Source: Aspidiotus rigidus (lineage: Eukaryota > Arthropoda > Insecta > Hemiptera > Diaspididae). Taken from it: a stretch of 64,000 bases of DNA. Shown here in pieces: positions 1 to 64,000 of the stretch (positions are counted from its first letter, which is position 1; each line of letters starts with the position of its first letter). The notes under the pieces are model-generated. The model was not told the DNA's origin, searched no databases, and saw nothing but the letters and a program-made list of their open reading frames with translations. Both the position numbers and the translations under genes were made by a program. The stretch spans positions 13,478,501 through 13,542,500 of the forward strand of contig JAVHKY010000001.1 of the NCBI GenBank assembly GCA_035079385.1, read 5' to 3'.

Positions 1-1867
1 ACTCGAAATTTTGAAACCACGAAATACTTACTTCCGATACCTTTCCATCACTTGGCCAAACTAGTCTTCTCCTGTTCTTGATATGATGGAAACGGGATGA
101 ATAAATTTGAAAAGTACCTAAGTAATACTTCAGAATTTTGCGCATTAATAGCGTTGATAACGTCATCGTTCTAAACTATTTTTTCCTAATAAATATTGCC
201 TAAGGACCTACAATTTCAATTTTTATTTATTTATTTTTTTCGTAAAAATACTTAGGTACCTGTTTTATTGATGAAAAAATGAACTTGGAAGTGCGATTTT
301 CTATTTCATTTTATTTTCAATCCGACCTAACTTTTGTGACGTTTTCATTTTTTCTTTTTTGATATGGACTTCCGTTTTACAACTGAAAATATCCTTTCAA
401 AATATTCAATAATGATTTTTTTTTTTTTTTTTTCGATTACCAGGACTTTATACAAGAGCAAAAAGTATTGTTTTACGATTTGTAGCTTTTATTTTGAAAA
501 CTTCAGAATCAACAAAATAAGTTGAAAAATAATCTGTGTAATTACCAATATGAAAAAAAAAAAAAATTAGAAACTAGGCAGAACTTGGATGCTAATTATG
601 AAAGTCTATAAAAATTAAATCTTCCGACGGTATTTCTTTGAATAGGTTCCTCGGATTTGAATGATTAATTGATGGTGTGATTTTCTTCTTCGAACAACGG
701 TATTTGTAGAATGAGTTTGATTTTCAATATTCTTTAGATGAGTCGTAACACGAAATAGGTCCTCATATTTTTAATTTATTGAAATCAATCTCTGGTGGCA
801 AAATATTATCAAGAAACTCGCAGCTTGTGAGACAGAAATCACAGAAAGAAATTACCTATGTGATTCGTTAATGTTTACAAAAATATTTGTAAGTAATTCG
901 GGAGCCGATTGGAAAAAAAAATGTAGTGTTAGTGAATTCAAATGTTGTGACATGGAACAAAGAATTATTCATATCGAGAATACTTATTGATGATAAAATT
1001 GTTGCTTCAACCGTATTAATGTTACCAATACTCGGGTTGGAAGTTCAATTATTTTTCAAAATACCTACTGCTCTTCTAATGAAACTTCAAGATCAATATT
1101 TTTTCAAATCTCATCTATTTTATAAGACTAATTTTTAAAGAATTTTTTCAAATTTCGTTTTAGAACAGGTACATACCTATATTGATTGTTATTGATTATC
1201 GATTTCTATGATACTGATGACGACAAAGATCGAACTCGCGGTGAATTGTTTTTTTATTAGGTAGGCCTATTTATTATTATTATTTTTTTTTTTCTCAAAA
1301 AGAGTGAATGACTTTCATTTCCAGTAAGTTTGTTCAATGAAATAACGATATTTTTTCGGATATACACGAATACCACGCAATACAAATTTCACGAACGAAA
1401 ATTCTTCTCTTTTTCTGAAGTTCGTTGCATTATGAAGACGTATAAAAATGACGTGAGAACAATTTCTATTCATGAGGTTTTACCTATCCTTTTGATCGAA
1501 ATTCCTAATTAGTTTTTGGGAGAAAATAAATTTATCTTTAGGAAGAAGGCAAAAGACAACGTCGACCGTACCGAAAATAAGTAGATAACGGGCTTCGTCG
1601 GTATTATAAGCTCTAATTGGGCATCTAAAATGATTTAAATACGTACTAGAACTACGTCGGAGGGGCTCTAGCCTATTACTTGTCTTACGAAAAGATATTC
1701 TGAATATTTAGTCCTATTTCTTCTTGCCAGAGTGGATGATATCACGAGAGGTTGAAACAAAGCTATAAGGAAAAAATGTCGAATACCTACTAGACGCCTC
1801 ACAGTATCACTGAGGAAATTAGGCACACTTAAATTACCTACACTATAACTTTTTTTTTTTTCTGCAG
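1..1867. other. AT-rich non-coding stretch
   Basis: I see no supported gene here. The stretch contains homopolymer T runs (about 417-434 and 1276-1291) and short chance ORFs without splice-site support. The first exon of the gene whose second exon begins at 1868 should lie here or outside the window. No signal-peptide exon with a phase-1 donor was found on inspection. Confidence 0.5.
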
Positions 1868-2214
1868 AACCTGTTTACGATGGACCTGACAATCCGGAAC
1901 ACCTGAGACCGACTAAGGGAAAAGTTTGTCACCTGAGTTCAAAGATTAAACACCGGATTTGTAACGATGCCGTGAAAACTGCATATTGTCAACGCACTGG
2001 CTTCGTATTTTTGGAAAGCCGATCCGTGCAATCGGAGAAAAATTATTCGATCACGTACGGGGGCCGCTACAATTATGATATACCACCACAAATAGAACCG
2101 GCATGTATGTGTCCAACGATTCCTCCTCTGTACTTGAAAGACGGATCTATTCCCGGTGTAGTTACAGTAATTATCGACGGAGAAGTTGCGTCTGCTCTTG
2201 AAAATTCCATCTGA
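1868..2214 (+). CDS. Secreted four-cysteine family, member 1 (second exon only)
   Basis: This is the second exon of a small secreted-protein gene of the family repeated across the window. A strong acceptor (T11 tract, then TCTGCAG) ends at 1867 and reading starts in phase 1, as in all siblings. The exon encodes 115 complete residues and ends with TGA at 2212. It has the family spacing C-x10-C (VCHL...RICNDA) and the motif ACMCPTIPPLYLKD. The C-terminal SSG segment is altered to SIPG, the usual R-x-x-Y end is lost, and there is an extra Cys (YCQRT). An ATTAAA lies at 2561. Exon 1 was not found, so the model is partial; it could also be a decaying copy. Family membership is seen in the sequence; function is unknown. 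Confidence 0.75.
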
Positions 2215-3371
2215 TCATATGCACCAAACGCTGCTCGCGCGGCAAGTTTGCTGATGTAGCTGGGCACTCCGACATGCAATTTTTTGAAAGTTCAAATACT
2301 TTTCAGAGACGAGCCAGGGAAACCTCAAGAGAAAGAAGAAGTTTTCTCACTGTCGAGTTTTAGTACGTCCTCTTGATCTTGCTAAACACTCAACAGAAAG
2401 TACTCTTATTCACCACGTCGCAGAGGAGAACGCACAAGAATTCATGGGAACAAGTGGAGTCTTCATGTAGAAGTCATGGATCCATTCTGAATTGATCTGC
2501 CGTTAGGCCTGAATCCATCTTTATTGAATTGATTGTTATTTTGTGATAGTGATTCAAACGATTAAAGATTGTTAAAAAGAATGGCTCACAAAACATTTCT
2601 CCATATTATTTAACCCCTAACCAACAGACCAGCGCTCACGATGAGAGTCTTACAATTTATTCGTTTGATCTGCTCGACTGGGTTTGTCTGAAAAGAAGAT
2701 CAGGATATTGTTAGATATGAGTTTAAAACAACCTTTTCGTACTGAAGAATGAAACAAAGAGCGAAGGTACTGCGGGTTATAGCTGAAAAAGGCTGTGGAT
2801 AAAATTCAATTCAATAATATTTTGGTTATTTGGATGAAAAAACGTTTTAATTTTGAAAAACTCCCCTTTTAGCTAGGCCACTAATTACGTACCACCAACC
2901 GTCTCTTGAGTCCTATGAATGTTCCAGGCGTCCAATGTTTTTCTTGAATTTGAAAGGATGTGAAGGTGGTTAAAAATAAAAAATAAAATCTTGAACCTTT
3001 TTTCTCGAATTTGTAGGTTAGTTCAATTCATCACCCACCAGTGTTTCGACTAACTCGAGTGAAAATCAAGACAAAAGACAAAACTTATCCTAAAAAACTA
3101 TTTTAGCATTACATTCAGAAAACTTTTTTTCAAATATCCTCTGACAAACGATAATTCGATTATCTATGTAGGTTGAAAATTTCCTAACCATCAATAAGCT
3201 CAGCTTGAAAATTAGACTATAAGACTGGGATGGGTTTTGAGTACACGTGTACTCTACTGCGGAAAAAGATTAGCGTTCACGAGTATAGAGCAACTATTCT
3301 TGTTCTCTTCTATCGTCTTTGGGTTCAAGATCACAGGCGTAGCTCTTGTCGAAATTATAACCAAATATCTT
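2215..3371. other. Intergenic, no gene seen
   Basis: This holds the likely 3' UTR of the preceding exon, including ATTAAA at 2561-2566. The rest is AT-rich spacer with no ORF supported by splice sites or similarity. Confidence 0.5.
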
Positions 3372-3865
3372 CTACATCAATCCGAGGTTGCATATTTCAT
3401 CCACAATGTTGACGTATTCATCTCTCGAATGCTCTCCAGACATCAGAATGTAGCAATCGTTTTTACGAGGGCTTTTAACAAAAAACTTGTTTAATTCGGG
3501 ACATTTTAGCACCCTCGTTTTGATACTTTCGTGCTCTTGCGTACGAAATTCAACCATTTTCGTAATAATGTCAGGCACTCTACCTCCGAGAAATTGTATC
3601 GAATTATTTAAAGCTCGATCGCACAATGCTGATTGCCTATCTTCAGTCCAATTCACGAAAATCGGCTCTTGCCCTATGCTATCTAAAAATTAAAACGGTC
3701 TTAGAAATAGGCGCATATAATTGATAATTCTTAATCGCATAAAACATACGACCTAAAATTTCTTGTACCTGAAGCGAGAAACTCGTTCTCTAGTTCTTTA
3801 ATGCGATTACTACTGACAAGTACAATCATTGCGAATATCAACTTCGGAAACCACCTCGAGAACAT
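3372..3865 (-). CDS. Small secreted protein, divergent relative of the four-cysteine family
   Basis: This is a complete two-exon gene of 135 residues. Exon 1 (3865-3769) starts MFSRWFPKLIFAMIVLVSS, a signal peptide with a basic start and a hydrophobic core, and ends in phase 1 at a GTACAAG donor. An 86-nt intron follows, then TTTTTAG at 3683, and exon 2 (3682-3372) runs to the stop. Exon layout, phase and the segment ALCDRALNN match the KLxxCxxAL segment of the siblings on the plus strand. The first family cysteine is replaced by Val and there is no ACxCPT motif; instead CPELNKFFV sits at a similar place. Four cysteines remain in the mature part. It is transcribed opposite to most members. 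Relationship is inferred from architecture and one motif; function is unknown. Confidence 0.7.
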
Positions 3866-4342
3866 AGTAATCTAGATCAGAAAATTATAAGGATATGTCA
3901 ATTTTGGGGACGATTGATTTTATATTCACGAGATCGTTCGAGAAAATTGTAGTACCGAGAAGTGAGTTCCGAAAACTCTCTATCATTATGGCCTTCAAGG
4001 TTATCATGCATGTAATATGTTGATTAAGATTAGAGTAACTTAGCAGAACGAAAAATTCTTCTATAGGTATCTAGGTCTTTTCATTCAAGTAGATTTTTAC
4101 ACCCAGTCGCGGACTCATCGTCTACTGCAAGTTTAAGGTGAACATAAGAAAACAGTTTGGTAGAGTGGATTGATAGCTTGACTTGACTTCTTGTGGATTA
4201 TTCTCTGGTACCTTCTGTGCTCTGGATTGCTGATTAAATAATGCGTAATATCTAAGAAAAGGGAGAGTAATAAAAACACGACTGGATGGTTCCTCTTTAA
4301 TAAGATTGAATCCTCGAAAGTATTACAAGCCATTTTATAATT
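3866..4342. other. Intergenic, no gene seen
   Basis: AT-rich sequence upstream of the minus-strand secreted gene. It should contain that gene's promoter, but no clear TATA or initiator stands out. Confidence 0.45.
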
Positions 4343-4737
4343 GAGGGTTGGTTGGCACATAGGCACATAACAATAACAAAGATAGTCTCGAAATCACGAT
4401 ATATTGTCAGACCAGCAACATAAAGACATAAAAAACTCGAAAACTCAAAAAATATACGAAAAGAAAATAGGTATTAAAAAAGAAAATTATTAAAATCCTA
4501 AAACTAAAAAACTAAAAATAACGAAAACTCTTTTTTTTTTTTTGGTCAAGGAACGGTCGAGATGGAAACAAAATTTGAATGGATTTTAATAATTTTCTTT
4601 TTTAATATTTTCTTTTCGTGTATTTTATGAGTTTTCGAGTTTTTTACCGTATGTCTTTATGTTGCTGGTCTGACAATATATCGTGATTTCGAGACTATCT
4701 TTGTTATTGTTACGTGCCTATTTACCAACCAACCCTC
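4343..4737. mobile_element. Foldback element with about 150-bp inverted arms
   Basis: The left arm (about 4343-4500, starting GAGGGTTGGTTGG) is repeated in inverted orientation at about 4580-4737 (ending CCAACCAACCCTC). The arms are nearly identical over about 150 bp and separated by about 80 bp of low-complexity sequence with no ORF. The outer flanks both read ATT, a possible 3-bp target duplication. This is the structure of a non-autonomous foldback DNA transposon or long-armed MITE. The close match of the arms suggests a fairly young insertion. A transcript across it would form a long hairpin RNA. Confidence 0.85.
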
Positions 4738-5299
4738 ATTTATGGTTCCTCTTCCTCCATTGTAAGGCTATATGCCTATGAATGATAAACGATAAACTTC
4801 CGACGTTTTCGGCTTCCATTAATTACTATATACCTCTTCATCCACTAAGGAGAGAAAACTTATTTTTTTCATGTGAAGGATGAAAATATGATGCGGTCTA
4901 CTGAAATATTGGATTAGTTCTTACGATCACCATCCCCTCCCTCTCCTGTGGGACTGTACTGAAGACTCATCCCCAGCACTTTTTCTATTCGCTGTAATTG
5001 TGGAAACTTGAACGCCCACTATCCCGTGACCATGGGCGCACTCAAGACCGCGATGACTTCTACTGCTATTTTGAATCATTTCCTCCATGACGCTAGATAA
5101 CTTTTTCATGGTAGAACAAGAACCTAGCCTTGTGACTTTCCCGCCACTTTTCTAATTTCTTCTGCAATAACGGCTACGTTCGGCAAGAAGACTAGCCTTG
5201 ACGCATTGTCATTGTCCCCATCAAACCTTACTGCGTGGGAATGGAAAGATTCAATGATTTCTAAAGACTTTATAATTTGCGTTCACAGTTCTTGAGACC
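4738..5299. other. Intergenic, probably degraded repeat
   Basis: No gene seen. Base composition becomes more GC-rich from about 4930, continuous with the LINE remnant that follows, so the part after 4930 may belong to the same element. Confidence 0.35.
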
Positions 5300-5780
5300 T
5301 GTCTATCATTTGAGTCATCGTTGTCGTCATCTGGCTACCTTAGTGTGGGTAGATCCGTCACAATTTCTTGAAGAGTGGATGCGTGTGTGGCTGATTAGTC
5401 CAATGCGTGAAGCTGTAGTTCGACCGCATGTGTCGCATGTAAAGGGTGGTGGCGGCGGAACTGTTTGACGCAGCCCACACTCGACAAACAATCCTCCATT
5501 GTTGTTGCCCAGAGAGCTCCATAACGCACGATTTTCGCAGGATGATTCCCATGCTTCATCGATTTTTGCGTTTTTTCAGTGCTGCATGACATTGATTCTT
5601 GTACCGCCTCCGCTGCCCACCAGTGCGACTTGCCATACACCCTCCTGCAGTTCCCCGTACAAGAGCTATTTGGGTAACCGAGCATCGTCTATTCGCTTAA
5701 CATGGTCCACCTATCGCAGCAGCATTGATCGCGTTATCGTGCTCTCGATTGCTGGAGGACTCGACGGTTCGATATAAAGT
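5300..5780 (-). mobile_element. LINE 3'-end fragment with C2H2 finger
   Basis: On the minus strand at about 5480-5365 one frame reads FTCDTCGRTTASRIGLISH then TRIH, giving C-x2-C-x12-H-x3-H, followed by a stop. This finger with the SRIGLxSH core is common at the C-terminal end of LINE-derived ORF2 proteins in animals. The upstream part (5685-5480) is open in overlapping frames and is frameshifted. GC content is clearly higher than the surroundings, fitting a transposed sequence. The assignment rests on recall of the finger motif; it is a dead fragment. Confidence 0.5.
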
Positions 5781-6069
5781 AGCTAGTAGTAGCCAATTAC
5801 TAGCTAGTAGTAGTAGCTGTTAGTAGTAACTGTTGGTAGCAGCTAGTTGTAGCTAGTTGTAGCTAGTAGTACTTACGTAGTGGTAGTACCTAGTAGTAGC
5901 CAATAGGCTGGTAGTAGCTAGCTAGTGGTAGTAGTAGTAGCTGTTAGTAGTAGCTAGTAGTAATAGCTAGTAGTAATAGCTAGTAGTAATAGCTAGTAGT
6001 AGTAGTAGCTAGTAGTAGCTGGTTGCAGCTAGTTGCAGCTAGTAGTACCTAGTGATAGTAGTAGCTAGT
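5774..6069. repeat. TAG/TAGC minisatellite
   Basis: About 300 bp are built from TAGTAG and TAGCTAGTAG units, with variants such as TAGTAATAGC and TAGTTGTAGC. The array is imperfect and has no fixed higher-order period that I could define. Confidence 0.9.
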
Positions 6070-6928
6070 GGTTGTGATTCACTTGGCCCTTTCAGCACAA
6101 CTAGCGGTTGGCCAGGATCGGGTTCATTCGTTATCGCATGGGCGGTGCATTATTTTGCTCTCAACTTAATTCAGTTTAATACTGCTTATTATTGGCATGC
6201 CTGGACCGGTAGTAGATGTACCCGTCCAGTAACAACTTATTTCTTTCCACTGCAGGCCACATTTTACACACTGAGAGTAGTGAGAAGCTGGTTGCAGCCG
6301 GGGTGTTATTCTTTTTTGCATGCCATGGAAATTTCATAAGCTGAGGTAACAAGAATACAGAAATAGGCAATGAAAATCGTGTTAATTGTAACCGTCGATG
6401 CAAGCTGCGTATTTATCAGGCAAAATTGCTGGCCTGGAATTTTCGTGGGAAAAAATTTTCGTTAAAACGTCTTTGTGAAATGGTATTTGGGAGAAGAAAT
6501 TCTCGTAAAAATGTCATTCGTGAAATGTGCTTTTTGTGAAATTTATTTGGTGAAAAGGGGTGCTCAAAATATTTCATATCAGATTTACGCTAAACCAAGA
6601 AAGGGGGCGAATGAGCGGAGCGAGTGAGCCCTACGAATGCTGAAGGGTGATAGCCCAAAATGTATCATATTAGACTTTTGCCCCACAAAAATAGCTCAAA
6701 ATATTTTTCCCATAAATGTAGACAATTGCTCTATAGGCTTTCTCAGAAGCGTGACAAAAGGCGTGTAGTTCAATGAAAGTAGGGGCAAAAGTGAAGTAAT
6801 ATCTCACAAGCGCGCGCTTGACCTAGTAGAAGCCTCTAGATTAGAATATTTCAATACGACTGCTAAAATATAAGAAGGGGGGCATGAAACATGATCTTTA
6901 TTCATTTGGCTACGCCAGAAAATTTTTT
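6070..6928. repeat. Spacer with an interspersed repeat copy (GGGGCGAAxGAGCGxAGCGAG type)
   Basis: No gene seen. At about 6595-6640 lies ACCAAGAAAGGGGGCGAATG followed by AGCGGAGCGAGTGAGCC, and at 6888-6928 CATGAAACATGATCTTTATT followed by CATTTGGCTACGCCAGAAAA. Both blocks recur elsewhere: 28620-28745 (reverse), 38640-38820 and 57390-57640. This defines an interspersed, non-coding repeat family. Its termini could not be fixed by eye. Confidence 0.5.
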
Positions 6929-7780
6929 AAACAGGGAACCTGTTTTATTGGAGGGTAATTCGATGAAAAACGCTGAGCGCCGTCCGCCGGGCGCCGGGAG
7001 GAAAACGTTGGACTTGGAAAAATTTTCCACCTCCAAGCTATAGATGATAGGAGTGGACTTCTCTCTGATTCGAGCAGTATATTATACTGGGTTATACTAT
7101 GTATTATGCTAGGCTTATATGAGGTCCAAGCCTACTTTATAGTAGGTAGGTAGCTTTATATTCGATTATATTTTGTATTGTAGTAGGGTTATACTAGGTT
7201 CAAGCTTATAAATACTTGGCCTATACCCCGTGGGTGATTGAAAATCTGTGACTTTATGTATACCCCCCATTGTTATCCTACCTTAGGCCTAGTATAATAA
7301 AGCTAGTATAAAGTAGGCTTCGACCTCCGAATTTGCATAGCTTGAGGCAGGCCTATACCTTGTGGGTGAGTGAGAAATCTGCGAGTTATTTCAGCCTATA
7401 CTAGGCTTAATATAGACCTGTAGTAGGCTAAAGCCTCTTTACTAGATCCTACTACATAGTTTAAGTCCTAGTATTATAGAGCTAGTATAAAGTAGGCTTG
7501 GACCCCGTATTAGCATAGCTAGTATAAAGTAGGCTTCGACCTCCGAATTAGCATAGCTTGAGGCAGAGCTATACCTCGTGGGTGATTGAGAAATCTGCTA
7601 GTTTATTTCCACCCTTGCGAGTTTACACCCTCCCCCCCCCCGATGTGTAGTCTAAAGCCTCTGGTATACCTAGTATAATAGAGGTAATATAAAGTAAGGA
7701 AAGTAAGCTTGAGCCTAGTATAACCCTACTCTAAAGAAGTTCAAGCTCGAATAGTAAATACCCCAACAGGTTCCCTGTTT
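6929..7780. repeat. Block bounded by 15-17-nt hairpins, rich in TAGTATA motifs
   Basis: The block begins with a perfect hairpin AAACAGG-GAA-CCTGTTT at 6929-6945 and ends with AACAGG-TTC-CCTGTT at 7766-7780. The interior is dominated by repeated CTAGTATAA, TAGGCTT and AAAGTAGGCTTGGACC phrases in both orientations, with no ORF. It may be a non-autonomous mobile element whose ends are small hairpins. The same terminal word occurs at 11285 and 11753. Confidence 0.6.
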
Positions 7781-8289
7781 GCCTCAATCAACAAAGTTAA
7801 TGAAGGCAATCCCGAGCAGCTAGTCATGACTGCTGCGAGTTTTCTTCTGCACGAAGTTGAGATAGAAAGAAATCATTTTTCATAATTTTAAAATCCTTCG
7901 CTCAATGGGATCTTCTCTATGAGGGGGGGTACTCATTGTCGTGTTTCCTTGAATAACACTATAAGTACAGAATTTCGAACATTCTTCATCGGAATTTTAT
8001 TCGCACCTACAACATTAAAAATCACTTCAAGGTTATGGAAAAGTATTGAAAAGTAAACCCAGTGTATTACGTCACAATATTCTGAATACAAAAATCAAGA
8101 AAACAGGTGAAAATGTGAACAGGTGGAAGTTTACGAATGTCTTCCTCAAAATAATAGATTTTTCGTCTTATTACATACAGTGGAATCATACCAAAATCTA
8201 AATCGATGGAAGTCTATAGAGCAGATTAATCTAAATTCAACTGATAACAAGTGCTTAATGTACCTGTCAATTTTTCTCCACTCTCGTAG
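7781..8289. other. Intergenic, no gene seen
   Basis: AT-rich spacer containing the 3' side of the minus-strand gene that ends at 8290. Nothing else supported. Confidence 0.45.
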
Positions 8290-8729
8290 TTAAAAGAATT
8301 CGTTGGCATGTTTTAACAAAGCGATTTCACGTACGCGTCCCACAACGAGAATTTCAGTCTTGCCGTCTCGTAGGTAACGAATTCGTTCGAGCAAAAATAC
8401 AGAATGTTTGTCGCTAGGATCCTCGGAGACCAAAAATTCTACAATTGCCTTCTTGTACTCCGTAATGAAACATGGGAAAGGGGTGACTAAAACAGATTGT
8501 ATGTGGCGATACGCTAAGTCCGTATCGAGCGCTTGAAAAGTCACCTCAACGTCTTCTTCGCAGTTCGTATCCGCGGTTCTGTCGATTTCTTTTATATCAC
8601 CGAAATTGGGTATGGCTTCCTCGGATAGACTCGATCGAGCATTGTCCAAGAGACTGCAAAGACGTATTTTTTGATTTGCATTCAATGTGCATATAGGATG
8701 CGCTGAAGGCTTTTTTGCGGTGTATGTAC
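8290..8729 (-). CDS. Divergent four-cysteine family member (second exon)
   Basis: The exon begins after CTTCCATTCAG (acceptor ending at 8730) in phase 1 and encodes 146 residues before the stop. The first residues lead into HPICTLNANQKIRLCSLL. This has the exact C-x10-C spacing of the plus-strand siblings (HICxLxxEEKLxxC) and places this gene in the family. Downstream it differs: an NCEEDVEV segment and FPCFITE replace ACxCPTxPP. The FPCF element recurs in the neighbour at 9210. A signal-peptide exon was not found in the 8730-9200 interval, so exon 1 is missing, remote or decayed. Family membership is inferred from the spacing; function is unknown. Confidence 0.65.
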
Positions 8730-9209
8730 CTGAATGGAAGATGACCGTTAATTGAGTCAGGAAAACCTACCTACCAAAATATAATATTAATGAGCCTTGA
8801 AAACTGTCTTGTTTTTAGCAATGAACGCGCTGAGATTATCGATGGTGCATACATTCCCAGATACGGAAACCTAGCCTAAGGATGAAACAAGGGGAGATAG
8901 CAGAAGGGAGAAATATTTGACCTTATATAAGATGACTTTACTGGGGGTACCCTGGAAAAATATCTTCATCAGTCCTCTTGTGTAGGAGCTTTGTAAATCT
9001 CACAATAATGTCATCGAGAGTGAGGTCAGTGACCTTAAGGGATGGTTGTGACTCGAAAAAATGATTTTCCTGGAGGGGATCGTGACATGGGGACTTGAGG
9101 CTTGGAATAGTTTTGAGGAAATAGCAAAGAAGGAGATGAGTGATCACGGATCTATATAAGACGGTAGAGGCTCAAAACAATTGAAGCGGTTCCTCGCTGT
9201 CATTGTAAG
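8730..9209 (-). other. Spacer with an open frame of uncertain status
   Basis: Between the two divergent minus-strand genes the frame 9147-8938 is open and reads ...VTDLTLDDIIVRFTKLLH..., with protein-like composition. It has no ATG and ends at GGGTACC rather than a good donor. It may be an alternative or decayed exon of either neighbour. I cannot build a model from it. Confidence 0.25.
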
Positions 9210-10337
9210 CTATGCGATCACGCACACAGTCTCAACCAAATTACCTGCAGCCGATCCACTCTTATGGTATAAAAAATGCTTACGATGAAGTTGCGCAAAA
9301 ATTTTCTCCAAACTTCTGCGATTGCGGATCGATTGGTCGATAATGGGTGTGGGCTCGGCCAAGCCGAAGAGCTTGGCCTTGGACTTATAACCCCGTTGCG
9401 TGAATACAAACGCGTAGTCTTCGGTAAATCCGTACGTAATGAAGAATTCAGTACCATTATCTTCTACGAAACACGGAAACATAGCGATGATGTCGCTAAA
9501 ATCGCCTATTTCCACTTTGATTCCGACGAATTCGACTTCTTCCAATTCCGGTATGTCATCGCTGGTAGCTTGAATTCGGTGATGAATATCCTCGTCTCCG
9601 TACTCGTATTGCTTGGCGTGCAGAAGGTCTTTACAATATTCCTGTAACTTTTTTTTTACTTCGGTTGCTTTCTCGTCATCGTCATCATCGTCTTCGTCGT
9701 CGTCTTTATCTTTCTTATCCTTCCCTTCTTTCCCGTCCTTTTCCTTCCCACCCTTTTCCTTCCCACCCTTTTCCTTTCCATCCTTCTCCTTCTCCCCCTT
9801 CTCTCCCTTCTCTCCCTTCCCTTTTTTGTCTTTCTTTTTGTTTTTCTTTTCTTTCTTTTCTTTTTCTTTCAATTTTTCCTCGATTTCTTTAGGCCATTTG
9901 GCACCTTTTGGTTTCTCTCTTGCTCCCAATTGCTTGGCGAACGCTGAAAAGCGAAAAAAAAAAAAAAAATGGTAGATTTTTATAAATCCACATCAAATCG
10001 CGTACCTACGCACTTAAATTACCTTATTTCAATTATTTGAAGGTAATTTAGGAAAGAATTGAGAGGAAAATACAAAAGAAATGAGAATTAGTAATTGCTC
10101 TCTAAATCGATACTAGGGCTGTCTGAGATGGATTATCTCCAATTAGGAAAATTGAAAAAATAAGTACGTCAGTACCTACTACGAGGTCGGCATAATCTTC
10201 ATCCAAATCCGGGTACAAAGTGACGGTCAAAGGACTGATGGGATCTGTAGAAGCCGAATCAGAAGCCAAACGAAGATTATCAAAGGTGCCTAACAGTTGT
10301 AAATAAATATGAACTTCTGCACCCATTTTCACGGATA
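9210..10337 (-). CDS. Lys/Asp-rich protein with divergent family-type C-terminal domain (two exons, 5' end missing)
   Basis: Exon a (10337-10176) follows ATCATCAG and ends in phase 1 at GTAGTAG|GTACTG. Exon b (9943-9210) follows CGCTTTTCAG, also phase 1. The joined frame stays open and encodes about 299 residues. Exon b starts with about 70 residues of K/E/G repeats (KEKGGKEKGGKEKDGKE type) and an acidic run of D residues. KKLQEYCKDLL then resembles the family KLxxCxxAL segment, and IAMFPCFVED matches FPCF of the gene at 8290. The N-terminal exon holds AEVHIYLQLL, perhaps a relic of the VHICxL element. No start exon was found; an ATG-bearing candidate near 10494 is out of phase. The lysine tract may be a repeat expansion inserted into a family member. 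Nuclear or extracellular location cannot be told. Confidence 0.6.
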
Positions 10338-11284
10338 CTGATGATTAAAAAATTTATAAACTGTACAAATTGAAATATTCTCACCGAGAATGATTCTCTC
10401 GAAAGCTTTCTTTTCATGATTTTGCACTCTTGAGAACATTCTACGTAAATAATATTAGGTTTACCTGTAGCAAACACAGTTGTAAATCACCCGACATAGA
10501 CGAATTACATAAACAATACAGATTTATGGGTGAAGGTACGAGTATGAATAACTTTGCCGCATAACATTGAGGCGTTTACGTTTTTCGATCGAATGAAAGA
10601 GGAAAGAAATCAGATGATCCGTACGTCTGGGACATCGATTTGTAAGCGAAGTTTCGACGATTTTCCTGCTTACTTTTCATTTCGATGGAATATTTTTCTG
10701 ATCTCGAATAGGAGAATTTTTTTCTCCTATACAATGGAACCTTTGCTCGCAAAGTCTCTCTCAGAAGAGATTAATTAAAAGAAGTAATGAATCTGTTTTC
10801 AGAAGGATTTTTCGATTCCGTACCTCCTCGATTATTAGAATTTCTCAAAGATACAGTTCGATGGTCGACCTTCCTCCATCTCCCACCTTCATATTCAGCT
10901 GATAGTCAAAATGTTGGAAGCACCTCTCCCCATGTATATAGCTTAAAAAATTTGCTAAAAGATATCGAAAAGTGTAACGACGCCGAAAGATGTCAAAAAT
11001 GCGTCAACGAGTATGTACATATTTTATTGTAAATCGTTGTTTATATCAACTAGAAGGAAATTGAGACAATGACTTGTCGCGCTGATGGTGCAAAATAACC
11101 GCTTGCTAATGGCTCTGGACAACATAAGAATTTTCAATTATTCAATGAGCCACGTTGACTCCAAATTAACTCGTCATTTCGATCAAAGGAGAACTCAGAA
11201 TGGAACGCCCCTTCTCACCTTTAAAACTCATAGTCGACGACCACACACACGGCGCACGGCAAATTTTCCGGAATAACCTCATTG
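10338..11284 (+). other. Spacer with one possible exon (10803-11010)
   Basis: An exon-like frame runs from acceptor CTGTTTTCAG (ends 10802) to donor GA|GTATGT at 11011, phase 1 in and phase 2 out. It encodes about 69 residues ending IEKCNDAERCQKCVNE, with three closely spaced cysteines. No start or terminal exon could be joined to it; the nearest upstream GTAAGC donor would create a stop. It may be a pseudogene exon. The rest shows nothing. Confidence 0.3.
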
Positions 11285-11767
11285 AATAGGTTCCCTGTTA
11301 AAATTTTGACTCTTGGGGTATATATGATGACGATGACGTATGATAGGAGGGGGAATTGGAAACGAAATTTCTGATCTGGATACAACGATGTCCACGAAGA
11401 TTGAAATTTCAATCGTTAAATCCAATATATTTTACATGGGAGTCCAGACTTGCTAATTTGATCGTTGTAAACGGTAAATTGCTACCAGCGGTATCGTTAA
11501 TTGCGATTTCCAAGACATGTACCTCGGACCCCCTCCTGTCATTTATAGCTTAGAGGTCGGAATTCTTCAAGGCCCAGGAACTGCGGAGCTTGCGGGTTCC
11601 CCACAGCCAAATTTTCGACCTCAACTCCAAAAGATCATCACTGTTGTGAGTAGACGCACTAGGTCTGATCGAGAGTTAAAAATTTTCCAATCCCCTCTCC
11701 TATCATATACGGGTCATCGTCACCATAATATAGCTCAAGAGTTGACATTTTGACAGGGAACCTGTTC
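11285..11767. mobile_element. Foldback element with about 75-bp inverted arms and hairpin ends
   Basis: The left arm from 11285 (AATAGGTTCCCTGTTAAAAT then TTTGACTCTTGGGGTATAT) is matched by the reverse complement of about 11690-11767. Similarity runs past GACGATGAC and ATGATAGGAG. The tips themselves are small hairpins (AATAGG-TTC-CCTGTT; ACAGG-GAA-CCTGT). The interior of about 330 bp has no convincing ORF. It is a short non-autonomous element; the tip word is shared with the block at 6929-7780. Confidence 0.8.
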
Positions 11768-12950
11768 CAGGGGGTTATTTTGGAAAATTTGCCGTACGCC
11801 GTGTAGAGTTCAACCAAAACAAAAATGGTCTAAATTTAACATTATTTATAGAAATGGTTCAAGTACTCCTCCTACCATATAAGTATAGCTCGGATTGAAG
11901 TTATAGAAAATTTCCATTTCCGAGGAATATATGATCGAGTCATGATATATGATGGGAGAGGGACTTCGAAAAATTTCGTCCTCTGAGCTATAAATGATAG
12001 GAGGAGGACTTGAGGAAATTTCTACCTTAGAGCTACATACACAAGAAATCGTGAATAACGATACCGCTTGTAGCGATTTACCGTTTATAACGTTCAAATT
12101 GGTAAGTCTCGGCTGCCATGAAAAAAGTATAATTCTTATCGCTATTAACGATATATTGGATTTAACGATTGAAATTTTAATCTTCTTGGACATCGTTATG
12201 TCTCGTTGAGAAATTTTGTCTCTCGAACCTTAATGTATGATAGGACGGAAAAGGACTTGTAAAAATTATTACTTTCAGGCTCTGTACGCTATGAAACAAG
12301 GGACTCAGGAAAAATTGAAAATCTACAAGATTTCAATTTGGATTACCAATACAAAACTAATTCGACCCATAGAACAGGTTTTCTGCGTTCCTCGTTTAAC
12401 TTTGTTAAGGAAACCGCGTCGTTTTTCTATGTATGTACCTTGAACGATCTGATGACACATTGGATCACTGACGTCACGATCTAATGACGTCATTCATAGA
12501 ACGATCCTTAGATCTGCTATGGGGGTGTATTGCAAAAAATTTGCCGTATGCCGTACGGTGTCCGGCAGAAAATCAAAATCGTAAAAATGGTCCAAGTCCA
12601 ACACTCGCCCCCTCCCCCAATTCGGCGGTAAAAATAGTCTAAAAAAGGTCGAAATTCCATCATATATAGCTCGCAGGTCAAAATTTTTCCAAGGCCCTCT
12701 CCTATCATCATCATCAAAGACATTTTTTCGTAGTTATTGACGTTACAAACGTCAAACGCAGACGCACTCACGTACGCGCCCATTTTCTGATGGCGTTGGT
12801 CTGACTATTGATGAAGTGGTGAGGCATTAATTCAGATTCCTAATGGTCTTCATTATATACGCTGCGGTGCCAACACGGGCTCTGGTTGTTGGTCGAATAA
12901 GGAGGACAGCTAAGAACTGAAAATTGTTAATCATGGCAACAGAGTAGTTG
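11768..12950. repeat. Interspersed GAGCTATATATGATAGGAGG repeats
   Basis: No gene seen. The word family GAGCTAT(ATAT)GATAGGAGGGGGACTTGG, usually followed by AAAAATTT, appears in both orientations near 11870-12010, 12230-12260 and 12655-12705. The same words recur at 7035, 34550-34810, 46085-46140 and 62385. GATGACGTCA-like words cluster at 12465-12495. This is decayed repeat sequence. Confidence 0.5.
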
Positions 12951-14716
12951 ATTTCAAGTCGATAAAAAAATTTGGAGAAGTCGACACGAAATCAACTCCA
13001 GATCGTCGTTGATCTGACGTCGATTTGAAGTCAACCAGCGTGCACTATCCGAGTACTACAAATTGATTTGAAATCGACTCCGCAGAGCTGTCGATTGAGG
13101 ACCGATCAGAAATGTGGAGAAGTCGACTCGAAATCGACCTAAAATTATCACAGCAAACAAGTCAAAATAGAGTTGACCCTCTCGATCCGATATCGAGGTC
13201 GATGTAACGATCTACGGGCGCCATTTTGACCAAGCTTTTGAAAGAAAGGTCTATATGTCCTCTATACTTCCTCTGGTCGAATTTTGAGGTGGGAGTGGGT
13301 TGGTTTGTACGGGCTAAGTCTGTGCTGGATTGTTCCAGCCGTAAATTTTTTCTTTTTGGTAGTCTGCTCCCCTCCAGAGCCGCTATTGGGAGAGGGGCTA
13401 CAGGTATACGACCGTTCCCCATCTCTATTTCTGGCTTGAAAACGGGCTGAATACTGAATAGTTCATGCTACGTTTGTACTGCATTGTGTCGTCGAGTTTT
13501 TTGTTTGTGCTACTTTCTTTCCTATTCGAGGGAATGGTGAACATACAATCCTTCCCTCTATCCATTCAATTTTCGGCCTAAAAAATGTCTGAATCGTGTG
13601 TACTACGTTTTTGCTGGATTATGATATCGAGTTTGTCGCTTGTGTTGGTCCCTTTCCCCTTCAATCTTTGGAGAGGTACTGAACAATACAGGACCCAATT
13701 TGGGAAATCAATGGATTTTTGGGATAAAAGTGGATGGAGTCGTTTCTGCTACGCTTATAGCCACTCCTGTTTGTCTCCAGCCCCTCCCCACGAAAATTGA
13801 AGGAGAAATGAACCTGCACAAACGAAGAACCCGATGGTACATCCAGGACAAACTCGACACAAACGACCCTTCCCAATACTCGATCTAGATACGAGGGGAA
13901 GCAATCACAATTCGGCCCCCAAAAGTATCTCTATCTATATATCTTTTTTTTTCCAAGATACAGATTACTCTGCATAAGGTCTCCCCCTCCATCATGAGTA
14001 ATGAAATTGAAGAGCTTCAGGCGAAGATTTTTTGGCCATATTCGACTCCTTTGGGAACATAGTTCCGGAATGTTGAACTCGAACATTCGAACTTTCTCTC
14101 TACCTGCGGTCTAAATATTCGTATTTTATCAGAAACAATTTCCGGTACATTTTGTATGTCTGCCTTTGATATCGGATATTCTGAGAAAGCCTTATCGTGA
14201 GTAATTAATGGCAGAGTGTGAGAGAGAGTGTGTAAATGCGTATTATTTCAACCGACCTAAAAATAACTTACTGCGTAGTTCTGTCTGTAAAAGATTCGAG
14301 AAAAAAAGCCCGCCGAATTTTTTCATTCTCTTTATCGGATTCGTTGTCCCGATTTCGAATATGTAATGCGTATTAGCAAGATTACTTAACATATTACGTC
14401 GTAGTTTTATCTATTACGAGAGCGAAGGATGTTATCAATCGATTTTCAAGCACTAGTACGTTGTAGGTGGTTCATTGAGTACTTCTTATGTAAGATTATA
14501 TTAACCTCGTGCGTAGTACGTAACTTTGCAGTCGTCCTGTAAGGTGCCTCTGAGTAAAAATTACCTGCTCGTTCATCCACATCGTACAATAGAATTTTTT
14601 CTGGAACTGTTACTTGATCCAAGTGTTGGGACAGTCATCCTGTAAGGTGCATTTTGGTACAGTAGAATTTTTCTGTCAAACTGTGACTCGATCCGCAAGT
14701 GTCAAGATTTTTCAAA
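12951..14716. repeat. GTCGA-rich direct repeats, then spacer
   Basis: The phrase GGAGAAGTCGACNCGAAATC occurs at about 12974 and about 13113, within a 260-bp block (12950-13210) full of GTCGATTTGAAGTC-like words. The part 13220-13890 is open in several frames on both strands with no splice or start support. It is GC-richer and may be an old transposon. The last 200 bp should contain the promoter of the gene at 14717. Confidence 0.4.
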
Positions 14717-15249
14717 ATGGAATTGATCAAAATCTCACCTTGGCGTGGTATTTTCATTTTGCTGGTCGCATTGAAGATGGTCCATGGTATGGATAAAAAT
14801 TTCGAATACAACTTCGAATACGCCGTTTTTGTAGAGAAGGGTGAGTCTCAATATTACTATCTTTTTCGTGTGTCGCTTGTTCTTCTCGATGAGCGTATAA
14901 TATTTTTTTTTTAATTTTAGCGGACAATCATACACCTAAAGCGGAAGCGGATGTACATATTTGTCAATTGAACAATGAAGAAATATTGGAAATCTGCAAG
15001 GAAGCCACCAGCGATCCACTTCTTCGGTCTACCAAGGTAGATTTCGTCGAGGGTCCTCCGCCGGGAGAAAAAAAAGTTTACGAATTTACGTTAACCAGTT
15101 ATCGGTATCAGCGTGGACCTCCAATCGTAGAGACGGCTTGCTCGTGCCCAACAAATCCGCTCCTCTATCTTCGCGACACATCTTCTGGAAACGCAATTGA
15201 GGCCTACGTAAGCCTTCGCGAATCCTACTCATTGATAAAATCACGATAA
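14717..15249 (+). CDS. Secreted four-cysteine family, member 2 (complete)
   Basis: A complete two-exon gene of 150 residues. Exon 1 (14717-14840, 124 nt) encodes a signal peptide (basic start, core GIFILLVALKM, likely cut after VHG). The aromatic segment FEYNFEYAVFVEK follows, then a phase-1 donor AAGG|GTGAGT. After an 80-nt intron, exon 2 (14921-15249) starts at TTAATTTTAG. The mature part carries VHICQLNNEEILEICKEA (C-x10-C), a middle segment ending KVYEFTLTSY, and ACSCPTNPLLYLRDTSSG then AYVSLRESY. Exactly four Cys in the mature part predict two disulfides. ATTAAA overlaps the region just after the stop (15259). It is a typical, intact member; secretion is well supported, the role is unknown. 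Confidence 0.9.
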
Positions 15250-16619
15250 TGATCTCACATTAAAGCCAAAGAAAGTGTAACGTATATTGTACATAATGTG
15301 TATTTCTGTAGTTGTATAGTGTAAGTATGTAAAATATTTCCGTAAGTAGGTGATTTTGATAAAATTTGTCTAAATAGTTGAAAAATTTTATCTGAATTCT
15401 GAACTCCAAAATACTCTAGATAGAAAAGCGCCATATTAGATTCACATGAATCAAGAGTCGAGGTCAGGTCGATGAAATGAAGTACCGACAATGCAGGTCA
15501 GTGTATGCTTCCAAAAATATGGTGCTGAACGAAGGACTTATTTTGTTCTGAGTGTTTCAGCGCTTTTCAATACTGTTTCATTTCATTCTAAGCTCTTAAC
15601 AGAATTTGAGAAAGCTCAAAGGTCAAAATTCTGTCAATTCCCTTCTCTCATATAATAGCTGGCTGGTCAATATGTTTTTCAGTTGCCCCCCTCCCTCCCT
15701 CCCTTCAAATATAGAGCTCAAAATTTCTTCAATTCCCTAGAGAAAGTCCAAGAGTCCCGAGAATCACTTTTTCGAAACCCCTCCCCTTTCCTTCGAACCA
15801 CAATTTTGATGGAAATTTCTGTTTCGGACTTTCAGTCTGAAGGTCCTATCGTGAATTTTTCTTCCCATATTTTCTTCTTACACGATTGCTTACGAGAGAA
15901 TTTACAACCACGTTTCATCGATTTTCCCTTCTACTCTGACGATCGCTTCACATATTGGGAAGCTTTAAAAGTGCGATTCATTTTAAACTAAGAAAATAGA
16001 AGATATGAATACACGATTTCTCTAACTATTGATATTTTTACGAATCATCGACGAATTAGAAACTTTGAAGGCAGATTTATTTTTTGACTCCGTCGGTGGA
16101 TGAAGAGTGTCAAAAATATCGTCTATTGCTTTGAAGAAGACCAAGCAACGGAAAATAAATTATATATAGTCAAGATTCACTCCAGATTTAGACAATTGAC
16201 AACCTCACATTTCCACAACATGAAAATGAGGTCAAGTCTCTTGGAAAAGGATTGAAATAATAATTATGATATTCCACCGACTATGGCCACCTCATGACAG
16301 AACTCACAGTCGGACTCGAGGGTACGAAGATACATTAGCCAAATGGGTCGGAGTTATAAAGCAAGAAGACCTAAAACGTGTACCTCGAAGAATCTCGTCA
16401 ACGGTGAAATGATTGTAGGGGAAAATCAGAACCGAAAACTTACGTGTTCCCAATCAGATAGGGGCAATTTTATTGAGTCGCGATCAGGATGTAGAAGACT
16501 ATGACCAAAGTGTAATGACCACCAGAAAACCAGCTTTAACCTTTCATCGTTTAGCAAGGAAGATTGTAAAAGTTATACAGATGGTAAGTTCATCCTAAGC
16601 CTTCAATAACCATCATAAA
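15250..16619. other. Intergenic with decayed repeats
   Basis: Holds the 3' UTR of the preceding gene and a decayed TCATATAATAGCTGGCTGG-type repeat near 15650. The plus-strand ORF at 15683-15991 lacks any support as a gene. Nothing else supported. Confidence 0.4.
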
Positions 16620-17330
16620 TTCTGCCCCGCCCAGCCTATACGGCCAACCTAAATTATACAAGGAAGGTATCCTGTTAAGGCTTACAGTGTCTTACATTTC
16701 GTTCCTCACTCACGAGTTCTCTGAAGTTTCTGGTTTAAGACCTGACGGATAAAAAATATTGACATATACCTTCTGTGTCATTAATTTATGGACCGCTTAG
16801 GTCAATGTGGTCGCCTCCGTCGTTCAGGAAATCCTTCAAAAATTAGCTAGAATTTAGGAATCTGCTTAAGATATGTGTATGTAACAACCTCTGCAATTAT
16901 GATGACTTCTATCGCTTTCCTGACGGAATGCGAATGGGGTCCTCTCTCGTTTTTTTCATGGCAGAATATTTACCTCCCTCCATCCTCTTCAACAGCATAC
17001 GTAGAGTACTGGTATATCTTTGTCTGTGTACATATCGTCTGTCTTTAAACAGGAAAGCGTGACTTACTTAGACTTTCTCAATTTCACAAAAATTCTCTAA
17101 CCCTTGATCAACTTCACCTTGAACGTATGCGGATCCCGGACAAACTCATTAATATTGAGAATGGCTGACACATTTCCCGGATTTTCAGAAAATCCCCCCT
17201 AACTGACATCCTTATTTGTAATTTTCCGCATCACCCACCTCTAGATAAGAACACTGCCTCCTCGAGTATAACCCATAGACTTATCTCCTTACTTCTTTTT
17301 ACTGACGTCTTTGAGAAAGGAGGGAGAACC
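16620..17330 (+). mobile_element. Penelope-like RT fragment (degenerate)
   Basis: Plus-strand frames contain YDDFYRFPDGMRMGSSLV followed by FFMAEYLPP near 16890-16990. This resembles the reverse-transcriptase segment F-x-Q-x-D-G-x-x-M-G-S-P-L and the following helix of Penelope-like elements. Stops and frameshifts interrupt it throughout, so it is a dead copy. It belongs to a subfamily different from the copies at 31 and 50 kb, whose corresponding segment reads EEVGIPIGSPLG. Confidence 0.5.
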
Positions 17331-17535
17331 AACAAGTACACAGTTGAGGTTAGTGATTTCATGATCAACATCCCATATTAAAAAGCTCTCAGATGTACTA
17401 CTCTGCTTTCGGCTCATGAGTAATTCAAGGTGTTACCCCATCATCAGTTGTATCTTTACTGAAAAATTAGGCTTTCAACATTTGCCTTTGCAATCTCCGT
17501 CTACTCCCAGAATTTTCTTCTCTCCATACGGTTTT

Positions 17536-17727
17536 TTACAGGTGTGGCTTTAGATATTCCTTACCGTTGTACTGTTCTTCATTAGAATGTTTGCCAAAGA
17601 GTGATTTCCCATTTTCTTTCTCCCTTGATGATCCGTGCTCCTTTTTCCTAATGTTGAACTTTTTCCCAGTCTCACCAATGTAGATAACTTTATACAGTTT
17701 GCAGCTAAGCTTGTGCACTCCGTTCAA
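17536..17727 (-). mobile_element. Penelope-like GIY-YIG endonuclease fragment
   Basis: The frame reads GVHKLSCKLYKVIYIGETGK and then FNIRKKEH. This corresponds to the GIY-YIG nuclease core (G-[IV]-[YH] ... Y-I-G ... R-x-x-E-H) found at the C-terminus of Penelope-like elements. The first Tyr is His, which probably inactivates it. It is in the opposite orientation to the RT fragment just upstream, so the two belong to separate insertions or an inversion. Confidence 0.65.
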
Positions 17728-17923
17728 ATTTCCCTAACCCTCCTCTTCTGGTTCTTGCACATTCTCTTCACCATGAGCGGGTTGTTATGGATGCCCACAT
17801 TCACATCATAGCCACTGAACGCCTTTGTTGCCTTAATTTCCTATGTAAGGTACTGATCTGAAGTACTTTCTCACTGTGCTATCAAGGGTTTCCTTCTTTG
17901 CTTCCATTTTCCTGAGAATTCCT

Positions 17924-18352
17924 TCAACCACGTCTCAGAGTAGCCATTGGCTGCTGCAATCTGCTAGATTTGATAGTTAGTGGTCGCGAATTCAAACAAG
18001 CCTCAATCGTAGTTGTCTCGTGACGCTCGTACGTGAGAGCAGCACTACCTAACGTTCTTTTTAAATGACGCTTAATTAACTTAACCCCAGACTTCCACAA
18101 ACCATCGATGTGAGGTGTCCAAGCACATATAAATTTCCAGTCACAACTTTGTTCGATGATTTTCCACGTGAATATTTCACCATTTTCACAAAGAAAATTG
18201 TACAGCTCACGAAGTACATCATTTGAACCTAGAAAAGTTTTCCTATTGTCAGACCACACCTGATTTGGAACTCCTCTTCGACTAACAAATCTATTGAACA
18301 CTCCCATGAATGACTCCGCAGTAAAAGTGTACTGATGTATGTTCTGGCGCAC
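17924..18352 (-). mobile_element. BEL/Pao integrase fragment
   Basis: A 142-codon frame contains RGVPNQVWSDNRKTFLGSND, matching the second catalytic Asp region of retroviral-type integrase. It is followed by TPHIDGLWKSGVKLIKRHLK and a NSRPLT segment. In BEL/Pao integrases the corresponding stretch is normally GGLWEAAVK with the catalytic Glu; here the Glu is Lys, so the enzyme would be dead. Zinc finger, first Asp, RT and LTRs are missing. It is a truncated LTR-retrotransposon remnant. Confidence 0.8.
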
Positions 18353-19770
18353 TTGATTTTTCTCTGGCGCGTAATTTACTTTTTCAACATTTCTGACTAC
18401 TCAAGAAATTCTAAAAATCCTCTAGTTTTCAATAGGTACTTAATATGTAGCCATTTTGAAAGCAAATGTGGGTGGTCATCTTACTCTGTTTTGCTCTATT
18501 TTCTCTTCTCTCATGGTTCACAAATTTCAGAACTTTGTATCAAATTTCTATCAATTTTTTAACATTTTAATATTCTTTATCAAATTCAATCATGCAGGAG
18601 GATTTTATTTCCAAGTCATATATTTTATAAAAAATCAAGTTATTTCACATAATTATTCTTCACATACCATACATTGGTAATGATTATATTTATTTTTCAT
18701 GTATCTAGTCTTTTTTGCCCTGGTAACTACAGTTATTATAAATTGTTCTTGTCAAATTAATACTAACTAATTTTATCAACACTAAGTCACATTCTGGACA
18801 ACACATGCTTTCTTTATCAAAAAAATTACTAACTTGTTATAAAATAAATTAGTGATCAACAAATTTATCACAAACATGACAAAATATAATTTTAATTTAT
18901 AAAATGTCTTTAAAATTTTATCTTATTGTTAATTAAAATGTAAGTATAGGTATTTAATATTTCATATTTCTATTTCAATTTTTTATTATTCATTTTAAGA
19001 AACTTGAGAAGATCTAATTGCAATACTAATCTAGATCGAGCCACAGTGATACCTAATTTTCTCATCTCTTCTCTAAAATCATTTTTCAATTGCTTGTTTC
19101 TGATTATTTTTAAATTCCAAACATTTTTCAAAAAACTCCTTCAAATTACCGTCATCATCTTTAGGTGACTCAAGTTCTTCAAGCAACTCATAATTTCTTT
19201 TTAAATATTTATTTACAATTAAATTTTTGTGACATTTTTTTTTTAAACTAAAACATCTTCTTGTTTAATGTTCATATTTTCTGAGTTTGATTTATATTTA
19301 TATGAGAAAAATCTTATCAAATTTATTTTATATGCCTAAATAAAAGTCTACAACGACACTTTTTGTTGATAAAGATGAATTAGATTTTGAGAATATGCGT
19401 CAGCAGAGCAGACTTGTCCTGCGATTTGTACCATATTTTAAAGATCCTGTTGCTAAAACCAGGTCAAATTATTATAAAACATTGATGGAGCCACTTTCTG
19501 ATAAAATTCAACTAATACCTGAAGATATATTAAAAAAAAAATATTGTCAACTGATGATAAATATTATTGCCCATTCAAGTGTTCTATCTAAGTAGAATGG
19601 TTGAAAACAAATAGAAAATCTAAATATGCGCTTGCAGAGCAGGCTTGACCGGCAGATGATTTTGAATCTGATGTTGAAATAAATTATTTACATAATTAAA
19701 AACATTGGCCAATATTTATTTTCTGTATTACCTCATCAGCTTTAGTTTCTGAGTTTCCTCGAATGAATCT

Positions 19771-19807
<37 letters not shown>

Positions 19808-20617
19808 TCATGTACCTATCATATGTTTTATATTTAACTTGTAATAATTCCCTTTTTATTGAGATGTTTCAAATGTTGTGTAAATTTATCTCTAGTTACT
19901 GTATTATAATAACCCCAGGGTAATGTATCAGTTTGTCCATCAACTAAACATCTTTTATCATCGAATAAATTTAATCCTCTTTTGTTCTTCTCAATAGTAT
20001 TTAAATATTATGTACTGTACTTCTTATTATCTTCTGTTTAATAGCCTTAGTCATTTTCTGTGAAAATGACACACGATGGTTACCGGTTTTATTTTGATCG
20101 AAAATACAACTAATGTGTAGAGTGAATAATTGTCATTCAAGCACGAAAAAAATTAAAAACGCAATGATTAGATCAGAAAGGGAAATATTTGCGTGATCGT
20201 GATGACTTTCTTTTAGAGCTGATGCAAGTTTTTCAAGACATCGGTCAGTAGGTCTGTATTGTCATACGAGTAAGGGAGGTACTAAGTACGACTTAATTCG
20301 TATTTACACGAGTAAGATTCAATATCACCCCCGCTTTTGAAACACTCATCTCTCTAAACTTTCTTCATAACTAGTTTGTTAGTTGCCTACTGCGGCGCAG
20401 TTATGCGTACAAAATCTCACGGTTCTTAATCGTCAGTGTTCGAATCTATTCGTTCGTTCCCTCTTATCTGAGATTTTATCATCTTTTCATCTGAGTTTTG
20501 ATGTACACAGTAGTCACAAAGTTCGAGATTTATTATGCCTCACAGATTTTCATTTCCCAATTTTTCCATCTTTATTCATGAATTCGAATTTCAAAATTTC
20601 TATGAAACAAATAAGTC
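18353..20617. other. Very AT-rich stretch with a 33-T run
   Basis: Composition drops to an extreme AT level from 18353 to about 20050, unlike the flanks. A T33 tract lies at 19773-19805. The phrase GCAGAGCAGRCTTGNCC occurs twice (about 19402 and 19636), in ORF-poor sequence. One 66-codon ORF at 19395-19595 is of unknown status. The change begins exactly where the BEL/Pao fragment stops, so this may be an inserted sequence. The last part upstream of 20618 is the promoter region of the next gene. Confidence 0.45.
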
Positions 20618-21199
20618 ATGAGACTTGAAAACGCCTTTCTGGCAATAGTCTTACTCGTTTTATGGTCTACGACGTGCTTAAACCAACCTCAGTATTATGC
20701 TCATAAATACCGACTAGTGTATGGCGTTTACGTTAAAGAAGGTAAGATTTCAGATTCTTCTGAGTTTTGAGGTCGGTCTAAGTTGATGGGGGGGGGGGGG
20801 GAGACGAAAGTCTCAGCAATAATATTTGAATGTTTATCTCCTCTTATTCAAGCGGAGAATCAAACAGAAGTTCCACCAGCAGAGGTTCATATATGCGAAC
20901 TAAAGGATGAAGAAAAATTGCAAATGTGTAAAGAAGCGATGGAATATCCTGAGCCCATCCAACATAAAATTCAATTCGTCGATGGCCAACCAGTCGGAGG
21001 AGTCAAGACGTACGAAGTTAAATTAGGCGGTTGGGCTTATATAGATAAGCCACCCATTAATGTATCCGCGTGTCTATGTCCGACAGACCCTCCTCTCTAC
21101 TTTAGGGATAATTCGAGTGGAATATTTGTAGATACTTATTTTGGTTTTCGACAGGCTTATGGCGAGGTGCCGGATACTTCTCTTCCCGGATTCCGGTGA
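20618..21199 (+). CDS. Secreted four-cysteine family, member 3 (complete)
   Basis: A complete two-exon gene of 156 residues. Exon 1 (20618-20741, 124 nt, the same length as in the gene at 14717) encodes a signal peptide with core AFLAIVLLVLW. The aromatic segment HKYRLVYGVYVKE follows, with a phase-1 donor GAAG|GTAAGA. The 111-nt intron contains a G12-type run. Exon 2 starts at 20853 after TATTCAAG. It carries VHICELKDEEKLQMCKEAM (C-x10-C), KTYEVKLGGW, and ACLCPTDPPLYFRDNSSG followed by YFGFRQAY, then a 13-residue tail. There are four Cys in the mature domain apart from one at the end of the signal peptide. ATTAAA occurs at 21268. It is an intact member. Confidence 0.9.
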
Positions 21200-21760
21200 A
21201 ACTACGAAGTAAAGAGTACCTTCCAGCTGCAATCATTTTTCTTCTATCGTTACGAGTAAGCTTGTAAATTAAAGATAACTTCCTTTAATTAAAGAAATTC
21301 CTGTCTTTCAATTCAAAGACGAGCATTGTGGGATGGACACTTCCACTCTATCGTCCTCCAGACACGGAGTACGCCTCCCTCTTAGTCGATGATTTTTGAA
21401 CAATAATTTGGTAGAGAGACAAGAAATAAAAAAAACCAAAGGGCCGAAACAGATTTGGAAATGCCAGCAAAAAACTAGGCAAGTAAAAGGTCGTTGCCTC
21501 TCATTTCCTTTTTTCGGGTCCGCCACTATTCCAACACGTACTTATTCGTTATCAAAAATTAATATAAAGCGAACAATTAGCTTTTGCAAGCACTAATTTT
21601 TATTGCTCGCGGCAAACCAACGTACCAAGCGAGCAGTGGAAAGTGGCTGATAACGATTCTTATCGTATCGATGTAGAAAGTTGGAAACTGAGTTTTCATG
21701 AGAACGTTGCATTCTCTTGATTACGGTGTTATTCTTCTATCTTCACGAGTACTCATCGCG

Positions 21761-22485
21761 ATGAAACTTCATAGTATTTTCTTCTTTCTCATTTTATTAA
21801 TATCATTTTCAAATATGATTGACGGAGCGTTGTACAAATACAAGTTCACGTATGCTGTTTATATCGAACGAAGTAAAATGTATTTCTATATTAGGTACCA
21901 TAAAGTAGTAAGTTAGAATAATCTAACATTATCATCGATCAACATCACGTTCGTCATTCACTCGGTATCTCCTGTGCTTGCGCAATATTACACTCTTTCT
22001 GCTTCTTCGCTCGACAAAATTCCCATTTCTTTGGTTACATCCTAGAAAAAAAACGGACTGACCTGAAGTGATAAAATGCGGCAATCGTATTAGATTATTA
22101 ATGAATATTCTTCTGTCTGTTTTTCCTATCAGCGCCTCAAAATGAAACACAAACCTTCGACAGTAAAGTACGAATTTGTCGGTTGGAAAAAGAGAAAAAA
22201 CTGGAAATATGCAATGACGCATTACGGGAAGAATTCGCTGTGGAAAATGAAGTCAAGCCCCTCGATTTCAAAATACCCGTATTAAAAGAGTACTTTTACG
22301 AAATCAAGAGAAGTGGTCTCGAGTATGAAAATATGCCGCCTATCAAGACTACAGCTTGTATTTGTCCAACAAACCCACCTCTTTACCTGGAGGACAGCTC
22401 TTCTGGAAAAGAAGTGACTATTTACCTTGTTCTACGAAGTACTTATGCTGACGTTGTGGGTGCATTTCCCGATCAGTACAAGTGA
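21761..22485 (+). CDS. Secreted four-cysteine family, member 4 (complete)
   Basis: A complete gene of 154 residues, 561 bp downstream of the preceding copy. I chose the ATG at 21761 because it gives a 112-nt exon 1 like the copies at 25651 and 35597; an in-frame ATG at 21698 would add 21 residues before the signal core. The signal core is IFFFLILLISF, followed by YKYKFTYAVYIER, with donor CGAA|GTAAAA in phase 1. The intron is 260 nt. Exon 2 (22133-22485) has VRICRLEKEKKLEICNDAL (C-x10-C), YFYEIKRSGL and ACICPTNPPLYLEDSSSG, then YLVLRSTY. It has four cysteines in the mature part. Function is unknown. Confidence 0.88.
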
Positions 22486-23061
22486 ATTTGAAGTACATTC
22501 ATCTTGGCGTGATTTTGAATTTTTTTGTGTATGTCATGATTGTTGTTTCATATGTCCTTAATGATCGAATTTCGTCCTCATGTGATTTTGTTTTGAGTAG
22601 TTGATGGCTTTCTGAGAGGAGTTTACCTTAGAAAACTGTTTTTCCCGTAGATTTTTGAAGGCTAAACGAAGAATTAGAGTAAATGGACGATGTCTCGAAT
22701 CTCATCGCTACAACAAACTATCAGTTTGTAAGTCGATAATATAGCCTATTTAGATGGAACTGGGACTCCACCTCTCTCCCATGATACACAGCTTTACACC
22801 CTTGGACCTCAATTAATTTTGAAACCTACATCATGTAAAATAAGACCTGATGGTTAGGGGAGGTGAGCCTAGGGTTTTCGACCTAAATCATACTTTGAAC
22901 TACACTGAAGAATTTGAAAAATACTGGTCCACCTACTCGATATATACGTGAATGGGACTCGATCGTCAAAGAAAGGGAAGGAAAATCGGTATCGGATGTT
23001 AGCCTTCTGAATCATTTGCTCACATTATTGATTACTTCATAGTTTTCATGAGATATGAAAC
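22486..23061. other. Intergenic, no gene seen
   Basis: 3' flank of the preceding gene. A decayed copy of the ...GGACTCCACCTCTCTCCCAT-type repeat lies near 22765. Nothing else supported. Confidence 0.4.
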
Positions 23062-24900
23062 ATGACGTTCATTTTTGGCACTTCGCAGACGATTTTTCTT
23101 TCCCTTCAGCTACTATTGTTCCAAATTCACTTCTCATCTAAATCCAGATTATATGATATTGGCCTTCGAGACAATCTACTCAAATTCCTCCAATCCTTCC
23201 TTCATGACAGTCCTCCAAAACGGGTGTACCTGAGGTTCCCCACTTCCCAAGCCTTAAATGACCCAATAAACAATGTCAGCGTTTTCCTCGCCAAACGCTT
23301 CTTTACGGATGATTTCAATATCTCCTTACTAAGCAGCAAGACTACTCCAATTAACCCTTGAAAAAATCCCCAAATTATCATCTCACCGTGGATTAGGAAT
23401 CATCCAGAATAGGTACTCACGTCCTACGTCTTTTCACAGAACTTCACAATTACCATCCAATAATCTTCTGCTAGGTTCCTCGGTCTCACCTTTGACTGTA
23501 AAACCTCCTGGAACCCCCATAACAAAATCATAAGCAGAGCACCTATCACAACCTCGCACCGGTTGTGACCGCAAACTCCCCCTCCAACTCTACAATGGTC
23601 CGATCCGTTCACAACTTGATGACAAGTCTCAAATTTACTCCCACTCCAACCAATAAATTTGAAATTACTGGACTCCATGTAATCTTCGACTAGTCCTTTG
23701 CGCACTATGCACCAGCTCTTCACTCAGCCTGTGCGGTAAGACAAGTGTACCTCTTTTTTATTCCCTTTCTCTTTTAACAGCTCTCAAAGGAATAGAGATT
23801 ATAAAATACGGCGACCGTTTACTTGTGAACGAGATTACCCCCCGGCCCAGTTTAAATTTACTGACCTATTTTACGCTGTCAACGTCGATAAGAATAATGA
23901 TTCACGTACTTCGTATTCATTAGGATAATTTTATCTCCAAGTTGTACTTGTTATTACGTTCTTGAGACTGATGATTGTACGATGTACCGAAACGCATCTT
24001 TTTGATTACATATTTCTGCGTTGGAAGATATTTAAACCTTCTCATCTCTTCAAGTACTCTCAGTCCAAGTAAATCACCCCTTTCGTCCCTTGGTTCCATC
24101 TAGGCAATCATCTTAAACTTAAGCCCTGTCTTCCTATTTTTTTCATCCACTCCCTCTTGGTCAGCCCCCGTTCTTGACATCTACCTCGATCTCACTGAAA
24201 TTCCAAATACAGCTAACTTTATTCAACGGAATCATTTCTTCAGAATTGCACTCCCACTCTTTCTGCTACACGGACCCAGAACGTCATATTCGGTTTCCAT
24301 TCAGGTTTAACCGCTTCCGTATTCACCCGTCTCTCTCTTCTCGCCCGCTTCTTTGATCCCAGGAAATTCTTTATACTATCTAATTCTTTTCCATCCTTAC
24401 TTGCTCATTCTACCAATCCTATCGTCCAACAAATCCTCTTTCTTATACCCTTATCAAATTCTTCCTTGTCCTCCTTTTCTTTCCCATGGACACTGGGACA
24501 CATCTACTGTATGGAACATGACGCAGTGAACCTTGTCGTAAGTTCACCTTCCACCCCTGGTGTGATTACTGCTTTCGCATCCTACCTCCTGGTGTACTTA
24601 CCTAAGTTCTTATCCTCCGATCAGCTCCAATTCCTTGGTCTACTACAAACCGCTCTTACCGACGCGACAAAATCATCCTAACCCGCCTCAGAATTGGCCG
24701 TACTCGTCTCTCTTACTCTTTTCTCGTTTTACGCCCTCACCTCTTCATTCCTACGCTATAATGGACTTCTTCTCTTGCCCAGCTCTAGAAAACGTCGGGA
24801 TCCTCCATTCTGTCTCTCTCAGTACATGAACTCCATGAGAAAATCATTAGTATGACGAATTACTTCCAATGCACCTATTTCTGCAACACTATCCAATTTA
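23062..24900 (+). mobile_element. Decayed LINE (RT end and RNase H)
   Basis: Plus-strand frames contain LGLTFDCKTSWNPH near 23480-23520, typical of the stretch after the RT domain in Jockey/R1/I-type LINEs (LGxxxDxxLxWxxH). Further on, FPWTLGHIYCMEHDAVN near 24480 resembles the RNase H segment WIPGHxGIxGNExAD. The RNase H Asp/Glu positions and the frame are damaged by stops and indels. It resembles the better RNase H copy at 46567. It is a dead non-LTR retrotransposon inserted between two secreted-protein genes. Confidence 0.6.
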
Positions 24901-25650
24901 TATATTCATCCTTATTGTCCGCCATCTATGCGTACTCCGAGCCGATAAGGCTCCTGAATTAGAGGGGAAAATACTCTCAATCACGAGGCAGATCTAGAAA
25001 AGAATTTTGGAGGAAAAATTATGAGTTCTTATAGTAAAGTATACCTTGACCCCACTTTCTTCTGTTTGTCTATGAACTTTGTTTGTGAAATTCGTTTCTT
25101 CTTTTTTTTTTGAGGGGAGAGAGCTGTCTCTCTGTTTAATCAATTTAAAGAATCATAATAGATATACTTCAACTTTTTATTACTTTGAATCATAACTCCT
25201 CTATCTGCCTCCATTGATCCACTCTTTTAATTCGAAAAGTAGATCTCTTTCGAAATAATACCTAAGTTGATATTCTGAAACAACTTCTCGAATTCTTCAA
25301 TAATTTCAGTCTAATTTTTCTGAATGTATTCGTTCCCCTGACGTCATGGAAAATGAAACGTCTTGTCTATCCAAGAGGAAATTATGTCTATACAGATTCC
25401 GATACGGAAGAATTTTTTTCACCTTACCGAATTGTGATGAGCTCACACATTCATTGTATTCTCGACCATGAACTTACGTGCCTATAGTATCGGTATTCAA
25501 AACTAGGCCAATAGGCTGTCCTACAATGTGAGACAACTTTTCTGGTCATATATCGGTCTTTTCCGCGGTAGCAAACCTCTAAGTTCATTTTCGAAACGTT
25601 TGAACCTAAAATTAAATTGAAATTGCGAACCGAATCACCACACTTTCGGT
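24901..25650. other. Intergenic, promoter side of the next gene
   Basis: AT-rich, no gene seen. It should hold the promoter of the gene at 25651, but no TATA box at a convincing distance is evident. Confidence 0.4.
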
Positions 25651-26502
25651 ATGGAACGCGACCAAATTTTCTTCTTTTGTATCTTTCTTTTATTCGTTGA
25701 AAATTTCATGGACAACGTGACTTACAAATACGAATTTCGGTTTGTCTCTTCAGTCACAAGAAGTAAGAAGTTTCGAACGCCACTGATGTACTTAGCGCTA
25801 AAAAGAATAATTTTCCTCTCCTTGATGCTGTGTGCAATGTACCTACCTTCTCGCACTATGTCATCTGACGAGTCGAAAGGATGTGTTACGCCTGGTAGTA
25901 GTTCGTAAAGAATTCAACCGATGAATTTCGGAAGATATTTGAATGTGTTAGAAAAAAAAAAAACAGAAAATGGTATCTGATTTAGCGTTAATGACTCAAT
26001 ACATGTGTGTGATCAATTATTTATCTACTGACAATTTTTTTCTTCATCAGCGAGAACCATGGATTTGGAAAAACTTGAAAAACCAGCTTCAGAGCAAACC
26101 AACGAAACTCACACTCGTATCTGCCAACTGCCAGATGAAGAGAAGCTTAGGATATGCAAAGAGGCCTTAAACGATGAACTTGTTTCGGATACTCAGATTA
26201 AACTTTTGGAGAATACGACTGTATTACCGCAGCAATTTTACGATGTCCTAATGTCCAGGTATATGAGCGCACCACCGGTGACTTTAGGAGCTTGTTTATG
26301 CCCAACAAATCCACCCGTGTACCTAAGAGATGAATCCGTTGAAAACGAAATATTCGTTTATGTAAGTCCGGAGGAAAATTATTTCGATGCGTTGGAAGAG
26401 TTGAAAGCTCAAAACAGTAATGAATCCACCACAGAATCGAAGACAACAAAGTCAAGTCTAAAAGATATTACTATCTCACTACCATCACCTTTTCCAACTT
26501 AG
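25651..26502 (+). CDS. Secreted four-cysteine family, member 5, with Ser/Thr tail
   Basis: A complete gene of 187 residues, the longest of the canonical members. Exon 1 (25651-25762, 112 nt) has signal core IFFFCIFLLFV and then YKYEFRFVSSVTR, with donor AGAA|GTAAGA in phase 1. The intron is 288 nt. Exon 2 (26051-26502) carries THTRICQLPDEEKLRICKEAL (C-x10-C), QFYDVLMSRY and ACLCPTNPPVYLRDESVE. The SSG triplet is changed to SVE. A unique C-terminal extension of about 45 residues is rich in E, S, T and K (NSNESTTESKTTKSS), likely disordered and possibly O-glycosylated. The four mature cysteines are present. Function is unknown. Confidence 0.88.
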
Positions 26503-28619
26503 ATTCCTACTCTCTAGATTTTTTGGTTTGAAAGGTGGACTGGGAAGGATGTGAGGAGAAGGTATTCTTTTTGTACACCGAGTCGACTAAGAAAGAGGCA
26601 CATTTATCTAGGTCTGTAGACTGTAATTGTTGATTCAAGAGGGAAACACAGAATTATTTATTATGCAATCGAAGTAATCTTGATATTAAATATCCTCTTG
26701 AGTCATAAGATTGTATTTTGATTACTGGTACGGATTTGTATTTGAGATCAAGCGCTGATTCATTTACTTTGTTGACTGGTTCACAGGTCCGGCTTTCTGC
26801 TGTCATGTAACATCATGTCCACATCGAAAATTCTTCAATAAGACTTTTCGGATAGTAGCCTTTTGTCGCCTCGAGAAAAGTTTTCAAGGCAATAGACTTC
26901 TATCGAACGAGTTCCAAAATCTCGGACAAAATGAGACTCCTAACTTGTACAATAATTGAAAATCTGTTGTATCTATCCTTCATCACGTTCTAGGGTCGTG
27001 CCAAGGGAGTTGAGCAGCCAGCCCAAGCATGTATGCTTGATATCCTTGAACCAATTCTTGTTTATAAGTGGTACCTACATCAAGCTGGACTAGGCCCCTG
27101 AATTTTCAGATACCACCCTTGAAAAGGACTCGACTTAGTCTGTTCCATCCTAAATAGAATATCAAGTTGCAAACTACCTATGTAAAACATTGAGGTTTCT
27201 TTTCTTCATCATGTCGCGAAAGAAAGAAAGTTTGCAGGGAGGCAAATCGTAAATATTCTTATTAGAAGAGACGCTGAAGAAACCTGTTTCAGTAGCTATA
27301 TATTTGTAAGTCATCAATAATATTTGAATTCTTACAGAGCGCCGACTTTGGAAAATTATTGGGGGGGGGGCTCGATAAACACTAAAAAAAAGTTAATAGT
27401 TTATTTTCCGGTAAGTAATTCGATTCACGAATTTATGAAACTCATTTTTTGGAGTTAAATTACTGTGGGGGCAAAAAGTGTCATCCCCACCCCAAAAAAA
27501 AAACAAAAAATCGGCGCCTATGAATGAAGGTAGGTCAGAGAGTTTTTTCATTCATAGGCGTGAAATACAAATACTGATCAAAATTATTCTAGGAACATTT
27601 GTTTCTACGCACCCCAGAGCTCAAAATGGGACCAAATCCCTCTACGTTCAAATTGGGTTTTAGCAGCAGAATTTGTTCATGCCTTTGCTAAGACGTACAA
27701 TGACCCTCATTCTCGCCAAATATCTAGACCTAGTCATAAAACAAGTCTTCAATGACGATAACGGAGAAGTTCTCAACGAAACAGAGAAAGAAAATTCTAG
27801 AACTTTCTAAAACCTAATTAAACTAGATGGTTGTCTGTTGTACTTTGTATGGTACCAAAAGGGAACTTCCATAAAACTAGAATGGAAATCGGACGAAAAT
27901 TATCAACGGAGTATACCTCCGTAAGTTCCTCCGCGCCAGAGCAAAGAAATATCCTGATAACTTGAAAAAAATTAATCATGCAGGATATGGAGATAGTAAA
28001 CTAAGGAAGGGGAAGGTCCTGCCAACACTCAGAGAATCATAGTATACATGTTATTTTAGAAGAACCTAAAGCGGACCAGAAAAATATTCCTTCTACCTCG
28101 CTCCCCACTCGAAGAAAACTTCTGTGTGAGACTCTAGGGTGAAATTGTTTCCATAAGACTACGAGAGACATAACAACTCAACAGATTTGAAATACGCTGA
28201 AAAGGATCAACCTCTTTGGCGGGAACCCGCTAGAGGTTTTATCAGGGGTTCATTTTTCGGGAAAATATCGGATCGCAACATTATTATAGGACTAAGAAAA
28301 ATTTCTCATTGAAATTCCAACAGAAAAAGACTCAAACGAATTCTCAACTACGACTCCTTTAGAGAGATTAAGGCTTTGCTTGTAAGGCTCTCAAAATCTA
28401 GATCGTAACGTCATCATATAACAGCAATCGGAAGGATATTTCGGTTCATCTCTGCGGAAGTGGGCTGCTTCGAATAATGCTGTAAGAATTCCTTCCTTTT
28501 TTTCAAGATACTTTTCTCGAATTCTGTTTCCCATAAAGGAAAAGGGACTTAGTTTACAGTTTTATAGAAATATCTGCAGTCCGAAAGTATCAAACATCGA
28601 TAAGAGAGATTTTCTGTCA
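26503..28619. other. Intergenic, hairpin at 28211-28236
   Basis: No gene supported. At 28211-28236 a hairpin CCTCT..GGCGGG-AA-CCCGCT..AGAGG belongs to the terminal-hairpin motif also seen at 34454 and 45421. A G10 run lies at about 27361. Short ORFs here have no splice or family support. Confidence 0.45.
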
Positions 28620-28760
28620 GAGCAAATAAATGAAGATCATGTTTCATGTCTGCTCCCTTCTTGGTTTAATATAGCTGTAGTCTACTGTAAGTTGAGCTAT
28701 CTAATCTACGAGGGCTCATTCGCTCCGCCCGTTTACCCCGATATGGATTACATTGAACTG
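28620..28760 (-). repeat. Interspersed repeat copy (reverse orientation)
   Basis: Reads in reverse the two blocks seen at 6595-6928: CATGAAACATGATCTTCATT and the GGGCGGAGCGAATGAGCCC-type block. It is an internally deleted copy of the family. Confidence 0.55.
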
Positions 28761-29679
28761 TGCGACGCTACTATCATAGCCTTCATGACACCAGGCCTAA
28801 CATAAATTTTAGAATCAAGTCCGCGGTTGGTGACGTCACCAGCTGATGATATCATGATTAGTATGATGAAAGAGCAAAAATACAGTATACAGTATTGTCA
28901 AGGCCTCTAGGCTAGTCCAGAGAGCCTCGTATACAAGTAATTTACTGCATAGAACAAAGAGATCTGCACGCACATACACGCAATAATCAGCCTAAGGGTC
29001 GAGCTATTTGAGCTACTTTTTCCAAGTCCCAAGGTCATCTCTACGCACGCATGCACTAGCACGCAAATTTTGAAATTAGGGTAGATGTCAGAGCAAAGAC
29101 ATGAAAAATGTCAGAAAAAGTGATCATGAAGAACCCGGATCATTACATACTTGAAGAAAAATCCGATCTCCGAGCGCTATGAAGAGAAAGAGGCTTGGAA
29201 AAATTCAACATAAAAGAGAGGAAAGATGAAAATTTTAAACTTGAATCCTACTACAACGGGAAGATGATTGCTTTTGTTCAGGGTCTACATCCCTTGGGAA
29301 AGTGTCCACCTCCAGACTGTAATGAGTCGACGTCATCAAGGAGCACCATTTCAGATATTTATAAGATTGAGACTACTCTTGGAAAACTCGTCAAAGAAGC
29401 CTGTCACAGGAAAACTTCTACAAAAAATAGCCCCAGTTTTTTTAGGGTTTTTTGATGATTTTTGGCTGAAACTAATCTCGGGAAAATGCATTATGTCGTC
29501 ATCTGTGACCTTGACCTACCTTTAGAAACCCAAAAAAATTTTGACGTTCTCTAATTGCATTATACTAAGCTCAACATACCATATTACTATTAGGTGTCTG
29601 TTCTGACTGAAACTATACTCTTGAAAAAACCGTATGCACTTGATGAAGTCGTCAGTGACCTTGACTTATTTTAGGTGCT
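28761..29679. other. Intergenic, no gene seen
   Basis: AT-rich spacer with TGACGTCA-like words at 28830. The ORFs at 29195-29525 overlap each other in two frames and lack support. Confidence 0.4.
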
Positions 29680-30355
29680 TTCATTGTACGTACATTGAAA
29701 CGTAGTTAATCCGCCCTAATTGGGACCGAGGTTTATGCGGATAAAAATTTTTGTGGGTAAATGAAATTGTGTCTAAAATACGCATACCTGACGTTAATTT
29801 CTCATGCTATTCAATGTGACTATCGCATATAACGACTTGACGCTCTCCAGGTCTCACAACGAAGTCCGTAGAAACGTTTTCTTTGCGTCAAAGAGAGTGT
29901 GTAAATACTAGGGGAATAGGAAACTACAAATGGTTGAACGTTCGCGCATAGCTATTCTCCTTTGCCATACGCTATGGTAGTGAAACCGCGTTATTACTTG
30001 GTGTGTCGTTCAGCATGTGCTATCGTCATGGCGGTACTCTACACTACGCCATGTCTAACAAGGATGTAAGTATTAGCACCATCAGTAAACATTGAACCAT
30101 TTGTAGTTTCATATTCTCTTGATGTTTACACACTCTCTTTGATGCGAAGAGAACCTACGGACTTCATTGTGAGGACCTGAAGAGTGTTTTACCATGACAT
30201 ACCGGTAGTCTCTCTCATTGAATATCATGAAAAATTAATCTCAGACACGTATGTTCTGTTCGCATTCAATATACACAATTTCATTTATCCGCAAAAATTT
30301 TTATGCGCACAAATCTCGGTACCAATTAGGACGGATAAACGACGTTTACAATGAA
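29680..30355. mobile_element. Long-TIR element, arms about 260 bp
   Basis: The left arm (29680-29940, starting TTCATTGTA) is repeated inverted at 30093-30355 (ending TACAATGAA). Matched blocks include TAATTGGGACCGAGGTTT, AAAAATTTTTG.GG.TAAATG, AGAGTGTGTAAA and GAAACTACAAATGGTT. Divergence of roughly 15-20% by eye shows it is older than the element at 4343. The 150-bp centre has no ORF. It is non-autonomous. Confidence 0.85.
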
Positions 30356-31185
30356 GATTGATCATGTTTCATATCTATCACCATGGGGTAAAATATAAGT
30401 CTAGTACCTATGCTGTATCAAAAAGTGGTGTTATGTGAGGGGGTGATATATAATTTTAAAAGCTTTTAGTACGCACAAATTTTACACATACAAGCGCTCT
30501 CGACTAACAAGCCATCATAAAGATGAACTTTAAGCAACTAGCTCATGAAAGATAAAAGATACTCGTATGGACAAGGAAAAAAAAAAAACCAAATAAATCA
30601 TGAAAGATGAATAAATGCGGGAGTAAAAAACTGCAGTAATAGAAAATAATAGTACAAAAGAACAAAAACTAGGGGGCGGGGAAGATAAATAAATAAAATA
30701 AGGAATAAACCCCTATTCTTTTTGTTTTTTTTTTTTGTGTGTTTTTTTTATAATTTTTCTCTGGTTGGATGCAATTAAAAAAAAAAATTAACCGCAGAGG
30801 AGAGAAATCAAGTACTGAGTCAAGGGATAAGAAAACATAAAAGCCTAAAAAATAAAGAATGAAAAAGGTAAAAAAGAAGTCACCGTCAAGGGTGCCGTGA
30901 TCCCCTTGGTCCAATGAAGAAACCCCCCTCAAACTTTAATTTCTTGTAGCTAAAAAAAAAAAAAAAAAAAAACATTGAATTTTACAAAGAATCATCTTCA
31001 TGAAAATGGCCTCGCGGCACCCTTGCACACCTAACAAAAATCGGGAAAGGTCACAAATGAGAACAAATCAAAAACAAAGGAAAATAAATACATAAAGGGA
31101 CAAAGTAAAAAAAATCAAAAAGGTCAAAAACTGAAATAGTCAAGTTCATTCAGTTTGATCTTTGGGGAGAGAAGAAGGATAAAGG
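30356..31185. other. A-rich low-complexity spacer
   Basis: Mostly A-rich sequence with poly-A and poly-T runs (30570, 30720-30750, 30951-30972). It may be the tail of a retroposed sequence. No gene seen. Confidence 0.5.
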
Positions 31186-32535
31186 TGATGGATGACACCT
31201 CGACTTGGACAAGAGTAATATTGAAAACATTACAACCGCGATCTTTAAAATTGAAGGACACATACCTTCCTCCGGGTTCAATTCTGTGCTCGTTTGATGT
31301 CGTTGGGCTTTTTCCCAATATTCCCAAGGCTACCACTATGCAACAAATAAGCAAACTGCTCGTGGAATGTGGTACTCCTCACAATGAATTTGGCGAATTT
31401 TTCGACCTATTGAACACCTGTTGGTCACCTAATTTTTGCAAGTTTGATGATAAATATTTCGAGTTCCCTGAGGAGGTAGGGATCCCTATTGGTTCCCCCT
31501 TAGGTTCTCTTATTTCGGAGGTTTTTATGTCTAAATTTGAGGTTGACCTGTTTTCTTCGGGCCAGGTGTTTTTGAATCACGTTTTCTATTGGCATAGGTA
31601 CGTGGATGACATATTGTGTGCGTGGACCGGTCCTGCGGAGCTCCTTAGCGAGTTTCTCGCCTATTTAAATAGTTTATACCCGTCCATCAAATTCACTCTT
31701 GAAGTTGGCGGTTTATCAATAAATTTTCTGGACTTGACCATATCCGTCATTGACGGTGTCCATGATTTCGGTATTTACCGGAAAAGTACTTCGACCGATA
31801 TTGCTACCACGGGTACCTTTTGCCCATAAAGTTGCTACATATCGCCTCACTCAGATCCCTCTGAGTGAAGTAGCGTTTAATAAGGAACTCGTGACGATAA
31901 AGCACTTGGCTAGAGTGAATCAGGTCAAAGTGGACATTGACCTTATGGTCCGTAGGAGACTTACAAGAAAAAGTCTCGATTCTACTACCTCCCTCCCCCG
32001 ACACTTGCATCTTGATAGGCATAAACGGTGGATTAGGATGCCGTTTTTGGGGAAGTTTTCTTCGGAGTTGAGCCGTGTCCTCCGTCCCTTTGGTTTCCGG
32101 CCGGCGTTCTATAGTACCAATGCGATGAAGAGCCTTTTAGTCAAGTTAAAGGATCCTATACCGATGACCGAGAGGGGGGGTGTTTATAGGGTGGCCTGTG
32201 GTGATTGCCCGAGCGTGTACATAGGGATGACTAGCCGTCAATTCAAAATTAGAGTTGATGAACACAGGAAAGTCTGGGAAAAAAGAAAAGTAGGGGAGTC
32301 GGCGTTTGCTGACCACTTAATTGAATGTGATCATAGCCTCAAAGAGGGATCCGAAGTTCTCCTCCACAGGGAAAAATCTTATTTCAGGCGATTGGCATTA
32401 GAAGAAATTGAAATTCATCGTCACCGAAATATTAAAGACATTACCGTGTTGAACAGGTACATTCCTGAGGCGGGATTGATTGAATTAGTCTATGAGGATG
32501 ATTCACATTTCGATGACTCGCTGGTTCAGTCATGA
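31186..32535 (+). mobile_element. Penelope-like element, RT plus GIY-YIG, 5'-truncated and frameshifted
   Basis: The first frame (to 31829) encodes the RT palm: LCSFDVVGLFPNIPKA (motif A), EEVGIPIGSPLGSLISEVF, and WHRYVDDILC, which contains the catalytic YVDD. The second frame (31750-32535) continues with a basic linker and a GIY-YIG nuclease: GGVYRVACGDCPSVYIGMT then FKIRVDEH. Comparison with the copy at 50 kb shows that about six codons are missing, with a frame change, near 31805-31830. The N-terminal third is absent. The nuclease core looks intact. It is the best-preserved Penelope copy in the window. Confidence 0.9.
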
Positions 32536-34453
32536 CCTCCTCGTTCGTTGTTACTCGTTCTTGTTGGTGTTGGGTTCAGTCGCTTTCTATACCGTGAGAA
32601 TGGCTGTTTAGCCGAAAGCGCTCGGATTGTTTGATTTTATTGCGGTTCTAGTATTTGTGTTCCTTACTCTTCGTGAGTATATTTCTCTATGATATGGATG
32701 ACCGTAAAATTAAAAAACGCATTGATTCTATTCTCGTACGACCTGGGAAGTAATGAAAATCACGTGTGAGCATTTCCTCCATAATTAACCTCATGAGATC
32801 GACGCTGTCTACAAGTATGATGCAGCGAACGAGTAAGAGATAAGAGAGATATAGAGAAAGAAGCTCACAAGACTCAGAGGTCACAGCAAGAAGTCGCAGC
32901 CGAGGCGTGTCTCTGAAGCCCAGGGGTCTCCGGTATCCTGCAAGGAAGAGGGAGACTTAGAGGTCATCCTAAACATTCAAAGATAAGGCTCGTCTCCCAG
33001 GCCTTGATATACCCCAAACCTCAGAGGCCATACCAACTCACAAATGACATGTCCTTCCAAAAGGAATGAAGACTCAGAGGTCATAGCAAGTATAGATAAA
33101 GCTTATCTCCAAAGCCATGAGATACTCCGAAACTCAGAGGCCGTATCAATCCACAAATGACGTGTGCTTCAAAGAGAAATATGAAGATTTAAAGTATTGA
33201 AGTAGGATTAGGTTGATCATCTTTCGAAAACCCTTTCCACAATTCCTTATTTTGTTTTTTCATCTCCCCTCCCCCCAGTTTAGGATTGTTGGATGGATTT
33301 TTGGACGGAAAGCATTTTAATCGCTGAAAACGACTTCACTCAACATGTTTACTAACATTACAATAGCTGTTTTAGGAAATATAATTACATTTACTGATAC
33401 TATAAATGAAAAATTTGAAAAATGAGCGGTTCATGTCTGAGTTTATTTCAAGGGCGTCTGTTCGATTAATATTCTGTGACGTGACCACACTGTTAACATT
33501 AGACAAAAGTACCCGAAAAAGCTGTCGATCAGCTTTAGGCAGCTTCACGATTGGCATAGGAATAACATTCTGATCATTCATTCATACTCGAAAAAAAAAA
33601 ATAACGAACTCCAGAATAAAAAATGCAGTTTCATTGATAAGAAAATTGCTAAAGTAAGCATGTTATTGATACTTATTATGATGTCACTGGAAAATCAGTC
33701 GATTTGGCCAGTGGTGATAACCTCTCCCCAGGACTAAGAATTTCACTTTTATCATAAAATTTTGTTTGAAACCTCCTCCAGAAAATTCTTTTGCCAAGGA
33801 AGTCACATTTGAAATTTTTTAGTTGAACCCCTCTCCTCGCCTCCCTCAAGAATATTCTATATACGCCACTGGATCGGGCCAACTCTCGATCTTATATTCT
33901 TAGCCCCATGACGAAAAATGAGAATATTATGTTAATGAAGTTGAATAAAATGCCATTTTTTGAACCTTTCAATACATCTAAGGATATACTTTAGTAATCA
34001 ACTTCAGTTGGCAGACGCTTTAGTTCTCATTCTCCATCTAATAAGCTAACAAATGACATCAATTTGAAGTATATGTTCGGCAGGTTAAATGATGGTGTGC
34101 TATTTTTGACAAGTTTGAGTCATCGTCTTCCCTTTACGCAGCCTATTCGAGCCAGCAGACTCTCAGCAGGTTGCTTTACTTCCATTAAATTAAATGTGAT
34201 TTACATGCTACTTATTTTGTAGTTCACCCAACTGTGGGCATAAGCCTCCCCTATCCTCTCCCAACGGATTCTGTCCCTTGCATCCCTCCTCACACAATTA
34301 TGACATACTATTAAATGAACCGAGTGAACATTTTTATGTTCCCTCGGCTAAATGGGTTTATGGCAACCTCTAAGTCTATTAGGGTAGGATCGCAGCTAAG
34401 ATAGGGCCGGATCTAGCCCCGCTTGGTCCAGGTAATATAATGCAAACTTTTTT
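32536..34453. other. Penelope 3' flank, then spacer
   Basis: The first about 150 bp are probably the element's 3' untranslated part. From 32880 to 33170 a decayed repeat contains the phrase ACTCAGAGGTCAT/CCTCAGAGGCCATACC three or four times, with ACAAATGACRTGT twice. No gene is supported in the remainder. Confidence 0.4.
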
Positions 34454-34820
34454 TAGCGGGAAACCCGCTATCCCTTTTGTTGGGGGTACTTCCAGGAATT
34501 TTTCGTCCGCGAGCACGAGCGAGGTTGGTGACGTCACGGAGAGGGGAGGAGGACTTGGAAAAATTTCGGCTCTCGAGCTATATATATGATAGGAGGGGGA
34601 CTTGGAAAAATTCCTACCTCCGAGCTGTATATGATAGGAGGGGGCCTTAGAAAAATTCCTACCTCCAAGCTATATATGATAGGAGGGGGACTTGGAAAGA
34701 CTACGGCTTCCTTGTAATTGCAGCAAATGTCGACCCTCTAGCCATATATGATAGGAAGGGGACATACAAAAATTCCTACCTCCGAGCTATATATAATAGG
34801 AGGGGGACAGGGGATCTAAT
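34454..34820. repeat. Terminal hairpin plus tandem GATAGGAGGGGGACTTGG array
   Basis: A perfect hairpin TAGCGGG-AAA-CCCGCTA at 34454-34470 is followed by TATCCCTTTTGTTGGGGGT, the same order as in the reverse copy at 45421. From 34545 to 34810 the unit GAGCTATATATGATAGGAGG, usually followed by GGGACTTGGAAAAATTCCTA, is repeated four to five times with a period of about 55-60 bp and small variations. Confidence 0.8.
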
Positions 34821-35596
34821 TTTTTTCTTCAATTATGAAAAAAAATTGACCAGATGACTGAAATTTATCTCGTTATTATTTTAAGATTGCGGTCAGCATA
34901 TTTGTAATATGCGCGCAGCAGAACACAGCGAAAAATTGAAAAATTTTCTGCCGCGAAATGCAGCAGAAAAAAAATTCATCTTTACAAAAATTTACGCGAC
35001 GCGACGCAAGGCAGCATCGCGCACGAAAATCTGCCGCAGAAAGCTCCGTAATGTTTTGTGGTGAAATTCAAGATGCTGTCAGCGCCTCAAAATACGCTGA
35101 TATTCTTTTGATCTCCCAGTAGTCCCAGTGAACAATCACGTGAGAGCTTTTTACGTGGCAAAGATGAAGACTTTTCGACTTGAAAGCTACTCAGAAATTT
35201 GTTCTAAATTATCGTCTTGTTCATGAATCTTAAAATTTTCATATCAAAAACTACAAGATTTTTCATACTTAATTTTTTGTGACCTACACGTGGGCACGTG
35301 AGCATCGTGATAATTTCAAGATGATACCGAACAACATATCAAGCTGTACGAAATACTTGCTCACGTGCATTAAGTCTACGTATATCTGTAAACTTTATCT
35401 CTGTCTTATCGCACTCCACTACGGAGTTTTTTCGAATCGCTTTTTGAATTTTTAAACGCTACGTAAATTAAGGCTATCTGCCGATCTTGCGTACAAAACA
35501 TAGATAACGAGTAAAGTTTTTCTACTTGTCATTTTTTTTGCCGTTGCATAATATCCGCATGAAAACTTTATAACAATTTCATTGGAGCGACTGGGA
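34821..35596. other. Intergenic, promoter side of the next gene
   Basis: Contains a GC-richer patch with repeated GCAGCAGAA / GCGACGC words at 34910-35040, then AT-rich sequence upstream of the gene at 35597. No gene seen. Confidence 0.4.
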
Positions 35597-36142
35597 ATGA
35601 GATTAATGGCAGTTCTCCCATTTTTCTCCTTCGTCGTGTTAGCAAGAATCGTGATGAATGTAGCAAACTATGAATACCGATATGAATACACTTCATACGT
35701 TGGAGAAGGTAAGTATTGATACACTTTCACAAAATATATCGATCCCAAAGAAAATTTATTAACGTGTTGATTTAATTCAGTGCCAGATCAAAACGAAAGC
35801 GTATCAGCGAATGAAGACGTTGTACATATATGTCGACTGAATCCTGAAGAAAAATTGAGCATTTGTACGGAAGCACTAAAAGAAGCACTAAATAAACCAT
35901 TCGTAAATCAAACCGATATTCAACTTGTTTATAGTCCACAAGTACACGAGGAGAAGGTGTACGAATTTGCCCTAACCGGTTGGAATTATATAAACAAAGG
36001 GCCAATCATTGCAGCAGCTTGTATGTGTTCGACAAGTCCTCCTATCTATTTGAGGGATAATTCCAGTGGGAACTTCGTGGATGTTTACATAAGTTTCAGA
36101 GATACTTATGGTAAGAAAAACGTGATCAAATTAAATTACTGA
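35597..36142 (+). CDS. Secreted four-cysteine family, member 6 (complete)
   Basis: A complete gene of 157 residues with the shortest intron (72 nt). Exon 1 (35597-35708, 112 nt) has signal core MAVLPFFSFVVLARIV and then YEYRYEYTSYVGE, with donor GAAG|GTAAGT in phase 1. Exon 2 (35781-36142) follows TTTAATTCAG. It carries VHICRLNPEEKLSICTEAL (C-x10-C), KVYEFALTGW and ACMCSTSPPIYLRDNSSG, then YISFRDTY and a basic tail. The usual Pro of CPT is Ser here (CST). There are four mature cysteines. It is intact; function is unknown. Confidence 0.9.
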
Positions 36143-36686
36143 AATAATGTTGGGTAATTGAGACCCGGTATGTTGATGGATAAGTAAGAGACGGGAGATA
36201 CTCAGGGCTTCCAAACATGTTTAAAAATTTCATCAAATCCTCTTCTCAAGGCTTGCTCTCAGCAGTTTCATTAGCCAGGATAAGTTGAAAGTCCTACTTT
36301 CGATACCACCACTAGTTTTACCATCTGAAATTTTTTCTTATTTCAGTCCCTCAAAGCTTAGTGTAGGTCCGAAGTGTAAGTAATAACTTGCAAAAAGAAA
36401 CCGCTCTCCTCCGTTGGTTTTCCAGATACCCTTTCTCGAAATCTGTTGTACAAACTTTCTCGGCTTCTCTTTTCATTGGTATCTTGAAAACCCACGAATT
36501 TGCTCTGAGCTAAAAGAATTTCGAGAAACAGAAATTCAAGTACGAGATTCTCACCATCTATTGAAAATCAAGATATATCCGTATACCAATTTCCATTTTA
36601 TAAAAATTTTGATATTTACACACGGTAAATATTTACTTCGGCCGTTTAAAACACTGTACACGATTTTTTTTTTTTCTTTTTTTCAG
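36143..36686. other. Intergenic, no gene seen
   Basis: 3' flank of the preceding gene. The ORF at 36414-36701 has no support. A missing signal-peptide exon for the next family member could lie here but was not identified. Confidence 0.35.
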
Positions 36687-39600
36687 TTAAACACATCGTA
36701 AATCGTGAAAATTTTGCTTTCAGGTTTGAATACATCGTGTACGCAAGACCCAGTAAGTTGAAAGTAATCCTTAATTTTCTTATAATAAATTGGATCCGTG
36801 ATTTGAAGCTCACCCTTAATGACGTCACACTATCCTACATGTATTCAGATGAGATAGCCTATTTTTATTAGTCTCTAATGTAGGTCGAGGTAATTGATAA
36901 CGACGCAAAAGTTGAACGGGTACGTTTCCTGAGAATCCCTCCCTCCTCATCATACAGAACCAGTTCCCGTACTTGAAAAATGCAATTTTGTTCGTGCAAG
37001 GATCTAGACTAAGAACAAAAACAGAACCACTTTGGCTTTACCCGCACTCCTTAAAAAACAAATTCTTTATTTGCCGACGTTTCGGCCAAAGTGGTTCTGT
37101 TTTTGTTCTCAGTTCCCATACGTTCCCCCTCAATTTACCAGAAGGACAGTGGACGTTCAGAGAAAGGTTCTCTCCTGAAAATCCTAGTTTACTGTCTGTC
37201 GGTGAGATCCAAAAATACTCGTACTATTTATGAAAGTTGGAGAGTACAAATAAGACGCAGCTTGTATTTCAATATGCTAAAAATTCATCTAAGCAAGAGC
37301 TGATTCGGGGAGGGAGTAGTATTTGAAGAACAGTTAGTTCAGACTCGCGGATATGTGGCGATGACTAAGCGGGGGTGAATTTAGAAGATGATTTTGGAAG
37401 GGAAATTTCGACACGACTTTTCGCCATTAAACTTTTTTCATAATTGGACTTCTCTTCTGTCCTTATTTTTTGATATTTTCTCAAGTTGGGGAAAGGGGTC
37501 GTCTCGAAATCGATGAACCATATCGACTCGAGAGAGGGATGCTCCAAAGGGTAACCTTAAGTTGCAAATATCCCAGAAAATATAAAAGCAACCAACCCGA
37601 CAAGAAGGAATCAGGACTGATTTGAAGAGTAGGGTCAGGAAGGAGGTATTAATTCTCACTGAGGCTGATAAGGGGAGTGCTATTGGGATGATAGAGAAGT
37701 CTTCTCACATCACCAAAGTTTACAGAGTGCTTAAGCAATGTGGAGCTAAGGAAAATGGGCTATGTAAAAGAGGTTCAAAGTGTTATTAACAAGAGAAAAT
37801 TTATCATTGAGAGTCCATGGGCGAGAAGAGCCTTCCTCGAGCCTAACTCGTGCCCCCTCTCCTACACGAATTGCCTGAGATGCACAAAAAAGACGATCGG
37901 ATACTTCCCGTCGTACCCTTTATGTCTTCTCTCACCTACTCTCTTACCAAATTTTTGAATCGGCTGTTTGAATCCCGTGTCGAGTCTTCCTCCGGGTTCG
38001 ATCCTTTGCTCATTTGATGTTGTTGGTCAGTTCCCGGATATCCTCAAGGCTACCGCTATGCAACGTATGGGGGATCTGCTTGTTAAATTTAATATTTCTC
38101 ACGAAGAGTTGGAGGAATTTTAGACATGCTTAGTCTTACCTTACGCCAGTTTGAAATTCTGCGAGTACACCCACCCCTCCTCCAAATTAAAGGACTTGGA
38201 AAATTTTTGGAAAAAATTTCTTTCCCTCAATAGTATACCCTGTAGGTGATTTAGAAATTTACAAGTATACCTGTACACCATCCTCCTTCCGCCAAATTAA
38301 AGAGCTAAGTAACAGAGGTGCTTAGCTAAGTCGAAGCCTTAGCCGTTAGCCGAGCAATTTTCATCCAAAATTAACTAGCCGTTAGCTAGTTAATGAAATT
38401 ACGTTAGCCATTAGCCATTCAAATTGGAATTACTAACGGCTGATATTTTCTCTTCCCCACACCTCACCCCTCCGCATTAAAGTGACCCGTCCCCTCCTTT
38501 CAGCCATTAGCTTTCTGCTCTTAGCCTTTAGCCATTCTATTTGTACCCAGCCGATGAGACTGGATTGGCCGTTAGCTAATACGATTGGCTAGACAGCCCT
38601 GTTAAGTAGCTTAGAGTATAGTATACTAGCTTACACTAAACCAAGATTGAGGGACGAACGAGCTTTCAGCTAAGTAGCTTAACGTATACAGTATACTAGA
38701 TTTACACTGGACCAAGGTTGGAGGCGAACGGAGTGAGTATAAAAGTAACGCCAAAGACAAACACACATTGTGACAAACATGAAACCTGATCTCCATTTAC
38801 TTGGCTCTGCCAGAAAATTTTTTGATCTGCTTAATATCTGCTGGTTTCCCAATTTTTGCAAATTTAATGATAAACTTTCTGAGTTCCCTGAAGAGGTAGG
38901 CATCCCTATCAGTTCCCTTTTGGGTCCTCTCATTTCGGAGGTATTTATATCCAAATTTGAACTTGATCTTTCCTCTTTGGGCCAAGTGTTGTAGAGTCAT
39001 ATTCTATTATTGACACAAGTACGTAGAGAACGCGACATTCTGTGTACGTAGAATGGCCCTCAAGATCTCCTCAGTGAGTCTTATGTACAAAAATTTACGT
39101 TTAAAGTCAAAGGATCCACTATAAATTACTTGGACCAGATAGAGTCCTTGAGTAGGTACAGAAAAGATAAGTACTTCAACTGATATTGTAGTCCACGGGT
39201 TGTCGTTTTGTCCTGCTGCCTATAACGTTGCTATTCTTAGTAGCACGATTCACCGACTAACCCAGATCTCGTTGAGTCAATCCGTTTTCCATAAGAAATT
39301 GACTATCAAAAAATTCTTGGCCAGAGTGAATGTGATCAATTTGGACATCGATCTTCTGGTTTGTAGGAAAACTATGCAGCGAAATGTCTTATTCCACCTC
39401 CTCCCTCCCTCGCGAATCCAACTGTGATAAGAAGTGCTGCATCGGGCTCCCGTTTCTGGGTTCAGTTTGCTCTCCGCCTCCTTTGGGTTTCGTCCAGCAT
39501 CTTACATCCCGGTTACTGGAAAGGTATTATTTGTCCAGTTAATGGACCATGAATGGAGTACAATTGTGGTGACGTTTATATAGGGGACTCCTCCAAACAA

Positions 39601-40011
39601 ACAGTACGTAGAAATCGCTTCTTTAATTTACACAAAACGATAACTGTTTCTTTTTCTTTGTTTTGAACAGCATCAGCCCCAGTGATTCCTTTCGACGCAA
39701 ACGTGCGAGTCTGTCAGATGAACGAAGAAGAAAAGCTTCAAATGTGCAGAGAAATTCTTGCTCAGCCATTTCCTAAGACTTATGGCGTAAAATATCAAGA
39801 CGGTTATGGCCCACCGCTACTCCAAGAACTAATGTACGAAGTGAAGATGGCCGACTTCGAATACACTTTCAAACCACCTTCCTTTTTTGCAGCATGTATG
39901 TGTCCAACATTGCCTCAAACATTCATCGGAAGTAGATACGTTGGAAAATACTTATATGTATATGTAATTCTACGTGAAGAATATTTGCCGTCCGAGTTGG
40001 ACTATTATTAG
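36687..40011 (+). CDS. Secreted four-cysteine family, member 7 (long intron, start unresolved)
   Basis: The second exon (39671-40011) is secure: acceptor TTTTGAACAG in phase 1, VRVCQMNEEEKLQMCREIL (C-x10-C), MYEVKMADF, ACMCPTLPQT, and the ending VYVILREEYL. The SSG segment is lost and replaced by SRYVGK. A matching upstream exon lies at 36687-36752. It reads FRFEYIVYARP, the aromatic segment typical of exon 1, and has a phase-1 donor CCCA|GTAAGT. It is preceded by TTTTTTTCAG, and its own frame upstream of that T tract is poly-Phe without ATG. Either a separate signal exon exists or the start was lost. The about 2.9-kb intron contains a Penelope remnant. Linking the two exons is inference. Confidence 0.6.
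37620..39610 (+). mobile_element. Penelope-like remnant, interrupted
   Basis: Fragments in order on the plus strand: VLILTEADKGSAIGMIEK (37645), LHELPEMHKKDDRILPVVPF (37858), SFDVVGQFPDILKATAMQ (38010), then after a gap NFCKFNDKLSEFPEEVGIPI with SEVFISKFELDL (38850-38985), and FCPAAYNVAI onwards to about 39420. Between 38122 and about 38785 non-Penelope repeat sequence is inserted. Many stops and frameshifts show an old dead copy of the same subfamily as the copies at 31 and 50 kb. It lies in the putative intron of the flanking secreted-protein gene. Confidence 0.8.
38122..38820. repeat. Repeat inserted in the Penelope remnant
   Basis: Contains CTAACGTTAGCCATTAGCC-like words in many permutations (38320-38590), then the GGCGAACGGAGTGAG and CATGAAACCTGATCTCCATT blocks that define the interspersed family at 6595-6928. 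It interrupts the RT frame of the surrounding Penelope copy, so it is the younger insertion. Confidence 0.6.
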
Positions 40012-42642
40012 AATTCTTCTTCACAAATTGTCTGTAAATTGGTCGAGCTCTGCAGTTTAGACCTCCGAGCGTTCATCCGCCTAAAGAAGAAATTAATTTG
40101 GAAAATTGGCTTTCTCAGAGGAATGTTCAGAATATAGGCTATTCGTGTGAAAATATCGTACAAAAATTATGTCCACAGCATAATAAGCTTCTGAAAATAA
40201 GCCTATGGTCTCATGTAATCCGTGAAGTGAATAAGGAAAGTGTTCAAGAATCTAGAGAGAAAAGTTCAAGAATTCGAAAAAGAGAATTGGTTTAATACAA
40301 GTAATAAGGTATCTACTGACCTATTAAAAACTATCCAAAACATGACCTTGCGATGAAGCAACGATTATATGGAACGAACTTATGGGTAGTTAAATTTTGG
40401 TCGACAGCACGCACTGCGATAGTATATTAGTATTGGTGTGGAGATAAGGATGATATGAGCCATGCCCGCTGCTACATTTAACACCAGACCCAAGCGGCTT
40501 ATTTCGTCTCCAGTGTCCCGACGTACTTCTTATCACTATCGGCGGTCTATGTTGCTGTATATAGTCTAAGACTAGAATTCACATTCGTACGTCCACGTCA
40601 TCTCCTCAGTCCTCGCCTGCTGCCGCGTAGCGAAGGTATTTTTTCCTACTTCCACGTTTCGTCTGTCCTTATCAAATGTCTATCCTTGTCTTTCCTTCTT
40701 CTCCCACTATCGCATCTCCGCCACAATCTATTGCGGTGAGCGTAGGCCTATATGAGTGAATTTTTGGGATTCACCGACGAGCTTCGGTTCGTTGGTGAAA
40801 AGAGTGTATGTTCTGATATTCGACGTCGAAGGATGTCAATTTTTCGATGAAGGATCGACGCTCGTGTACACAATTTCAACGTACTCCACTTTTCTCGATG
40901 TGCCGTCGTTAGGGCCAAGCGGATGACCTACCAACGTTGTCCGATAAGGGTGTTTTATTTGGAGCGAAAACATTCAAATTTGAAATATCGGTTAATTTTC
41001 AAAGATCGAAGTGCCATCAATATTCTATAATTATTATCGGTCTGAAATCGCACAAATTGGTATCGTGCCAAAGCCCGCTCGAAAGTTTCAATTTAGTGCG
41101 TGATTCTTTAAGATATCAGACTGATGGGTGAAGGATCCCAGGATAGTAACTTCGAATTTATGGTGCTGTATATATCGATCGCACTCGAGTTTCGAGGATA
41201 GGCCCACTTATCGAGGTGCGAATTTGGATTGGTCCTTAATCGAACTATGAACTATCGTCTACGTTTTGCTTTATCACCAGTATTGACGAAAGAGAAAATG
41301 AACCAAATGTCATTCAGAATCGAGTAGCAGAAGAGTTGATTCCTTTTCTTTCAGTCGATAAGCAGTGATAGTAAATTTTTAAGAGAATTCTCAAGTCCCT
41401 ACGAATTAGACGCAAAGGTGACTGTATTGAAGAGCAATGCTGCAGTCTGTGAGTTGTCAGCGAATGATTCTTTCGGGCCTATTTTCTAAATCCTATTTCA
41501 GATTACCCGTAGTCCCCCTCCTCTCTAGGCTTGTTCGTAGATTACATTGAATGAGCGGAGTTTATGTTGTTTACTCCTATTCTTTTTCGATCGAGATTTA
41601 TGTTTACTACGACAAACTACATTCCTCTGTTTGACGTGTAAGTAGAGCCCGTATCAACGACAACGCTAGCCTCAATTATCAAGATGTTTCGTATAGCCCA
41701 ACTGATCTCAAAAGGTAAACCCAAAAACTGACTGTGGTCTATCTTCAGTTACTCACGCCTTCAGAAAGGTGTATTCATGCTCGCACCCATTTGAGCTAGT
41801 CAGGGCTGGTCCCCTAAGGTGGAGGGGAATTGAGGTAAAAGTCGGATACCATCTGATGGTGGTTGTGATTAATTTGAAGTTTGGATTTAGTTACGACGTT
41901 TTGATAAAGCACGAACTTTTGTCTCAAGTCTCGTCTACCTATGTCAATTTTATTATGAAGTTTTATTTCTAAATTCGTGTGTTGCTGCTCATATGTCTCT
42001 ACTCGTACCCTGCTACATCACAACCTAGAGCACATATTTCTACAAATATCGTGCGATAAGATCAAAGGAAGTAGGTATACAAGTACAATTTAATCCGTTA
42101 GAGTGCACGGAAGAAAATAACTACAAAGAAGCTATAAATAAACATAAAGTTTTCGATTACTCAGGTCATCGGTCATTTGCCACAACTTCAATATGATAAG
42201 AAATAAAATTGAAAGTACATTGTAGTATCGATAAATGGGAAAAAAATTTAAATCTAGGCACTCCTTACAGGAAACAGTTCACGGTATCCACATAATTATC
42301 TTTATTTTATCATCAAATTTCCCAAGAAAAACTGAAAAAATCAGGTACATGAGATGCGCACCATTAGTCTAAGACTAGGTATAGATTTCATGAATAGGTT
42401 TTTACAAAATACAAATTAAATAAGAATATTTACAAAGACATGAGTATGAAAGTGCTGAAGCAAAATATACAAGTTGAACAAACTAAAATATAATTAAAAA
42501 GACTTAGGTATTAGAGGTTTCAGGAAAATAAAGGAAAAGCTAAGGAATATAGGTAACTGGCGAGTATTATTCCGAAAGACATAGGTAACTGAATAATATC
42601 AATTGTTTTCGCGTTTTTACTGAACTTCTACGCACAATTACA
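40012..42642. other. Large spacer, no gene seen
   Basis: The first part is the 3' flank of the secreted gene. A GC-richer stretch at about 40420-40760 is not explained; it could be part of an LTR or a promoter, but no matching second copy is present. The rest is AT-rich with unsupported short ORFs. Confidence 0.35.
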
Positions 42643-42834
42643 TTAGGACCGACCTCGATGAGATTTTTTAGTCTTCTTGCTGAAAGCCTTTGCGAGAGCG
42701 ATTTTTTTTTTTTTGTCCACAGGCTCATCATCTGTAGAGTCATCAGAAATTGTAGTTGTGCAGCTACTTCCAGTCTCATCTTCTGTAGAGTCATCACAAG
42801 TTTTAACTTTGCTACTACTTCTTAAATCAATGGG
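42643..42834 (-). CDS. Terminal exon with acidic/Ser region and basic IALAKAFSKK tail
   Basis: After T14AG at 42836-42835 a phase-0 frame encodes 63 residues to TAA. It holds two DDSTxDE repeats, with cysteines at KTCDDS and SSCTTT, then a lysine run, then KIALAKAFSKKTKKSHRGRS. The end matches the terminal exon at 60284-60084 (RIALSRIFRSKKTIRS), with the same phase and similar length. The sequence fits a nuclear or nucleic-acid-associated protein tail (basic, Ser-rich), by inference. Upstream exons were not found; they may include the FHA-like exons further right. The 13-A run makes the frame sensitive to sequencing error, but as given it is open. Confidence 0.55.
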   Translation of the reverse strand, partial: PIDLRSSSKVKTCDDSTEDETGSSCTTTISDDSTDDEPVDKKKKIALAKAFSKKTKKSHRGRS

Positions 42835-42955
42835 CTAAAAAAAAAAAAAAGATAATGAAACTTGAATTGAAATTTTATCTTTAAAAAGTACCGATCGTGC
42901 CCATGCGTACCCCAGAGCTCTCATCGTTCAACCATAAAACGGTCATGTATCTCTT

Positions 42956-43330
42956 ATGTCGCTGGCACCAACAGGCCCGTGTCCCCACTCACTTATGGAA
43001 AAACATGGAGAGATCAACGGGCTCTTTCACATTTCACAACATAACTTAACTCAACTCAGAGTCTCAACTTTCTCTAACCCCCATGCCATAGATATATTGT
43101 TGCCTCACACTTCTCTTCCGTTTCAGCTGACACGCGGAAGCTCTCCTGCCAATCCCACTCTTGCCTATCTCCTCCTGGCATAATTTTTCAGATTTATTGT
43201 AAGATCTCCAATTCCGTGTCTCCTTCACATCACCCTTCTCGACGGGAAGTCATTCGAACTCATCTCAGAATAGGCCATACCTGATGTAGCCACTCTTTCC
43301 TCTTTTTAGGTCTGTTCCGTCATACCTATG
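42956..43330 (+). mobile_element. LINE 3' fragment
   Basis: The plus strand reads TRREVIRTHLRIGHT near 43235-43280, typical of the region after RNase H in Jockey/R1-type LINE ORF2 (RxxxxxxRLRxGHT). A damaged RNase H-like part precedes it. It is a decayed fragment. Confidence 0.5.
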
Positions 43331-43969
43331 CTACAATGCTGACGATCTATGGGGCCATTCATAAATTACAGAAGGGCCTCATGGGGAGGTGGTGGTTTTC
43401 AAAAATCTCTTTATGAGCTCTTTTTTTTTTTAACTACATCCAACCAAAAATTACTACAAAAATAAAAACAAGGAAGAAAACTACAAAAAAATAGAATAGA
43501 AAAAAAAAATAATAAGGCGAATACAATAAAACGTTGACACACCAATCCATTATGAAGACTGGGGCCGAGTTTGAATTCATGCAATAACGGAATATGATTT
43601 AAACGCTCTTTAAAGTTTATAAAGAGTAAAATCATAAAAAAAAGTTGGTAAGAGGATGGTTACTTATTGGGCCTTACCTTGGAATTAAATGTTGATGGTA
43701 GGAGGTAGGTCAGAAATAAATTCGAAAATGTGTGAGAAAATTGAGGGGTTTTCGGATGATAGGAGATCGGTGGCTCTAAGAGGGGAGAGAACTGTAGATT
43801 GATGGTTTCTGATTATAATTTTTGGTCTAATGTTGGATATTTCTGAACATTCGAAAAGGTAATGATTGATGTATTTAGGGGGAAGAAAGCAATTATTCTT
43901 GAGTTTTTTCAAGAGTCAAGACTAGCAGAATTCATCTTTAGAGCGAGCAAAAAAATCACGCGTCATTAA

Positions 43970-44720
43970 TTCAGATCCGTCAAAAGCCTTTGATCTAGTT
44001 GATCATGATAGGCTAATCCAAACAATAAAAGAAGCGGATAAAGTGGGAAGGTCCAGAAATAGTTCAAATCATACCGAAGTGGTAGAAAACAAAAGGTACG
44101 AATAGAAGAGACCGAAAGCAATTATCTCACTTTGAGGGTAAGCATCCCTCAGGGATCAGAACTTTCGCCCATTTTATTCCTAATATATCGTAGCCCGCGG
44201 TCAACTCACAAATATTTTCGGATGAACAAACCTAGTAACTCCGTTTTGTCGAGAGGTGAACAAACTTCGTAACTCGAATTTTTGACATTTTACAGGAAGA
44301 CAAAAAACTGTTTATCGCAGTTAGCAAAGGACGACAAAAAACGGAGTTATACTAGGTTTATTTTCTTCCAATTTTTCAGATGACTATTGATCTTTCAAGT
44401 TCATGGTCGCTGTCATCGATGCGTCTTCCTTTCCTTCATCTCATTCTCAATAAAAATTGGAGTTACGAGATTTGTTCATCCGAAAATAATTAATCGTAAG
44501 TTACGAGTTTTGTATCCAAAGGCGACCATATGAATGAACTTGGAAAAGTAGAAATGAAAGGGAAATAAACATCATATGCGGACTACACGGTCATGACACT
44601 CGTAGAAAAAGGAGAAAATTGGAAAGAGGTGAAGTAGAAAACAGAGGAAGATTTAAAGGAAATAACTGACTGGCTCAATGATAACTTCATATTAAATTTA
44701 AAAAAAACAAAAACCTCATT
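43970..44720 (+). mobile_element. LINE reverse-transcriptase fragment, interrupted by a MITE
   Basis: Plus-strand frames read SKAFDLVDHDRLIQTI (43980), LRVSIPQGSELSPILFLI (44135), and after an interruption YADYTVM (44575) and DWLNDNFILNLKKTKT (44670). These correspond to the RT motifs DFSKAFDxVDH, VPQGSxLGPxLF, YADD and WLxxNxLxLNxxKT of non-LTR retrotransposons. The catalytic second Asp of YADD is Tyr. The frame is broken, so this is a dead copy. Confidence 0.75.
44214..44487. mobile_element. MITE, about 274 bp, 29-bp TIRs
   Basis: The left end ATTTTCGGATGAACAAACCT (44214) and the right end, in reverse complement ATTTTCGGATGAACAAATCT (44487), match over about 29 bp (GTAACTCC follows in both). 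The element sits exactly between two conserved RT motifs of the surrounding LINE remnant, which proves insertion. There is no ORF. Confidence 0.85.
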
Positions 44721-46566
44721 CAATTCAAACTTAGAAACAAAAAACAAAACAAAACGAAGAAATACTTATAAATATTTTCGTCCATCATAGATGATGTAAA
44801 GATATAAATGTAAGAATCATGTAGAAAAGAAGTGTCAAAATTTGCTAAAAACGCAAAATTTTAAATATTATCTAGATGTAAGAATTGACAGGAACCCTAA
44901 CTCGAAGGAATATACAAGAATATTACAAAAACAATTTCAACCTGACCATACAAATAAAGAATATAATCACAAACAGAACAAAAAGACTAATATAATGTGG
45001 TATTAATTCAATCAAAAATACAATACGGAATTTCAGCATGAGGAGCAACCGACAAGACAAACCTTGAAGTCGAGAGAAATTATTAAACATTTTGTACTAC
45101 AGACCAAGAAGACTTAGCACAAAAGAATTATCTGAAGAAACGGGGGCTTACTCTAGGTGAACTACATGGAATAAGCACGATTAGATATGTGAAAAGAAAG
45201 GAAATTAGATGACAGCGTAGAACTCACTGACTGTCGCCTAATTAATTTGCTGTGCTTGCGTTATCTAGCTTAGACAAATTTTTCTATTCAAGGTAACATG
45301 ACAATGAAGGTGGAACGCAAATCAAGAAAATTCTAGGCCCCTAGACAATTCCCCGAAAATGATGACGTCACAAATAGACGAACGCGGACGTTTTCTGAAA
45401 ATGACCCCCAATAAAAGGGATAGCGGGTTCCCCGCTAACAAACTAACGATAACATTACCCAGAACGAAGACTAATGCTAGTACGTAGGAAGGATAACAAA
45501 ACTTCAACAAACTTGATACAGACGACAGAGAAACAATTATAAAAGAAAAAAATGAACGAGATATAAAAAAACGATACGAATTATATTTAAAAAAAAAAAG
45601 AAAAAAAAAAACTCGCAGCCTACTTCGTTATCTGCTGGAGATTGTTTTCCTTAACCCATTCTTTTTGAAAGTTTCCCTTTATCGGATACAGCACAATATA
45701 CGAATTTTTTCCAAGACCCTCTCCTATCATATTGTGACATTCTGCATGTCACTGGATACAAACAATGAAGAACGGTTACGAAAAACCGAACTTTATTATA
45801 CTTGTATCAAAAATTCACAAAACCTCTTTACGCGCGAACACCGTATGCAATCACAGCTGATGCGAGGGCACAATAATCACAACAATTTCTACGGATCGTT
45901 ATTCTGGTTATTTCTCGGGCTCAAGGTTCTAGACGGCGGGCGAATTATGCAACTTATCTTTCTCGTCTTTTCTCAGTTCTTCACCATACAGGCATTATCC
46001 TGTTTATTTTAATCGCGCTCTCGTATACGCCATCACAATATATTTTGCTGGGAGGTCGTAATTCTATAGCTCGAAGATCGCAACTTTTCTAAATCCCCCT
46101 CCTATCATATACAGCCTGGAGGTCGAAATTTTTCGAAATCCCACATTTTGCTGGGCGGTGTCCATCAATTTTCTTCAAATTAATTCCACTCCCTGAAGGA
46201 ACAGAACAGGACACACACTGACCAACTAGCAGTGATATGGGGAATCATCCAACATTATTCTATTCTATTCTATTCTTTTTTTCTTTCGAATTTTTGGAAA
46301 AACCTTACGTAAGAAGAGAGAGGTCAAAAAATCAGATGTATCCTTACATGGGGTAGGTGGGTCAAAAATAGGTAAAGTCGTGTAGTGAATGGTTCCTATC
46401 CGTTTCATCCTATTCTTTCTTTTTAAACATTTAAGGTGTACTTCGTAAATTTTGCCGGGTCCCAAAGTTACCAGCCTCACCCCCTTGAGATCCATAATTT
46501 CCTAAAAGAGGTCAGATATTCTTCCAAAAGCTTTCCTGATAAAAAGATGAATAAATAAATTCACGA
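44721..46566. other. Spacer with terminal hairpin at 45421-45437
   Basis: AT-rich. At 45421 TAGCGGG-TTC-CCCGCTA is followed, in reverse, by the same TATCCCTTTTATTGGGGGT sequence as at 34471, and by TGACGTCA-like sequence. GATAGGAGG-type repeats occur at 45715 and 46085-46140. The ORF 45665-46012 lacks support. Confidence 0.45.
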
Positions 46567-47735
46567 ATGCATCGTTTTTACAACGGGATCTCTTCTCAAA
46601 ATGTGCAATACAGCTTCTTCGCATCCTCAGCACAATTCCCTACCCACGCTGCCTTCCTCTCCCATCAGAATACCTTGCTAAATTTTCTTAAAACCCATTT
46701 TGACTCTCTATTAAATCATCCATTCCCCCATGGCTATTCACACCATCAGATTCGATCTCATGAATATAATACCGCCTACCGTAATCTAATCACAGAAATT
46801 ATCGCAGAGTTCCCCGATCAGATAATATTAGGTTACACTGATGGCTCTAAAATAAAAAATAAAACTGGCTATCCATACTCCACCCAGGATAAAATTACAG
46901 CCTATCGTTTAAGAAACTCTGCCTCTGTTTTTACTGCTGAGCTGACTGAGATTCGCTCCTGTCTTTCATCTCTTACCCAGTGTCCTTCCGGACTCAACTA
47001 TAGCCTTCTATCTAACTCACTTTCCTCCCTCATATCTTTACAAGATCTTTACTCAAATAACTCTATCACCCAACGCACTCTCATTCGTCATACGCTAATC
47101 TCCATGAAATCATCAGTCACGTTCATATGGATTCCAGGTCACATCGACCTTCCTCAACATGAAAACGTTGATCGTGCGGCTAAGAACTCCACGCTCTCAC
47201 CAAAAATTACTGACTCAGGCCATTCACCAGCATACGACCTTCAAAAATACTACCGTTCCAAAATCCGAATATCAAAACAAACTGAGATCAATAAAAAGAT
47301 CCCCTATTCCTTGGCCCTCTTCTAATAGAATCTCCCGCCACAAAGAAGTCATCCTCTCCCGTCAATGGATTGGCCATACTCAACTCATTCACTCTCACAT
47401 CCTTGTAGGTCGTCACGCCCCCCATCGTGTGACTACTGCCATTCGGATAATCTCACAGTTCAACATCTGTTCTCATATCCCATCCTCCAGAACCGACGTT
47501 CCACCTGCAACGTCCCCTTATGTATAACCTCCGCACTATCCAACAACTTCAACATTATTTCCAATTCCCTCAACTATCTTCGTTCTACCTATTTTTATCA
47601 ACTTCTCTAACATTAGAAAACGAAATTTATGTAATAAATAATATCAAGTATAATTATTGTAAAACCAACTCAACACGAGCTGATGACCCGTTTTGTGTAG
47701 TCGAATAGCTCGTTAATAAATAAATAAATAAAAAC
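46567..47735 (+). mobile_element. LINE 3' end with RNase H domain and TAAA tail
   Basis: A 252-codon frame encodes an RNase H-like domain: YTDGSK (Asp at residue 92), AELTEI (Glu at 125), SNSLSSL, where the usual Asp is Asn (residue 150), and WIPGHIDLPQHENVDRAAK. The ORF continues in a second and third frame with RISRHKEVILSRQWIGHTQL and CDYCHSDNLTVQHLFSYPIL, typical of the end of Jockey/I-type ORF2. A (TAAA)n tail at 47714-47733 marks the 3' end. Frameshifts and the Asp-to-Asn change make it inactive. Confidence 0.85.
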
Positions 47736-48114
47736 GGCGTGTTAATTTCCACGACGTCTTCAATAAATAAAAAATAAATTGATATGATTATTCACCAGAA
47801 TAGTTGGCTGCAAAAATAAGAACTCAAATGACCGAGACTCGCTGCCTTTACCGTGTTTTCCCAACCATAGTTTATCGCCAATCTCCAACCACGGGTTTTC
47901 CTTATTTCTGACGAACGTGCCATGTTTAGACTAAAACATAATTTAACCAGGTACAGAATTAATTTATAGGTAGATCTCTTCAACTCAGATTAACCTTTAT
48001 GACAATTAAATAGAATTATTCTACCGCTTAGTTGAGATTCTCCCACCTACCACTCTATGACTCAATATTTTATCGAATAACAAAACAACTTCATTCATCC
48101 TCCAATAAGCACAT
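47736..48114. other. Intergenic, no gene seen
   Basis: Short spacer between two LINE remnants; nothing supported. Confidence 0.4.
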
Positions 48115-48860
48115 TTGTCGGCATTACCGTCTGGACCGAAACCCTTAAAACCTATCCATACATCAATTCCCCCGGGCCCTCAGACGAGTAACTGTACGTT
48201 TCGATCTGACCGAAATCCCTCCCTCCGACAACATGGAGCATTACTGGCAGAATTTCTGGACCACTTATTATGCCTTGGCTATGCCTACTCCATAGATACG
48301 TGCCTCAATACTCACACCTGAATTAATCGCCATATTTTCCTGTCTTCCTCACCTCTTTCAACTCCCTCTAAACTACCTGCTTCACATTTACTTTCGTCGC
48401 ATCCACATTATTTAATTTACCTGAACAACCAGACTAACAAAATTAACTGAGCGAGACTGTAAGAATCATTATAGTTCCCTCACCCTTCAAGTATGTAATA
48501 ATTTTTGAAAAAATCGACCCCTTACCAAAGTAATTACCATAAATCAAATTCCCGCTCTCTGTTTATCATCTATAGGGGACTCCAGACGAGAGGAAACAAT
48601 TCTCTCTCGTCCAGGAATGGGGCATACTTGCCTTTCTCACTCACTCAACAACACTTCTTGTCCACACTATCAGACAGAAAACCCAGCAGACAACCACTTC
48701 TTCTCCTGTCCTCTAAATCCTCACCCTCCATTCCTCGCTCAACATTGTTGGCCTCTCCTATCGAAGCCTTACGAAACAACTCAGGTATATGGTCACATGT
48801 TACTTACAAGACTTTATCTCTGCCCGTCCAGCTGCGATAATCTTAGCTATAGCTTGTAAA
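48115..48860 (+). mobile_element. Decayed LINE 3' fragment
   Basis: The phrase GDSRREETILSRPGMGHTCL (48575-48635) followed by CPHYQTENPADNHFFSCPLN matches the post-RNase H end of LINE ORF2 (GHTxLxxxxx...CxxC...HxLxxC). Reading needs frame changes. It is a dead copy of the same broad group as the fragment at 46567. Confidence 0.6.
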
Positions 48861-49056
48861 AAAGAACAATGTCCCCTAAATACGAGGCAAGACATTGTTT
48901 TAAAGCTTGAGGGATACCTGTGTCATTTCTCATCTGAGCAAGAAATGCGAGATTTTGGTGAATTCAAAAATGGAGAAGGTGGGTACATCTAACTTCCTGA
49001 AATTCGAAAATGTTTACAAAAGGCAATTCGTAAATAAAAAAATATAAACAAGGAGA

Positions 49057-54366
<5,310 letters not shown>

Positions 54367-54949
54367 ATTGAATCTTCGTAGAAAAATTAGTTGGAAAATA
54401 TTCGCGAAAAGTTTGACAAAAAATACGTCCGCGACACGATAAGTTTCTAGAAATTTATAATTCTCCAACGTTATCTCGATAGGATCACGAAAACGGTCAA
54501 TAGGTGAAGAATGCTTGGAAAAGATGCGAAAGTAGGACGCACCAACGAGTGAAAAAAACTCTAGTAGTAACGATGAGGCAGTGAATACTATTTAAGAAAA
54601 TCTACAAGGTGTACAACAGAGAATGTATTCCTACGAATATCTTATCAGATTTTCTCAATAGTAAGACGAACCTTTAATCACCTGAAAATTCAGCGTACAA
54701 TCTATACAAATTGATCCATCGTACACTTACACCAGAAGACTAACTTGAAAAAAAGTTTAAATAGAGATAAACCTGACGGTTGTTAAGGTCTCAGCACATA
54801 AGGTTCATTTTATATCATAAATCTGATAAGAAAAAATACTATACGATCTCGTATTTAAGTTGATAGAAAGTAAAATTACTTACCTAGCGTATATTGATTT
54901 TAAAATAGTCTAACACAGACTAAGTATAGTAGACAGGAATACTGATCAA

Positions 54950-54980
<31 letters not shown>

Positions 54981-55192
54981 GAAAATTTAGCCAACTTCTT
55001 AGATGAAAACTTGCACTCTTTCGCGCGCGCGAATTTTGAGCCGTGATGCACGGGACAATCTGATAATCGAGCGAAACTTTTTCAAAGAATTACATTAAAT
55101 AATCAAGTACCTACTGACTGAAACCTTATCAGCTCGACGAAGGTGGAATGAACACACATCACTCTCGCTAGGTTTTAAAGAACTTTCTTACA
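54367..55192. promoter_or_regulatory. Upstream region of FHA-like gene A with conserved leader
   Basis: Immediately upstream of the ATG at 54366 (minus strand) the sequence CGTGTCGCGGACGTATTTTT then GTCAAACTTTTCG recurs in front of copy B at 62919 (CGTGTCGCAGACGCACTTTT then CATAAAACTTTTCG). It is therefore conserved 5' leader or core promoter (54380-54440). Further out there is AT-rich spacer with (AATA)n at about 54947-54980 and a CGCGCGCG patch at 55022. Confidence 0.55.
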
Positions 55193-56760
55193 CACTGAGA
55201 AAAATATGACGGGTAATTTTTACTGATTTAACGTGAGTAGAAAAGTGACAAGGACAAAGATCAGTAAAAAACACCTCCCTTTCTGTTGTAAGAAATCCCA
55301 AACCGCGAGAGAAAAATTACTGCTTCTTGTAGGTAACGGTGTGTTCTTATTACCCTAGTCGTGAGGTAAAATGTCCCTAATAGTTAGGGAAAATATACTA
55401 CGTATTGACGAGTAAATAATCCAGTGTAATTAGTAATAACTACTCCTCCATTGAGTAATAGTTTCTCCTTTCATGTAGGTATATTTACTACGTTTGTGAG
55501 GAGTAAATTATCCAGTTCAAAAAGTAATAATTACTCCTCTATTGAGTAATTGTTCCTCGTTCCGTAATTTATTTTTTACTTTTCTGGTAGGGTAAACACT
55601 TTTTTGCTTGTTCCCAGCTAGTAATAATCACGCCTTCAACAGAGTAACATTTATTGTTCTATCTGCAGTAATTTCTCCAGATCTAGTGTCGAAATGCCTT
55701 TTTCTCGCCGCTCAGTAAAAATTCATTCTTGGAAACTATTATGCAAAATTGGTTCGATAAAAATTATATTTTTCAACACAACATAAAACAATGAGATAAT
55801 AATTACAATAAATTGTTCTCGCAATTAATGAAAAGTATTTTGAAATAATTTTCTTCTTATAAAAATAAGGAAATACTCGCACTTTTACTTTAAAAAGATT
55901 GTATAGTTGAACGAAAGGGAAAGAAAATAGAAAAGCAACGGCACTGATTTTGGCTAAACGAATGAAATCAGGAATAAAATGACTGAATCTGTAAAATTAT
56001 TGCTCAAATTAGGTAAACCTTCTTCGAGTATTAACAGAACAGATTCTGTATTTCATTATTGTTTTCTTTTATAATCAATTTGCGTTAACGCTGATCCATC
56101 GTAATTATAGTAAATTTTCATTCATTCAGCTTCAATGAGATTAAAAATTTAGAATGTCGAACACAAAATTCACATTGTAAACTAACGTCATAACGCTCGA
56201 TCCTGTGCTAAACTACTGAACTTCAAGCCAAGACTTGAGAGATGTAAGAAGAAAACCGTTAAATTGAAATTTTTACTCTGATAGTGAGGTAAAAATTACA
56301 TGCACCGCGAAAATATACGCGTACCCTATACACTACCGGGTAAGGTGAAAAGTACCATCTGGACTGCTGTAAGTTCCTAATATACCGAGCTAGGAAGGTA
56401 AAAATTACATATCACTAAAATGTACTGGTATTTTGTACATTACTGGGCACAGTAAAAAATACTATATGTACAAGTAAGCAGTAGGGAGATGCCTTACATC
56501 CTGTATATGGGTATAAAATACTTTTTGGACAGTAGTGAGATTCTTTCAAGAACGTCATTGGTAATTATTACTTTTTCTCTGTATTAAAAAATACCCCTCA
56601 ATGCAAGAAAAAAGTCCTCACCCGTTTAGTAAATTTTACCTAACTCATGATTTACACACCAGAAAAGTAATTCCTGCATCAAACATTAGGTAAATTCCAC
56701 TGACCTTCGAGGCAATTTTACCACAAGTTTGGTAGACATTACAGATCTTTTTTCTCAGTG
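55193..56760. mobile_element. 1.57-kb MITE-like element, CACTGAGAAAAA ends
   Basis: The left end CACTGAGAAAAATATG (55193) and the right end TTTTTTCTCAGTG (to 56760) are inverted. The interior repeats GTAATAATTACTC, GTAAAAATTACAT and AGTAAATTTTACC words many times, partly palindromic, with no ORF. CACTGAGAAAAA-type ends are known from MITEs in several insect genomes. It is non-autonomous. Confidence 0.75.
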
Positions 56761-57240
56761 CAGCAGAACATTTTATGATGCGCGGAAAAGATGGAAAAAA
56801 TATTATTGCAACACGTTGATTCATAGCTAAGATCTGTTTTCAAGATCGAAAGATGATCACCGAAAAGGTTTAAAATAATTTCTATTCGTGCAATCGAATC
56901 CGGCAGTAAAGTACAGTATGGTAATTTTTTCATAATTAGTATCAAGTTCAGTGACCAGATTTTCCAAATTAGAAAATATTAAAAGAGAGTAGAATATGAA
57001 GACCTCTAGAGAGAGGAGCCACTTTTTTCCTATTTTCAAAATACCATGGGGAAAGTTCTCACTTCCAAGATTTTTTTTTTTTTACAGAGGAAGGGAGCCT
57101 CGAAAAGTTGTCACCCTACCCTCGACAGAAAAAATTGGCAGATGAAAATGTACCGTATAAAAAAAAAGTTTAAATAATTTCTTCACTTCATGAAAAAACA
57201 TTGAATCATGTATGTCTTTGCGCGTCACGTCACATAAACT
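56761..57240. other. Intergenic, no gene seen
   Basis: AT-rich, short ORFs on the minus strand have no support. Confidence 0.4.
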
Positions 57241-57244
57241 TTCT

Positions 57245-57640
57245 TAGTCTGGTATAAGACTAGTATACTGTATATTAGGCCTATTCTGGCAGTTAGTATA
57301 GGCCTAATATACAGTATACTAGACCTAGTATAATGAAGGCTGAAGGTCGAAATTCAGCTTTCAAGAACTCACATGCTCCACTCGTTCGCCCCCCTTCTTA
57401 GTCTAGTATAAGACTAGTATACTGTATTTGGACCTCGTTAGTAGAAGCAATAGGCCTTTCCGATAAACTAATAAAAATCCTGCTACATCTCTTGCGCTGC
57501 AGGAATAGACTTCTCTAGAAAGGATGTTTGCTCCAAACTATACACAGTTACAGTCTTATACTAAGCTAAGAATAGGGGTGAACGAGCTGAGCGAGGTTGT
57601 CTCGTAAGCTATTCAGCCTAGCACACACTTACTCCTTGCT
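57245..57640. repeat. Perfect 24-bp palindrome and interspersed repeat copy
   Basis: Arms 57261-57284 (TAGTATACTGTATATTAGGC then CTAT) and 57298-57321 are exact inverted repeats around a 13-nt loop. Nearby, TAGTCTAGTATAAGACTAGT followed by ATACTGTAT recurs at 57250 and 57400, and GCGAACGAG / GCGATCGAGCGGACTGAGCC type blocks lie at 57380-57670. It is a copy of the family seen at 6595, 28620 and 38640. Confidence 0.75.
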
Positions 57641-58196
57641 AAGAATGGAGGCGATCGAGCGGACTGAGCCATTTGAGCCACTCAGTCTAAAATACCAAGC
57701 AGGTCCTACCATACACCCTACATTTTGTACGACCAGAACTAGTTAGTTAAGCGTAGACTCTCGATTTTACTATGGCTCTCTGTCTTAAAATGAGACTGGA
57801 ACCTGATCTTTATTTTTTGCTCGTAGAAAATCTTTCTTATTATATCTTTCAATAATAGGACTCTTACATAAGTGATGTTAAAATTTTCTCAAGTTTTGTC
57901 CCCTCTTATACAATCTGCCTCCTCTATCCCGGGAAAAGATGGAGAAGTGGCACTGCAAAGGTGCACCGCAAAAAGCATCACAAAAGTGCACTCTCTCCTT
58001 CGATCCACGCCTGCGGATTTTTAGGAACTGTATGAACAGCTCCAATACCAGTTTTTTGAGTTCAGCTCGTAACTTTTAACAAATCACGCGAATACAAACA
58101 CACAAACGAATAGGAGTGGTTTTTGCCAGGTGAGACGAATAATTCTTTTTTTCCTTCTTTTCAAATTGAATGAAGGAAGGACTTAAGTTACGGACC
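57641..58196. other. Intergenic, no gene seen
   Basis: Spacer on the 3' side of the minus-strand exon that ends at 58197. Contains a fragment resembling CTGATCTTTATT at 57805 from the interspersed repeat family. Confidence 0.4.
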
Positions 58197-58439
58197 CTAA
58201 GACTGAAAAGTTGGCACCCTGCTGCCCTGACTGACGGGAGTACGCAATGAGGAGACAGGGTAATACTCCAGATCTGGACTTCCGGGAGGCTTGATATTGT
58301 CGGCGTTCAGACTGGTACTTAGAACGTACTTCAAATAATGTATGAAGTTCTCATTCAGCCTCCTTTCATGAAAGACGCCTCTGCCGCACAAACAAGAATC
58401 AAAGTGGCTGGTTCTGTTGTAAATTTCCTCTCTTTGAAA
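58197..58439 (-). CDS. Terminal exon of an unidentified gene
   Basis: After CTTCTTTTTCCAG (acceptor ending at 58440) a phase-0 frame of 80 codons runs to TAG. It includes SHFDSCLCGRGVFHERRLNE, NFIHYLKYVLSTSLNADNI, and a Pro/Ser-rich end, SPDLEYYPVSSLRTPVSQGS. Codon use and the good acceptor suggest a real coding exon. Start and upstream exons are missing; the frame at 59704-59893 on the same strand is a candidate but phases could not be reconciled. I do not recognise the product. Confidence 0.5.
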   Translation of the reverse strand, partial: FQREEIYNRTSHFDSCLCGRGVFHERRLNENFIHYLKYVLSTSLNADNIKPPGSPDLEYYPVSSLRTPVSQGSRVPTFQS

Positions 58440-59703
58440 CTGGAAAAAGAAGCTTCGAGCCTCATTTTTTTTTCTATAGGACTGCGTCTGTCATCTGAGG
58501 ACAGTAATAAGGTATGAAACCTACAATTTTTCCCTCTCTCAGTGAAGACATTTGAGTCAATTTTTAATCCTCCCTTGAATTCTAGAAAATTCTTGATTCA
58601 CAGAGGAACAGTAAATTCCATACGCGTATACGAGAGGCGATCTTTTATTAACCGGGAATATTATTATAAGCATTGGCTGTCCGTCGGAGATTTTCTTTCT
58701 TTTGATGCGATGAATTATTGATGTCTGCGACGGGGTAAGAATAAGCTGAAATAGGCGTAATAACTTCCATAAATTAATTTTAGAAAAGATTATTGCCTAT
58801 CCTTCAATTTCAATAAATAAATTCAATTACGTAATTATGCACAAAATATTAAAATGAAAGTGAAAAAAAAAATTTGTTTATACAAAATTAGAGATTTTTT
58901 TTCTAATCATTTCCTGCTGTATTTAATGTCAAAAATGAAGTATCGAGTTATCAAATAAGACAGGAGTTCACGAGTGATATATATATAACAATCTTATCAA
59001 TAATAACAATGAGAATAATTATTTACTTTATCGATGGATTGATAGTCTCGGCCTAAAGAAAGCTCTGGCGGTGTAGACACTGAATACCGATTTTTCTCAA
59101 TTTCATACATCGATCAGAATAATTGATTTGGATTTGACAACTGGTACCTGCCACAGTAACTCGTTCCTCTGATCCACAGGATTACTGTATTGAATCCTTG
59201 TTTGAAACTTTTAGTCTAAAACGTTACAGCAAAAGTATCAAAGTACCTAAGTCACACAGTGTCGTGCTGCTTATATTTTTTAGGCCGGGTGACCAGCACG
59301 TCGGGCCCTAAAAACTCTTATGGTCAAGATTTCAAGAAGTTCCTGCGGCCCCCATGAGACACTCGCGGACGTTTCCATGCCGAGATGATACTGAAGTCGT
59401 ATTGAAAGTATGATATCTTGATCAGTGGTGTGGTAACTTTCTTCGGCCTTCAAAAAGTCAACTTCTTGCTCTCTTTTTCCACTTTAAGGAAATGATGGGA
59501 GAACAGTTTCTCCACTTCGAAAATATGGAACTTAAATGAAAGAGGAGGAAGTTGTACTGTTTAATATGTCAACAGACAGGCTTAATTTAATAACCGAAAA
59601 TGTGATGAGTTGCTTCTGAAGAAAATAGCGTACATCACACATTGCACCGTTATTACAGAGCTCTTCTGCCTTGTACTCGTACGAATTTCTCCCTTAAACC
59701 ATT
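58440..59703. other. AT-rich spacer, probably intronic
   Basis: No supported exon. If the terminal exon at 58439 belongs to a gene extending to the right, this is its intron. Confidence 0.35.
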
Positions 59704-59893
59704 GTGGTTGATCTTCCTTTGAATCCACAGCCAAGTCTGCTACCTAATATGAACATGAACTCCTTCAGTGGGCTGGATGCTGTAGTTTCCTGGACACGTT
59801 GGTTATGCTTTTCCTCTGTGTTTAGGACTGAAACATGTTCATCGCGCAGTACTAAAGATGGTCCCGCTTTCTGTCCAGCTTCTCCACTTCTTG
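59704..59893 (-). CDS. Possible exon (unidentified)
   Basis: The minus-strand frame is open from about 59893 to a TAA at 59701. It reads SGEAGQKAGPSLVLRDEHVS and then VLNTEEKHNQRVQE, with a possible acceptor GGTTTCAAG and a weak donor TTAG|GTAGCA. It is GC-richer than the flanks. The antisense strand is also open, so the coding strand is not certain. Confidence 0.3.
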
Positions 59894-60083
59894 AAACCGA
59901 AAATTAATTAAGATTTTTATTTTTTCAAAATAATATTATCAATAACTTTTTAAATTTAAATAATTAAAATTTAATTAAAAATATCAATATTAATATAAAA
60001 TAAAAATTTATAATACTGAAATTCATAATATATTTACATTTACTAATTAAATTAAATATTAAATTCAAATTTAAATATTCAAA

Positions 60084-60459
60084 TCAAAATTTTAAATTAT
60101 GATAAATTAAAAAATTATTTAAATTTGATCGAATCGTCTTCTTGGACCTGAAAATCCTTGAAAGGGCGATTCTTTTATTCTTGTCTATAGGTGGCTCCGG
60201 CACCTTTTCTTGATCGCTGTACTCTGAACTAGCAGAAGCTTGAACGATACCACAACTCTTCATTAGATTCTCAACAACATTGGCCTAAAAATTGAAATTT
60301 TATAAAAAAATATCATCAAATATCCGTCCTGGTGAAATTTTGACCAGGATCATTACCTACATTATCCGGAACTTTACAACTACTACGCCTTTCATCAGAG
60401 TTTGATGCACAAGGCTGCACGTTTGAAGCCCTTAACCTTGGCTGATAATCACTGAAATC
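60084..60459 (-). CDS. Two C-terminal exons with basic RIALSRIFRSKK tail
   Basis: Exon n-1 (60459-60361, 99 nt) follows TCTATTCAG and encodes 33 residues with three parts: DFSDYQPRLRASNVQPCASN, SDERRSSC and KVPDN. It ends at AAT|GTAGGT, phase 0. Exon n (60284-60084) follows AATTTTTAG, phase 0, with 66 codons: ANVVENLMKSCG, then a Ser/Glu-rich stretch, then NKRIALSRIFRSKKTIRSNL and the stop. The basic end is homologous to the terminal exon at 42834-42643. The position 1.6 kb downstream of the FHA-like exons of copy B on the same strand suggests one gene, with the FHA domain N-terminal and a Ser-rich, basic C-terminus. The connecting exon was not proved. Confidence 0.55.
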
Positions 60460-61336
60460 CTGAATAGACGAATAAAAAATACCGTGTAAAACATTACTAT
60501 CGTTTTAATAAAAAGAAACAGTCAGTTGAAACTTTTAACCGATGGGGGGAGGTAACGGAAGTAAAATAAAGCTGTAATTGAATAAATTAATTTTAGGTGT
60601 GGAAGTGTTCGAACGTAGAGCTTTTTCTCCTACTTATTCTATTAAACAACACCGACGTTTCGCCTGTCGAGCAGTAATTATCAAGAGAAAAAGCCATTGT
60701 GTTATTCTTCATAAAACTGTAATACATAATATTTGGTTCATAGGATACTATGTTTTGAAGTCATTTTCAGTAAGATCTCCATTGATGAACACTCCGTTGA
60801 AGCTCACAATTCTCTCGGTTCCGATGAGTTTTATGAAAAAAAAATACATTATAGCCATCTGTATCACGGACATTCCCCACACCGGACACGAAGTAAATGC
60901 AATAACGAGAAAAGATACGACCTTACATGAGCAGGGGAATTTTTAAAATGTCGTCGCCTACTCATCACATCGTGTCCTTTCTTAGCTAAATAAATACTAG
61001 TCGCAAAGATCGTGCGAAGAAAGGGGGAAAAAAAGATTAATCAGTAGGCTCTATATGTGAGACTAAAAATTTATAGGTTCCTGAATTGTATCGTGATATT
61101 TCGTCATGGTCAATATTTGGATTGGCAATATCTTTGTACAATGTTCAAATAATGAAGTCTTACTAGCAATATTTGAATTGACAATGTCTTTGCACTTTGC
61201 TCAGATGAAAGTCTAACTCACGTTTAATGTGAGAAACCTTTGCTTCTTCGTTGTTTCTATCTTTCCTGATATTGAAATCAAATCATCCTAATGAACCTAA
61301 CTTGTTAATTCCATACCATTTCGCAACAGCAAGTCC

Positions 61337-61696
61337 TTAGAATTTGTCACCGAATGCTGGTCTTATCCGAATGTATACGTGATCCAAGGAACCTTGAGCA
61401 AATATTTGTAACGAATCCCTACACGAGAAACACGAAGGAAACACAGACACTCGTAACAGATAGTCTCCATTCGGAATCACAATGCAATACAGTTCACAAA
61501 GGTAGAAATTTGGAATTTGGCGAGAATTAGGAGCCGGAAGAGGGGGGGGGGAGAGGTTTCTCGTATAACTAGAGCACGTATCAACCTCGAAGACACCATT
61601 CAAAAGAGTCCCTACACGGTCAATACATAGGAAGAGGAAAATTTTTATCCTTAGTATCAGGATTGTGTCTTTATTTCGACTCTCAATTCTGTTCAC
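61337..61696 (-). other. Open frame of uncertain status inside the FHA-like B locus
   Basis: A 119-codon minus-strand frame contains VGTLLNGVFEVD, which resembles the S-x-x-G-T-x-x-N-G turn of FHA domains, and IPNGDYLLRVSVF. No phase-0 acceptor matching the exon at 62069 precedes it; TGACCGTGTAG would give phase 1. It could be a decayed or alternative FHA exon, or chance. Confidence 0.25.
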
Positions 61697-61916
61697 CAGA
61701 CCCTAAACAAATACCTATTTGTAATGAGCAAACGGAATCCTAGTGTCCAATACGTAGGCTACAAAAGGAAGATCCTCAACCTTAACTGAGATTATGTTTC
61801 CTATTTTGATTTCTTCCTCATAAACTCACCATTTTACTTGAAGCCTCTATGATGAGTACATTTTTCAAAATCTTCCTCCTAGTTTTTTTTTTTTGGTCTC
61901 ACCAGTTTCTAATATT

Positions 61917-62919
61917 TTAAGTGACGCACACACACGCATTTAGGGAAATTCTAAAAGTCAATTGATATATCTGTGAATTTCTTCCTTTCTATCGAAAAAA
62001 AGAATCGGGATTTTCAAACTTATTCAGCCCTATAAAATCCAAACATCATAAAATTGATCAATCATTACGTTGGTATCTTCTACGAAGAAATGACGGCCAT
62101 GTTTTACGATCTTGCGACGGAGTGGAGGTACTCGCGGTATGTCCAAAACAATGTGATTACTGCAATCACTTCCAATGCTTACCTATGAAAGAAAACGAAA
62201 ATGAGTGATATGTTGGAAGTTTATTTTCTCTCCTACCTATGATCTCAAAGAGAGAAATCTCTTGAGCTCCATCTATCCTGCTTCCTTGAACTAATTTTCT
62301 GTGACCTTACTTCTCAACTTGTTCCCGTCATATTCTCTAGACACCCCCTTCTCTTTATCCTATGCTGAGGTCGACAATTTTTCCAACTCCGTCTCCTATC
62401 ATATATAGCACCAAATACCAGCCTTTGACATCACAATTTGATGACGTCATACATTTTTCAGATACCACTTGCCCCATAAAAAAGCTTTCCTGCCACTCAC
62501 TCCCCCCCCCCCCAGTTCAACTCCTTTGAAGAACTCGTGAGTTATTGATTAAGGAAAAGGAAGGACTACAAAACCACGAAAATTGCACAAATATTCCTAC
62601 TTTTAAGATTTGTACCAGGGTCCTACCACTAGCGCCCGGCACGTACACGAGGCGGTCTTCAAATTTATTTCGTGGTATTATTTGCGCTATTAAATCAAAC
62701 CGATTTACGTGGAAATTTCGTATCCGATGAAACGGACGGAAACCTGCTTCAACTTCTAAAGTCGTGTTTCAAGAACTGATAAAATTTTTATGAAAGTGGT
62801 TTCTAGAACGTGTAAACAGCAGATTAAATATCATCTCGTTTTATCTTTAAAACGCTACGTACTTCTTTCTGGACGCGTGTGTGGACTTTGGGCTGGTATA
62901 ATCTTTTTAAACCGTACAT
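61917..62919 (-). CDS. FHA-like protein B, N-terminal exons
   Basis: Exon 1 (62919-62863, 57 nt) encodes MYGLKRLYQPKVHTRVQKE and ends GAA|GTACGT, phase 0. Exon 2 (62182-62069, 114 nt) follows TTTCTTTCATAG and encodes VSIGSDCSNHIVLDIPRVPP, LRRKIVKHGR and HFFVEDTN, ending AAC|GTAATG. Both align with copy A at 54 and 49 kb in length, phase and sequence (IGSD-x-x-N-x-IV; FF[IV]-[DE]). A third exon may be 61988-61917 (KGRNSQIYQLTFRIS..., stop at 61917), or the gene may continue to 60459. The Ser/His pair of a functional phosphothreonine pocket is not conserved here (PPLRRK instead of SPFHCK). Copy B may therefore have lost ligand binding. Confidence 0.55.
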
Positions 62920-63600
62920 TTCTGCGTTGACGTTCATTTTGCAATTTTCTATCGGACTTTCACAACGAATCGAAAAAATACGAAAAGTTTTATGCAAAAA
63001 GTGCGTCTGCGACACGGCGATAATTTTCTACGAATATTGTAACTCCTATTACAAGGATTACGAAAACAATCAATAAAATGATTTAAAAAAGTTTATTTAA
63101 AAAAAATATTAGTAATAACAGACGTTTGAAGCCAAGATTGTGAAAAATGTTCAGGAAATGAAATAGAAACCGCGCTTCTACGAATATTGCGCCGTCAGAC
63201 TCTCTCGATAGTCACAATGGGTTCAACGATCAATAGATAAGAAAAATGAGTACAATTTAATTCGTGTCAGAAAATTACGCGAGAAGATGCAACAAGACCG
63301 AAGGTGTCACGTATGAAGTACGTGCGAGAGCTTTCAATCGAGGTCACAAAGTTCGTCATTTCATTTTCCATCAATATTATCTGATGAACAGTACATTGTC
63401 CAAAGGTCATGAGAAATGAAGTTATATACACAGTACACATATCTTTTGTATGGTACTCAATTGATGTGATTATGACTCAATGTGAAAAAAAGAGGAAAAA
63501 AAATTCTTCTCCATCTTTCTCAAATCACATCAACGAAGTCGGGAATCATTCTTGTCTGCAAACCTCAGAGGCGAAATTTTTTTGGCGACTATCTTGTCCG
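62920..63600. promoter_or_regulatory. Upstream region of FHA-like gene B
   Basis: Contains the leader CGTGTCGCAGACGCACTTTT at about 63016-62997 shared with copy A, and AT-rich spacer beyond. No other gene seen. Confidence 0.45.
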
Positions 63601-63609
63601 TGAGCGATC

Positions 63610-63905
63610 CTAGGTTCCCTCCCTCAGTTGCAATACCCACAACTTCTTTTCTCACCCCTCCCTGGACATTCAAGACGCATTCACCTCGACCTGACTGACT
63701 CACCAAAATCGCCTTACTTAATTTACATGAAACACATCAAGACCATTATTGATAATGATTTTCTCTGCCACAACCTGTGCCGCTTCACAGATGGGTCTGA
63801 ACTAGCTACACACCTCGCACAATATAAAAACCATTGGCCTTCATCGATTCCTGCCGACCTCACCTCACCCAGTAAATTCCTCCTCCCTCCCGATTCTCGT
63901 TGCTC
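63610..63905 (+). mobile_element. LINE RNase H fragment
   Basis: The plus-strand frame reads LCRFTDGSELATHLAQY, resembling the YTDGSK active-site strand of LINE RNase H. The surrounding composition (C-rich, S/P/L-rich plus strand) matches the fragments at 23-25 and 46-48 kb. Short and decayed. Confidence 0.4.
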
Positions 63906-64000
63906 TCTCCAAGCCATACAAGGAGTCGCGTCCTTCGGCCCTTTGGTTTCCAGCCGGTCTTCTATAATCTTAATACATTAAAAGGACTGTTCGTTAGATT
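63906..64000 (+). mobile_element. Penelope-like fragment, continues beyond the window
   Basis: From about 63935 one frame reads RPFGFQPVFYNLNTLKGLFV, matching RPFGFRPAFYSTNAMKSLLV of the copy at 31 kb, just before its GIY-YIG domain. The window ends inside it, so the nuclease may follow outside. Confidence 0.75.

Follow-up and report, generated by a model that had tools for sequence, protein, structure and literature searches.

Single and apparently strung copies of a putative extracellular domain in the genome of Aspidiotus rigidus

The DNA stretch analysed here (the window; 64,000 nucleotides, contig C1:13478501-13542500 of a 441-Mb genome in 102 contigs) carries an array of genes for small-domain proteins that are predicted to be secreted. 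The domain occurs singly in this array and apparently in runs elsewhere, and the chances that it is an extracellular binding or inhibitor scaffold seem to us evenly balanced. In its wider form, our preferred reading is that of an unnamed extracellular domain superfamily, built on a phase 1-1 exon module with a removable disulfide, which spread in one lineage as single-domain arrays and giant strung proteins and serves as a home-grown binding scaffold; we hold this reading with as much belief as doubt. If it is true, the scaffold would be comparable to cystatins or Kunitz domains. Large lineage-specific secreted families often form the contact of an animal with its food, hosts and microbes, and many of them are nameless.

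The first-pass annotation had proposed seven plus-strand genes that share a signal-peptide exon (where found), a phase-1 intron and a mature exon, and all seven were located. The domain exon (exon 2) lies at 1868-2214 in gene 1, where it encodes the helix and sheet part, and at 14921-15249, 20853-21199, 22133-22485, 26051-26502, 35781-36142 and 39677-40011 in genes 2 to 7, with the motifs starting at 2101, 15136, 21068, 22354, 26290, 36017 and 39892, respectively. The exon of gene 5 has a Ser/Thr-rich tail, and its acceptor could sit a few bases later. Signal-peptide exons on the plus strand, each with a phase-1 donor, lie inside the window for gene 2 (14717-14840, ending in a Y/F-rich tail), gene 3 (20618-20741), gene 4 (21761-21872), gene 5 (25651-25762) and gene 6 (35597-35708), and at 190-58 bases before the window start for gene 1. 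The phase-1 introns of genes 1 to 6 measure 1925, 80, 111, 260, 288 and 72 nt (the last at 35709-35780), and in silico splicing of these six genes yielded in every case a single open frame from the signal peptide to the stop. The predicted secretion is thus borne out at the level of gene models for six genes. A signal exon was also looked for in gene 7 and was not found; retroelement-like sequence lies upstream of this gene.

An alignment of the seven exons revealed invariant C, C, Y, P, A, C, C, T and P residues, with identity averaging 41% per column, in agreement with the earlier proposal of one family, and we consider membership of one family near certain. Both the front motif C-x10-C and the back motif A-C-x-C-[PS]-T-x-P are present in all seven, as had been reported. 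The PLYLRDxSSG string said to follow the back motif holds as a consensus, but no member has these exact letters. Chance origin of the joint motif pattern was ruled out, as it matched seven times in the window and not once in 100 sequences of 64 kb simulated with an order-2 Markov model. The paralogues are only 17-49% identical in the comparisons made. The array itself is larger than first described: in addition to the seven genes in the window, there is one extra gene on each side, namely L013 upstream, on the minus strand, and L014 downstream, on the plus strand; both have a candidate signal exon. The full array thus comprises nine genes over about 72 kb. A Kazal-type inhibitor domain (L013 4023-4580, plus strand), preceded by a low-complexity stretch, adjoins the array.

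Several other frames lie among these genes. A minus-strand frame at 8290-8766 has a C-x10-C front without the CPT motif and is a possible distant relative: its best score, 63 against member L044, was reached by none of 1000 shuffles (maximum 62), and its profile E-value is 0.44. Next to it, a minus-strand open frame of 260 amino acids (9210-9992) begins with a long Lys/Glu/Gly-rich low-complexity stretch and contains, late in its sequence, an FPCF segment common to both frames; the pairwise score of the two frames falls within the shuffle range (26 of 300 shuffles as high). Reverse-transcriptase-like frames are present on the plus strand at 31140-32535 and 49919-50911, with matches to Pfam RVT_1 (E-values of 3e-6 and 4e-5) just under the cut-off. 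We take these frames to be Penelope-like. A frame weakly matching GIY-YIG overlaps the first of them, and a related, retroelement-like stretch lies upstream of gene 7 (37900-39650, plus strand).

A genome search with gene 3 gave 52 matches at E<=10, of which 32 were at E<=0.01. None of the 52 contains an internal stop, which rules out a pseudogene array. A search with a module as query yielded 111 matches at E<=1, including by our count 69 at E<=0.01 (haplotype pairs counted), clustered on contigs C24, C25, C2, C20, C44 and C49, and directly reached three genes of the window array. By our own reading, 5 of the 69 have stops, and some modules may be dead or misread. In the region of contig C25 at 8.70-9.46 Mb, 16 of the 22 module matches by our own count align to one half of the query alone, either the first or the second, which would fit a domain interrupted by an intron there. 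An iterated profile collected, in the DNA read, 39 distinct sequences at E<0.001, which were reduced to 36 domain exons by removing one haplotype copy, one fragment and one duplicate reading of a single place. Fifteen of the 36 lie inside a cluster at 2.08 Mb of contig C24, and 21, including the nine array genes, lie outside it. Two of the latter 21, L018 and L037, are without the domain front: L037 (contig C29:10172854) is a near copy of gene 4 without the helix start, and L018, on contig C11, likewise has no front.

The domain exons of the array also recur in inverted orientation on contig C24, in nine locus pairs. Two of the pairs are exact copies, and a 6-kb comparison showed 99.75% identity. 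From this similarity, we read the inverted copy as the second haplotype of the array; the copy may also be a recent duplication. The 441 Mb may comprise two haplotypes.

The 2.08-Mb cluster of contig C24 (L052 and L053) contains 16 module exons, one of them weak. A phase-1 donor directly follows a tail of the Y-x-x-K-x-V-x-x-I type in 11 of the 16, a phase-1 acceptor candidate is present in 11 of the 16, and five neighbouring pairs are spaced only about 74 to 87 nt apart. Because of these matching phases and short spacings, the runs most likely belong to multi-module genes, and a strung form of the domain is very likely to exist. The tails of the signal exons, anchored at the donor, resemble those of the modules: none of 5000 shuffles reached the observed mean for the 11 donor-supported tails, with the split codon left out; two of these 11 tails, however, have negative scores. 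A single-domain gene thus looks like a strung gene of one unit, and the natural domain would consist of the tail strand, the helix and the sheet.

Runs with short gaps are also what one would expect of structural secreted proteins of an egg covering, cuticle, silk or cement, with the strung modules as the matrix and the single domains as small partners. The low dN/dS and the counterparts of array genes elsewhere, both described below, would suit such a housekeeping role. However, repeats of matrix proteins are often alike, whereas the modules are strongly unlike each other (22-37% identity to the first module), and we regard a structural role as unlikely. The binding scaffold remains our preferred reading of the runs.

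Cysteines C2 and C4 of the domain are kept in all rows long enough to judge. Of the 38 informative rows, 21 have both C1 and C3, 16 have neither, and one (L051), which carries an additional cysteine, is mixed. In the module rows, Asp or Asn occupies the position of cysteine C1 in 10 of 13 and Phe that of cysteine C3 in 14 of 15. The coupled occurrence of C1 and C3 suggests that the disulfides are likely C1-C3 and C2-C4. The number of independent events behind this pattern may be small, because 15 of the 16 rows without C1 and C3 come from one cluster, the remaining one being L045. As a definition of the family, the originally proposed motif set holds for one branch but not for the larger branch in runs, which is without C1 and C3.

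The first-pass annotation could not place the proteins in a known family, and our searches agree: sequence searches of members against Pfam, NCBIfam and PDB gave no family over the cut-off. CS-alpha-beta peptides, in which C-x3-C in a helix pairs with C-x-C in a strand, were rejected, since the front spacing is C-x10-C in all seven exons. Emfourin, a bacterial metalloprotease inhibitor, matched the helix region of 3 of 10 modules weakly (best E 0.012) but was absent from the matches of the 17 array-type and outside members; the scores of 16.4, 16.3 and 12.7 bits against a cut-off of 27 led us to reject membership of this family (PF20242). The strings ACxCPT, CxCPTxP and CPTxPP had no occurrence among the matches listed in a literature search, and nothing on the family appeared among the papers listed from outside subscription journals. 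The tick salivary families of TickSialoFam 2.0 (PMC9779611) are alike by description, being secreted, lineage-specific and in some cases four-cysteine proteins.

Cystatins required closer consideration. The structure predicted for exon 2 of gene 6 places a helix against an antiparallel sheet; two of its turns are conserved, of which one surrounds [VT]-G-x-x-K-x-Y and the other lies at CPTxP. Fold matches to the model were weakly cystatin-like, including affimers and monellin; over the model core, the weak matches included a multicystatin (4lzi), an affimer and one chain of a complex between meprin and fetuin-B. Type 2 cystatins (PF00031) are likewise small secreted domains with one helix followed by an antiparallel sheet, as predicted here, and multi-domain forms such as potato multicystatin (4lzi) exist; their cysteine positions, however, differ from those of the family. 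Cystatins also have two inhibitory loops in the same sequence order as the two turns. Thus, the proteins might be divergent true cystatins, the cysteine-protease inhibitors of the lineage, with the classical motifs lost. The weak fold matches favour this explanation, as does gene 3, which has Q-x-V-x-G, the conserved cystatin loop, between the helix and the next strand. However, this string occurs in just one of 42 rows; the corresponding column contains Gly in 15 of 25 single-domain rows and 11 of 15 module rows. Pfam Cystatin did not match any of the 17 array-type and outside members at E<=1 or any of ten modules at E<=5, at settings whose filters drop most weak matches. In the genome, PF00031 found five places, none of which is a family member, and the genome's own four cystatins keep QVVAG and W. 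A profile-profile comparison of the family with cystatins, limited in power by the only four sequences on the cystatin side, scored 11.35, within the range of 60 column-permuted or reversed controls (up to 15.54). Membership of the cystatins thus failed the Pfam, Q-x-V-x-G and profile-profile tests, and we consider divergent true cystatins quite improbable.

In the preferred reading of a binding scaffold, splicing of the signal exon by the phase-1 intron to the domain exon would give a secreted single-domain protein. The disulfides C1-C3 and C2-C4 would tie the helix to the CPTxP-bearing strand, and the two conserved turns would probably form the contact surface. The frame conserved in sequence consists of C2, C4, Tyr and A-x-x-C-P-T-x-P. 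Single copies would act alone, and strung copies would provide many binding sites per chain.

Six proteins from outside the genome bear on the age of the family. Five, most likely from other species, pair with particular array genes: P0001 with gene 3 (93 of 114 residues identical), P0002 and P0004 with gene 2 (78 of 103 and 67 of 102), P0003 with gene 4 (64 of 111) and P0005 with gene 1 (63 of 80). In the tree, each of them groups with its array gene (the groupings of genes 1 to 3 carry starred support, that of gene 4 93/98), which suggests that the array paralogues probably predate the split from the outside species. The sixth, P0006, is a relative of the strung branch (62% over 86%).

Members had been expected to evolve fast, as exported proteins of saliva or venom, and this expectation was not upheld. 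Of six pairs, only C11b-C11c was readable, at moderate divergence, with a dN/dS of 0.33. The ratio for g3-g6 was 0.34 near saturation (dS 1.38), and that for g4-C29 was 0.44 at a dS of 0.08, with the C29 copy lacking the front; C11b-C3 had no synonymous change, and g3-g2 and the C25 pair were saturated. The apparent haplotypes showed no exon difference in the seven genes (seven locus pairs and one 6-kb stretch). One exon column, the first base of locus L028, was flagged and counted as an edge artefact because it is absent from the overlapping L022 and L054 comparisons. Together with the five outside proteins matched to four array genes, these values argue against fast evolution, and the few readable pairs indicate purifying selection on the family. 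Feeding or defence secretions diversifying against their targets would account for the signal peptides, the tandem array and the low identity of the paralogues, but a dN/dS of about 0.33 (a gene-wide average that allows selection on a few sites), the uniform exons of the apparent haplotypes and the recognisable counterparts of four array genes in other assemblies make this role quite unlikely.

The family shows a build of its own, in which one exon-module serves alone or, apparently, in runs, and its natural series with and without the second cysteine pair allows direct tests of the disulfides, the module boundary and the binding loops. The family profile lets others annotate such genes.

Some further observations were made in the DNA read. 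L010 3756-5738 (minus strand) and L011 1867-3765 (plus strand) are similar long frames in opposite orientation, the former being beta-lactamase-like (Pfam Beta-lactamase, E 4e-52). An open frame of 608 amino acids at L006 1193-3016 (minus strand), near a chance pattern match, had no Pfam match at E<=0.01. TTAGG repeats, as plausible for an arthropod, occur at the start of contig C45. Four contigs in which COX1 repeats with a period of ~13.38 kb resemble tandem copies of a small mitogenome, of a kind that would suit a mite more than an insect; the 4 kb of mitogenome read are 87% AT, and cox2 directly follows cox1, leaving no room for a tRNA gene.
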